Source: Owenia fusiformis
Lineage: Eukaryota > Annelida > Polychaeta > Sabellida > Oweniidae
DNA: 64,000 nt
Direction of reading: 5' to 3'
Assembly: GCA_903813345.2 (NCBI GenBank)
Contig: CAIIXF020000005.1
Coordinates: 21,021,375 to 21,085,374 of the forward strand
Within the stretch, counting starts at the first letter, position 1; every line of letters starts with the position of its first letter. Made by a program: the position numbers and the translations under genes. A model generated the notes under the pieces. The model saw nothing but the letters and a program-made list of their open reading frames with translations. It was not told the origin of the DNA and did not search any database. Positions 1-64,000 of the stretch are shown here, in pieces.

Positions 1-1239
1 CAAAACGTAATAATTCATATTTACTGCTTTATTCAATTTCACACATATTGTCTTATCACAATTAAATTCAGCATATCCTCATATGTTCTTATAAAAATGA
101 TTAAATGCCAAAGCACTTTTATCAGATGGAAAAATAGTAGGAAAGGTGTGAGGTTAAAAATAGTTAATATCGTTCTATAGATCTTGTAAACTGTGTCACA
201 TTGTACTCTTGTAGTAGAATGCTATACCCCTCCCTTGTTTAACTAGAACTTGTGAACTGACATATCAGAACTGCAAATCTTTTAGTCTTATTTCAACAAT
301 TTTAATATTACAAAGTATGTGAACTGCTCAATATTATATGCTAACATCTTCTGTACCACAAAGACACTATACTAGCAGATTAATGGCACTTGATTAAGTA
401 ATTTGTACATATCAATCTTTAATGGGGTTGGATTATGGCCCAGTAGGTCATGACCTAGTCTGGGTGAAAAAATGTTTTATCAAATATTGGAAATCACAGG
501 GCCGTGATCACTTTGATTTTTTACCCTTTAAGCTTTTTGGTCACTCAAATGAATCAAATAAACTTGATGCCAAGATATTAAATTATGAGAAATTGAGATA
601 ATTAAGAAAACTTCCCAAATTCTTCACATTGCTATTGCTCCATATTGATGTGGACGTCAAAAAAGAGACTGACACTGGTGTGTAGATATTCAAATGAGCT
701 AGAGTATCATGCCATCTTTAATCCTTAATTTTGATTAATTACAGAGAAATATGCATGTAGGTTACTAGGTCGGGCCATTTTACAACTGACCCATACAGCG
801 GTGGAAAATGGCCCATGCCATAGACTTTACACTGCTGGGATAAACGAAAGAAACGGACACGAAACTGGAATGAAACAAGAATATACAAAAAATTACTGAA
901 TTATTTGGAAGAATTGATGACGTATAGTTCATTTGTTTGTTTATTTATTGATGGGGCAATATGTCACTTACGTCACAGATAATGGTATTATATTCCGAGA
1001 ACCCATTAACAAAAGTGTTATATGACGTCATGATAAAACAACATTGAAAATGAGAATCTCTTAGTTGCTATGGATTAGTATGTCGTAAAGCGTCATATAT
1101 CGTCATTCTGCGTCTTTGATATTTAATACAGAACACTTGTCAAACGTGAAGTTAACAAACGAGCTTTTCATGGAGGTGTTAATTTTCTATTTCTGTAATT
1201 TAAAAATATATCACCATATTGTCGTAAGGGTTACACTGG
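1..1239. other. No gene seen; CRE-like sites
   Basis: I see no convincing coding region here. Between 918 and 1,030 there are three cAMP-response-element-like sites: TGACGTA at 918, TTACGTCA at 969 and a perfect TGACGTCA at 1,023. They lie about 50 bases apart. Such a cluster can mark a promoter, but no TATA box, first exon or CpG-rich stretch accompanies it, so this is only a hint. Confidence 0.3.
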
Positions 1240-1365
1240 TATATCCTTAAATTACGTTTCAAAATACAGACTCCAACTTAAATGATGCAATGTTGTTAGG
1301 CACGCAGTTTGTGATCGAAACAAACTGCGCGCCTACTTAGGCGCGCAGCTTGACATGGGCACCGT
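1240..1365 (-). mobile_element. Truncated end of the AGGCGCGCAGTTTG transposon family
   Basis: The last 70 bases are nearly identical, in reverse complement, to the left end of the 2.2-kb transposon at 26,846-29,091. They include the terminal GTGCCCATGTCAAGC and both nested hairpins built from GGCGCGCAG. The adjoining stretch (about 1,247-1,302) matches an internal stretch of that element (about 27,905-27,960), so this is a shorter deletion derivative or fragment of the same family. The outer end reads CACCGTA rather than CACCGTG. No target duplication could be assigned because the other end is missing. Confidence 0.7.
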
Positions 1366-2554
1366 ACGTCATTATTTGTAATAACGGTTATCTTTTAAAA
1401 ATCTAAACAATTCCGGACTTCAAATTCATATTAAATCATATAACATCCATAGTAAGTACAATTTTAAAGTATTTTCCATAAATAGGGGGTTTAAATTTAA
1501 TGACATGAAATATTTTGTCCTAGATATCGTTTATTTCTACTCCAGTGCACAAGGGCCGATTACAACCTGAAATCCCTGAAATTGTGAAATTGCAACAGAC
1601 CCTCCTTGTACTTAATTTCGGCAATATTAAATAAAGAGATGGCATGAATTTTTTTATTGATATTAGAAGAACATATATAAAATAAACTTTTCCTCGCGTG
1701 CATTTAAATTCTGCCGTGTGCAATTACCCCCGTGGGTTCTCAAAGTTTCACTTATTTTAGGCAAAAGACAAAAACGTACTTTGGGGGTTAAGGTGCTCTT
1801 CAGACATTCCAGAGGCGAGAATAACATGAAACCAGACAGGTTTTAATTTTAATTTTATCGTTTTTATAAATAACATCGTCTTCCTGCATGCATTTTGGGT
1901 TTGATTCATCCTTTACACTGACGTTTTAGGTATAAAAGTCTCGGGCTTTAAGTCATTACTAGATCGCGTTCAAAGTACTAAGTACCGTTCGCATTACCAT
2001 TGTTCTCAGAGGGACAATGCTGCCTGGATAATTTCGTCCAGCAACCAATTCGCCCAGAAACAAAACCAAGAGACGTATGTAGCAAGTGCCATTTCTAGAA
2101 ACTCAGTTTAGAGTCGGGAAAGTGACTTGAGAATGCAGGAAAGCTGACCAATCAGAATGCCCGATTCCTCAGTATTTCTCAAGTGAATCTTCGATTATGG
2201 AGAAACTTTTTCACGCTCGAATTCCACCTATCTATTGCACATGGATCGCTTCAAAAGTGATACAATCGGGAAGCTGGTTTTGTCAGCTTCACTATGACAT
2301 TATGCTTTTAGAAATCGACCGAGAAATGGCGGAGAAAAAGACCGAAAAGTGTCATTTCTAAAACGGCGAGTTTGGTAAGCTAAAGTGGATTGGGACTGCT
2401 AGAAAGCCAGCCAATCAGAACGCAGGATTTCTTATGTGAAACTTGGAATTCGAGAAATCGCCTTTACCTTCTATTTCCTCAGTTTTCTCGCAATTTGGTC
2501 ACTACAAAGTGAAACCATCAGAAAGCTTTAGTTCCGAGCATAACCATGGTCTTA
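1366..2554. other. No gene seen
   Basis: This is AT-rich sequence with only short unsupported reading frames. I see no splice-linked exons, RNA gene or clear repeat boundary until the element starting at 2,555. Confidence 0.5.
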
Positions 2555-3711
2555 TTATCCCATCGAACGAAGTTCGGAGGGATATAGGGAACGCCTCCGT
2601 CCGTACGTACGTACGTACGTACGTACGTCCCTCCGTCCGTCCGTCCGTCCGTCCGGGCAATAACTCAAATACCGTTGGCCCGATTTTGTTCATATTTTGT
2701 ACACATATACCCTATGGGGGTAGAAGTTCTGCTCGAAAGCCGATTTTCAAAATGGCCGCTCATTTCAAAATGGCGGCCATTTTAGTGCCGAATTTACAGT
2801 AATTTAGGTGCAATATGTAAAACTGTAGTAGCAATATGTTTTAGATGTAAAAAAATTATATAGGACATTAATAAAGCTAGAAATGTAGATATTAAAGAAG
2901 CACATGGCAGCCATCTTGAAAAATGGCGGCCTTTACTCGTTATTTTACGATTTTTGCTGTAACTCGAGAAGTAGTGGAGCGATTTTGTACATATTTGGTA
3001 TGTGAATACTATAAACATGGCACACTGTCTAAAGACACTTTTGGTAGAAGGTGGCCATTTTAAAAATTGGCCGCCATTTTAAAAATGGCCGCCATTTTAA
3101 CCTATTTTACTATAACTGGAAAAGTAGTGGAGCGATTATGTTCATATTTGGTATGTGAATATTATAAGGATGGCACACTGTCTAATGACACTTTTGGTAG
3201 AAGGCGGCCATTTTTCAAAATGGCCACCATTTTAACGTATTTTGCTATCTCGAAAGGTAGTGGAGCGATTTTGTTCATATTTGGTATGTGAATACTAAAA
3301 GCATGACACACTATCCTATGACACTTTTAGTAGAAGGTGGCCATTTTGAAAAAAAATTTGAAAAATGGCCGCCATTTTAATGTATTTTATAATAATTCGA
3401 AAAGTAGTGACGCGATTTTGTTCATATTTGGTATGTGAATACCGTAAGCATGGCACACTGTCTAATGACACTTTTGGTAGAAAAAATGGCGCCATTTTAA
3501 CGTATTTTACTATAACTCGAAAAGTAGTGGAGCGATTTTGTTCATATGTATGTGAATACTATAAGTATGGCAAATGGTCTAATGACACTTTTGGTAGAAG
3601 GTGGCCATTTTGAAAAATGCCTTCCATTTTTGCTATATACTTTGTTTGTAAAAATGCCATCCATGGCTGTTCGATGGGATTCGCTACGCTTTGGCGTTGC
3701 CGTTGTTCTGG
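2555..3711 (+). mobile_element. Helitron-like non-autonomous element, family B, copy 1
   Basis: The element lies between an A at 2,554 and a T at 3,712, starts TTATCCCATCGAACGAAG and ends GTTGTTCTGG, a CTRR-type 3' end. Its 5' end folds as a hairpin (ATCCC..CGAAC-GAA-GTTCG..GGGAT). Near the 3' end GTTCGATGGGAT is the inverted partner of the 5' terminus, followed by a small hairpin (ACGCT-TT-GGCGT). The middle carries about five tandem units of 120-160 bp with the recurring phrase TTGGTATGTGAATACT and blocks of ATGGCCGCCAT, next to a TACG/TCCG microsatellite. No target duplication is seen. The layout resembles Helentron-associated HINEs such as pearl. It encodes no protein I can recognise. Confidence 0.75.
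2600..2655. repeat. TACG/TCCG tetranucleotide microsatellite
   Basis: Runs of GTAC-type and TCCG-type tetranucleotides sit 45 bases inside the 5' end of the family B element. A matching tract occurs at the same place in the copy at 30,344, so it is part of the element rather than chance. Confidence 0.9.
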
Positions 3712-3755
3712 TTTATTTCGAAATCTGTCAACTAATAGCAGAGTTATGTACTGGA

Positions 3756-3850
3756 TAAAGCATAAGAATGAGATTTTATAAGAAATAATACACCGAAGGC
3801 CGAAGGCCTGAGGTTATTATTTCTTATCAAATCGAATTCGAATGCTTTAT
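3756..3850. repeat. Imperfect palindrome of about 95 bases
   Basis: The left arm contains ATAAGAAATAATA and the right arm TATTATTTCTTAT, with the centre CGAAGGCCGAAGGCCTGAGG. The pairing extends outward to AAAGCAT / ATGCTTT. It could be a tiny foldback element or a site that forms a cruciform. No target duplication was found. Confidence 0.7.
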
Positions 3851-5740
3851 CTTACTTAAATCACACACATTCTTATAACAGGTAAATGGTATATTGCAGG
3901 TAAATGGTCAATGATCTAATCTGGAAAATTTTATTTCTTTTGTGTTGACTGTTCATGTAGGGGTAAGTGGTTTGATACATGTAAGTGAGTGAGTTCTTTT
4001 GAGTTGACTGTTCATGTAGTTATATAGCCAATTAATTGTAACAACAAAAAGAGTTGGTTGCATTGACCTCATGAGTGTGAGTTGATTTAAGTGACTGAGT
4101 GGGCTATAATTAGTCTAGCTTCAGTGCACTACAGGTGACCGTCCAGTCCAGAACATTGCATTTGAATACAGCAGAATATTTGTAAGTAAGATAAGATCAA
4201 TGATGTAGATAGCAACAAAAATTGATAAATTGTTTTATTCTAAAGAATGCACAGTAACAAGAGAAGGGTACATGTATTTTTGTATATTGTTTTTAGGGAA
4301 TGAAAACTATCAAAAACTGTCAATGGTCATTTATGTCTCACTTGTTTTTGATAGCTTGCCAAGTGTACATTCTTTAAAAACAATAGAAAAATAATGCACT
4401 TTCCTTTTGATAAAACCATACATTCTTAAAAATAAACCACAGCAAATTCTATTGTGTTGCTACCCAAGTGGGATTTAAAGACTAATAAATGCCATTTTTT
4501 AAACAGCCAGTTTAGAGCCAGAAAGTAGATTCAAACTGCAACAACATTATGCAAATTAGCTAGACGTATCTAGGTTAGTAGCACACGTATGTGGGTTAGT
4601 AGGTTTGCTCTGTCAAGGCCGCGCATGTATCAATATATAAGCAGGTCTCGGCCGTTTCAGCATACTTCATACAGGTATGAATCGTTACGTGTACTTTCAC
4701 GGAATCCACGCAGATTGAAAAATGTTGATACATATTTGATCATTTCCATTTACTAGTATTAAGCCTCAATTCGTAATTCTTAAAATCGCGGATTCGGTAG
4801 TATTGAATCTCTAATAAAGATGGCGCGAAAGTTTTTCCTTATAAGGTCAAAATATTTCCCATGATGCAGTTCGCGGGGGAACAAAATTTTTCTACCTTGT
4901 TTTTCCCCGTTGGTTTAACATGGGGATTTTCATACCCATTTTTCAAGCGATATTTTCGATCGAATCTCCATGCGATCGGAGAAAACAAACTATCAGAAAC
5001 AATTAGTCTTTTAATAATCTTTATATAACATATATTTTTTTTCATTTTATTGGCTCCTAACGGGGTGAAAACAATGATTGAAAATGGGAGTATATTCCGG
5101 AAGAGAAGAAGTCACGTGACTAGTCGCCATATTGGAAAAAGCAATTCCATTCGACTTTCAACACGTTCATGCCAATATTACCGCACTACAAACTGTAACA
5201 TCGATGCAACAACTGAATAAAAGTACTCATCTTCATATTACATTATAGAGTTACGTTGAAAACCCACAAACAACTGAGCATTTGACCAAAGAAGACACGT
5301 CGCTATTATCTAGGTCAAGTTTAGTGGTTCGAAAGCAAATCTTTCATACTCGTTTCCGAATTTTGTTGTTAATTGTATAATCTTTTATTGATTAAATCTG
5401 GTATACTGACTATTAATTCAATGACAAAGAAGAAGAATTCCGATGGTGTCATTTTTTATTTAGCTTGCGGGTGTAAAAACAAAATTGCGTAATTAATTTG
5501 ATTTAGAACTTTCGGGTCTCACAAATAGCTACACGAAATGCATCGTTGAAAAATATTGACCAATCAAATTTTGTCCTTTTTGAGTACATATATGCACCAT
5601 ATATGCGAACGTTCTGATTCAAAGAGCGAACAGCGAAATGGAGAATTATATTACAGCGGAAATATTACATTTTGCGTCTGAAAACCTACTTACTTCAACC
5701 TGAGACTAACATAAACAGATAAAAGGAATTTTAAACTTTA
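3851..5740. other. No gene seen
   Basis: No coding exon, RNA gene or bounded repeat is supported. Open frames are short and lack family signatures. Confidence 0.5.
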
Positions 5741-5751
5741 TCCGAGAGTTG

Positions 5752-5788
5752 TATCTCCCGTGTCGCGCCACCCGCGACACGGGAGATA
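5752..5788. repeat. Perfect 16-bp stem hairpin
   Basis: TATCTCCCGTGTCGCG and its exact reverse complement flank a 5-base loop, CCACC. This is the most GC-rich and most perfect small hairpin in the window. It may be the core of a short foldback or a structural end of a degraded element. No second copy was noticed. Confidence 0.85.
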
Positions 5789-6600
5789 TAGTATAGTCTC
5801 AGCTTCAACATAGGAGGAGGAATGACATGTACATCATACAAACTTCATTCAAATACATACAGTAATCAACTCATAATTATAAAGAAATTCTTGAAACCTT
5901 TATTGCAATTGCAAATGCGCATAGAAGACTTTATTTCATGTATTTGGTTCCGTAATACTTGTCAAACTATATGCCTTCATGCACATTAGACTGCCAAGAA
6001 CGTTTTTATAGCGATCTACCACGGGCAATAGATCTACTACTAAGTTTTGTTTTTTCGTGGATAATGACAAATATTCTACCATTTCCCTTTCCTTCCCATT
6101 TCCCAAGGAAAAATCTTTTTAACTGAATCTTTCACAGATTTCATATCGCAAATAAACAGTATCGCATAATATAATCGACAATGTTTTGATTAAATATACT
6201 GGCCATACTAACTGACTAATAATTGATATATCTTGTTGATACTAGGTTCAGTCTATTTTCGTAATTAAAAATCAGTGATTTAAATGCTAAACCTAATTTT
6301 GAATATTGTTTATCCAAAGTAAAATCGGTTGTCTCAGTGCGTTTGAGATATCAAACATCATACTTTCAATAGAAATAAAAATGTATTTCAAAGATCGGTG
6401 TTTCAGTCTTAAGCGCAGTATTGATATATTTAAGTATTGCACTACGCTGGAGCCTAGAAAGTATAAAAATGACTTTTTAATTTAAACCAGCGTAAAATTG
6501 AATTTCGAATTATAATATTTGCTTGAGTCGTGTTAATAGACCTTCCAGGGCTGTTGTATTTGGGCGATAATAAAAAATAAATACTCTTAATAAAATTGAC
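5789..6600. other. No gene seen
   Basis: AT-rich sequence without supported exons or repeat boundaries. Confidence 0.45.
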
Positions 6601-6605
6601 GCACG

Positions 6606-6730
6606 ATAAGGCAATTGCCGTATTATGCTTTAATAGCGCTGAGTTTCTAGACATGCGCGTTTGGAATTAAAATAAGACGATACGGCAATTGCCGTATCGT
6701 CGTTCAATTGCAATATGATACGGCAATTGA
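6606..6730. repeat. Three copies of a CGGCAATTGCCG palindrome
   Basis: The central copy (6,679-6,698) is the perfect 20-base palindrome GATACGGCAATTGCCGTATC. Degenerate copies lie at about 6,608 and 6,717. Function is unknown; dyad symmetry and clustering are the only evidence. Confidence 0.7.
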
Positions 6731-6744
6731 GCCCATCGTCTCCA

Positions 6745-6895
6745 CTGTATTCACACCTACCCCCGCGTAAGCGAGCTGGAAAAATTCTAGGTGTCCAAAA
6801 CCTGCCAGTGTTCACTGAAGCTGTCCAAAGTTTGAAGGAAGGTGTTCAACATTTGGAAGTCACTCATGTTAGATGATCCCAAGTTGACAGCCCTG
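6745..6895 (-). mobile_element. Fragment of the CAGGCCTGTCAACT MITE family
   Basis: The stretch at 6,841-6,895 matches in reverse complement the left end of the element at 20,826-21,323, including TTCAACATTT..AAGTCACTCATGTTAG and the end CCCAAGTTGACAG..CTG. It directly abuts a fragment of Helitron-like family C at 6,896, so it probably inserted into that copy. The other end is not recognisable. Confidence 0.6.
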
Positions 6896-7156
6896 CATTC
6901 AGTGACCTTCGAAAGGTCAAAAAAGTTGATTTTTGGATGTAAATTTTGGTCAGCTTAATCACAAAAGACCTTACTGAGCTCTGAATAAGTAAAATTTTCA
7001 AGGTCAAAGGTCATCAAACTAGGTCACACAACTGTGCTATGTAAGTTTATCAAAGTTCGAGATGACAAATCCAACTCAATATTTTTGTTTGAAAGTCAGG
7101 GTATACATTCCTCTGAAAGTTCCAAACTGTGTGAGCACAGGACCGTGGGTCCTTAT
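6896..7156 (+). mobile_element. 3' fragment of Helitron-like family C
   Basis: The sequence matches the last quarter of the fuller copy at 33,271-34,236. It contains TTCAGTGACCTT, the TTTTCAAGGTCAAAGGTCA stretch, the subterminal CTGTGTGAGC and the terminal hairpin AGGACC-GTG-GGTCCT. The rest of the element is missing to the left. Confidence 0.75.
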
Positions 7157-7612
7157 TTCTATTTGATGCGAAATTATACAACATTTTGTATTAAAATTTG
7201 ATCTATTTACTGCTAGAAAGATTTATTACATTTTAGTAATTCATATTATTGAAAGGCTTTCCGAATAATATACAGCCAAAATCATAAAAAGTTAAATAAA
7301 AAGGGACTCATTAATGAACCTTGTTTGATTCCTAAAGAGATGATCGCTAACTTGGTGTATTATTTAAATTTGAAGCTAATGAAAGTATTGTATTATTAGG
7401 AATATTCTTATATATTTTAGACAAAAGAGGGTGATAATATTAATATCTGAGTTGTACATAAATCAAATGTGTTCATGTAATGATGTCATGAAATTCTTCC
7501 TTACCCCCTTATTTAGTTGTTTAAGCTTCAGTACTCAAAGTTGTACAAATAGAGTCATGAATTACACAGACTCATTAGTAAATATATTTGTTTGGAAGAC
7601 CTAATCCCAATA
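7157..7612. other. No gene seen
   Basis: AT-rich sequence with no supported feature. Confidence 0.45.
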
Positions 7613-8216
7613 TACAGGGTGGGTCAAAAAACGCCACTTTTCATTCAATGCAATGCTATAACTTTTTAATTTTTGATACAAAATCATAATTTGCATACCA
7701 AATGAAACTTGAGGTTGTTATCTAGCCATGGAGCATGAATTACACACTTTTACTTGAATAAAATATGTCACCAGCGTCTCACTTAAACATGTGGTGTGCC
7801 ATGAGAAATAAGCATAATTTGCAAAATATTCCTGAACTGATACGCCCTGATGACCGCCAAGCTAATAGCCCTAATGCAAACACCAGTGAGTATAGGGTAT
7901 GGGAAGGTCTCCAGGAGATGGTATGAACGCACCCAATCTAAAAGAAATTGCTCAACTAAAGCTGGCACTTAAGATACATTGAAAAAAATACAGCTAACAT
8001 TTCATTGATACTGTTATATCAGCAAGGCGACTAAAACTAAAATCTATCAACAAATAGGGTGGCGGACCAATTGAACTCCTCTTGGAGGACTTGTTACATT
8101 ATATTATTAATAAGAACCCCTGGCACTATATAACTGCAAAATTTGGGGTATGTGGGTTGGAAAATAAAAAAGTTATAGTGTCTTGAAAAAAAAGTGGCGT
8201 TTTTTCAAATTGCAGT
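7613..8216. mobile_element. Degraded Tc1/mariner-type MITE
   Basis: The left end reads TA then CAGGGTGGGTCAAAAAACG. The right end carries the inverted partner (GTGGCGTTTTTT) but its last bases are decayed. A TA target and a CAGGG terminus are typical of Tc1/mariner non-autonomous elements. No transposase remnant is visible inside. Confidence 0.6.
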
Positions 8217-8239
8217 TTGGCTTTTAAACAAGTACTTTT

Positions 8240-9340
8240 ACCACTACTGTTGACAATTTCAGCTTTAAAATACACCCCCCCCGCAAGGACCTTATCATGC
8301 ATTTCTCTGTGAAGCGTGTCTTCAATTCAAAAAACATATTTTCTCCAGACATTTTATGCAAATTAGTTTCTAAGATCGCGTGCCAGGCATTTCTGGTATT
8401 TAATGTCATTATATTGGCATATCCTGTAAAGTTTTTAAGGTTGAATGCCTTTCATTCCTGACATTTATTGTCACAGCCATTTTGTGCACAAAAGTTTTTT
8501 CAGCTAAGAATGCCTGATGATATTTCTGACATTTATTGTCAAGGGCATATCTTGCACATCAGTTTTTAAGGTTGTGTGCCTGGCGTTTCTGATATATATT
8601 TTCAAAGCCATTTTCTTAAGGTTGCACGTCTTGAATTCCATTTACTGTCACATAGGCACATCCCAAAAATTGCAACAGTTTTTAAATTAGGCTTATATTG
8701 TATATTGATACCAGTTGAAAAACATATCAAAAATATAGAAAAATATATGCAGTGGACAAATATGAAATGTCACATTCCAGGTACCCCCCTCCAAATTTGA
8801 GTATGGGATTGTAAATATATTTTTATTTCAAAATGGAATACTCTTGTCAACTAAACGAGTAATATTATGATAGTTTACTGACATAAGAGCAACTAAAAAT
8901 TGTTAACCAACTATTTGAGTTCAATAATTGGCATTTCTAGCGCCAAATATCTGAAAATAGGCCATCAAATAGCCCGAATTTAATATAACAATGTATTTAT
9001 TTCTGTATCAATTCACCAGAATTGCATGAGAAATATCAAGGAGGGTATCGTGCACCTGAACATTGTCTTTGATAAGTATCAGGGTCATTAAGTAAATATT
9101 GAGCGTGAAAATAATATTTGAAATTTCAATATTTTACCACACCCACTTTTGGGGTGACCTTACTTTTGTTTAATTACTTCCAAGATATGTCATATTTGAA
9201 CTCAATAGCACAACTAAATTATTTGTAAAGGCTTATTTTGTCCTGAAAACAGTTTTTTGAGGTTTTCAGGAAAGGATTATGTAAAAAAAAAGTAGAAAAC
9301 AGCAAATGCCAGGTGAAATATAGGGGAAGCCCTACTTCTA
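8240..9340 (+). repeat. Left arm of an old inverted duplication
   Basis: This arm matches 12,230-13,130 in reverse complement. The best-kept part is around 8,660-8,790 (AAAAATTGCAACAGTTTTTA, AGTTGAAAAACATATCAAAA, GCAGTGGACAAAT). Weaker matches continue inward past ACCCACT / AGGTGAAAT phrases near 9,150 and 9,320. Both arms also carry degenerate 75-base repeats ending in GACATTTATTGTCA. Divergence is high by eye, so the duplication is old. Confidence 0.6.
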
Positions 9341-9505
9341 GTTGATAACAGTTAAATTATCAAATGTTTTTTCCTTTTAAATTCAATTTGATATATAATA
9401 CACCTTTTCTGGTAAAACAGAGAACGATTTGTTACAATCAGTGGTCAAAAAATGTCCTTGAAAAGGCAACAAAATGTTAAATATCCCTGTCCCTGACATC
9501 AGTTT

Positions 9506-9961
9506 ATTAATATGAGCCAAAAAAGGTAACCCAACCAAATGTTTGTTAATAACCCAGTCATTCAGCATGGGTTTGACATCATATTTGGCACAATTACCTT
9601 GTTCAATGTTCTTTCATTCTACTAAGTATCATTGATCTATCCTTAATAGTCACGATTTTATGGCCATTTACAAAATGTGCTCAAAATATCGAAATGTGCC
9701 TAACTGACTGGACATCAATACCACCAGTTTTTTTTTTTTATCTGTGGACCTTTTTTCGATACTAACAACACTTGAAACATTAAAACAAGAGATAAGAATG
9801 AAGATGAGAGTCATAACACATGATTTTTATGCTCCTGATTTGAACAACAACGCACGATACGTTCAAGAATCAATTCTGCCAAATAGGACACTAAATCCAT
9901 GCAGGATGATTGGACTGGATTATTAAGATTTGTTTGGGTTACCTTTTTGGCTCGCCCTGTA
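9506..9961 (+). mobile_element. Palindrome of two mariner 3' ends
   Basis: Both ends carry GAGCCAAAAAAGGTAACCC in inverted orientation, the right one running into GCCCTGTA. The arms pair over about 170 bases each. The right arm includes the end of a Tc1/mariner transposase (ETLKQEIRMKMRVITHDFY, around 9,774-9,830). The left arm, read on the minus strand, is the 3' flank of the same family seen at 20,430-20,763. The element is therefore two 3' ends joined head to head. Confidence 0.65.
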
Positions 9962-10334
9962 TTAAGGAAAAATTGTTACTTTTGACTAAGGTGTTCTTAA
10001 CACCACAGTGATATTGAGAAATGAAATGAAGAAGTTCAACTGAAGAATGTTCGATTTCAAGATGAAATTCAATAAAAAATGAGGAAAAGGTTTCTACATT
10101 AATAAATCCTCCTGAGTTAACTTGTGTAACGCAAAGTAAATCCCTGGTCTTTATACAGGGCCTGGTTCGATTATGTTATGTTTATTATCAAAAATGCTGC
10201 CTTAATTTTGTAATCTTAACCTTCATATATGTGTCTTACTTATAGAGAGCAAAAAAGAATGCTGATTAAATAAGCTTAATACTATTATGTTGTAACAACA
10301 ATCAGTTACAACCTTGTCTATCACCAGCCTTCAT
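9962..10334. other. No gene seen
   Basis: AT-rich spacer with nothing supported. Confidence 0.45.
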
Positions 10335-10590
10335 CAGGGGCGGATATGGGAACCAACAGGGGGGGGGGGCAAATGTCAGGTCTGAGAAAAAAACTTCCGC
10401 GGAAAAAATTTTGGGCCCCTAAAACCCCAAATTTTGAAATATTGAGACCCATTTTATTCGATTAAAAAATAAGGCTTTAAAAGACCAATTTATGACCAAA
10501 AATGCCCACTTTTTGGGGCCTTAAGGCCTTTTTTGGGCCCAATTTTTTTCTGGGCCCGCCCAAGGGGGTGGGAGGGGCCCAGATCTGCCA
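10335..10590. mobile_element. Small hAT-type MITE
   Basis: The left end CAGGGGCGGATATGGG and right end CCCAGATCTGCCA are inverted partners of the kind seen in hAT elements. The interior is unusually G/C-homopolymeric with many GGGCCC and CCCC runs. A degenerate duplication (CCTTCAT / GTGTTCAT) may flank it, but the match is imperfect. Confidence 0.55.
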
Positions 10591-11059
10591 GTGTTCATTA
10601 TTTAGTCATCATTATTCTCATGATCAGTAATGGAGGTATTTGCACAAATGCCCTTGCATACCTTACATGTCAAAGAACAGTTATTTCATTTTTCTACAAG
10701 AACATCTCATAGAAATACAATCTGCCTTACACACACAATGGATGATCTCTGAGAAAGGGGAGCTACATTTAGGCAATCGGTACATAGTTTCGCTGCTTAT
10801 TTCCCAGACCAATTATAATGGAGGCAGTTTATTTCCCTCCCACTCCTGGATCTGATGGTACACTCTGTAACTGTGGTATTCCGCAGCATCAGAAAATGGA
10901 GGAAGAACACGGGGCTGCAATAATTCAGATCTTGCTGCTCTCTTTTAATAGAATTTTAGAAGCCTAAGATAATTTAGGGTTTCACCATTTTCCACCATAA
11001 ATTGACAAAAGAGCATGTTCCTCTGCAATGACAGAGTTGCTTGCATTTCACTGGTTTTC
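10591..11059. other. No gene seen
   Basis: Contains one 71-codon frame (10,640-10,855) without family features. Nothing else is supported. Confidence 0.4.
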
Positions 11060-11460
11060 TACTTGTTTACGTTGTAACAAAATGTCGGAACATCGAAGGT
11101 TTGATTTTTCTTTTTTCTTTATTTCACACATTGTAGGCAGAATTCCCAACACATTGTTATCACAAACATGTATCAGTATTATATGTTTAAAAAATGTACA
11201 TATTTGCGAACAAATAGTTCAGAAGACAACAGAATCTTCGATTTAATTCCTCACTTAAGTTACATAAACGGTATTTCGATAAACAATTAAGATCTGCACT
11301 TTTAACCCAAACCGTTTATTTAACTTAATAGGAATTAAATCAACAATTCTGTGAGAAAAAAACATCGTGGGGATTCTGCCTACAACGCGTGAAAAAAAGG
11401 AAAAAAGTAATATCGTACTTTCGACGTTTAGACATTTTGTTACCGAAACGACAAGCGTAA
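11060..11460. repeat. Large imperfect palindrome
   Basis: The arms pair around a centre near 11,285. GATTTAATTCCT..TTAAGTTA..ATAAACGGT pairs with its inverse at 11,310-11,342, and farther out GTAACAAAATGTC and GTAGGCAGAAT recur in inverse order on the other arm. The arms are about 180 bases. Because both arms read through in one frame, a 217-codon open frame on the minus strand (11,255-11,908) overlaps it. I recognise no protein family in that frame and doubt it is a gene. Confidence 0.65.
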
Positions 11461-12229
11461 TCGAGCGGATCACCAGTGCTTTTGGTAATTTAAAAACAAC
11501 CGCTTGTTTTCTCAATAACTCACTCTTTTTTATCTGCCTCAATGATAGCCTCTCGTCTATGCCATATACACCAGCCTTCAGCAGGGTATAACCTGAATGC
11601 GATGTCACACCGCAGAAAAGAAACAAAATATTGTCACAGACCACTTTTCCCAAAGACAATCTTATTTCATTTATATTCCAACATTTTGTTTCTTGGGTTG
11701 CTGCTTTTGGTTCAGGTTTGAAGAAAATGTTGAAGTTTGTGTTTTGTGCATGATAAATGAGAAGCACAAGGAGATCTGTATGAGTACTGTATTTGAGGTT
11801 TGGACACTTTGGATTGCAGTTTTCACAATCACAATATCTGCATCCGATTCTGAATGCAGCACATGTACACTCAATGTTTTCCAACCTGGCAGACAGAATT
11901 ACCATCATTCCTATGCACTGAAATTATATTAATGAAAGACTCCCCAGATTTTAATGTTCTCTGTCAGTTTAAATTCCGTTTAATAACCATAAATTCGTTT
12001 TCTACAGCATTATACATCCAATTGATAGTTCCATAGTAATGTACTCTTATGTAATGATTTATTTATCTGATGAATTTAAATTGCAAATTTTGTTATAATT
12101 AATAATTTAAACAATATTAAATTCCACAAAAACTACAACTTACATTATTTAGATAAGCCTAGTATAGAGCAGTTATCAAATACCCTAATATCAGAGTGGT
12201 GGTATGTAATTATTCATCAAATAAAAGTG
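11461..12229. other. No gene seen
   Basis: The remainder of a 217-codon minus-strand frame runs through here. It has a cysteine-rich patch (CRYCDCENCNPKC) but no homologue I recognise and no splice or promoter support. Confidence 0.35.
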
Positions 12230-13130
12230 AGGTCACCTTAACATTTCACCTGGTGCAACTAATAATTCCTATTTTTCATACTAATAAGGTATAAACCTTC
12301 ACAAAACTTGTATTTTAGATGATGACAAGCCTATATAAATGATTTAGATGTCAACTCTAATACAAATGTGATGCATTGTGGGAGTTAATCATCAAAACTA
12401 TAGTCTCCCCTATAGTGGGCGCGGCAAAACTATGAAAATGAAATAATATTTTCTTCCTAAGTATACACCTTAGAATTCTGACACTCATCAAATATGAAGT
12501 TCATATGAATATGTAACACCATGATTTTTTTCATGCTTTTCTGACAAACTGATCCTAAAATATCTAAATAGATATGTGATAACATGCCTGTTTTGTGGCC
12601 TATTTTGTTATACTTTGGGGACAAATGACCAATTACTGGTCTCAAAATTGATTAAAATAATATTTTAATTATTTGTGAATATGTGATCTATCATAATAAA
12701 GCTTGTATACTTGACTAAAGTATTCCATTTGGGAAGAAAAAATTGTTTCCTACCAATACTTAATTTTGGGGTAGGGTTGTAGGGGGTACCTAGGAAGTGA
12801 AATTTCTTATTTGTCCACTGCATACATTTGTCTATATTTTTGATATGTTTTTCAACTGATATTAATACATAATATAATACTAATTTAAAAACTGTTGCAA
12901 TTTTTGGGATGTTTGGGCCTTTTATGAGCCAATTTGCTTGGCCTACACAGCCATATCATGCACATCAGTATTTTCAGGTACTTGTAGTATGCCTGGTAGT
13001 ATTCTGATATTTATTGTCACAGCTATATTCTGCTGATCAGTAGTTAAGGTCTTATACCCTTGCCTTATAACCCTTGATTTCTGACATTTCTTGTCACAGC
13101 CATTTTCTGCACAGGTTTGCAGCCAAACAA
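12230..13130 (-). repeat. Right arm of the old inverted duplication
   Basis: Inverted partner of 8,240-9,340. The strongest match is 12,790-12,915 (TTTGTCCACTGCAT, TTTTTGATATGTTTTTCAACT, TAAAAACTGTTGCAATTTTT). The spacer between arms is 2.9 kb and holds the mariner palindrome, a hAT-type MITE and another palindrome. Confidence 0.6.
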
Positions 13131-13573
13131 TTCCAGGGATTTATCTGAAAGAACAGGTCCATTTAACAGACTATTGGTCAACTTAGACTTTTTCCAAAAA
13201 ACTCATTCCTCCATTTACTTATAAAACCGATTGCAACTTGTAGATAAACCTTTTTTCTTGAGATGTGCAATTTCAAAAAGTGGCATTAGTATTCAGTTTC
13301 TTTGAAAAATTGGCAGTAATAACCCCTATCACAAGGCTGTCTGAATATGGGTACACACTATGTTTACCATCAAAATAATATCATAACTTATCATTACATA
13401 GAATTTATTACATGTAACATATGGCATACAAGCATTCGGAGTAGAACATTAACAAAATCTAGCTTTGTATGTAGTTTACCATTGCAAATCTGGAAAACAT
13501 TGTCATTTTTTATCAATTTGTTGTCAAGTTTTAGCATGGTGCTCATTTCCTTTCGTTGAAAATTTAACCATCG

Positions 13574-13666
13574 GCCCACACTCCCACAAAAAAGATATTG
13601 AAACTGTATAATGCAGAGACTGCAAAGTAGCTTCTCTGCAAATATCATTTTTGTGGGAGTGTGGGC
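13574..13666. repeat. 93-base hairpin
   Basis: GCCCACACTCCCACAAAAA is repeated in inverse at 13,643-13,666 with one or two mismatches, giving a stem of about 25 bp and a loop of about 40. It may be a very small foldback MITE. A precursor-RNA role is possible but has no support. Confidence 0.75.
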
Positions 13667-14939
13667 TCACCACTAAAACTTAACCTTTGTGATGAAAATA
13701 AGGCTGATTGGTTTATGTTTTCAATATGGCTGCTAGTGGGCATACATGTACACTCACTACATAACTGCATGCACAGATTAGGCCATTCAAAATTTATTAT
13801 ATGTTGGCATTCTGATGAAGGGCCTAATATTAATAAAAACTACAAAACCTTTATTAAAGGGTTTTATATATTATTTAATAGTGAAAATGCAACAACACAT
13901 TGTGGCAAAGCAAGTAACACCTCTTGATTCAGATGACCTTGTTAATGAAGACAATACTAAAGCATATACATATACATGTAGTTTTTAATCAAACTTGGAA
14001 CTCATTTCAATACAATATAATTCAAGATCACAATTCCCTCTGTCATTTGTATGCATTACAAGTACAGAGTACATGGGAACATTTTTTTCTGAAAACATAG
14101 AATTTTGTGACATTAATTATAAAAAATCTTGTGTTTTTCTAAATAGGGAATAAGTAGAAATTATTTTAGGCAATCCTTTGAGTGCCATGCCATTTATACA
14201 TGATCCTCAGCCTTATATTTTATGATATATATTGAAATTGAAATGTGGGCAACATGTTTAGAAATTGGCGAGAAGCAATTGAAATAAGAAAATATATTCT
14301 CATGGAAGTGCCCTTGTGTGCATTTAATTGCAGCCATTTTGTCCTAATTGCCCATGGGCATTTAAAATAATAATCACATCCCAACTCTTAAAACATGCTT
14401 ATATTAGGATACTGTTGGAGTCTCAAAAGGCAACAAGAACATTCATTTTTGAAACAGGAAAATTTAGTCCCCCAAAAAATGCCCATATGGGAATTTATTC
14501 TCAAGATTTTCATGTAATTGCCCGTGAGAATTTATTGAAAATATATTTAACATGTCTTATTATCAGTCACAATCAAAATTAAGCCAATTGCCTTCATTTC
14601 TTGTATTTGAAAACGGCAAAATTTTGACAAAAATAGCATTTCTCAACGTTGACCTTTAAACCACCCTAATGTCAAGACGTTATATATTATATGTTTTGTG
14701 ATTGCTCTGCAATAATTTTTGATATATGCACTGATACGCCCAATTACTAAAGGTGTCGAGTGCACATGCTTTGTACATTCCATTGTTAAATTATCATGAA
14801 ATAAATAAATAAATAAAAAAATAAATAAAAAATGTCAAAATTATCAGAAATCACATTTTAAGTAATAAGTCATACTTCCTCTTCAATTCCAAGTCAATAT
14901 ATACTTGTTTTGTAGGGGGGCTAAAAGAGGGGTTTACCG
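13667..14939. other. No gene seen; AAAT microsatellite
   Basis: No supported gene. An AAAT tetranucleotide tract lies at 14,798-14,832. Confidence 0.5.
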
Positions 14940-16120
14940 CCACCTGTCCTTTCTGTTTCTACCTAAGATAGTTTAAAAATGTTTCTTTGGCATTCTGGGT
15001 AAATATTAAGGTGGTAATTTTGGATTTTCCGTCCTATCTTGCCTATCGATACTTGCCTACAGATTTCCAGTCAAACTGAAATTTTCAGGGATGTTTCTAC
15101 CTAAGATTGTTTAAAATTATTTGCTTTTTGGCATTCTGGGTAATTGTTAAGGTGGCGATTTGGGATTTTCCGTCCCAGAATCGTGTGTCGATGCTTGTCT
15201 ACACATTTCCAGCTTCAACCCGTTTCGGGGATTTATCCAAATTTTCAGGTATACTTTACATCGGAAAGGACAATTCTCGGTTTGGAGAACGAAGTTCATC
15301 AATCTAAATGAGCATTATCCCTGCTTCGGACAAATTTGATATTTTTACATAATATAGATTTGAATGTCCTCTTTTGAATAGTCATAATTTAATGTTTGGG
15401 TAATATTTCTAGATTTTTCGCAAAAGAAATATTAGCGCAGTACACTGATGAACTTCTTTCCCCAAATCGAGACTTGTATTTTATTGAATCGGTCAAATTG
15501 AACGTTATCCCTGCTTCAGACCAATTTGTTAATTTTACATCTTGTAGATTTAAATGTCCTCTTTTGAATATTCATAGTTTAATTTGGGTATTCTATATTT
15601 TTCATTAAAAAAATTATTAACCCAGGAGACTGTTCTCCAAACCGAGAATCGTCCTTTTAGAACTGATCATTTTGAGCATTGTGGGAAATAATGAAAAGGT
15701 TGCCATTTTGGATTTTCTTTCCTAAAATCTTGTCTGTCTAGGCTTGCCTAAAGGTTTCCAGCTAAACTGTTTCATGGATTCATCTGAAATTTTTTAGGAA
15801 TGTTTCTAAGTACAAAAGTTTAGAACTGATTAGTTTTATGGTATTCTGGTTAAATTTTAAGGTGGACATTTGGATTTTACATCCTAAAATCTTGTCTGCC
15901 TAAGCTCCGGTACAGGTTTCCAGTCAAACCCTTTCATGGACTGGTCTGAAGTTTTAAGGGATGTTTCTCTGTAATATGAAAGTTTAGAACAGATTAGTTT
16001 TTTTGTCTTTCTCGGTAAATGTTAAGGTGGACATCTAGGATTTTCCATTCTAAAATATTGTCCTTCGAGCCTTGTCTACAGGTTTCCAGCCAAACGGAAA
16101 GACAGAAGGTTCAAGATAGA
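14940..16120. repeat. Tandem array of roughly 130-160-bp units
   Basis: About six diverged units share TTTCTACCTAAGAT or its variants, GGCATTCTGGGTAAAT, TTAAGGTGG, TTTTGGATTTTCCGTCC and TTTCCAG. They recur near 14,960, 15,090, 15,690, 15,800, 15,970 and 16,050. The array is split by a MITE at 15,264-15,657. Confidence 0.7.
15264..15657. mobile_element. 394-bp MITE inside the tandem array
   Basis: The ends are AAAGGACAATTCTCGGTTTG and its inverse CAAACCGAGAATCGTCCTTT. The inner part carries two direct copies of the phrase ATTATCCCTGCTTC. Its boundaries interrupt the tandem array, which resumes at 15,658, so it is a later insertion. The superfamily is not assigned. Confidence 0.7.
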
Positions 16121-16564
16121 TGGCGTAACATTTACTCAGAATATCCAAAGCCTGACCCTACATTTCCACACAAAGAAACATCCCTGAACATTTGAAATCA
16201 ATTTGTCAAGCGGTTTGCCTTGAAATGTGCAGATAAGGCATTGCAGACACAATTGAGGGACGGAAAGCTGACTTAACATTTATCTGAAGTGTCCAAAATA
16301 AAGGAGGAGGGAAAGTAGCGCAACAGATTTCGGACAGTCATATGGTGGATGTTAGGCCAATGCATTACTTACAGGAAAAGCACTCATATTAGGGGTTAAC
16401 TTTGTCTTAAAACGCAACATATTGATGCAACAAAAATTGAAAAGGCAGGGTGGAAGGGGTTGAAAATCAGGACAACGTTTCAGAAAAAAACATGTGGTTG
16501 CATCTCCCCTGTCTCAAAGTCGAAATTATTTTATCATCTCTATGATTGCTTTTCCTGGAGATAA

Positions 16565-17963
16565 TGCTTAACTTATTTTTACTGTTTTTTTTACGTCAAA
16601 TATCTCAAAAACGGTAAAAATTTGATGCTGACATATATTGAGCAATATCACCCTATGCAGACAGAGCCTGTGGGAAATATTGGGTGCAGCGCAAATGAGC
16701 GGAGGGTGCGGAGCTAATGGTCATTTTTGAACTTAAAATTGGGATATTTCTGAAACTAAGATGTTTTGGGACTTCAAATATACCAAGATATGAGTATTTG
16801 ACACCAAATATCAATAAAATTGTGAAAATAGTAGTGCAATTCATTTTATAGCGACGCAGTATGCCTTAAACATTTCCCAGACCTATATATTTTGAGACTA
16901 TCCTTTTAATACTGCGTCCACAGCATTCATAAAAAATGGTGTTCAAGATACACTACCCATGCAAATTATTTTTGCATCTTGGAAGCCAGGAGGAGCTCCA
17001 TAAACGTACCTCCGCACCCAATATTTAGAGAGGGCTCATATCTGAAGAACATTTCCGAATTTTTATAAAATCACACAGATACTGCCTGGCTTCCAAGATG
17101 CAAAAATAATTTGTATAGATAGTGTACCTTGAACACCATTTTTTATGAATGCTGGGGACTCAGTATTAAAAGGATAATTTCAAAATATATAGGTCTGGGA
17201 AAGGTTTAAGGCACACTGCGTCGCTATAGAATGAATTGCGCTACTATTTTCACAATTGTATCAATATTTGGTGTCAAATACACATATCTTGGTATATTTG
17301 AAGTCCCAAAACGGCTTAGTTTCAGAAATATCCCAAATTTAAATTCAAAAATGACCGTTAGCTCCGCACCCTCCGCTCATTTGCTCCGCACCCAATATTT
17401 CCCACTAGGCTCTGTCTGCATAGGGTGAATATGTAGGGAATGCTTAAATCTAGTAATGATATAATTCATTGCAAGAAATGATCAAGTATAAGGCAAACTT
17501 TGAGAAACTTGTCAATCACAAAACCTGCCATTGACTTTATACATGAGAAAGTTTCCTGAAAATGAAGTCCTACTTTTTGTCAAATTTTATTGAGTAAACA
17601 CCAAAAACTGTAATTTCAAGAGCTTTGAAATCTTCAGAGAACATAAATTGCGTATACAGCAACTACTACAAGTTATTTGAAAGTTCTACTTCAACAAAGT
17701 GTCTAGTATTTACAGAAAATTTGACTTTTTGAAGTCAAAATCAGCAATTTTTCAGGAACTGGGCGAACTTGGGAAATGGCGATGATAGGTCAAATAGGCA
17801 TTATGGATATGCATAAAATGAATGTGGATATGACTTAATCTGAATAGCAGTTTTAATTTGTGCGGCCAATGTTGACGGATGGATGGACGGACCAACGGAC
17901 GGACAGACGGACCAATGGGTGGACAGACGCCTGGTCGATCCCATAGGCTCACTGTGTGAGCCA
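16565..17963 (-). mobile_element. Helitron-like family C copy, minus strand, interrupted
   Basis: The 5' half of family C is present in reverse: it ends at 17,963 with GGGATCGACC..CACAGTGAGCC (as read on minus) and carries the GGAC-type tetranucleotide tract at 17,875-17,930. It runs through the stretch reading GACGTCAAATATC near 16,595. The 3' quarter with the terminal hairpin is missing. A 779-bp foldback (16,649-17,427) sits inside it. Confidence 0.75.
16649..17427. mobile_element. 779-bp foldback transposon with 5-bp target duplication
   Basis: The arms of about 320 bp start CACCCTATGCAGACAGAGCC and end in the inverse GGCTCTGTCTGCATAGGGTG. The spacer is about 110 bases. AATAT flanks both ends (16,644-16,648 and 17,428-17,432). 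Removing the insert and one AATAT gives ATTGAGCAATATGTAGGG, exactly as in the uninterrupted family C copies at 33.8 and 60.15 kb. The reading frames in the two arms are the same sequence mirrored and are not a gene. Confidence 0.9.
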
Positions 17964-20429
17964 AAACGAGGACCATGATTTTCAAAGTTTCTGTGCAAAA
18001 TTAGATTGTTATATAAGTTATCAGTAATCTCATATATAGAAAAATTGGATTAAATTCCTAGTTTTTTTAAAGAATTTTGGGTCTCTCTCTGCAAGAAGTG
18101 CTGAAATAATTGCTATGTGATGTTTATAATATATTCAACACAAATAGATGCCAACACAGTGTCATAATATCTGGTGTTATATTTGGAACTTATGTTTTAT
18201 ACTCATAGTGAATGCGGTTTATTCATTCAGGATTATATCACACTACCCTACCTCGATAGCGCATGCGCGAATTTTTTGGCTTTCAACCACGTCGCTTTTG
18301 AGTATTTCGACTGCTTAGTCAAAAGGTTAATACGTTTGGTGCTCGGAGTGAGTCAATATTGCTATTCGCTGAACTTCAGTGGTACAATAGTGAAGTCCAC
18401 GTTCCAAGTTATATGATAGTTGAAGAAAGAATGTAAATAATATTGTTTTCAATTTTAAAATATTTGATATGTCATAGTACACGGTACACAGTTGCAAAAG
18501 TTGATCAATACAGGGTACAAGGAATGTAAATTGCTCAATAGTACAGGGAGCGAGAAAGTAAGCTGATTATACAGACATACTATGTCCCGATCTCATGTGC
18601 ATTTACGTTGCAAACAGTGAAAATAATGCTAAAAAGCCGCCTGTTGATGCTTTGAGGTGTCATCAATTGTTATTTAATCCAAATAAAGTAAACATTATTT
18701 TGTAGATTTAGACACGGGCTTTCAGGTCGTATATGCATTTTAGTCATTAAATTAACAAGAACGTTAGATTATACATGTTACTAGGGTATCAAATTGAAAT
18801 GAAATAACGAAATCAAATATGAACTCGTTAATGATAAATGACTATCCACTATCAGGATTAATGACTATCCGCTATTCAGAATAATTAAAATTGCCTGAAC
18901 AACATGTAAAGAATCTTTCTATATAACACATTGAATGGTCTAATTCACTGCCGTCCTCAAAAATCGATCATTTAAAATATTTTGTTCAAAATACCATCAT
19001 GCCACGACTTGAGAGCATTTTGTTCTTCACGATTTGCTGTAGCGCTGATATGACATCGTATTTTTCTATTATTGTAAAAAACTAATACCAGATCGATGTA
19101 GTCTTACATCTTATATGACGTGTTGAATGTCAGATGTTTTTTGACGGTATCTGCTCCAGTGATTTTGCATTTAATCATGAAACGCTCATCACAAGACACC
19201 TCGAAACAAACATTATCCTCTTTGTGACAAGAGGAAAAATGTTTCACAATATGTTTTGCCTTACGGCAAAAGTAAAGATACATTTCTGGGACGACGTTTT
19301 TCGCATCTTAAGATTTTAGAAAAACAATTAATTCACAAAAATACAGTTGAATAACATACTGGAAACGTATCCACATATAACACGATGACACGCAGTTTAA
19401 ATAACAGTTAACTGGGTTTTTTGTTACATATCTATGCAACATTTTCGAAGGGAAACTTACATGCTCCCTGTACGTTGATAGATTTACTGGAATGTATCGT
19501 GTATTGCATTGAGTTTTGCTTCACTGCGCCCACTATTATCTATCTTTGCCTGTTGTGGTTTTTTGCCAACAATATTCTACAAACTGCTTGATGAATCAAT
19601 TCTATGTCTGGTAGAATACTAGAAATAAATGTAAAATGTATTTTACGTTCAGAAATATGGAATTAAACCCACGTCCTCCATTTGCAACTTAGCTGTACCC
19701 TGTTTCCCTTTTAAACGTGGTCACGTGGTACGGTAGTGTGTATATTGCATTGTTACTTGCAAACACTTGAGTAGTATTATATCCAACAACATTTATATAG
19801 AAGGTACAAGAAAATGTTCAAAGGATACATGCTGATAAAAGTCATGCTCATAGTAATTTGAGTAATGGCTGATGTTTGAATGTATTTTTTTTATTCTCAT
19901 GTCACTTCACATTGCCTTGACATTATATCCTCTATGTAACCCAATCCCAAAAAAGGTGTGTATAAATTCAAGAATCTGGCAAACTTCATTACACTTTCAT
20001 TTGATTGGGATATATAGCAAGCTTTTTATTACTCCAGTCTTATTCCATATAATTATATAAATATTGTGAGGTAGAATTGCTAATTATCAATTCCATTCAA
20101 AATGGGTTAGTACAAAACATGGAACTGTGTCATAGCACAGGTACACCCTATGGCATAGGTTATGGCACCCCCTATGCCATACTGTAGGCTCTAAAACACT
20201 ATTTCGAATCAAATTCTTGCATATTTATGTAGATTATGATTGCCCTTACAAATGTCTACCCTAACAATTATTGTTATTGAACCTCTTACTAACGTTTTAT
20301 TATCTTTCTTGGCATATAGTATGCCATGCATGAACATTTGTCAATCTGAATCAAGTTACAGACGTATGTACGCAAGGATCCATTCTCTCTGTGCCAAAAA
20401 CAAAACTTTAGTAAGAGGATCAAGATCAA
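17964..20429. other. No gene seen
   Basis: Over 2.4 kb without a supported exon, RNA gene or bounded repeat. Open frames are all under 85 codons. A small inverted motif (CCTATGGCATAGG) lies near 20,150. Confidence 0.5.
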
Positions 20430-20763
20430 AAATAAAGTTTTATCTTTGGGCCTATTTTCTACACTAACAACCCTTGAAACATTGAAACAAGAGATAAGAA
20501 GGAAGGTAAGAGCCATAACACAAGATGTTTATGAGCGTGTTGTGTACAACTAAGCCCAAAATGTTCAAGTTGGCCTCCAGACATGACTCCCATATTTTAT
20601 GGCATGTTTTGTTAAATGGCCATTAAATTGTAACCACTAGAGATAGATCATTGAAACTCGGTGTAATGACAATTTATATTGGACAAGGCCTAATTGTGCC
20701 AAATGTGACACTAAACCCGAGTTATTAATATTTGTTAGGGTTACCTTTTTTGGCTCGCCCTGT
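20430..20763 (+). mobile_element. Mariner-type element, 3' fragment
   Basis: The end of a Tc1/mariner transposase is readable (TLETLKQEIRRKVRAITQDVY, about 20,469-20,530), followed by the family's 3' flank and the terminus GGTTACCTTTTTTGGCTCGCCCTGTA. It shares the 3' end seen in the palindrome at 9.5-9.96 kb. The 5' part could not be delimited. Confidence 0.65.
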
Positions 20764-20825
20764 ACATACAATTTACAATTATCAGCAACATAACAAGGTC
20801 AATGATTATGTCAATGTACCATACC

Positions 20826-21323
20826 CAGGCCTGTCAACTTGGGAACACCTAACATGAGTGACTTGGAAATGTTGAACACCTCCCCTCAAAATGTGGACAC
20901 CTTGGTCCAAATCTGAACACCTTGATCCAAATTTTGAACACCTTGGTTTAAATTTTATTACATCTTGCCAAATTTTGAACACCTCAAATTTTTCGCGGTC
21001 GCTCCGCTCGCATTTCAACCATCCGTCAACGGGGGGGGGGGGGGGGGTAGGTACGAAAAATTTCGAACGGAATGCGTGACATATACGTAATTCGCGTGAA
21101 AAGTCCGAACGAAATGCGTACATTTTTTTCCGGCGTTCGTATTTTTGCTGTGTAGACGATCTTTTTTAGAAATTTTTCTGCAGAAATATTTTTGCTTGAC
21201 AATTACCAGGTAAAATGCGTATTTGCGTGACATTTTCTGTCACGCAAAAATAACTGGCGTGACTTCAAATTCTTCAGCAAATGCGTGACAAATACGCAAA
21301 ATGCGGGACAGTTGACAGGCCTG
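20826..21323. mobile_element. 498-bp MITE with CAGGCCTGTCAACT ends
   Basis: The ends CAGGCCTGTCAACT and its exact inverse are flanked by CATACC (20,820-20,825 and 21,324-21,329). The left half has a short direct repeat whose unit includes GAACACCTTG, and a poly-G run lies at 21,030-21,047. The ends look hAT-like, but a 6-bp duplication is atypical for hAT (8 bp), so the superfamily is open. A fragment of the same family lies at 6.75 kb. Confidence 0.75.
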
Positions 21324-21371
21324 CATACCATACATGTAAAATACTTTTGTGAAGTATATTGAAAAGTAAAA

Positions 21372-21407
21372 CCATAGAAATAAGGAACATGCTCCTTATT
21401 TCTGTGG
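21372..21407. repeat. Perfect-stem hairpin near the LINE 5' boundary
   Basis: CCATAGAAATAAGGA and its inverse (one mismatch) flank ACATGC. It lies about 60 bases before the first readable LINE codons. Nothing shows a function. Confidence 0.7.
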
Positions 21408-21468
21408 GACTTTAGTAAGTTTATGTATTTGCCAGTGGAGTCCCAGTACTACAGAATCTGACTGAGTC

Positions 21469-22200
21469 TTGAAAACGTTGATGGGACAACAGAATCATAT
21501 ACTAGTAAAGTTCAATGGGTCATTTTACACTCCCATGCCGGATTTGAATACTGATAACAGTCTTTGGGTTAATATCAAAATTAGAAATACTTCAATACTA
21601 TTTGGTGTACACTATCGCTCTCCTAGTATGAATGTAAATGAGGAAAATGCTTATTTTGACCATTTAAGGGAAAATCTCTCCAATGCATCCAAGATAAAAT
21701 GTGACCACCTAATTATAAACGGTGATTTCAATTCCAAACATCAAAAATGGTGGCCTGAAGGTACTACTGACTCGAGAGGCAATAAACTTGACTCTATTTT
21801 ATCCAACTTAAATCTCATCCAATTAGTAAAAGAGCCTACCAGAATAACAAGAAAAACAAGAACCTGCATTGACCTTTCTATTACAAACAAGCCTTTTCTC
21901 GTTAGGGAATTGGTTGTTTCTGACCCTATTGGTGATACTGACCACTCTACTATTTTGACCACTCTTCCATTAAAACTCAGTAAGAGACACAAATTAAAGA
22001 AAACCATTTGGAAATATGACCAGGCGAATATTGAGGGTATAAATTCCAACATTCGTAATTTTGACCTGACTGAACTATTTAGTCAGAGTAATAGAGATAT
22101 TAATGTGACAACTGAAAGCTTTTCATGTCATATTTTTGACATATTTTCAAAATACATTCCTCAAAAAACAACAATTTCAAATGCAAATGATCAACCTTGA
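21469..22200 (+). pseudogene. LINE endonuclease (EEP family), 5'-truncated
   Basis: This 243-codon frame is the apurinic-like endonuclease of a Jockey/CR1-type LINE, which nicks target DNA for reverse transcription. Visible landmarks are GVHYRSP (residues 46-52), the metal-binding NGDFN (84-88), SRGNKLDSILSNLNL (102-116), the IDLSITN box (134-140) and the catalytic DHS (158-160). The N-terminal quarter with the first catalytic Asn and Glu is missing, and the Met at 21,469 is just the first in frame, not a true start. The frame ends at 22,200, and the LINE continues in a different frame, so there is a frameshift near there. Confidence 0.9.
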
Positions 22201-22203
22201 ATG

Positions 22204-22924
22204 AACTCAAAAAATTAAACGCGAAATCAATAAGAAAGAACGACTTTATTGGAAAACCAAATCAAAAAATGACACAACTACTTTTGACAACTACACTGCT
22301 CAAGCTGAAAAGGTCAAATCCTTAATAAAAGAGGCAAAATTAAATTACCAGGAAAACATTGTAAAACAGATTAATGAATCAACCTGTAAAGGAAAACAAT
22401 ACTGGAACATAGTCAATTCTTTTCTATCCAGAACTTTTTATGCTTTACTCCCTAGTTTGAAGTGCAATTTTTCAGATCACATAGCTACAACTGAGGGTGA
22501 AAAAGCTGAGTGTTTCCTTAACTTTTTTTCTTCAAAATATCATAATTTAAACCAAGTGGATAACGATGCACTTCCACATATTCCAAATAGAACTGGAACA
22601 TCAATTGACCATTTATCAACCAATCCAGATGAAATTCTTCAAATAATCCAGTCCTTTGACCGTGATAAAGCCTGTGGTCTTGACAAAATTAATAACAGAA
22701 TGACAAAAATAGCCCAGGAAGCATTATCCTTCCAGTTATCAAAATTGTTTAACATGATTTTTGCATGTGGCCAATTTCCTAGTTGCTGGAAACTTGGAAA
22801 CATTTCTCCAATTTATAAGAAGTCTGAAGTTGAGAATTATAGACCGATTACTTTGCTAAGCACTTTTTCCAAAATTTTTGAAAAAGTTGTGCATAATCGC
22901 ATTTTAACGTATTTACTTGAATAT
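22204..22924 (+). pseudogene. LINE reverse transcriptase, N-terminal part
   Basis: This frame starts in the linker between endonuclease and reverse transcriptase (INKKERLYWKTKSKND) and enters the fingers of the polymerase. SFDRDKACGLDKINNRM and the hallmark NYRPITLLSTFSKIFEKVV are readable. It stops at ATAT (22,921-22,924), where a DNA transposon begins. Codon phase at the break matches the continuation at 26,667: the joined codons read LLEY then NLLYQFQSGF. Confidence 0.9.
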
Positions 22925-24248
22925 GGGTCTTTTTCAAAAGTTCGTCACTCAAAAGTTCAAATATTACATGCTCGATATCTCAACATTTTGAGAAGTATAG
23001 CCAAAAACGATTATCTTATTCAACTCAGTAGAGGTCAAAAAGATACTGAGGATAATATCAGGTGAAAATGTTAAAATTTGTTGAAGTTATTCACTATTTT
23101 GGGCTTCGTGTCCAGCTGTTTTTGCAGTTTTTTAAGCAATTTTGGGGGGTACATCAGAGATACATCCCCTGGATCTTTCTTTCTGGAAATGAGGCGGAAA
23201 AATGTGTTGCCACAAGTCTACAGAGGTTATCTATGTGAATCATTTCGTTTTCAGATAATAAATCTACCATACTCGAAAAATAAGACAATGTCAATTTAGA
23301 ACTAACGTGCGTGATGCATGGTGTCAAACACCATCACGCACGTTATTCATGAGCTCCAGGCTGATTATTTTTACAAAAAGTCAGATGAGTGTTTTTTCGA
23401 AAGGAGGATACACCGAGCTCTCATTGTGTTCAATGCTATATGAAGTATATATGGAAAATAATTTTTATGCTCAGTTGCGTGCATTATCGTTTTTCGTGTC
23501 AAACTCGTCACGCACGTTAGAAAGCCTATTTTCATACAAAATACGCGATCACATGTGTAAATGAAATTGTATTTTATTTACACATTTACGAGATGTTATA
23601 GATCCAGTGGTAAGTTTCAACTCTGAAGCGGCAATATGGTCTTTATAAGTTGCTCGAAGATTGGTGTCAAACTTCGTTACGCACGTTAATCCGCCACGCA
23701 CGTAGTCCTTTATCGTGTCATACTCTCGCATTAACGAATTACTTAAATTTCTCGTTGATATAAAACGATTTTCACACACACCTAAATGTAAGAAAGGGAA
23801 CATTCATCTGGAATCAGCAAATATTGTGGTTGTTTTCGTCATTAATCTGTTTTTTGACACCATAGCTTAATTTATATGTGATAAAAGTGTTCGTGTCAAG
23901 CAATCACGCACGTTATAAAAGATGTACATCTTGTCCTTATGTTAATGGTTATGTCAATAGTCTTGTCAGGAGTGCCTAGCACTGATTTTGAATGCTTTTA
24001 CTAATCTCAGTTTCACAGTTCAGAAAATTTCGTCAATTATTGTATGCAGAAAATAGAATAGAACCAATAAAATTCTAACGTGCGTGACGTTTGACACCAA
24101 TGGACAAAGTGATTGAGCGTCGGTTCAGATGGACTCAATTCTTCTCGACTTCACTGAAAACAAATTCTTTATGCATGGTTATTTGAATTATATAAATGAT
24201 CTTTGATCGACTATTTAGACTATTTTATTCCATAAATGATATTGACTT

Positions 24249-25570
24249 GGCTATTTTGGATGACTCGACTTTAATATCCATCCCACCTATCCTATCCAAT
24301 CCTATCCTTCTTTCCTATCCTTCCTATCCTATCCTTCCTTCCTATCCTATCCCATCCTTCCTATTCTGTCCTATCTTATTCTTTCTTCGGATTCTATCGT
24401 ATACTATTCTATCCTTCCTATCCTATCCTATACTATCCTATCCTTCCTATTCTATCCTATCCTCCCTCCCTATTCTGTCCTTTCCTTCCTATCCTATCAA
24501 TCCATCCATTCATCCATCCATCGGCTTATTATGGATGACTCGGCTTATTCTGGATGACTCAGCTTATTCTGGATGACTTCGCTTATTCTGGAATACTCGG
24601 CTATATCCATCCCACCTATCCTTTCCAATCCTATCCTTCTTTCCTATCCTTCCTATCCTATCCTATCCTTCCTATTCTGTCCTATCTTATTCTTTCTTCG
24701 GATTCTATCATATCCTATTCTATCCTTCCTATCCTTCCTATCCTATCCTATCCTATCTTATCCTTTCTTCCTATCCTTTGATTCATCCATTCATCCATCA
24801 ATCCATCCATCCATCGGCTTATTCTGGATGACTCGGCTTATTCTGGATGACTCAGCCTATTCTGGATGACTTGGCTATTTTGGATGACTCGACTATAATA
24901 TCCATCCCACCTATCCTATCCAATCCTATCCTTCTTTCCTATCCTTCCTATCCTATCCTTCCTTCCTATCCTATCCTATCCTACCCTTCCTATTCTGTCC
25001 TATCTTGTTCTTTCTTCGGATTCTATCGTATACTATTCTATCCTTCATATCCTATCCTATCCTATCCTTCCTATTCTATCCTATCCTTCCTCCCTATTCT
25101 GTTCTATCCTTCCTATCCTATCAATCCATCCATCAATCCATCCATCCATCGGCTTATTATGGATGACTCGGCTTATTCTGGATGACTCAGCTTATTCTAG
25201 ATGACTTGGCTTATTCTGGAATACTCGGCTATATCCATCCCACCTATCCTATCCAATCCTATCCTTCTTTCCTATCCTTCCTATCCTATCCTATCCTTCC
25301 TATTCTGTCCTATCTTATTCTTTCTTCGGATTCTATCGTATCCTATTCTATCCTTCATACCCTATACTATCCTATCCTTTCTTCCTATTCTATCCTATCC
25401 TTCCTTCCTATTCTGTCCTATCCTTCCTCCTATCAATCCATCCATTCATCCATCAGTCCAGCCATCCACCTGCTTATTTTGGATGACTCGGCTTATGCTG
25501 GATGACTCAGCTTATTCTGGATGACTTGGCTTATTCTGGATGACTCAGCTTATTGTGGATGACTCAGCTT
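24249..25570. repeat. CCTAT-rich higher-order tandem array
   Basis: Two types of 310-bp unit alternate: type A starts GGCTATTTTGGATGACTCGAC (24,249 and 24,873) and type B starts GCTTATTCTGGAATACTCGG (24,581 and 25,209). This gives a higher-order period of about 625 bp. Each unit holds a CCTAT/CCTTC pentamer-like tract, then ATCCATCCATC, then several GGATGACTCGGCTTATTCT repeats. All long frames over it are repeat translations (SYPILPSYPIL-like), not genes. A continued run of GGATGACTCAGCTTATT ends the array. Confidence 0.9.
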
Positions 25571-25619
25571 AAAAAGTCTAAATCTGGAGTCTGAAATTGA
25601 ACTTGTTCAATTTCCAAAG

Positions 25620-25745
25620 TCTAGTTATTGTTATTATTTTACTATTGTTTTACTATTGTTACTACATTTACATTTTACTATTGTTATTATTGTTATAGTT
25701 ATTATTGTTATTACATTTACATTTTACTATTGTTATTGTTAAAAT
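25620..25745. repeat. TATTGT-rich simple repeat
   Basis: Interspersed TTATTATTGTTA and TTTACTATTG runs without clear unit boundaries lie between the CCTAT array and the next CACGCACG motif. Confidence 0.7.
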
Positions 25746-26666
25746 CGTGTCAACTTAAAATCGTCACGCACGTAGAATTCAAGCAAACATTTTCTTGAAT
25801 AAAATAATGAATACACATAACAATATATCGCTATGTCATTCTTAAAACTAAATAATTTGAGGAAAGCTATTAATGTTAATTGTAACGTATCCTGCTGGGG
25901 AAATGGAATGACCATGAAGCAAGATACTGTACGTTATAGAATAATTTACTTCTGTGGTTGAAATAAGTCCTAAACCATTGTATTAATCGGATATCCATAT
26001 TTTGCCAGTTTAAAAATATAATACGTATGATGTTTGACAAGGTATAACATGTATTATACACTAAGAAATCGACTGCTGTTACTTTATCACTAAGATGTAC
26101 ACTTATTATTGAGTTTAACATATTTCGTGTCAACACAATCAATTCATCACGCACGTTAGTTTTTAGTAAAAACCTTGCTTAATGCCTTATGACACAAAAC
26201 TTAAAAGGGTAAAACGTTTGTTTAAAGCTTTAGATTGGTTAAAACATATTTATTCCTAATATATCATGTTATATGAGAAACTCAGGATAGCAGATGAAAA
26301 ACGCAGATATTTAAAAACGTCACGCACGTTAGCATATTGAAAATTAGCTGAGAAACCTTAAATGCATAAATTCATGAAATATCGACAAACGATTTTTTCG
26401 TCATATGCATTTACACAGTTTGAGAGACTTAAATGTATTTTATCGTCTGTATTACAAAAGTAACTGTTGATTTCATCAAAAACGTCACGCACGTTAGATT
26501 TTTTACATTTTGCTGTGTTATTTCGTAATTTCCACTTAAACTATCTTTTAAAGGTAATTTTCTGGAACAATGTTCGTTGTTCGTCCCAAAAAATCAAAAA
26601 TTGATTGAAATATCAACCGTTTTAATTTTTCGGAGAAAGTGACGAACTTTTGAAAAAGACCCATAT

Positions 26667-26845
26667 AACCTTCTTTATCAATTTCAATCTGGATTTCTTC
26701 CAGGACACAACACTGAGCTACAACTTTTAGCAATAACTGACTATATCTTTAACGAAATGGAAAGGGGGAACTGTGTTAATTCTGTTTATTTAGACGTGGC
26801 ATCTGCTTTGGATACTGTAACGCATAACTTACTCATTCACAAGAT
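26667..26845 (+). pseudogene. LINE reverse transcriptase, middle part
   Basis: Between two transposons lies one in-frame stretch: NLLYQFQSGFLPGH, then the catalytic-block A region VNSVYLDVASALDTVTHNLL. In active Jockey/CR1 enzymes block A reads (F/L)D(L/V)xKAFD. Here KAFD has become SALD, so this copy has lost consensus residues. It ends at AAGAT (26,841-26,845), the target of the second transposon. The joined codons at that break read IHKMKSYGI. Confidence 0.9.
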
Positions 26846-29091
26846 CACGGTGCCCATGTCAAGCTGCGCGCCTACTTAGGCGCGCAGTTTGTTTCGATCA
26901 CAAACTGCGTGCCTAAAGTGTGCGCCCGACCTGGCTACGTATATAACAGAGTTTATACTGGCGGATTAGACTAGTTCATTTTTTATATGTGTGTGAAAGC
27001 TTTCTCTTATTCGCGTTTTTTCGTTTAGTACGGTTTTGTTATAATTGCCGAGGTCATATAACCGGGATAAAACAATGATTATCGTTGACTGCGCACACAC
27101 AAAACATTTACGTCGATTGAACAGTGTTATTAAAAACAACAAGCTTTAGGATACAAAGCCCAGTAGTGTGAAAATAAGCTAAGCTGTACACTACCACTGC
27201 TGCATGTACATATAAGGGCTCATAAAGAGTGGATAGGGAGGTTGTGTTTGTCACTTTTAAATTTTACATTTCAAAATTGCCATCTTACATGTCATAATTT
27301 CTTGGTTTCATTCGTTTAGCCGATTAAAACATTGTAAAACAATAAATCGTCTGTTACGTATAATCAATTTTGTTCAGTTCTGATTAGTTGTCAGAATGAA
27401 GTTACGTTCATCTGAATCCATGTTTCAAAGCAAAAATCATATTTTGTTCAATTCAAAATACTTCAGTGAGATGAATGCTCGGAATTGTCGTTTACAATAA
27501 CTTATTGTCGTATTCGTTCTTTTATCTACTCGATAGAAGCATTTAGTCGTATATTTGATGCCAGGTCACCTTCTCGCGTACCTCTTGGGGAGCCCCACAT
27601 TTGTGTCTGTACTCATGGAAGTAAATTCCCCGGTGTAGCCGAGAGCCACAAACTTTCAACAGGTTCGAAATGGCCAATTTCTCTCATATATACTCATATT
27701 TTATTAATTATCACCTACAAAGTATTGCTAATAACTATATGTAATTTCAATAAGGAAACTTATCTGGCTACATGTAAATTCAATATCAACACTAGGTGTT
27801 CGCTCAACACGTCCTGGCTTACCTTGTGATGACAAACCCTGGGTTTTCGCTATTTATAGTTTATCAACACCTGGACGCATGCGCATTTTATAGTTTATCA
27901 GGCACTCTAACAACATTGCATCATTTAAGTTGGAGTCTGTATTTTGAAACGTAATTTAAAGACATTTATCCTGCATTGTTTTCTTGTTCAATGCGTTCAT
28001 TCTGTGGCGAATATACGAATCTTGCAAATACTAGCAAAAACTATGTGCAAATGAATCTAAGTTTTAAAACATAAGCAGATTAATGGCATTTTCGTCACTG
28101 ATTTAACAGGAATTTATACGTAAATCAATCTAGCACTTTAAACATAAATGACAAATACTTTAGACTCGTTTTTTATTTAATTCCTTACACATTTATCATG
28201 TATAATTCAAAATATTTCCAGTTAAAACAGATAATCAGGAGATTAAAAAGAAATAAACCACAAACTGCGCGCCTATTTTAGCCAGAAATTACAAACTGTG
28301 CACATACACTATTAAAACTACATATTATCATAGGAATTTCTACAGAGGCACGTGTAGGTATTTTTCATGTAGCTTTGGAAATTTTGCTTTATCGTCAGAT
28401 TTTATGAGATTTTCATATTGAAAGTCAAAATGTATAATAGAAGTGACAATTAAGTTGGGAACGAAAAAAACTTTTATTTTCAGATCACAATCTTGGTGGA
28501 TGGACTCTCATAGTGTTTCAATTATGAGGCCCTACTATTAGACACATATGTGCCTTGTATGGCGCTTATGTTTTCTAATAATACAAAACAAGCTTGGATT
28601 AGCAAGCAGTTTGGAAATATTAGGCACACAGTTTGGGAAATACATGTGAATATAGGCGCGCAGTTTGACAAAAAAAATGTTTAAAATCACGTTTATGGCG
28701 TATTATCGTTTTGAACACAAACTTTGCTGCTTTAATCAGATGGAGTGATCCTATATATTCTAGCATACACTGCAGACACAATGGTTGAATAAACGGCAAA
28801 TGACGATAAAAAGACATAGGTATAACTTTACACTGTAAATTTTGAACACAGAAGTTACAAAACCCTTATATTGAGATAACTAGGTTTACATCGGAAAGAA
28901 CATTGAGTACTATGAGTAAATTAAGTTCATCTTCACAGAATGGTACTATCTTTAGAACGAGACCAACCTTGTATTTTTCGTATTTTGGCTCTTTTTTGGG
29001 AGTCGTGTCTCACATTTTGAAATATGCGCGCAGTTTGTCAGAGTTTCAAACTGCGTGCCTAGTAGGCACGCTGCTTGACATGGGCATCGTG
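26846..29091. mobile_element. 2.2-kb DNA transposon with CAC-start ends and 5-bp target duplication
   Basis: The left end is CACGGTGCCCATGTCAAGC, the right end the inverse of CACGATGCCCATGTCAAGC. AAGAT flanks both sides (26,841-26,845 and 29,092-29,096). Just inside each end are two hairpins built on GCGCGCCTA..TAGGCGCGC and GCGCAGTTTG..CAAACTGCG, with compensating base changes between ends. AGGCGCGCAGTTTG recurs inside at 28,261, 28,292, 28,622 and 28,654. A 5-bp duplication and a CACRRTG-like start recall Transib/ProtoRAG, but no transposase is present. The frame at 27,485-27,829 has no recognisable domain. Confidence 0.9.
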
Positions 29092-29096
29092 AAGAT

Positions 29097-30241
29097 GAAA
29101 TCATATGGAATTCAAGGTAAATTAGCCGACCTCTGCACTTCTTACTTAGAAAATCGAAAGGTCTGTGTCACTGTAGATGATCACACATCAAACTTTTTTC
29201 CTGACCACTTCATAAACTCCAGTGTGCCTCAGGGGTCCATAATCGGACCCCTGATGTTTCTGATATACATAAATGACCTCCCTGACACTCTGACCTCGAA
29301 AACTTTTATCTATGCAGATGATACCTCCTTAATTATACTCTTTTCTTTCACCCTTCTGGCAATCAAACTGGCCAACTCCAAAATGACCTAAATCTTTTAA
29401 GTGTATGGTCTAAAACCTGGCAATTGAAATTTAAAGCATCTAAAAGTGCTCATTTAGTTTTTCACTCAAACCGACAAAAAAATATTCAAATGTCTCCGCT
29501 TTACTTTGACGGTGAAATGATCCCTCAAAAGCAATCACACAAGCACCTGGGTTTCATCTTAGATGAGAATTTGACTTTTAATGACCATATTAACTATCTG
29601 TCTAATAAAGTTCAAAAATTGTTAAATCCTTTGAAGCTCATATCAAACAAAATACAGTCGCACCATCTTGAAATAATGTATAATTCATATTTGGCGTCTC
29701 ATTTTGACTATTGTAGCTCCATTTACGGATCGTCATCCCTGGCAGCCTTATCAAAGCTTGATAAAATCCACTATCAAGCTGCTGTTATATGTGCTGGGGT
29801 ACTGCATGGCTCTAACACCTCAAAAACTTTAAAATGTTTACAATGGAAATCGCTGACTGACAAAAGACACGAAAAAAATCTAAGACTGATGTTCAATATT
29901 GTAAGAAAGGAAGTGCCTTCTTATGTCCATAGTCTTTTTGACCGACATCGCAACCAAGCAATAACTAGAATCTTAAGACACTCCTTACCCTTTTCCTGCC
30001 CAAAAGATATTTCAATGAGACTCTCCAAAGCACCAGTTTTAAAACTAATAAATGACTGGAACCAGCTTAGCCAGACTTTTCGTGAAATTCAAACCATTTC
30101 TAGATTCAAAAGCTCTATTAAACAGATATTTATCCCAATTTCAAACTTCATACCAACTACAAAACTAAATTTAAGTAGAACCAACGAAAAACTGCTAAAT
30201 AGGCTTTGAGTTGATTTTGCCCTTAAAGACCATTTCTTTAC
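29097..30241 (+). pseudogene. LINE reverse transcriptase, C-terminal part
   Basis: The frame resumes with KSYGIQGKLADLCTSYLENR, then the strongly conserved VPQGSIIGPLMFLIYINDLP and the catalytic box FIYADDTSLI (block C). A frameshift near 29,345 moves the frame, which continues SVWSKTWQLKFKASKSAHLV, YFDGEMIPQKQSHKHLGFIL and the thumb/connection region (SYLASHFDYCSSIYGSSS), to LLNRL at 30,206, then a stop codon in the middle of what family members read through. It ends at TTCTTTAC, the target of the third transposon. Confidence 0.92.
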
Positions 30242-32245
30242 GGTAAAGATTAAAAGGTGGATTGGATTGAGTGGATTGGATTCATGTAAAAGGTGGATTG
30301 GATTGGGAATCTTCAAAATATGGATTTTCCTTAAAAAGTTTTATTATCCCATCGAACGAAGTTCGGAGGGATATAGGGAACGCCTCCGTCCGTCCGTCCG
30401 TACGTGCGTACATCCGTCCGTACGTCCGTCTGTCTGTCCGTCTGTCCGTCCGGGCAATAACTCAAATACTGTTGGCCCGATTCTGTTCATATTTTGTACA
30501 CATATACCCAATGGGGGTAGAAGTTCTGCTCAAAAAACAATTTTCAAAATGGCCGCTCATTTAAAAATAGCGGCCATTTTAGTGCCTATTTACAGTAATT
30601 TAGGTTCTGCATATAAAACTGTAATAGCCATATGTTTTGAATGTAAAAAAGTTATATAGGACATTGATTAAGCTAGAAATGTAAATAAAGAAGAAATACA
30701 TGGCAGCCATCTTGAAAAATGGCTGCCTTCGCACGTCATTTTACGATTTTTGCTGTAACTCAAAAAGTAGTGGAGTGATTTTGTTCATATTTGGTATGTG
30801 AATACTTTAAGCATGGCACAATGTTTAATGACATTTTGGGTGCTATTTTACATTTTTTACTATTACTCAAAAAGTAGTAGAGCGATTTTGTTCATATTAT
30901 ATTTTGTTCATATTTTATATGTGAATACTATAGGCATGGCACACTGTCTAATGACACTTTGGGTAGTAGACGGCCATTTTGAAAAATGGCCACCATTTTT
31001 TCGTTTTTTACTATAACTTGAAAAGTAGTGGAGCGTTTTGTTCATATTTGATATGTAAATACTCATGAGCCTTGCACACTGTCTCATGATACTTCGCATA
31101 GTAGGCGGCCATTTTAAAAAATGGCTATCATTTTTAAATTTTTTTACTATAATTCGAAAAGTATTGGAGCGATTTTGTTCGTATTTGATATGTGAATACT
31201 TTAAGCATGGCACATTGTCTAATAAAACCTTCGGGAGTAGTCGGCCATTTTGAAAAATGGCCACCATTTTCATGTGTGTTATTTTACATTTTTTATTATA
31301 ACTCAAAAAGTAATAGAGCGATTTTGTTCATATTTGATATGTGAATACTCGTAAGGATTGCAAATTGTCTTATGACATTTTGGGTAGTAGGCGGCCATTT
31401 TAAAAAATGGCCACCATTTACATGTGCGTGTGTGCAGTTTTTAAAAATTTTATATGTGGCTACTTAAAAGCATATTACTTCTCCTGATGACAACTCAGCT
31501 AGTGAGCAATCATTTTGAAAATGGTGGCCTTTCTTATGTGTGTCATTTTATGATACATAATAATAATGTATTTGCTATATATTTTGTTTGTAAAAATGCC
31601 AGCCATTTCTGTTCGATGGGATTCGCTACGCTTTGGCGTTGCCGTTGTTCTGGTTGATCTCCCTCTAAGTAGATTGGTGCTCTCCTCACTTCCACAATGT
31701 CAAATAATAGATGTAATATTATATTATTTTGCTTGGGTGGGCTAGAAGGGTGATCTGGTACCTACTTTCTGATACACAATCTTATTCATTCCAAGAGTGA
31801 TCTTAGACATTTAATAAATCATAAGGCAGACTTCAAGATCCATATCATCTGTTTTCAATCCAAACTGAATATAGCAGAAATGTTTTGCGAACATTTACAC
31901 ATAAATTTGAATGACAGCTTTTATCTACAGATTTATGTTTACAAAAGTTGTTTTACAAGGGAAAGTAGTTAAATACTTAAGAGTATCCATAAACTAATTG
32001 GAGTATGTATTTGTCATTGCTTTGTTGTATTTGTCATTGCTTTGTTCTGATTTCTCAAAAGGGACATGTAATACTGTAGAGGGAAATTGCTCAGAGGGAG
32101 ATCAACAGAAAAATCTTATAAGAAATTCCATATTTTGAAGATTCCCGATCCAATCCACCTTTTACATGAATCCAATCCACTAGATCCAATCCACCTTTTA
32201 CATGAATCCAATCCACTAGATCCAATCCACCTTTTAATCTCTACC
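30242..32245. mobile_element. 2.0-kb DNA transposon with 8-bp target duplication, itself interrupted
   Basis: The ends are GGTAAAGATTAAAAGGTGGA and the inverse of GGTAGAGATTAAAAGGTGGA. TTCTTTAC flanks both sides (30,234-30,241 and 32,246-32,253). Both ends repeat TGGATTGGATTCATGTAAAAGG, and the inverted arms extend over about 120 bases to a TTGATCTCCCTCT block at 31,654 and 32,090. The left arm is split by a Helitron-like element (30,344-31,653). An 8-bp duplication fits hAT, P or Merlin. No transposase is visible. Confidence 0.88.
30344..31653 (+). mobile_element. Helitron-like family B, copy 2
   Basis: It starts TTATCCCATCGAACGAAG after an A at 30,343 and ends GTTGTTCTGG before a T at 31,654. 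Removing it joins AAAAGTTTTA to TTGATCTCCC, which matches the opposite arm of the host transposon. Internal tandem units of 120-150 bp carry TTTGTTCATATTTG and ATGGCCACCAT phrases. The 5' hairpin, subterminal GTTCGATGGGAT and small 3' hairpin are as in copy 1, to which it is highly similar. Confidence 0.85.
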
Positions 32246-32253
32246 TTCTTTAC

Positions 32254-32608
32254 TCATAATTTTACTGGAATAATTGACAACAAATGCCTCTGTGGCTCTT
32301 CTGAAGACACAAAGCATTTCATTTTAACCTGCCCTCGCCATACCCATGAACGTAATAAAATGATGACTGCACTCCGTGGACAAAATTTATTGTTTGATAC
32401 TCATCTTATTTCTAGTAAGATAGAACAGGTCAAATATTTAATTTATAAAAATGAACTCACTATTGATTCTCAGAAAATCCTGATAGATATAGTGATGCAA
32501 TTTGTACAGACCTGTTATAAGTTTCTGTCAAATGAGTTTTTCTCATTTGTATCTTGTGACAACCCCCCCCCCCCCTCCTTCCCTCCCAACCTCTCACATT
32601 ACCAATAA
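32254..32608 (+). pseudogene. LINE C-terminal zinc-motif region
   Basis: The frame resumes with HNFTGIIDNKCLCGSSEDTKH, FILTCPRHTHERNKMM. C-x-C-(G)...H...C is the cysteine-histidine motif found at the C-terminus of many Jockey/CR1-related LINE proteins. It joins in frame with the end of the previous piece (KDHFFT then HNFTG) when the 8-bp-duplication transposon is removed. The frame ends at 32,608 after a poly-C stretch that encodes prolines. Confidence 0.85.
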
Positions 32609-32792
32609 CCATCTATGATTACTAATTAATCCTCTATTGTAATTTTTTAAACTACCTAGAATGCCTGTGGAGATTGGTTGTAGATATTTTGTGTACATTT
32701 TGTTTATGAAGGAAATAAATAATATGTTAAAAAAAATGGGTCATTTTATTTTTTCATTGGTACTTAATGAGACTCAATTCAACTTCCCCCAG

Positions 32793-32960
32793 AGTAGCTC
32801 TTGTGGTATAACAATGTGAGAGTTACTCATGTGGCATTGCAATGTCAGAGTAGCTCTTGTGATATTACAATGTATAGAAATTCATGTGGTATTGCAATGT
32901 CAGAGTAACAAATGTGGTATTGTAATATCAGAATAGCACATGCGGTATTGTCAGAAATTG
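32793..32960. repeat. Minisatellite of about 40-bp units
   Basis: About four units share GTGGTATTGCAATGTCAGAGTA with variation, just downstream of the LINE 3' end. Confidence 0.75.
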
Positions 32961-33270
32961 AAAAATGGATGAACAATTGTGGAACTGTTACCAAAATCAG
33001 TTTCACAATCCATCCCTTTCATCCATTTCCACATTCATACTAGCTTTACTGTACATCAGTTTTTCATAGGTCCAGTATAAGTCAGTAAATGTTATTTTCA
33101 TGCCTCATTGGATACTCTGGTATTGAATTAAATCCCCTCACATAAATAATGGATTACTTTTGGTTTACTATTGGTTTCCCATGACCTAGCAAACTGTCAT
33201 GCATTCATTAGGTGTCAACACATACATACAGGGCGTCAAATAAGTCTGTTCTCCCCACTTAACTTTTTAA
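32961..33270. other. No gene; mariner-type terminus
   Basis: The only recognisable item is TACAGGGCGTCAAATAAGTC at 33,228-33,247, which looks like a Tc1/mariner terminal repeat. Its partner end was not found. Confidence 0.4.
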
Positions 33271-34236
33271 CAGTGAGCCTATGGGATCGACCAGGCGTCT
33301 GTCCGTTGGTCCATCCGTTCGTTGGTCTGTCCGTTGGTCCATCCGTCCGTTGGTCCGTCCGTCTACATTGGCCGCACAAATTAAAACTGCTATTCGGATT
33401 GAGTCATATCCACAGTCATTTTATGCATATCCATTATGCATATTTGACCTATTATCGCCATTTCCCAAGTTTGCCCGGTTTCCGAGAAATTGCTGATTTT
33501 GACGTCAAAAAGTCAAATTTTCTGTAAATACTAGACACTTTGTTGAAGTAGAACTTTCAAATAACTTGTAGTAGTTGCTGTATATGCAACTTATGTACTC
33601 TGAAGATTTCAAAGCTCTTGGAATTACAGTTTTTGGTGTTTACCCTATAAAATTTGACAAAAAGTAGGACTTTGTCATTTCTTATGTATAAAGTCAATGG
33701 CAGGTTTTGTGATTGACAAGTTTCTCAAAGTTTGCCTTATACTTGATCATTTCTTGCAATGAATTACATCATAACTAGATTTAAGCATTCCCTACATATT
33801 GCTCAATATATGTCAGCATCAAATTTTTACCATTTTTGAGATATTTGACGTCAAAAAACAGTAAAAATAAGATATTTTTCAACTTGCTTCAATTTGACCA
33901 AATTTATTTTTGAAAATCATCTACAAGTTACCAGGAGTTCAAATCTGACATCAGTTTTAGGATTTGACCTTTACTTGACCTTCAGTGACCTTTGAAAGGT
34001 CAAAAAATTGATTTTTCAAATTGATTTCAGCTTAATCAGATAAGACCTTACTGAGCTCTAAATAAGTAATATTTTCAAGGTCAAAGGTCATCAAACTAGG
34101 TCACACAACTGTGCTGTCTAAGTTTCTCAAAGTTCGAGACTACAAATCCAAATCAATATTTTTGTTTGAAAGTCAGGATATACGTATATTCCTCTGAAGG
34201 TTCCAAACTGTGTGAGCACAGGACCATGGGTCCTAT
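33271..34236 (+). mobile_element. Helitron-like family C, nearly full copy
   Basis: It opens with CAGTGAGCCTATGGGATCGA and a TCCG/TTGG tetranucleotide tract, and ends CTGTGTGAGCACAGG..CATGGGTCCTAT. The 5' end has a hairpin (GATCC or GAGCC, TATG, GGATC), and near the 3' end the inverse of the 5' terminus (ACTGTGTGAGC) is followed by the hairpin AGGACC-ATG-GGTCCT. The first 8 or so bases of the element seen in the copy ending at 62,790 are missing. Frames overlapping it are not genes. Confidence 0.8.
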
Positions 34237-35180
34237 TTTTTATTTTTAAAGTTATCATACTTTCCAATATCCCATTCTAAAGCTTATGGAAAATGCATAT
34301 CACTCCTAGAAAATCAATAACGAACTCTTCCTAATAAAATTTCTACAATGTTTCTTGAAAGGATGTAGTTGACCGTTGATTGGGTCAAAAAGAGTAAAAT
34401 TACCAGGATAATGAATGAACAGTGAAAAGTTGATACTGCGATCATTAAGGACGGGGTCGAAAAATTAATTGAAGATCAACCAGAGGAGAAACTTTATAGG
34501 CATGAAACATTGCTCAAATGTATCAAGAAAAATTTTAGAAGCCTTGAAAGTGCAACACCCCTGTTTGTGAAAATTTGGGAATCGTATCCTTGTAGAATTG
34601 AGGCAGTCCAAGCTGCTTTGCACGTTTCTCTTAAACCTGTCATCAAACATTTCTGAAAATCTTACAAATTGTCAATTAAATGGCCATCTTTTGAATGGTA
34701 ACAACATAGTTTGAAATAGATATACATACTTTCATCTATATTGTTTTAAAAAACACATCAAACACTTGTTTTGAATACATTTTTAAAATCAACCAAAAAT
34801 TCCTTTGTATAACTTTAATATTGAGAGGTCTAAAAACATGTTGTGTATGCTAATTTATTCCAACAAAGTTCGGAAAGACATTTTATTTCATTCTCAAGAA
34901 TTGGTAGAAAGGAGTAAAAACAATTGCACTAAAAAAACAAAAAATGTTAACAAAAACAGTTATATAAAATATTTCTAAATAATTTTCGCATTAAATTGTT
35001 GTCAATCAGTCAACATTACATAAAATACCATGTTTTTTTACAGAATGTTTTCAATGATTGGTTTAAAAGAAAAACATTGTTGAATTCAGTTCTCCATATC
35101 GATACCTATCCTTTGGAATTTAACCAATCTCTCTGAAATTTGGTGTGTGATCAGCAAATTAAATTCCCTTTAAAATGATA
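34237..35180. other. No gene seen
   Basis: A 61-codon minus-strand frame (34,465-34,650) looks faintly like a decayed transposase tail, but I cannot confirm it. The rest is AT-rich and featureless. Confidence 0.4.
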
Positions 35181-35799
35181 CCGGATTTTCTCGCATATAC
35201 GCCCCCCTAAATTTAGGCCCATGGGCCAAAAATCGAATGTAGTACGCTTATACGCCCATGGGCCTATAAAAAATGACTATTTATTGATTTTTTCAATAAA
35301 TTCAAGAGTATTTTGTCACTGTCATTCTGTCGTTTAACTCTGTTTCAACATTAAGTTCAACGCTGTGCCGTAAGTGGCAGTGGTGGATCGTTCTGTCGTT
35401 ACTTTGTTTCAACATTAAGTTCAACGCTGTGCCGTAAGTGGCAGTGTTGGATCGTTCGATTGTTACTTTGTTTCAACATTAAGTCCAAGGTTGTAGGTGA
35501 CATTTCCTTTATAATTCTTACAAAACATGCGGTAGGACTACAACAGTAGGTACGGTAGTCTTTGAGGAAGATGGCTGATGCCCACCCCGTGGTGGCTCGC
35601 AACCGTCAAAAATCTTACCAGCACCTACCAGTACTAAACCATTGTATTCATCAGCTCTTCTCACCTTTACGCCCACTGGGCCAAAAATCGAAAGAAGTTC
35701 ACTTATACGCCCATGGGCGAAAAATAAGAGGTAAAATAACAGACGAAATTACCCCTTCTTTCAGTTATACGCCCAGGGCTTATATGCGAGAAAATCCGG
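35181..35799. mobile_element. 619-bp Tc1/mariner-type MITE
   Basis: The ends CCGGATTTTCTCGCATATAC and the inverse of CCGGATTTTCTCGCATATAA are flanked by TA. GCCCATGGGCC palindromes recur near both ends. Inside, a 65-bp unit (TTTCAACATTAAGTTCAACG and GCCGTAAGTGGCAGTG) is repeated about three times at 35,325-35,490. Confidence 0.85.
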
Positions 35800-35824
35800 T
35801 ATATAAAAACCCTATGTTATTTCT

Positions 35825-35976
35825 AAAGCAGAACTTCTCCCCCCCCCTAGAGTATATGTGTACAAAATATGAACAAAATCAGGCCAACGGTATTTGAGTT
35901 ATTGCCTGGACGGACAGATGGACGGACGGACAGAGGCGTTCCCTATATCCCTCCGAAATTCCCTTCGATGGGATAA
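35825..35976 (-). mobile_element. 5' fragment of Helitron-like family B
   Basis: Reads on the minus strand from TTATCCCATCGAAGG through the GACGGAC-type tract and the GGCCTGATTTTGTTCATATT phrase to AGAAGTTCTGC. It is the first 150 bases of family B only; the rest is absent. Confidence 0.8.
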
Positions 35977-36289
35977 TAACCGGAGGATATCATGCAACTG
36001 AGGTGTCAGTTAGCACGTTGTACCATATTGATAATGGAGTCTGTATGACTTCGAAATGAAAGGGCTTTTGAAATGTATCCAAAATTTTGCAGTCTCCACA
36101 TAAATATCATTATGCAAGTCTATTATTGTGGGTCATACATTTGAGTTAAGTGACAAAAATTATTGAAAAAATAGATCCATATCATCAATATTTTATTTTA
36201 AACAGCTTGCAAAAAAATTAATAATTATGTATATCAAATGAGAAAATAAAGAGTACCGTGGGTACTGGGCTCACATGGTGTTGCTCAAA

Positions 36290-37445
36290 AGTGAATGATG
36301 GCTAAAATGACAGAAAATAAAAAAAAACGGATATAATTTTTTTGCCGATCTTTTGTAACAAAATTATTTCAAGCCACTTGCCACTATTTTGGACTGACTG
36401 AGAGACAGATGGACAAATTAATGTTAAGTAAAATGGCTGAAAATAAAAAAAAAACAGATATAATTTTGTGCCAATTATTTGTAACAAAATTATTTTATAC
36501 AACTACTCTTTACAGTGACATGGCTTTTTGCAATGCAGGACACCTGAAATTATTTGTAAAGCTATGAAATGGGCCAAAAGTGAATTTCGCGAGACAAGAA
36601 TGGCGACCATTTTTAAAATAGCCGAGCTTTTGAACCAAGAGTCAAGGGGAGTTTTTTGTATTGATGTTGAACAAAATTAACTTAAAACGGGAATCCTATC
36701 GACAGAGGTTTTAAGGCAAATGGTCAAAAACTGGATTTCGCAAGACAGATGGACAAATGGCTGAAATTAAAATAATGGATATAATTTTTCGCTGATTTTT
36801 TGTAACAAAATTATTTCATACAAATACTCTTTACATTGACATGGATTTTTACAATGCAGGGTACCTGGAATTATTTGTAAAGTTAGGAAATGGGTCAAAA
36901 GTGAATTTCGCGAGACAAAAATGGCAACCATTTTGAAAATAGGTGAGCTTTTGAACCAGGAGTCATAGGGGAGTTTTCTGCATTGATGTTGGACACAAAT
37001 AACTTAAAACAGGAATCCTATAGACAGAGATTTTAAAACGTGCCACTATTGTTGACGGAAAAGTGGATTTCGCGAGTCAGATGGACAAATCAATGTTAAC
37101 TAAAAATGGCTGAATATAAAAAAATGGATATAATTTTTTGCTGATTTTTTGTAACAAAATTATTTCATACAACTACTCTTTACATTGACATGGGTTTTTA
37201 CAATGTAGGACACCTGAGATTATTTGTAAAGCTAGGAAATGGGTCAAAAGTGAATTTTGTGAGACAAAAGTGGCGGCCATTTTGAAAATAGGCGAGCTTT
37301 TGAACCAGGAGTCATAGAGGAGTTTTCTGTCTTGATGTTGGACACAAATAACTTAAAACAGGAATCCTATAGACAGAGGTTTTAAAACGTGCCACTAATA
37401 ATTGTTGACGGACGGACGCATGCACGGACAGACAGATGAACAAGT
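36290..37445. repeat. 335-bp tandem repeat, about 3.4 units
   Basis: Unit landmarks are GACAGATGGACAAAT (36,409, 36,744 and 37,079), ACTCTTTACA..GACATGG, AGTGAATTTCGCGAGACA and GAGCTTTTGAACCAGGAGTC. It ends in a GACGGACGGACG tract (37,407-37,445) like those at the ends of the Helitron-like families, so it may be the core of another such element. Its termini were not resolved. Confidence 0.8.
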
Positions 37446-37548
37446 AACTGATAATGCCCTATTTAAATAGTTAAACTAAGTCACGTGATGGAACCCCTAA
37501 TTATTGAGGTTATCAGGACTTTTCTTTACTTGATATATCGGGTGTCTC

Positions 37549-38525
37549 AAAAAATGTACCCAAAAGTATATCATCAGCACAGATAAATTAATATTTTCAG
37601 ACATTTTTTGCATGGTCATGTAGCCAAAACATGAAAGTTTTCTCCCCAATACACCATTTTATTTCAGTCTTGCCTTTTTGATGCTTTAACCCTTTACCTT
37701 TTACACCGCATAATCAATGTAACCTCATATTTCGATGACAGCCTGTATCCTTACTGCTACATTGTTCATCACATTTGATAATAATTCATTCCGGTGGAAT
37801 GTTTTGGATTTCTCTTTGGATGTTGCCCTTAAGTTGTTCTAGGTCTTTTTGCTTGGAATGAGCATAAAAACACTCCTTCAAATAGCCACAGAGAAAGATG
37901 TTTGAGGATGACGATGGCAGAACAAACACAGAGAATCAGGTAAATTATCGGCAAATGATTCAGGAATTACCTTCCAGAGTTACGCAGGCTAGCCTCGAGA
38001 CCAAATGATATCCAAATGAAAACACAGTGGTCTCAAATTGATTGAGCCCCTCTACACACAACAAAGGCTACACCAGAATTGCAACCAATGCAGTTTCTTG
38101 AACGTCTGACCTCTCTGTATAAGGGGGCTATAATATACTAGTATATATATTGTGAGGGCTTCCCTATTCACCAGATTTGACGGTCCATACTTTTTTTCTT
38201 GGGCTATTTGAAGGACCATTTTTATGCTAAACCCAAGCTAAGAGACCTAGAACAACTTAAGACCAGAATCCGAACAGAAATCAAAACATTCAACCAGAAA
38301 TATCAAATATGATGAACAATGTAGTAGTAAGGATGCAGACTGTCATCGAAATATGAGGTTACATTGATTATGTGGTGTAAGAGGTAAAGGGTTAAAGCAT
38401 CAAAAAGGCAAGACTGAATTAAAAACAGTGTATAGGGGAAAAAACTTACATGTTTTGGCTACATGACCATGGAAAAATGTCTGAAAATATTGATTGGTTT
38501 ATCTGTGCTGTTTTTTGAGACAGCC
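37549..38525. mobile_element. Palindromic mariner remnant in the C2orf42 3' flank
   Basis: The arms (37,549-37,885 and about 38,190-38,525) are inverted copies of a mariner 3' end: GGGTGTCTCAAAAAA at one side, its inverse TTTTTTGAGACA at the other, with ACCCTTTACCTCTTACACC-type sequence inside. The right half on the plus strand reads as a decayed transposase end with a SPDLT box near 38,168 and a DLEQLKTRIRTEIKTF stretch across frame breaks. The left arm repeats only the last 330 bases in inverse. It starts 63 bases after the C2orf42 stop codon, so it would be in the 3' untranslated region. Confidence 0.75.
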
Positions 38526-38587
38526 TATACACTTAATCACTGCCTGCATCACAATATATATTTCAGGATTTTTGACTTCAGCACCAT

Positions 38588-38811
38588 CTATGACTGATTA
38601 TGGTCTAACTTAGTGAATCTATATAATGTGGGTGGGACCTCGTCTAATGGTTGGGCTAAGGCCTGCACTGTCCTATCCTCTTTATGGCCATTCCTTTGAT
38701 GTCCATATTCAAATTTAATCCTGAGTTCGCCTATGCGTGACTTAGGCAGAATATCTGGAATCCATTCTATGATGAATGGCGTAGCTTCTGTCTGATCTGG
38801 GGCTGTCATTC
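38588..38811 (-). CDS. C2orf42 terminal exon
   Basis: Acceptor TTTTTCAG. It completes a Gly codon and encodes [20 protein letters not shown] to FTKLDHNQS followed by TAG at 38,588-38,590. The last 25 residues are less like the vertebrate protein as I recall it; the conserved part ends near [11 protein letters not shown]. Confidence 0.85.
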
Positions 38812-40016
38812 CTGAAAAATATTAAATATGAACTTTTTAATCTTTTGAAAAAGTATTTTGGCAATTTTCTGAACAATTTACTACACCACTCTATCAAAGG
38901 CATTTCTTGTAGAATTTTTGCAAATCTCTCAAAAAGTAAAACTTATTCACCTCATCTGCTTTTAATAATAGACCTTCCCAATAAACCCTGCCACCTTTCC
39001 TTTTGATAAGCTTGATTCAGGGTTAAATCAAGAAAGGTATACAGTGTATTACTACATTATTTTTAAAGCTGATGAATAGGATTCTTTTGACAGATTTTTA
39101 ACTTACCAACTTTTAGGTATGTCTTCAGTTCAAATGGTCGTATTGGAGTTTGTTTCTTCATGATATTGTCCATAGAAATACTGGGCACCTCATAGCAATC
39201 ATATGTTCCATCCCTGTTTTCAATGAAACTACGAGTTACATCAAGAGTCATCTAAAACACATTTGAGAGATCAATGAAAACATTAAAACGTTGTTAACAA
39301 ACAATCAATACATGAAGGTTAAGAAATTTTGAAATAAATAAGTGGCTTGCGCCAATTGTTAAAACTCTGAAATATCTATTGATGCTCTTTTGAGCTACGA
39401 TATTGACTGCGCTTACATCTGGAGTGTCAAAGATCTGTTTCACTTGTAGTATATTGGTGATATGCCATGTATATTTCATGAATGTTCCAAGTGGAAGAGC
39501 ATCTTTGCGGATAAAACCAGTTGTGGAATTTGGCAGTCTTTTCTTTTTCTGACCTCCCGAGATCCTCTGCTGCAGACAGTCAAAGTATATCTGAGGGGCA
39601 TGGAATACCAAGGGCTCTGGATTGCCTGAAAATATAAGCAAAGGTGGCACATATTCACTTATTGAGTGATTTAAAACATGTTATTTTGTCATTCTTTTCA
39701 TCATCTAAACAAGAACTTAAATTAAATTTTTTTCTTTAGATTTTAGAAGAGGTCCTATTTCCCGTGGCATGAGCAAAAAAATTTGAAGTGGTACCTGAGT
39801 TGTCAAATAGTATCTTACAAAAATGGTTCGAATTTTCAACTGGGTGGCCAACTTAGAAATATACAATAGAAAAGATGATGGTATTTTTAACATAAATGTA
39901 CTTCTTACCATCAAACTGGTAATGCATGGTCTGGTTTATTCTCTCTGTAACACTACCTAACCACTGGTGGAAGTTTATTTCAACCGTCTCCTCTTCTAAT
40001 ACAGATCCACCAAGCA
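38588..40016 (-). CDS. C2orf42 homologue, last four coding exons
   Basis: Four exons on the minus strand give 227 residues ending in a stop: 39,909-40,016, 39,417-39,625, 39,107-39,251 and 38,588-38,811. All junctions have AG acceptors and GT donors (GTAAGA, GTAAGC, GTAAGT), and phases 1, 0 and 1 agree. Key phrases are [77 protein letters not shown] and [20 protein letters not shown]. From memory these match the C-terminal part of vertebrate C2orf42, a protein of about 570 residues whose biochemical role is not known to me. The N-terminal exons are not in the window. No AATAAA lies close after the stop. The next upstream intron is at least 24 kb and holds the LINE nest. Confidence 0.85.
39107..39251 (-). 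CDS. C2orf42 exon
   Basis: Acceptor GTTTTAG, donor GTAAGT. It encodes [20 protein letters not shown] to ELKTYLKV and ends in phase 1. Confidence 0.87.
39417..39625 (-). CDS. C2orf42 exon
   Basis: Acceptor TTTTCAG, donor GTAAGC. It encodes [20 protein letters not shown] to IFDTPD in one open frame; its first two bases complete the Gly codon from the previous exon. Confidence 0.87.
39909..40016 (-). CDS. C2orf42 exon (first visible)
   Basis: Acceptor TTTTAG precedes 40,016; donor GTAAGAAG follows 39,909. The exon begins with the last two bases of a split codon and encodes [20 protein letters not shown] to QFDG, which spans the junction. An L1-like LINE ends only about 120 bases upstream of its acceptor. 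Confidence 0.85.
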
Positions 40017-40194
40017 CTAAAACACAAAAAAAATATTTACAGGGTGTTCAATTAGTACAAATGAAAGTCCTGTAACTTTTTGTATTTGATAATTCTGACT
40101 AATATTTCTACTGTTTTCAGAATGTAGTTACTAGTTTTTTGGGTTTTTTTTATTCCAAATAACAAATTTACATGTACATTACAAAATATTTACA

Positions 40195-41557
40195 ATCTGG
40201 GAGCTTTTTCGCTCTCGTATAAAGACAATAAATTTCCTTCACAGTTCTTATATATGAAATCATGAATAGTTTTCTTAATAATGAGCGTTTCGTAAAATAA
40301 ATCTGGCTTCATTTCAGTCAGACCTAACTTTTCATTATCGTTTAATTGGCTACCTTGCCATAAAATACTTAAAGAAGGACATTTAGTAACGAAAAAATGT
40401 AAGTTATTATCTCTTGCATTGCATTGTTTGCATAAATCACTATTCTTTATTTAACATTTTTTCAGATAAGTACTATTAGGGTATATGTTGTGCAAAATCT
40501 CCCATTGTATAACTAACAATGATGCTTCTTTTGTACAATGAAAAAGGGATTCCCATATTCCTTCAGATATGTCTATGCCATTATATTTAATTTTACATAT
40601 TCTTTTTTTTGAACAAGTGACTCTCTGATGTTTTGTGATGATACATTAATATTGTTAAAATGCAATTGTTCATCAGTGTTGTTTAATTCATACAAATCCT
40701 GTTTTATGCAAGCTTTCAGCATATTATATTGACGTATAGTTTGACCTGTTTTTCCAATTATACATATCAATTCCTCATAAGTACAAAGTCTACCATTTTT
40801 GACAATATCATTCATGAATATTATTCCTCTCTTTATCCAATTATAAAAACCAAAGGGTGGCCATTCCATGTAATGTTAGAGTTATTCCACAGAATGGTAT
40901 CATTTTTATGCTTATTATGTTGCATCCATATTTTAAGTACAGATTTATAAAAATTGTTAAAATGCTCACATCCTTTAAGTTTGCTAAAATCAATATTGCT
41001 ATTCAAGATATTGAACATTTTCCAACCTTGTTAAACATATATAATGGTATACCCTTCCAGTGACCACTGCTTTCATCTAACAAACGTTTGATCCATTGAA
41101 TTGCAAAGGCTGATTGCAGATCAAAACAAAACATTTTATAAACTTAGGCTCAAAATCTACATCATTTCTCACAACATTTATATAAATTTCCAAGTTTCCA
41201 TTTAACTTGTCCTATTGAGTCATTTCTATGTTTCCATTTCCCTAACCACATGGCCTCGGTTTTACGTACATTCATTTTAAGACCAGATATATTTGAAAAA
41301 ACTTCAAAATCATCTAAACATTTCGAAAAAGATTGCTCATCATTTACAAAAATTGTGGAATCATCTGCATACTGAAGTAATTTAACATTTTCATTAAAAC
41401 CTGGCAATTCTATTCCGTGGATTTCGTTGTTACCTTGTAATCTACATGCCAACATTTCACATGCAATTATATACAATAGTGGAGAGAGGGGGCACCCCTG
41501 ACGAATACCACAATCTAATTTAATGTTACCTACAATCCAGTCATTGTGAAAAATATG
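40195..41557 (-). pseudogene. L1-like reverse transcriptase, palm to C-terminus
   Basis: From the right: CGIRQGCPLSPLLYI, then LLQYADDSTIFVNDEQSF with the catalytic YADD box (about 41,360), FSNISGLKMNVRKTEAMWLG, then after frame breaks ILWNNSNITWNGHPL, IKRGIIFMNDIVKNGRL, and finally CKQCNARDNNLHFFVTKCPS with a C-x2-C..H..C motif near 40,400. The frame shifts more than once between 41,160 and 40,570. Confidence 0.88.
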
Positions 41558-42199
41558 GGGTTTGTGTAAAAAACTGGGTGACTGGGTAGCCAGGTAATTG
41601 GTACTTGACGTTCCTTGCAGGGTTACAAACTTTCAAAGTTGCACATTTGTAGACTACCCGTCAATATTTTTACATTATAATTTTACCAAGAACCTGTAAG
41701 AGACTGAATTTCGGAAGTCCTAGGTAGTTATTTACACATACGATGAGGTTAGTTGCTTGATTTATTGTCTGAGTGATTGACAGGATATCGATGATTGTTT
41801 TCTATGATGACGATTTCTACTAGATTTTAAACAAATCTGGAAGATTTACATACGCGTAAATTGAAACGTTATTTGCCATTTTTATCTGTTAATTAGTGTA
41901 CGATGTACAAAACAATGTTAGTTGCTTGATTTATTGCCTCACTGATTGACATTATAATTATAATAACCCTCATTATATTAATTTTGTCGTTTTGCCGGTT
42001 GATTTATTGGTAAATAAATTTTGTTGCTTGTTTGGTTGTTTGCTTGATTGGTTGTGTCACAGGTACCTTGATTGGGATGTCAGTTGGGCGTTTTGAGGCT
42101 TAAAATGAAAAAATCAAATTCCTAACCCTGGTAGGAAGGTAGGGTACCCGGTCACCCAGCTACTCGGTTACCCAGTCACCCAGTTTTTTACACAAACCC
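41558..42199. mobile_element. 642-bp Mutator-type MITE in the LINE
   Basis: The ends GGGTTTGTGTAAAAAACTGG and the exact inverse (inverted match about 30 bases, then CCAGTCACCCAG-type ladders) are flanked by the 9-bp AAAAATATG (41,549-41,557 and 42,200-42,208). Removing it and one duplicate joins KIAKVIF to HNDWIVGNIKLDC in one frame. The 9-bp duplication indicates the Mutator superfamily. There is no coding sequence. Confidence 0.92.
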
Positions 42200-42208
42200 A
42201 AAAATATG

Positions 42209-42478
42209 ACTTTGGCTATTTTTATTCAAAGTTTCAACCCATTACCAAAACCAAAACATTTAAGAGAATACAACATAAATTCCTTTGATATGGAATCAAA
42301 GGCTTTTGAGTAGTCAATAACCAGCAAAATACCTTGCAAATTATTTGTATTTAGATATACAATAATATCATCTATAGCTCTTAAAATCTGAGCTGCAGTT
42401 CTGGACTTAATATTAGTGATAAAGGAATTGACAAAACTTTTAAAATTACCTCCTATTCCAGTTTCAATCATTATTATA
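42209..42478 (-). pseudogene. L1-like reverse transcriptase, palm block A
   Basis: KSRTAAQILRAIDDIIVYLN, then LLVIDYSKAFDSISKEFML with the catalytic Asp and the KAFD signature, then LKCFGFGNG. It continues past a 642-bp MITE to 41,557. At 42,478 the LINE match stops and non-LINE repeat sequence begins. Confidence 0.9.
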
Positions 42479-42713
42479 GATTATATTGATAGATTTAATA
42501 GCACTGAATATGGTTTTGCTTGTTGAGGACCACACAACATTATAAGATTTGAGCAGGGGTCCACTTTTTAAAGAAATAATCGTTTTAAAAGATTTCTTGT
42601 GAATAGGTGATAAATAAGTACAAAAAGTATGACTTATTATATATCAAGAGCATAATGTAAAATTTCAACTGAAAAATTAGATCAAAATGGAATCCAAGTT
42701 CACAGTATATTAC
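42479..42713. other. Repeat sequence, left flank of the Mutator-like element
   Basis: The phrase GCAGGGGTCCACTTTTTAAA resembles GCAGGGGTCTATTTTACAAA at 52,310, and a further weak copy lies near 52,860. So the large Mutator-like element appears to sit inside an older repeat with internal duplication. Confidence 0.4.
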
Positions 42714-42850
42714 GGGTTTGTAGAAAAAACCGGGTACCGGGTACCGGGTACCGGGTACTAAATCCTCCATACTGGGTTCCACAACTTGGTACCCGGTACC
42801 CGGTCGAGAAAAGCGGGTACCCGGTCGAAAAAACCGGGTACCCAGAAAAT
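42714..42850 (+). repeat. Left terminal inverted repeat of the Mutator-like element
   Basis: Contains nine or more overlapping GGGTACC / GGTACCC units in two opposed ladders, so each end is itself able to fold. Its mate is 52,010-52,146. Confidence 0.9.
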
Positions 42851-43728
42851 CAAAAAATACGAAAATCTAACATATTAATAACATAATAACATATGAAGTT
42901 AAATATCATTAGAAAGCTTTTTATATTTGAAAAACATGGCAAATCAATGAATACTGTATGTGATTTAAATCTGTAAATAGCTATCGTTACTTTAGTAGAG
43001 AGGTGACGTGTGTTATTTTACATGATGCAACGTGTAACGTTTTGATTGCATAATTTAAGTTATCCCAATTTTCGACGAAGCGTCCACTGAAAGTGTAAAT
43101 GTTACGTCTTACAATGTCATAGGCGTAGCCAGGAGGTGGTGCCATGGTGCGATCGCACCCTCCCCCATAACCATTGAAAATATGACCATGATGATGATAG
43201 AGGAAGAGAACAGCCTTAAAATGTTTTTTTATTTGAAGCGTCTAGCTCAATTTTGAATGAAGTTAAATAAATTTTTGTAAATTCAAAACAAATCTTAGTC
43301 GTTGCTTATGCCACGATCACACAAATGAAATATCCCCAATATTAGTTTCTGAGACATTACCGTTGATGTTAACTGTAAAACTAATTTGATATAAACTTGT
43401 AAATGAAGTAATCTCAACCGTTTTAATTTATCCCGATATATTTTTAGAAATTAGCTGAATCCCGAAGACGAAAAACAGATTTTCACCCCGAAATTTCTTC
43501 AAAAATACAGATTTTCAGATTATAAATATAATCCTGTTTTTTAACTAGACATGTATGTTATTGTATGATGTACTGTCTTCCGTTTCTCTTTGAAACTGTC
43601 TTGGTTTCTTCATCTACGTACGCGAATGACTGGTCGGTAACTATCCAAACAATATCACTGCATGCATGTCTTAAATGTGTAATCATATTTAGAAACTGGA
43701 ATGTACGCCCTACAAACATGGTATTAAT
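42851..43728. other. Mutator-like element interior, no gene seen
   Basis: AT-rich with no supported coding sequence. Confidence 0.45.
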
Positions 43729-43780
43729 TGTATTGTATTGTATTGTATTATATTGTATTGTATTGTATTGTATTGTATTG
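43729..43780. repeat. TATTG pentanucleotide microsatellite
   Basis: About ten TATTG units with one interruption (TATTA). Confidence 0.95.
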
Positions 43781-43847
43781 TACATTATTTCCATGTGAAT
43801 ACATTACAATTTCATCTTCGTTCACTCGGCATATTAATTATTAAAAT

Positions 43848-44233
43848 ATTAATTTTCTGCCAAGAGTATCAGACGAATCAAATCATGATTTAATTTCACT
43901 TAATCACGCGGTACTAACTCACCGGGGCGTATCAAAACTTCTCACATCTGGGGACCAAAACGCCGCTAAAACGAGGGACTTTGTAAACAAAAGCAATGTC
44001 TCGACTGAAAGGTATTTCTGTGAAGGAAATTTAATGGAACAAGTTTGAAGAAAAACGGTGTTGTGTGAGACCGACAATCATTGATTTTCCAAAGACAGGG
44101 TAGATTTGAAATTCAAATTAACGGGTTTGGGGGGGCGTTTTAGTTTCGATACGCCCTGGTGAGTTAGTACCACGTGATTAAGTGATATTAAATCATGATT
44201 TGATTCGTCTGATACTCTTGGCAGAAAATTAAT
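43848..44233. mobile_element. 386-bp MITE with long inverted arms
   Basis: The arms of about 85 bases start ATTAATTTTCTGCCAAGAGT and carry AATCATGATTTAAT and CACCAGGG/CACCGGGG; the right arm is the inverse. The two arms are nearly identical, so it is fairly young. The target duplication is unclear because the flanks are AT-rich. Confidence 0.82.
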
Positions 44234-45427
44234 ATGTACAACCCTGTTAAATCAGGTAAATTGAGCTTTGTAGTTATAATATTGTAATTGTAATGCTGCT
44301 TAACCTGAAATAAAAATATCTACTTTAGATTTATGCCGAAATAAAATTGATGTACTTGAACTCTGTTTTTTGTACAAGAGATTTCCCCTGTTTTGAAGGG
44401 TGACACAGAACAAAGGACGTCTAACCCTAACTTAATAATACGAATTGTACAGTGCAACATGGAAAACAAATTAATCTTTCTGGCAATTAAGTAAGTTTTT
44501 GGAAGTGGAACGTTGCATTTTCATCATCACCGCCAACAGATATACCATGGGCTTTTAAGAGACCCATGGATATACTAATACTAGAATACTAATAAAAAAC
44601 GTGTAATTAATTATTTTCTGTACAGCATCATATGCATTCAACTAGAGTTACTGTAGCTACATGCACGCACAGGCGTACTCGCAAAATCATTTACAATAAA
44701 AGAATAAATATTTCACAAACCAGTTAGCCTATAATACAGAAATCCTTAAATTCATTGAGTTCACATTCATTTTTAAGATATCCATAGTAGTAAGAACATT
44801 CTTTTTGAACAAACTTTTGATTGGGAAAACCGATGCCTGAAGTAGTCAAATTGAAAATGAGGATCTTCATTTGTTCACAATGATTTTAATCGTTCAAAAA
44901 GAAGACGCTCAGTTCATTAACAGCATTTCGTTCAGTGTGATTCGGTCATAGTCATTAGCCCCGGGAAAGGCAATCGTTCATACATTAATTAGTTTCCTTT
45001 TAATATTTAAAATACGTTTGCCAATGCTAAAAGCAGAAAGAAGCAGAATTTACTCTATAGTTCCACAGATCGTCAAATCCAAAACTAGATAGTAACTGTT
45101 ATTTTATTTTTGAAAAAAATTGTGTACAAAATAAGGCCAATGGTAAATTCTTCATCTCCCGTCAGGTAATAATTCAAACTCATCTTGCAAGCTAGGGTAA
45201 AAACAAACACAGAAGAAACAATCTTCACGTAATTTTGCAAATTGTCTCTGTAAATTGAATAAAAATAGTAATGGAAATAATTTGATTTAAATGTGGTCTC
45301 TTCAAATATGAACGTGAGAGATCTCATACAATGGAAGGCCCACGCCAATAAATGAATTTAATATTAAAGGGTGACGCATATCGTTTAGCAAATCGAACGC
45401 TCGTTTCTGGTGTTGCTCACCGTTTAG
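44234..45427. other. Mutator-like element interior, no gene seen
   Basis: The one item is a hairpin at 44,540-44,575 (ATATACCATGGGC / GACCCATGGATAT). An 87-codon minus-strand frame (45,085-45,348) has no family features. Confidence 0.45.
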
Positions 45428-45470
45428 TATAAAAGGCCCGATCCCGGAATAATACTCAAGGGTTCACAGG
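45428..45470 (+). promoter_or_regulatory. Candidate TATA promoter
   Basis: TATAAAAGGCCCG at 45,428 is followed about 32-38 bases on by the initiator-like TTCACA (45,463). The GC content rises locally and a CTCGAG site follows. This fits a core promoter pointing toward the possible exon at 46,789, but nothing proves transcription. Confidence 0.3.
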
Positions 45471-46788
45471 CTCGAGGTCGTTGTGTCAACACCTCTAACT
45501 GTTATATAGCATAATTATATTATAGATCGTCACATATTTATAAAACGATGATTTTTATTTTGACAAATCAATTCCACATTTATGGGTGAAGTTTCAGGAT
45601 CTTCTATTTGTGTATAATAAGGAAAAATTGACATCTAAATTTCCCCATAACGTAATAGCACACAGCTTGGTATATGAAATATCCTGCAAATGAAACAAAG
45701 CAGTTCTAATACAAGGATTTATATTGGCTGTTGTACATATTCTTTGAACGCAATCACTCTATGGATAATGTTTTCAAAATCATTATAAACGGATACTTTA
45801 TCTCAAAGACAATTTCAATAAACTGGATTTTACAGAACTCCCCTTATTTCTTAAAAATGGACTGATCCAGTCGATTCGCCTGGAGCCGCCATATTGTTTT
45901 TATACGGGATGCTTATCGGAACCCTTTAATAGTTCTTGAAACCAAACTTCAAAAACGTGCCGCAGAAAAGAACGGGGGTCAAGACGCTTTTACAGATTTA
46001 AATCAATTATTAACAGTAACTGTCAGACTGTCAGTCGAATGTAAAGGTTCACTTATGTTTGCAAGCAACGCATTTGTGTAATGCAATGATACATTTCGAT
46101 ATTCTTTTCAGTTAAACAGAACTATACGAAAATAAGAATTCTTTTACTACAAACATTATGTTTAAGTCCACATGATAATGAAATAGCCTACAATCCCTTC
46201 TTGTTCAACGGGACTTTGATTTCAGCCCCGGGTTTCAGCCCTGAATAAACCAAAGTACCTGTGTCATACTACAAGTAGCATTAGACGTTTATACAATGTT
46301 CAGTATTTAAAACAAGGCCTCTGGTTTTCATGATATTTTCATTTTAGACATGTTTGAGTATTTTTAACGTTTAAGAGCAAACCATTATTATTATGGAGCT
46401 ACATGTATCATACTTATGACATAAGGTCTCATTGTTCGACAACGTGTGAATGGCAGATAGCGGGACACGGCATGTATACACGATGGGCAAAACAAATATC
46501 TAGGATATATCCAGTAACACTAAATTAAAAATAATTAATTAAAAAATGTATGCCCCAAATAACCACTCAGTGGCAAAGAGTGAGAACATATATAGCGAAT
46601 GTGACACTGTGACCGCTACTTTTTGTTATTGATTTTAAAATACCCGTCCCACATTAATTGAGCTTGCATGCCCCATCGTATATAATTTAAGCAAGTACAA
46701 TATTTAACCCAGACCCGTGGTTCAAACATTTGATGTCTCAGTCACCATTTGATATCTCATCTGCTAAATATTATATTCTTTTTTACAG
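45471..46788. other. Mutator-like element interior, possible intron
   Basis: No coding sequence seen. It ends in a pyrimidine-rich tract and CAG (46,776-46,788) that would serve as a splice acceptor. Confidence 0.35.
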
Positions 46789-46963
46789 GTTCTTTCAATG
46801 AATGGAATGCTGCAGACATGACGGACATGTGAAGTTTGGGGTTATGCATGGACACGTGCGAGGAGGACACAACGTAGAGAAAAGCGGGGGGTCTTCACTC
46901 GGGAAAGGTGTAAAACGCATCCTGGGATTCAGCAGAAACAGCTCCGAAATAATTCAGAACTAA
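46789..46963 (+). CDS. Possible captured 5' coding exon, 53 codons
   Basis: After the acceptor-like TTCTTTTTTACAG, a Met codon at 46,802 opens a frame of 53 residues ending with TAA at 46,961. It contains HDGHVKFGVMHGHVRGGHN and SSLGKGVKRILGFSRNSSEI. Its base composition (GC-rich) differs from the AT-rich flanks, which is the main reason to notice it. I do not recognise the protein. It could be the N-terminus of a host gene captured by the Mutator-like element, a small secreted or regulatory peptide, or chance. Confidence 0.3.
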
Positions 46964-47200
46964 GGTTGCATTCATGAATTCAGCTGCCGGCTGGTGGTTT
47001 AACCTACTTTTTATCAGTGGTAAACTCAATTACTTATAGTGGCAGGTACTACTCATGAGTTAAATGAGTTGAATTCACCTGCCAGATGACGGCTGGTGGT
47101 TTAACCTAGTTTTTAACGTGACAGTCACTATTTATATTTAAATGACTTGGACATGAATTAGCCTAGTTGGTAATCTGTCAGCCGTCAGTTGAATTGGCGA
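46964..47200. repeat. Diverged direct repeat with inverted blocks
   Basis: Two copies of GGCTGGTGGTTTAACCTA lie at about 46,989 and 47,091, with TTCACCTGCC / GAATTCAGCTGCC between them and CAGCCGTCAG inverse at 47,178. The origin is unknown. Confidence 0.5.
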
Positions 47201-49654
47201 ATGCTACCTCGGCGCCCAACAATGCGTTTATACCCGGCTGTTTATACTTCATGTTATGCATGTAGTTTCTTGTTTTATTGTTAACACTTAAAAGTTAATA
47301 ATTAAGGGTTAAATTTATCTTCCAGGTATTCAGAAATAGTTGGCTTAGGTCTGTTGACAGTGACGATGACAATTTTGATGGCGAGCTCTACATTCATTTC
47401 GAATAATTAATCTTTAGGCATTTTGCGTACTATATTTAAGTTTATACATTTTTATTTATTAGAGCTAGCATTCTGATTTTTTATCAGAGCCAAGCACTGG
47501 AATGCTTGAAAGAGAGAGTCTTCATATTCAAAAAGTAGTAAAGGCTGTTAATTCCACGATTTAACGCTAGCTTTACATTTCCTTTGCTTTGTTTTATAAG
47601 AAGGTTGAGTTACATGTTTTTAAAAGAACTTGTACCCGAGCGTGTACTATTTCGTTCCCGACCGGGGAATACTGTTCCACTCTCATATTCACTTGGGACT
47701 GTTTTCCGTATGTCTTTATTCTCAATCGGCCAAGTAAACAGTACACAGGGGAGAAATAATTATCTAGAGAACCACGTTCACGTACAAATTGTTTTTTAAG
47801 AAACGTGTGTTTTAACCCTATTATCATCTTAGCAGACGGGGACAAACTTGCAAAAATACATGTAGATTATTGCAGCATGATTATAGATAAAACTGATTAT
47901 TTTAATTAAGCTAATTACTTTCAACGGTTAATTGTGTTGCTTTGTTGTTGATTTTTTTTAATTTTTGACTTATAGTTGCTTTACAAAATTCTTGTTTTCA
48001 TTTCTTGTGACAGTTTTTTTTCTTCATATCTTTGTGCATGGCTACCTGCATGTAGCATGATGATTGACCGGGAATAATCTGACCGGGATAGACGTCCATG
48101 TTTATAACAGAGGCATATAAAGTCAAATGAAAAATTATTGATATGCCTCTGATTATTATGAGACTGGATATTGGCTGCTCGTATATCCATGAGAGGATGT
48201 AAGGGCTATTATTGTGTCACCATCAGAATCGGTGAGAAAATGACATATTGGAGAGGTTAAGCTAACGATGTTTTTCACAACGTAACCGTGAACGCAAAGT
48301 ACAAAAATTAACAAAGGAATGTATCGAGCGCTCATAGTTTTATGCGCGCTTAGTCTACTTCAGATACTCTTTCAGCTTCAGAGTTTCGGGTTTAGAACGG
48401 GAGATTTGAATATTTGACGTTCGGTCAACGGGAACCATTTTACTCGTGTCTATTGAACACTATGCTGTCAATTTTGATTTCGATGCACAGTTGAATTCTT
48501 GCTGAACACGATGATGTATGTCATGCATGATTTAGCGCCAAAAATCTTACGAAACGAGCTCGTTTAAAATATGTATTAGAAAACCAGCTATAAAACCGCA
48601 TCAATGACATACTATAGAATCATTACACGCTATGGTGTAGTCTAAACAAACACTGGATTTGAACGGCTATTTATATGAGAAGGCTACATGAATTTTACCC
48701 TTTGCATTCGTTTGACTTCACTTCTTAAAAGAGAGCTTCGTCTAACTAGACCCTGCACGCAGGGTACATGAATTTGTATATGGTCGAGTGATACGTACAG
48801 GTTCAGTTTCGATTATATATGCAAAGCTTAACCTCTCCATTGTTATAGTCTCCAATAATCATTACTCAAACGTCAAACACCAACCGCCAAACATCGATCG
48901 TCCACAAAAAAAGTTGGAGACAAATGTGTCTACTTGTGGTGGAGTGGCATAGATATAAGACCCCCTCCCAAACAGTTCCTAGATTATTAAGGATTAATAT
49001 ACTTCAAGGTTCTTGCATTTGTTTATAATGAGGATAAAACCTTCGTTCCGTTATTGAAGTTCCACAAGATCATGAAGCCTGAATAGTTGATTTCACTTTG
49101 TCAAAAGTCATCATGGATGATTGCTGTTGGATAGGAATGAAATAAATAAAAAAAACTTGCCTATTGAATGTCTGTGCGAATGGTATCAAATAATTTCGAT
49201 TTCTCAAAAGTTGCTTTTCCTCTCACTTCCTTTTATCTATATAATCACATATTAATTGGATCAATACAGACTCGATTTCCTCTGCCAACAATGCCACTGC
49301 AATGTAATGACGGGAAACGGTCGCTGGAATAAGTAATCAGACGTCTCAATTTGTTGAACGTTTGTTTTTGTTGAATGTTACTAGAAAACAATGCGTAATT
49401 CTGATTTTGATATTGTTGCAATGCACATAAAGCATAGTTCAGCATTTCAAGTCATGATGAATGTACATTGTACATGCACAGTTCATTTGATAAAGGGGAA
49501 GGGGTGGCGTAAATAATTTCTGAATGCCAAGAATGTCAGTCCATGTTGGGTAGGGAAATAGAAACGGATTAGGCCCACGGGGTGGGGGTAAAACCGCACC
49601 CCTTGAAGACAGGTTTCTGACGGGCCTGACCCCCTCCCACCGGCAAAAGCAGGT
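47201..49654. other. Mutator-like element interior, no gene seen
   Basis: Short frames only. A small palindrome GGGGTGGGGGTAAAACCGCACCCC-type sequence lies near 49,580. Nothing else is supported. Confidence 0.4.
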
Positions 49655-49975
49655 TATGAATAATGTAGCCAGTCCATGTTAGTTTCTCGGAGATATCCTT
49701 GAAGAATTCTCAACTTATCAAGACAGATAACAATATAAATTGTAGATGGCAAAATAATCTGATCTGATTTTGCTTGCAATTTGTCTGCCTTTAACAGTCT
49801 AATTTCATAGTTATGCAATAAAAATCCCCATGGCAAAAGCAGGCAGCTACTTATACTTTAAAGTGTTTTAGACGGTCCATGATAGTTGTCTCTGGGAGTT
49901 GTCTGAAGAATTCTCAACATATCAAGATAAGAGCTGATAATATAAAATGTAGATGGCAAAATAAAACGGCATGCA
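49655..49975. repeat. Two-copy direct repeat of about 100 bp
   Basis: GAAGAATTCTCAAC..TATCAAGA and TGTAGATGGCAAAATAA recur at 49,699-49,756 and 49,909-49,966, with GGTCCATG / AGTCCATG before each. The same phrase order suggests a tandem duplication with a 210-base period. Confidence 0.7.
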
Positions 49976-50425
49976 CCTCTAAACATATGCTCATTAATTA
50001 ATATGGTTACAAGCAACAGAAGGATAATCTTTAAATGATTGCAACGCATTATCTATTTTAGCTGAAATCAAGTTATTTCTAACTCATGCGACAAAATGGA
50101 AAATGGTTTAGAAAATAAATCAATAAGATCAACGTTATACAATGTTGAAAACAAAACAGATAGTAAAAAATCTTATTCTAATTTAATTCCTAAATAAAGT
50201 CTCAACCCTCCAGACACTGGTGACATTTGACCGCATTTGAAAGACTTTATCTAATTTAAACAATCAAATCAAATCAAAAGTAAAACATGCAAACAGGTAT
50301 AACTGCTTATTTGAGAATATCCGAGGAAATGTGCATGTGTCCGGGATGTGTGACGCAGATTTCAAGTCCTACATCGCCCTTGAATACCCTGAAAAGAAAT
50401 CTGCTTGTGATAAGCTATTCTTTTT
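49976..50425. other. Mutator-like element interior, no gene seen
   Basis: No supported feature. Confidence 0.4.
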
Positions 50426-50652
50426 ATACCATGGTCAGAGCAATATCTCAGTATATAATAGTAAGTGATAAATCACATATTTGGGATATGGATGATATTG
50501 GGATTAGAGGGATGACATGGATATCAACCCGGGTATTTATTCAAAAATTTTCAATTTTCAAAAAAGTTATTTTTTTCAAAATTTTTCATTTTTCAAACAT
50601 TTTCTCTCATTCAAAAAGGATTTTAGATATATGTTGCTCTTGACCATGGTAT
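50426..50652. mobile_element. 227-bp MITE
   Basis: The ends ATACCATGGTCAGAGCAA and the inverse of ATACCATGGTCAAGAGCAA flank a TTTTTCAAAA-rich centre. No clear target duplication was found. Confidence 0.65.
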
Positions 50653-52009
50653 AAGGTCGTTATTCACCTGTCAGGATGATATTGAGAATATTCCTCGGAT
50701 GGTATCAATATTTCACTCTGTCACTGCGTTCCCTCTATCATGTGATATTCCCCATAGCAAATCCCTCCTGGTGAATAACTTCTTTGTATATACTTTCAAC
50801 TAATTTAACAATGAAACAGAAACACAATGCATGCCAAACATTATCTACTGTATTATTGTATATCATGGTTATTTCATAGTTTGCACTTGTATTCAGCAAC
50901 TGTGTTTCTCAAACCCAATATGGGATAAACATTTTTAGGGTTAACACGTCAGACTTAACACGTCGCTTGAGGCAAGATGCATAAACTATATAATTCCACG
51001 GCTATAACTTGAAAAACGCCACTGTTGTGTCTATGCCCCTTCTGTATCTTACCCACGGGAACCTACAAAACAGAAAAATATATACATGTAATGACATTAT
51101 GAAAAGGGGAAGTCCCGTCTATATAAATCCCTAGGTTCAAGTCGTGGAAACATCCCCATATTTGCAACAAAACAATGATAAACCAAAGTCGGTAAGTAGT
51201 AGTTGTACCATATGCATGAATTGTAGCTTTTGGGAAGGATGATAAAACGCAAAAAAAATAATTTAAATACTTGGTGAAGTCTGGCATTCATGATCTGACA
51301 GGAAATTTAGAGAAAGCCTTGATTATGATTAAACGTAAAAGCAAAAGTTGACCATTGTATCTTGGAGGTTATCATGACAAATGAATGTTCATTCGAAGAC
51401 GACCACTGAATCCAAATCCAGTTCACTAAAACAATGTATTATAAACAAATAAACTAAATCACTATTACTATTACATGTATTATAAAATAATAAATAGATA
51501 ACGTGTTTTATATTCGTACAATGATGAATACATTGCAGCAAAGAGCTTGAAACAATGTTCACCGTTTATATACAGTTTAAGTTAAACTAAATAACAGCAA
51601 CGCCAAAGCGTAGAAAATTAATATTTGATCTTGAAAGTATTAACATCAATTGCTAAGATTTGAACATTATGCTCTTGATGCAGAACACAATCGTGTTTTA
51701 CTTTAATCGAAGATGTTTATAATCATATCATATGACATTAATGATTGCGTCCCATTTCATGATTATATGGAGATGTTACCTTGACATACACGTATTTTCA
51801 GAAATATTTGTTATCGTTGGTAGAAAACGGTAGATCTGTCGTACTCTGGAAAATGGCCTACCTTCGCCCCTGTCGTGAATTGTGTTTTAACGTTTACTTT
51901 TTATTACCTTTAAATGCTTAGTTTCATCCTTGGTCAGAGGGAATAGCAAATTTGACGTAAATAAACAAGCTTTAGGCTTATTCCTGTTCTAGTCTACTGT
52001 GAAGAAACG
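50653..52009. other. Mutator-like element interior, no gene seen
   Basis: AT-rich; two overlapping minus-strand frames near 51,063-51,291 have no family features. Confidence 0.4.
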
Positions 52010-52146
52010 CATACCCAGTTTTTGGGTACCCGGTTTTTTCGACCGGGTACTTTCTTGACCGGGTACCGGGTACCAAGTTGGAATCCCGCATGGAGGATTT
52101 AGTACCCGGTACCCGGTACCCGGTACCCGGTTTTTTCTACAAACCC
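52010..52146 (-). repeat. Right terminal inverted repeat of the Mutator-like element
   Basis: Mate of 42,714-42,850. By eye the two differ at roughly one base in ten, mostly in the middle (CATACTGGG versus CATGCGGGA). Confidence 0.9.
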
Positions 52147-52155
52147 GTATATTAC

Positions 52156-53479
52156 TCATCAAACACTTGAAACATTACTTTTTTAAAGCTTATTGTTACA
52201 GCTTAATGTTTTTAATTTGCTTTTGTTAGTTAGGATTATATCATTGAACATTTATGAATTTTTGAGCACCATACAAGGTTACAGAACTTCATTTATGAAC
52301 GATTTCAGCAGGGGTCTATTTTACAAAAAATTAAATATTTTTCCGGATAGTTCTTTGATGAAAAGCTAGTACATTTTTAAGATTAAATTACATCATTAAG
52401 GTGTATAAATCATGAAAACGGGTTTCATCCTGATGTCTACAACCTAATTCGTATAACGCCATGTCACAAATGGGGTGGGGGAACATTGACCTCCACTTGG
52501 GGATCTTTATTACTTATATGATTTCAATATTACAATAATGTCGGTATCATTATAAACAGGCACTAAATAAGTGTAGACTATTAAAAATATGTTGACAGCA
52601 AGAAGATTTATACAATTTAAACTGCAAAATGAGATAACAATGGGCTCTAAAATCACAATGATTGGTATAACCATGGGCATTCAATAGAGTGAAAGCCCAT
52701 GGTATAACTAATCAAATGTTTACTTTTTAAGCTTAGTACCATATCCTAACAATTTAAATTGGTTTAAAAACTGAAATAGTTATAATTTAATCATTTGCAG
52801 TTTCTGATTTTTTGAATATCTTAAAATGGTTCAGATTTTCATTTATTGAAGATTTAATTCAAGTCTAATTCAAAAAGATGAATATTTTGTGGATAGTTCT
52901 CAGATCAATTACTATTATTACCACCTTGCCGGGCATGTTCTAGGGGTATTAGTGCTAGTTTAGAAGGCATTTATGTTACTATATCGACCTGAGCAATATG
53001 TGACGTCATAGTGGTGGGCCAATAATGCATTAACGCCCGGCAATTTTCCCCGGGAAATGAGATATCATTCAATGCATATAATTTTTGCTATTTCAGCCCT
53101 GGGCATTAACGGTGGTAATAATAGTAATAACATCATTTCTGCGGGCAATATTAAACAAATACTGGATGATCAGGAGCTGGATATGGCAGAAAACCTATTC
53201 GAGAAAAAAATATTGGGCGAGGCGGTATTAATTAATTTCAATAGAAAGTTTGTGTTCTAGCACTGCCTCATGGGATAGTCTATTTTCTACTAAATAAAAT
53301 AATCAGGGTAAAAGCTTTTCTACTACTAAAGTTATGTGCTTGCAGAGATAGCCCGAATAGCAAAAATCATATATCCTTTCACCCCACATCATATCGTATG
53401 CTTATTGATGTTAAAATCTATTTTTATAAATAGTGGGAAATTCTTAATTCATCTTAGATTATAATTTAAATGTAATATA
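52156..53479. other. Repeat-derived sequence without gene
   Basis: Weakly repeated phrases (ATTTATGAACGATTT / ATTTATTGAAGATTT and GGATAGTTCT) recur at 52,285, 52,350 and 52,840-52,900. A hairpin with CCATGGGC lies at 52,661-52,710. A small MITE lies at 52,910-53,126. Confidence 0.45.
52910..53126. mobile_element. 217-bp MITE
   Basis: The exact 16-base inverted ends TACTATTATTACCACC and GGTGGTAATAATAGTA enclose GCCCGGCA and GGGCATTAACG-type inner repeats. The target duplication is unclear. Confidence 0.65.
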
Positions 53480-53976
53480 ACACCCTTGGTATACGCAGCT
53501 AACGAAAATTGACCGGTACGGGTCAAAAGCTGGACCGGTACGGGTTAACGGTTTTATTTGAATTTAAAACAGCCATAACTTGCTCAATATTGACTTCCTC
53601 GTGTCTAATTTGAAATATATGATGCCTCCCGATGCTTTTAAGTACCCCAATTTTTTACAGATTTTTAAACGGACCAAAAACTCTCTAAATGCGCATTTAT
53701 GCTCTTTTCTCTCGAGAACGACTGTCTCATTTTCACAATAACTTTTATTTAGTACTTCTAACATATAAGATCTATTTTTCCCCATCAAGGTATGATGTAA
53801 ATGACATGCTATTTACATCTTGTGAGTTTCAATGACGCGCGTTTGATTTTATAAAAAATGCCAAACTTTGTGACAAAGAATTTCATCCTGCTTGCAGCGA
53901 GAAGACAGACCGGTTCGGGGCAATAGCCCTCTGTCAATTTCTGTCAATTTTCGTTAGCTGCGTATACCAAGGGTGT
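53480..53976. mobile_element. 497-bp MITE with 34-bp ends
   Basis: The ends ACACCCTTGGTATACGCAGC (continuing TAACGAAAATTGAC) and the exact inverse are flanked by short AT-rich sequence (ATA on both sides). The minus-strand frame inside (53,564-53,788) is not recognisable. The perfect 34-base ends suggest a recent insertion. Confidence 0.85.
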
Positions 53977-54381
53977 ATAATATGCGATCAAATGCTTTTT
54001 CAAGGTTTTAAAATCTAAACAGAGCTCAGTTTTTACAAGTGCTCAACAGGTGAAAACGTATGTAGGAATATAGGCAGAAACAATTGGCAGATCAACGAAA
54101 GCAATATTGTGTACAAAGAAAGTGAACTAAATGGAACCATTATTTTTAATCATTTTGAATGCAAAATATAGTCAGACAGGAGATCTTATTTTCAATTAAA
54201 CAGATAAAATTAATATATCATGCTAATGACCTTTCCAAAAGCCGATTCATAAGACAGTAGATAATTTGTTGTAAACTTCAAGTGTCAATGTCTAATAGTT
54301 TTCATTATTATGGACCTCTGTTAAACCCCTTAATGATAAGTAAACGGTAATGTTGACAGGTCCTCAACGGGTGAAAACGTA

Positions 54382-55449
54382 CAGGGTGATCATTAAGTTC
54401 TGGGAATTGGTATACCATTTCAAGATTTCTCAACCATTTGAGTTGAAATTTTCAGCAGGTGTACATTGTATAATTCTGAATTGACAGAAAATGTTTCATA
54501 TACATATCACTTCTGCAATTTATTTTATTGTAATTATAAAAAAAGTAAAAGTGGTCCGCGGGTCAGCAAATTTTGTCTGATGTTAATCTGAAAATTTCCT
54601 GCCAAACACATTCATCTTGCCTAAATGGTTGCTTCAAACTATTCGTACTAGAGGCAGAACAGTACTCTTGAAATCATTTATTCAGAAGTATTCTTAATTG
54701 CTGAGAGGATCCTTTCATATATAATTGTTTCCATAAGCCTGGACGCAAATGTGTTGTTGACAAACCTAGTCCATAAAGACATGTTCCAAACCTCCCTTTG
54801 GTATCCCTTGAAGATTTGCTCAAGCCGTTGAAATCAGTCCCTTATCGGAATCAAACATATGACCTCTCATATGATGCTTTAGCACCCCAAATGTAGTGAA
54901 ACCCAATGGTGCTTCATCTGGTGAATATTGTATGGTGAATATGGGGCAGTAACGACTTGTGTGAACCCTAATTCTTCAAGAGTAGTATGGGCAGTTTGAG
55001 GAGTGCGAAGGAGCATAGCCATAATGGAGGATAACTCCCCGCTATTTTAAGTCATGATTGTGACTTCATGAGTCTGACGAATGATAAGTAAATAGAGCAA
55101 AGTACACTCGTATATCACATTACAGAAATTACTTTAGAAACTAAAGTTAGAAGTATTTGAAAAAATATAAAAATCACAGAAATATCATAATAATACGTCC
55201 ACCAAATAGGTATTAATCAACCATACTTTTGAATCAAGCAAAATTTGAATTCATTTTTATTTTACTTGACTCGCTACGCCATTTGTCATGTTGCTATAGT
55301 AACAATAATTATCCATTGTGACATCAGATGACAATGAGACTGTTTTATCCAACCCAAAATCACAATCCCCATTTACCTTGAAAATTTCAAGTAAATTGGT
55401 TGAAAAATAATGAAATGACATAAATTCCCAGAACTTAGTGATCACCCTG
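54382..55449 (-). mobile_element. Mariner element, decayed, minus strand
   Basis: The ends CAGGGTGATCAYTAAGTTCT (continuing GGGAATT) and its inverse are flanked by TA. Without it the satellite phrase GAAAACGTATGTAGG is restored. On the minus strand traces of the transposase are visible: TAHTTLEELGF (the region after the second catalytic block, 54,995-55,030) and YSPDEAPLGF (near 54,920), then GHMFDSD. Multiple frame breaks make it inactive. At 1,068 bp it is a little short of a full mariner (about 1.3 kb). Confidence 0.88.
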
Positions 55450-56286
55450 TATGTAGGAATATATGTTTTATCATTTAAACATATCATTTAACAATTGGCG
55501 GATCAAAGAAAAACAAGATGATGTTAAAAGAAAGTGAACTAAATGGAACCATTATTTTTTATCATTTTGAATGCAAAATATAGTCAGACAGACTATCTTA
55601 GTTTCAATTAAACATAAAATCAATATGTCATACTAATAACCTTTCCAAAACTCGATTAATGAGTAGATAATCTGTTGTAAACTTCAAAAATATAAAAATC
55701 TAATATTTTTTATTTTTTGTCAACCCCTGTTAAACCCCTCAATGATAAGTAAATGGTAATGTTGACAGGTCCTGAACAGGTGAAAACGTATGTAGGAATA
55801 TATGTTTTATCATTTAAACATCAAAACAATTGGCAGATCAAAAAAAACACGATGATGTTAAAAGAAAGTGAACTAAATCGAACCATTGTTTTTAATCATT
55901 TTGAATACAAAATATAATCAGACAGACGATATTATTTTCAATTAAACAGATAAAATCAATATGTCATACTAATAAACTTTCCAAAAGCGGATTAATGAGT
56001 AGATAATCTGTTGTAAACTTCAAAAATATCAAAATCTAATAGTTTTGTTGACCCCTATTAAACCCCTCAATAATAAGTAAACGGTAGTGTTGACAGGTCC
56101 TCAACAGGTGAAAATGTATGTAGTAATATATGTTTTGTCATTTAAACATATCAAAACAATTGGCGGATCAACAAAAAACATGATGATGTTAAAAGAAAGT
56201 GAACTAAATGGAACAATTATTTTTAATCATTTTGAATGCAAAATATAATCAAACAGACAATCTTATTTTTAATTAAACAGATAAAA

Positions 56287-57095
56287 CTAGAAAAACAGCA
56301 ACTCCACGGAGTAGCAAATCCCACCGAACAAAACATATTATGCTTATTATAGCTAGTGTAAATGTTGAAATGTTTGTGCACTTTGTGATAGAAGCAGGCA
56401 CAAAGTTAGTTTATACCATTGTGAACTAGGCATCATCATATAAAATTTGAACCAAATCCGTTCACTGGTATATGAGTTATCAAAGATTACATTTTTTACG
56501 AAAATTGGCCGCCATCTTGAAATTCAGCCTTGAACAGAGCTACTGTGTCCCTAGGCATAATCATATAAAATTTCAACCAAATCTGTTATCAAAGATAACG
56601 TTTTTTACGAAAAATTGCCGCCATTTTGAAATTAAGCGGCCATCTTGAAAAAATTTTGTCGAACATAGCTACTGTGTCACTAAGCATCATCATATCAAAT
56701 TTGAACCAAATATTTGAGTTATCAAAGATTACATATTTTTACAAAAAATGGCCGCCATTTTGAAATTAAGTGGCCATCTTGAAAATCTCTTTTTGTGCGA
56801 AACTCCTCTGTCCCTAGGCATCAGCATATAAAATTTGAACCAAATCTGTCAACTAGTATTTGAGTTATCAACGATTACATTTTTTACGAAAAATGGCGGC
56901 CATTTTAAATTGAGAGGCCATATTGAAAATTCCTTCTCGAGCAGAGGTCCTACATTCATAAGGCATAAGCCTATAAAATTTGAACCAAATCCGTCAACTG
57001 GTATTGGAGTTATCGCCCGGACACACGGACAGACGGACAAACGGACGGACAGACGGCTTCTCTATATCCCCCTCGAACTTCGTTCGGTGGGATAA
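56287..57095 (-). mobile_element. Helitron-like family B, copy 3
   Basis: On the minus strand it starts TTATCCCACCGAACGAAG and ends GCTGTTTTTCTAG. It sits exactly between A (56,286) and T (57,096) of a satellite unit with no duplication. The subterminal GTTCGGTGGGAT is followed by the hairpin ACTCC-GT-GGAGT. Its core has four tandem units of 110-150 bp with AAATTTGAACCAAAT and GCCGCCATTTTGAAATT, and a GACGGAC tract follows at 57,020-57,055. Confidence 0.9.
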
Positions 57096-57306
57096 TCAAT
57101 AGGTCATGCTAATAACCTTCCTAAAAACCGATAAGTAGATAATCCGTTGTATATCAAGAATATATGTTTTATCATTTAAACATATCAAAACAATTGGCAG
57201 ATCAACAAAAAACAAGATGATGTTAAAAGAAAGTGAACTAAATGGAAGAATTATTTTTAATCATTTTGAATGCAAAATATAGTCAGACAGGCAATCTTGT
57301 TTTCAA

Positions 57307-58156
57307 CTAGAAAATGGCAACTCCACGGAGTAGCAAATCCCAACGAACACTATATAAATATTAATCTGTACAGTCACAATGTTATATTTACCATCTGCTC
57401 TTACCTTCAATAAATATTTTAAATCATTGTAGTATCATGTAACCATACTTTCAAGATAACTCTAAGTAATGGCGAATTTCTGCTCTAGTCAGCCATTTTG
57501 AATTTTCAGAGGCGCAAATCAGAAAAACAATGCCATAATTGTGATCTACTCTGAAATTCCTTCAATTTGAGTATAATATAGCCATACATGTACTTTTAAG
57601 AGATCAGAAAATAATTGCAAAATTAGGTGGCCATTTTGAATTTTTTGAGGCCCGAATCAAAAAAACGTTACAATATTTGCAATCTACTATAAATTGCCTT
57701 TCATTTGAGTATAATAAAGCTATACTTCAAAAACATCTCAAAATTAACGCAAATTCCTGTTTTCCCGATCCCCCATTTACGGCCCCTGGGGGTAAGGGTG
57801 GAAAACCCGGGATATATGTGAAATAGATAGATGTTGTTAATATAATACCAAAATTTTATCATTTTGGTTTAAAATGAAAAACATAAGATTCTTGCGAAAA
57901 ATTCCCGCCATTTTTAAACTGGCGGCCATCTTGAAAAAGATTTTTTTTTGAGTAAAACTGTTCACCAATATACATCTTTCCACCAAATATGAAGAAAATC
58001 TGCTGACTAGTATTCGAGTTATCTTCCGGACAGACGGACGGACTGACTGACTGACTGACTGACTGACTGACTGACTGACTGACTGACTGACTGACTGACG
58101 GACAGACGAACGGAGGGCTTCACTATATCCCTACAGAACTTCGTTCGTTGGGATAA
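57307..58156 (-). mobile_element. Helitron-like family B, copy 4
   Basis: On the minus strand it starts TTATCCCAACGAACGAAG and ends GCCATTTTCTAG. It sits between A (57,306) and T (58,157) of the next satellite unit; the unbroken unit reads TTTTCAATTAAACAG there. Its core units differ in sequence from copy 3, yet the ends are shared. It contains a pure ACTG microsatellite at 58,040-58,099. Confidence 0.9.
58040..58099. repeat. ACTG tetranucleotide microsatellite
   Basis: About 14 perfect GACT units within the family B element, in the position where other copies have GACGGAC-type tracts. 'pearl' elements of bivalves are known for a tetranucleotide tract next to core repeats. Confidence 0.95.
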
Positions 58157-58279
58157 TTATACAGATAAACCAATATGTCATGCTAATAAACTCATCAAAA
58201 CGAATGGAGGGTGAACAGGAGGAAACAGCTTAATTAAGGCTTATCTGAAAAATTCCTTTATATTTTTTATACTATATTC

Positions 58280-58663
58280 TTATAGCAATAACTTTAGCAG
58301 CAATTTTATAGTCTACATTTGTGAGGGTCAGTGGCCTCCAGTTTTTTAATTCATTCCTATCCATATCCTTTTGGGATAAGTACCATTAAACCCTTTTTCT
58401 GGGTATGTGACAATTCACCCTTTGAGTAAGCCTCATTAATCGATAAAACAACAAGTTTACCTATTTTAGTAAAAAACCATCTTGTAAAAAGCAACTGTAA
58501 CGCCATCTAAACCAGGGCTCAAGTCATTTTTCATTGAAGAAATTGCCAATTTATGGCAGGTCTGAAAACGGTTTTCTTTGAATATAAATCACTGTAAAAC
58601 CTATTAATTCAATTTACAATAAGATCCTGATTTTTGACAATGGCACCATTACTAAGTTTTAAA
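58280..58663 (-). pseudogene. L1-like reverse transcriptase, fingers
   Basis: On the minus strand: LSNGAIVKNQDLIVN, INEAYSKGELSHTQKKGLMV, then LKNWRPLTLTNVDYKIAAKV. NWRPLTLxNVDYK is a hallmark of L1-type enzymes. It has several stops and breaks. The next expected segment (before the palm at 42,478) is missing here and the match ends at about 58,280. Confidence 0.85.
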
Positions 58664-59162
58664 GGACAACTGAAATAGCTTTTCCCAACTTGCAGCTACA
58701 AAAATGCGGTTTTCTCTATTGTAAGCCCACCGTAGAGTTCTTGCGATAGCCATTATAAAATAAATGTTAGATAACTGCTAACGGTCATAGATAACGAAAT
58801 AAAACTAACTGATAAATCAAATTGGCCCCCACGTGATTAGTAACGTCATATACAAATTATAGCTTTGGTTTATTGGTTCCATAGTAATCACAACGTCACG
58901 GCAACCATAGGATTGTTGTGTAAACAAATAACAAAACATTTTGGCATTGTGACGTCATGATCTAATGGACCAAAACGGTCCACGTGAGGGCCAGTGAGAG
59001 ATCACGTGGGGGCCAATAACGTCACAACCAATTCGAATATTGCTTATTAAGCAGCTATAACGATCGTTAGAGTGAAATAGTTTTCACACTACTGATTAGA
59101 AAACATGTCCAAATACATCTATCAAAAAATTATATTGATTCCTTTAGGTTAAAAGTACCATT
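58664..59162. other. Insertion of about 500 bp in the LINE, unresolved
   Basis: This interrupts the LINE between the linker and the polymerase. It contains the inverted pair GGCCCCCACGTGAT (58,825) and ATCACGTGGGGGCC (58,994) and four CRE-like ACGTCA sites at 58,844-59,023. Termini and duplication could not be fixed. Confidence 0.5.
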
Positions 59163-59716
59163 TCATATCTGCTTTAATGATGAAATACATTTATGTTTAG
59201 CTTTTGCTTTCTCAAGTTGTAAAAAGTACTTTGTGTTCATTTCACCCTGCTCACACCACTCAACCTTTGATCTCACCTGAGCACCTCTAGCCTCATTAAT
59301 AGCACATACATCATATAATAGTTTGTATTCATTAACTCTATTTTTAAGGTTATATTGTTTACATCTTTGGCCAGAGCTTTGCATGCATTTTCTAGATTGA
59401 TTTTTACCCTCTTCATATTATTTCTTGTCTTTGCCATTTTCTTGCCATAACTCATAGAAAAATCCCTGATCTTAGACTTACAGTTATCCCAAAGTACATC
59501 TGCTCTTAATCATTTTCATTTAAATTAACATTATCCAGTATAACATTCATATCTCTTACAAAATCTATTAAGCATGTTGTTGTTAAATTTCCAGTGTGAT
59601 GGACCTTGTGCATGAGTTTCACTTGAAAAATTAGCAATATAACACCTCTGTGATCAGATCCAGGCATATCTAGGATGTCTGTGTAGCATACTTTGTCAAA
59701 AGCTAATTCATTCATA
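59163..59716 (-). pseudogene. L1-like ORF2, end of endonuclease and linker
   Basis: From the right: MNELAFDKVCYTDILDMPGS then DHRGVILL, the catalytic SDH box of the endonuclease (about 59,645-59,660), then after breaks QVRSKVEWCEQGEMNTKYFL, a linker motif of L1-type proteins. When family C (59,717-62,790) is removed, the frame joins RRIDYIF to MNELAFDKV. Confidence 0.88.
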
Positions 59717-61079
59717 ATAAAGGACCCACGGTCCTGTGCTCACACAGTATAGAACCTTCAGAGGAATGTATATCCTGATTTTCTAACAAAATTATTGATT
59801 TTGATTTGTAGTCTCGAACTTTGAGAAACTTAGATAGCACAGTTTGTGACCTAGTTTGAGGACCCTTGACCTTGAACATTTTACTTATTCAGAGCTCAGT
59901 AGGTCTTTTGTGATTAAGGTGACCAAAATTTACTTCCAAATAATCAATTTGAAAAATCAACTTTTTTTCCTTTCGAAGGTGACTGAAGGTCAAATCTTAA
60001 AACTAAGGTCAGATTTGAACTCCTGGCAACTTGTAGAGGATTTTCTCAAAAAAAATTGGTCAAATTGAACCAAGTTGAAAAATAACTTATTTTTACTGGT
60101 TTTTGACGTCAAATATCTCAAAAACAGTAAAAATTTGATACTGACATATATTGAGCAATATGTAGGGAATGCTTAAATCTAGTAATGATGTAATTCGTTG
60201 CAAGTAATGAACAAGTATATGGAAAAACTTTGAGAAACTTGTCAATCACAAAACCTGCCATTGACGATATACATGAGAAAGTTCCCTGAAAATGACAAAG
60301 TCCTACTTTTTGTCAAATTTTATAGAGTAAACACCAAAAACTGTAATTTCAAGAGCTTTGAAATCTTCAGAGAACATAAGTTGCATATACAGCAACTACT
60401 ACAAGTTATTTGAAAGATCTACTTCAACAAAGTGTCTAGTATTTACAGAAAAGGATCCGTACCCATTAGTGTACCTATAAGGACTTAAAAATTTTTGAAA
60501 AGGGTAAATTGGAATTCCAGGATTCTTTTTTTATAATATGAATCTTTAAGAAGTATATTTTCAACAAATCACAAAAATAATATTTAGAATATGGTAAAAA
60601 GTTGTTTTTACAGTGATTCTTACCACATGTCACTCTGACTCTAAAAATGAGTAATTTTCACATATTTTCACAAAACCTTGAATAAAATCTTGATTTTTGT
60701 AGATACACTTAAATTGACTTGTCAGTATAAAACTACATTATGTCTGAGCATAATAACCTTCACTAAGCAGATCAACCATGCATAGATACTTTGTAATCCT
60801 ATTGTTTCGAAAGGCACCCTATTGTGTTCTTGTTTTTAAGAATGAATGACCTTCTGCAGTCACTGACAGATTGAGGTGCTTCCGCCGGTCAGACCCCCTC
60901 TGATTTCACCTTTATTGTTTAGTATTGACATTATTGCATAGTTCAAACGTGAAATAAGAGAGGGTCCTGGCTGCGGAAGATAAACAATGTGAAAGTATAG
61001 CCAAAAATTTTGTTTCAAAAAGGAGGCCATATTGGATCTGCCAGACACCAAGGCAACAAACTACCAGACAAGTATCAAT

Positions 61080-62345
61080 TGGGTCAATTTATTTTTTGAT
61101 TTATCAGTCATGCATGCCTCTGAAGAGGACATGTTGCAGAGGGACTGAATTGATATCCATTTAGTCATTAAAGGAACACTGTTTGTAAGGTAGTTCTCAT
61201 GCTAATGAACACTAAAATGTTTTAAACAAAGAATCAAATGGGTCAACCTTCTTTTGATTCATCAGTCATGCCTATCTCTTGAGATGATATGTTGAAGAGA
61301 CACTGAATTAATATCCATTTAGCCATTAAACACTGCCCCCAGGATTCCGTGTTTGCAGAGCGCGGACGGAATTTGCCTCTGCCCGCGGAATTGCAGAATC
61401 AACTATTTTGGTCAATTTCCGCGGAATTTTCCGCAGAATCCATATATTTTCCAAAAGTTTAAAAAGTCAGTCTTACCTGTAACAATTTGACACGTTTTCA
61501 GTCAAATCCCTTGCAGAAATAACCCAAATTATGCGAAGTGAAAATTCTAAACGCCATCGTTTGATTTCTGCCGTTAGATGGCAGCATGTATGTAGTGACT
61601 GACTACCTGACTATCACGATATTTTCCCGTTTACTGGTTCGAAAACCATTAGTTTTTCTTTCGGTTCTCGTCAGAAAGTTAAACAAAGACATAAATTAAT
61701 AACAGTTATTTATATTATATAAAAAAATGCCGCGAATATCCGCGGAATTTCTGCAGAATTAGCCCTTTCTTCTTGCAGAATTCACTAATTTCACTTGCAG
61801 AATTGAGCATTTTAACTTGCAGAAAACTGGGGGGAGTGATTAAAGGGACACTCCTTGTAAGGTAGTTCTCACCAAAAGAAACAAATAGGACAATCTATCT
61901 TTGATCGATCATTCATGCATGCCCCTGAAGATGATATACTGCAGAGGGACTGAGTCATTATCCATTCAGTCATTTAATGTCTCTAGACATTGCTTGTAAG
62001 ATAGTTCTCATCCTAATGAACACTAAAATATTTTTGACAAACAATCAAAGGGTGAAAATATACTTTTGATTCATCAGTCATGCCCGTCCCTGAATGTGAT
62101 ATATTGCTGAGGGACTGAATCAATATCCATTTACCCATTTAAAGAGACACTGCTTGTAATGTAGTTCTCAACCAAAGAGGCTAATGGGTCAATCTATTTT
62201 TGATTCTTCATTCAATTGCCTACCCCTGAAGATGATATATTGCTGTGGAACTAAATCAATATCCATGTAGCTGTTTAAAGGGACACTGCTTGTAAGGTAG
62301 TTCTCACGAAAAGAAACAAAAGGGTCAATCTATTTTTTATGCCCG
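61080..62345. repeat. Tandem array of about 170-bp units
   Basis: About six units share TTGATTCATCAGTCATGCC, GAAGATGATAT, AGAGGGACTGAAT..AATATCCATTTA, GGGACACTGCTTGTAAGGTA and GTTCTCA. It is split by the MITE at 61,331-61,838. Confidence 0.85.
61331..61838. mobile_element. 508-bp MITE with CACTGCCCCCAG ends
   Basis: The ends CACTGCCCCCAG and CTGGGGGGAGTG are flanked by ATTAAA (61,325-61,330 and 61,839-61,844). It is rich in GCGGAATT and TTGCAGAATT repeats near both ends. A 6-bp duplication does not fit the usual classes well; CACTA-type and hAT-type remain possible. Confidence 0.82.
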
Positions 62346-62790
62346 TCCCGAAAGATGATATATTGTTGTGTTGTTGTGTTCTATTTTTGATAATGATGTT
62401 TAATATGTCCTCTAAATTGAATATCCTAGGTACTGCATACCAACTGAGGTGATAATGGTACTTTTGCTGAGATTCAAGATTAAGATTCATAGATATAATG
62501 CATTTTAGGGGTTATTTTATGATTTGTGTTTTCAATATGTTGCCCTCTGTGTCCTACCTTAATGGATCCTTTGACTTTTTGACGTCAAAATCAGTAATTT
62601 CTCGGAAACTGGGCGAAACTTGGGAAATGGAGATGATAGGTCAAATAGGCATTATGGATATGCATAAAATGAATGTGGATATGACTCAATCCAAATAGCA
62701 GTTTTAATTTGTGCGGCCAATGTTGACGGACGGACGGACCAACGGACAGACGGACGCCTGGTCGATCCCATAGGATCACTGTGTGAGCCA

Positions 62791-63291
62791 AAAATGTAGT
62801 CAATTCTCCTCACAATATTATCTGACTTATGTCTCCAGGTAAATTCTTTAACATCAACATGGGGGAGACGCCAGGTATCTAACAAATCACAATTATTAAT
62901 CAATTTTTTAAAACAATCTGTCTCAAGTTTTGGATGTTTCGCACCTGATAAATTACCAGCCTGATAATCTAGGCAGCAATTGAAATCACCGCATATAATT
63001 AAATTACTATTATTTACATTATGTCATTGATTTTCTTCATTGTATTCCTAAAGAATTCAGTTTTTTCACCTGTTTTATTTGGTGCATAAATATTAAAGCA
63101 AGTATATTGCTCACCTTCATAATCAAATTTAACTACAATAGTTCTATCATATTTACTCACAATAATAATTTCACAGTCAAAAGACTTGTTTATTAACACT
63201 CATTCACCTTTACTATGAACTGTTCCAGAATCATGTATAACTGTACCACCCCATTCTCTTTTCCATGTTTCTATGACATCATCAGTTACAT
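62791..63291 (-). pseudogene. L1-like endonuclease, N-terminal and central part
   Basis: From the right on the minus strand: VTDDVIETWKREWGGTV, then FNIYAPNKTGEKTEFFRNTM (the IYAPN box), the GDFN region near 62,985 (FNCCLDYQAG), LLDTWRLPHV, EFTWRHK and RRIDYIF. The ETH start of the domain is cut at 63,291 by the next insertion. One in-frame stop lies near 63,197. Confidence 0.88.
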
Positions 63292-63780
63292 ACGCATACC
63301 TGCCAACCTCTCAGAGAAAAAAACAGGAGTTTTTTTTAAAAAAAACAGGAGAATCCAGGAGATATTTTGCAAAAAACAGGAGAAAAACAGGAGACTTTTA
63401 CTGAAAAAACAGGAGAAAACAGGAGACTTCTTTTAAAAAACAGGAGAAACAGAAGGTTTCTTTTAGAAAATAAGTTACCATCTAAAAAACAGGAGAAAAC
63501 AAGAGACTTTCAGTCTAAACAGGAGATTTTCCTTAAAAAACAGGAGAAAACAGGAGACTTCTTTTAAAAAACAGGAGAAAACAGGAGGTTTCTTTTAGAA
63601 AACAAGTTACCATCTAAAAAACAGGAGAAAACAGGAGATTTTCAGTCTAAACAGGAGAAAACAATTTATTTTAAAAGCATGAGAAAACATATTATCTTTA
63701 AAAACAGGAGAAAACAGGGTATTTTCTTTAAAAACAGGAGAAAACAGGAGTCTTCTTTATAAAACAGGAAGTTTCTCTTG
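63292..63780. repeat. ACAGGAGAAAACAGGAG minisatellite
   Basis: Units of about 30-35 bases, AAAACAGGAGAAAACAGGAG plus ACTTCTTTTA or similar, are repeated about a dozen times with a 150-base higher-order pattern (TTTAGAAAAYAAGTTACCAT at about 63,463 and 63,594). The block opens with CATACCTGCCAACCTCTCAG, a phrase that looks like the end of a hAT-type element, so the whole may be an insertion into the LINE that runs past the window. Confidence 0.85.
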
Positions 63781-64000
63781 GTAAAGATACCAAACGAAAA
63801 TGCAGTTTGAATTCCAATTTTGACAGTCACGACATAGGGAGTATCGGTATCGATGTTGCATCCTGGGAGCCAATCCTCCTTGGTCCAGGATGGAAAAACC
63901 AAAAAGCTTACCGTAAATGTGACTGATAAATCTCGATCTTTGACAAACTTCAATGGTAAAATCATTCAAACTTATTTAACATGATTTCTCTTAATGTATA
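63781..64000. other. Unassigned; possible coding-like segment
   Basis: Two overlapping minus-strand frames (63,666-63,965 and 63,757-63,969) are open across non-repetitive sequence, and one has a GTAAGC donor-like site near 63,905-63,910. I recognise no protein. It could belong to the insertion that begins at 63,292. Confidence 0.3.

Follow-up and report, generated by a model that had tools for sequence, protein, structure and literature searches.

Family B, a repeat family of the annelid Owenia fusiformis, is very probably a non-autonomous Helitron2-type (HINE) family that is mobilised in trans by a Rep/helicase protein of the HUH type. The family was analysed in a 64-kb stretch of contig CAIIXF020000005.1 (the window) and in the 498-Mb genome, which contains thousands of Family B ends. 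Its copies share an end anatomy with matched changes in two asymmetric inverted repeats (ATIRs), follow a target site rule, and have empty sites without a clear duplication. The first-pass annotation of the window had described a rolling-circle-type, non-autonomous element without clear target duplication, which our analysis supports. It had also presented the family as an unusual mixture of Helitron and Helentron traits. The ends fit the described Helitron2/HINE group, and no new hybrid can be claimed because this kind of element is already known.

Copies of Family B in the window and the genome

Four annotated copies were confirmed in the window, each lying between an A and a T, starting with TTATCCC and ending with CTGG or CTAG. 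Copy 1 (2,555–3,711; 1,157 bp, CTGG end at 3,708–3,711) and copy 2 (30,344–31,653; 1,310 bp, CTGG end) are on the forward strand and belong to the c1/c2 subfamily. Copy 3 (56,287–57,095; 809 bp, c3 subfamily) and copy 4 (57,307–58,156; 850 bp, c4 subfamily) are on the reverse strand and end with CTAG. Copy 1 is 82–96% identical to full-length relatives (40 candidates scored). The 5' motif, allowing up to three mismatches, occurs four times in the window and was absent from 100 mononucleotide shuffles. A fifth, truncated copy, which was missing from the first-pass list, is present on the reverse strand at about 35,827–35,976; it comprises the 5' end and the first ~150 bp, with changed hairpin bases.

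Searches of the genome gave 3,301 matches to the exact 3'-end motif, 2,833 exact 5' ends that follow a TT, and 2,307 matches to one form of the 5' motif, with no matches to the control in each case (reversed for the first two). Forty-seven two-ended copies were found, and the 41 with distinct flanks were kept as full copies. The selection demanded a T immediately before ATCCC and a T after C[TA][AG]G, the latter making the +1 T count of 41/41 uninformative. No matches were obtained with the exact 3' and 5' end motifs in the viral contigs scanned, or with a 5' motif in the prokaryote genome contigs scanned, and none were expected.

Structure of the element ends

The 5' hairpin folds in all four window copies (z about −3.4 to −4.0), and the inverse of the 5' terminus reported near the 3' end is present in all four as a perfect 12-bp repeat. 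The 5' ATIR starts at position 3, leaving 2 bp at the 5' terminus, whereas 30–31 bp separate the 3' ATIR from the 3' end. In copy 1, the 5' ATIR ATCCCATCGAAC (2,557–2,568) is contained within the 5' hairpin (2,556–2,584), and the 3' ATIR GTTCGATGGGAT (3,669–3,680) is its exact reverse complement. The 5' and 3' ATIRs occupy 30,346–30,357 and 31,611–31,622 in copy 2, and, on the reverse strand, 57,082–57,093 and 56,318–56,329 in copy 3, and 58,143–58,154 and 57,337–57,348 in copy 4.

A small 3' hairpin precedes CTGG or CTAG in each window copy, as first annotated; it spans 18 nt and has one T-T mismatch. It reads GCTACGC-TTTG-GCGTTGC in copy 1 (3,683–3,700), and is located at 31,625–31,642 in copy 2 and, on the reverse strand, at 56,298–56,315 in copy 3 and 57,317–57,334 in copy 4. 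Taken alone it folds weakly (z −1.2 to −2.0; equalled by 11–26 of 200 shuffles), and its stem is retained in most of the 41 full copies. The stem was said to be kept while its bases change (ACGCT/GGCGT against ACTCC/GGAGT). This holds for one pair, which changes from G-C to T-A; the remaining differences are loop changes and do not extend the claim to the whole stem.

The two ATIRs change together. With the 3' ATIR of each full copy placed by best match to the 5' ATIR, 485 of 492 position pairs in the 41 copies are pairable (475 Watson–Crick and 10 G-T). Position 7 changes jointly at both ends, being C-G in 26 copies, T-A in 12, A-T in one and mismatched in two. The ATIR changes come from a few subfamilies. 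A CTRG end was found in 87 of the 100 3' ends listed, with 13 lacking it, and the second T before ATCCC was missing in 5 of the 100 5' ends listed.

A 5' hairpin, an asymmetric inverted repeat and a 3' hairpin define Helitron2 as outlined by Bao and Jurka (2013, PMC3627910). In these elements, as in Family B, the 5' ATIR forms part of a hairpin and lies within 0–2 bp of the 5' terminus. The 5'-T and compensatory changes are also shared; Family B is distinguished by its CTRG 3' end and TNA^TT target. The same architecture resembles the HINEs outlined in PMC4067079 and PMC7492417.

A canonical non-autonomous Helitron1 family would have 5'-TC, one 3' hairpin, a CTRR end and insertion between A and T. 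Family B agrees with this in its CTGG/CTAG ends, preceded by a 3' hairpin some 11 bp from the terminus, and in the A before and T after all four window copies. At the 5' end, however, TTATCCC replaces TC in 4/4 window copies, and a 5' hairpin and ATIR are present, both absent from Helitron1 as defined in PMC3627910. The 5'-TC criterion and the requirement for no 5' hairpin already refute an assignment to Helitron1.

Target site and empty sites

Among the 2,833 5' ends, 2,787 have T at −3 (TNNTT, 98%) and 46 do not. A at −1 is found in 2,202 of the 2,787 (TNATT, 79%). The full copies have T at −3 in 40/41, A at −1 in 33/41 and T at +2 in 36/41. On the 3' side, T at +1 follows 87 of 87 CTRG ends, and TT follows 82, among the 100 3' ends listed. 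Genome-wide, the +1 T is missing in 22 3' ends at one spacing, against a denominator of roughly 2,300, which is our own estimate (of the 100 listed ends, some 55 have that spacing when counted by eye, and this share was multiplied by 4,186). The A of the A/T rule is less well kept than either the T at −3 or the T after the junction. As a family rule, insertion between A and T fails, with about a fifth of copies elsewhere; boundaries off A/T had been named in the first-pass annotation as an observation that would refute its reading. Helitron1 is expected always at A/T, and the frequency of A at −1 adds to the case against it, leaving that assignment extremely improbable.

Empty sites were sought in the window and in fetched loci. 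Satellite units without an insertion at 55,490–56,029 (reverse strand) supply them for copies 3 and 4. Copy 3 is matched by three units that share one register, and two of these agree with it base for base at the junction; another match, which is short, has one T fewer. Three units fit copy 4. The matches include 55,502–55,694 and 55,837–56,029 for copy 3, 55,490–55,651 and 55,823–55,986 for copy 4, and a further empty unit at 54,078–54,273 that matches the flanks of both (all reverse strand). The opposite arm of the copy 2 host repeat (32,090–32,200, reverse strand) resembles the joined flanks but is not a base-exact empty site, because its left side is mismatched (..TTTTTCTG^TTGATC versus ..GTTTTA^TTGATC); this arm lacks T at −3. 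No empty site for copy 1 was found in the window or the fetched loci. The claim that three empty sites prove the insertions is borne out for copies 3 and 4, and not for copy 2.

The TNA^TT register is kept in the empty sites of copies 3 and 4, of the copies at loci L071 and L065 and, more diverged, at L053, where A replaces T at +1 in one of the diverged matches. The L059 copy is one T short at its left junction, and L042 gave one weak match (72%, gapped) without three junction bases.

The same junctions could be described as a shorter element, ATCCC...CTRG, flanked by a target duplication of two bases (TT), given that TT stands at both ends of the element and once in the empty site; wherever the site is TT, this description is formally the same as one without duplication. 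A duplication would give equal dinucleotides on both sides, and it is disfavoured by five of the 41 full copies (L008, L047, L051, L057 and L064), all of which have a non-T at +2 and keep TT on the left. Among the 3' ends listed, the excess of T at +1 (87/87) over T at +2 (82/87) is modest, and is poorly explained by later mutation alone. The numbers are small in both comparisons. We consider a TT duplication very unlikely. Family B insertions are accordingly read here as lying in T-rich/TT targets with no target site duplication, the TT form being disfavoured only. The target is TNA^TT or TNAT^T, both of which fit the same empty sites; one junction base is ambiguous because the element and the target share T's.

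The target can be compared with that of FoHeli1 and FoHeli2 of Fusarium oxysporum, for which PMC5148889 describes an ATIR, hairpins at both ends and insertion after TNAT, as in Family B, along with a similar one-T ambiguity at the 5' end. The base following TNAT is given there as T in a legend and as A in the text. The Fusarium elements differ in starting with TCAG, ending with ATTTT, and being full-length and fungal. Insertion after TNAT was found for Family B, a likeness that concerns the target only, element kinship aside.

Search for an autonomous partner

The genome contains 58 Rep matches, some of which are pieces of one place. No Rep/helicase partner with Family B ends was found at the 30 of these 58 that were read, about 1.5 kb to each side. 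In the stretches read, the Rep loci on contigs C6 and C1 (L069–L073) themselves carry no Family B ends. About 8 kb upstream of the C6 Rep, amid other repeats, there is a copy of the family. The two C1 Rep matches lie ~33 kb and ~35 kb from the closest exact 5' ends among the matches listed, one listing covering the TNATT form only.

One candidate, a PF14214 match at C11:29,204,960, has a c1/c2-type 3' end just past its 3' region, and was rejected as a nested insertion. In three other copies of this element (C10, C47 and C6) the match ends at query position 1,233–1,235, and only the C11 copy continues into a Family B end. The 87 bp beyond that position align without interruption to a Family B copy in L005 (95%). 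The near-identical C6 copy (L074) encodes a PIF1 helicase. By these alignments, the C11 element is another RepHel, inserted within a copy of Family B.

Discussion

Several described systems resemble Family B. Cg_HINE of Crassostrea gigas (PMC7492417) shares the 5' subTIR with inverted repeat, the 3' subTIR with palindrome, a GTCY/GTCC-type tetranucleotide microsatellite, central tandem repeats, and TT insertion without duplication, as judged by description and not base by base; T at −3, present in Family B, is not described in the Results of that paper. The DINE-1/HINE elements of Drosophila and mites (PMC4067079) likewise have subTIRs, a 3' palindrome, a microsatellite or tandem repeats, and an unclear partition of the junction T's, whereas their T-rich/TT target is described in the relevant passages without a −3 T rule. 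Proto-Helentron-Pi of Phytophthora infestans, described in the same source with Helitron-like structural features, shares 5'-TT, CTAG-3' and A/T insertion without duplication; it differs in being about 14 kb and coding, and the likeness to Family B is by description of ends.

These comparisons also bear on whether Family B derives from a true Helentron and owes its movement to a Rep/helicase/endonuclease protein, as opposed to an endonuclease-less Helitron2 Rep. Its HINE-like anatomy would agree with this, with internal repeats, a microsatellite and a subTIR of the kind described for Cg_HINE (PMC7492417) and HINE-Mo (PMC4067079). On the other hand, its 5'-TT/CTAG ends are like those of proto-Helentron-Pi, described in PMC4067079 as having no endonuclease, and its target is like that of FoHeli1/2, which PMC5148889 groups with Helitron2. 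A Helentron origin is possible, and we regard it as somewhat doubtful.

For the Helitron2-type reading, the following sequence of events may be envisaged. A Rep protein would nick the left junction at TNA^T(T), with TNA belonging to the host and TT to the element, and the displaced strand would extend to the 3' end. There the 3' ATIR would pair with the 5' ATIR, opening the 5' hairpin; ATIR pairing has been proposed as a stop model in PMC3627910. This pairing and the 3' hairpin that immediately precedes CTRG would jointly mark the end of the element, and the single strand would then join a TNA^TT target.

Insertion re-creates TNA^TT at the left junction, and therefore the target and the next donor nick site would be identical in sequence. 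Identity of target and donor nick site would have a parallel in the IS91-type HUH elements. A more speculative possibility, rather less likely than not, is that the transposase of Helitron2 has a conserved target code of 5 bp, T-N-A^T-T, common to Family B and Fusarium FoHeli1/2 and re-created at the left junction by host TNA and element TT. Target recognition would then equal donor nicking specificity and may have been retained across distant eukaryotes.

The useful part of this work is the target tally from about 2,800 5' ends of one genome, which matches the rule of a fungal Helitron2. If general, T at −3 would provide a concrete nick-site hypothesis for the HUH enzyme of Helitron2 and Helentrons, and a better signature for detecting such elements.

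Structure and abundance of Family B

The four full copies of Family B, a repeat family of the window, lie between A and T at the positions assigned in the first-pass annotation (copy 1, 2555-3711, and copy 2, 30344-31653, plus strand; copy 3, 56287-57095, and copy 4, 57307-58156, minus strand), and the end anatomy described there was also right. All four start with TTATCCC; the 3' terminus is CTGG in copies 1 and 2 and CTAG in copies 3 and 4. At the 5' end each folds into a hairpin (-6.7 to -8.7 kcal/mol as DNA, z -3.4 to -4.0). Close to the 3' end each carries 12 bp that are a perfect inverse of its 5' terminus, as well as a 3' hairpin of 18 nt that contains a single T-T mismatch and on its own is a weak fold (z -1.2 to -2.0). 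A tetranucleotide microsatellite and internal repeats were seen by eye downstream of the 5' hairpin. A truncated fifth copy is located on the minus strand at about 35,827-35,976. With up to 3 mismatches allowed, the 5' motif occurred four times in the window, versus 0 in 100 mononucleotide shuffles.

A search of the genome (498 Mb, 525 contigs) with the exact 3'-end pattern returned 3,301 matches, and a second, less specific 3'-end pattern returned 4,186; the reversed-pattern control gave 0 in each case. The exact 5' motif after TT was present 2,833 times (46 + 2,787; controls 0). Identity to copies 1, 3 and 4 was 82-96% for full-length matches and lower for some partial matches (40 candidates scored per search).

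Target sequence

Lists of 100 5' ends and 100 3' ends were drawn solely from the start of contig C1, with exact patterns that are biased to well-kept copies. Among the listed 5' ends, T was found at -3 (counted leftwards from the junction as placed in the first-pass annotation) in 99/100 and A adjoined the junction in 76/100, while the two bases ahead of ATCCC were T in 100 and 95 of 100. Of the listed 3' ends, 87/100 had CTRG (CTGG or CTAG), followed by T at +1 in 87/87 and at +2 in 82/87. Genome-wide, T occupied -3 in 2,787 of the 2,833 exact 5' ends (98.4%), and A occupied -1 in 2,202 of those 2,787 (79%); a base other than T followed CTRG at 22 3' ends, counted at one spacing. In a set of 41 distinct two-ended copies, -3 was T in 40, -1 was A in 33 and +2 was T in 36; +1 was left uncounted here, since a T there was a selection condition. 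These counts define the target as TNA^TT, where ^ is the insertion junction, and the plain A/T insertion rule proposed earlier is thus too simple.

Because the element starts with TT and the target supplies TT, breakage at TNA^TT or at TNAT^T yields the same sequence. The same uncertainty was met in HINEs by Thomas et al. (PMC4067079, excerpt). The one-T ambiguity is also common to Family B and FoHeli1/2 of Fusarium, for which insertion after TNAT is described; the following base is given as T in a legend and as A in the text (PMC5148889, excerpts). Formally, a 2-bp TT target duplication is a third reading of the junctions, but the base at +2 is not T in 5/41 copies, and all five retain TT on the left, evidence against such a duplication.

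Empty sites

For each of the 41 copies, the two flanks were joined and compared with sequence from the window and from the retrieved genomic loci. Junction-spanning matches were obtained for 11/41, two of which (from loci L041 and L005) lie inside other Family B copies. The empty sites claimed for copies 3 and 4 were confirmed, with satellite-unit relatives in base-exact register at 55,490-56,029 and a further unit at 54,078-54,273. Base-exact relatives were also found for copies in L071 and L065. The L053 copy had more diverged relatives, one with A in place of T at +1, and the L057 copy a weaker match with a single T in the empty site. For the L059 copy the left side was one T short, copy 3 had one short match with one T fewer, and L042 gave a gapped 72% match with three bases missing at the junction. 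At the empty site proposed for copy 2 (32,090-32,200), the match falls short of base-exact, with C instead of T at -3.

Satellite units are present at 54,078-56,030 and 57,096-57,306 of the window, and copies 3 and 4 occupy neighbouring units. On the minus strand of L041 (about position 2,372; contig C11), two copies of different subfamilies abut head to tail with zero bases between them (..CTAG|TTATCCC..), reflecting either insertion at the nick site of the other copy or a rolling-circle by-product.

Pairing between and within the termini

Over the 41 copies, 485/492 position pairs of the 12-bp asymmetric terminal inverted repeats (ATIRs) were able to pair (475 Watson-Crick, 10 G-T), the 3' ATIR having been placed by best match to the 5' ATIR, which biases this count towards pairing. 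Position 7 was C-G in 26 copies, T-A in 12 and A-T in 1, with a mismatch in the other 2, giving 39/41 paired (shuffle mean 29.5, maximum 35). In the minimum-energy folds of copies 1-4 the same base also pairs within the 5' hairpin, as C-G in copy 3 and A-T in copy 4; in copies 1 and 2 it forms T-G but is unpaired in the centroid fold. One base is thus subject to two competing pairings.

A single pair of the 3' stem covaried. Among the 100 listed ends, in which the search pattern fixed the remaining stem pairs, it was G-C in 51, T-A in 44, and A-T and G-T in 1 each, with 3 mismatches; in the 41 copies it was T-A in 28, G-C in 10, G-T in 1 and mismatched in 2, and the other stem pairs hardly varied. 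Since few subfamilies are involved, the covariation in the ATIRs and in the 3' stem represents few events.

Rep-domain loci

The Helitron Rep domain (PF14214) had 58 matches in the genome. No Family B ends were found at the 30 of these 58 loci examined over about 1.5 kb on each side, a stretch too short for exclusion. A locus on C11 that looked like the partner proved to be a different RepHel element nested in a Family B copy and was rejected. This element, noted at L075:4690-4800, has four near-identical copies (C11, C10, C47 and C6) and the terminus ..GGTGACATTTTGTCATGTTAATGCCTTG|T; about 30 further listed places match its final ~180 bp with 96-99% identity and are probably a non-autonomous family of that RepHel. 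Contigs above C12 (at most 660 kb where length was shown) carry 33/58 Rep-domain matches, many with open frames of ~3,000 aa. Judged from match spacing, long arrays of a ~154-bp repeat follow the C6 and C1 RepHel loci (L072 and L073).

Relation to known elements

In excerpts of the papers cited, the definition of Helitron2 rests on a hairpin at each end together with asymmetric terminal inverted repeats, with compensatory changes noted for one element pair and 5' ATIR-3' ATIR pairing proposed as the stop signal (PMC3627910); a microsatellite and central repeats are described for oyster HINEs (PMC7492417); and proto-Helentron-Pi shares the 5'-TT, the CTAG-3' end and A/T insertion (PMC4067079). 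With Helitron2/HINE anatomy and proto-Helentron-Pi ends already described, the mixed Helitron/Helentron "hybrid" suggested by the first-pass annotation is an unnecessary reading. In the open-licence literature searched we met no printed report of a -3 T rule in animals; a TNAT target turned up in the Fusarium paper (PMC5148889), and "Tnat" in a plant review is an element name. Family B is a new family of a kind already known, and the best new detail on it is its TNA^TT target, observed over 2,833 5' ends.
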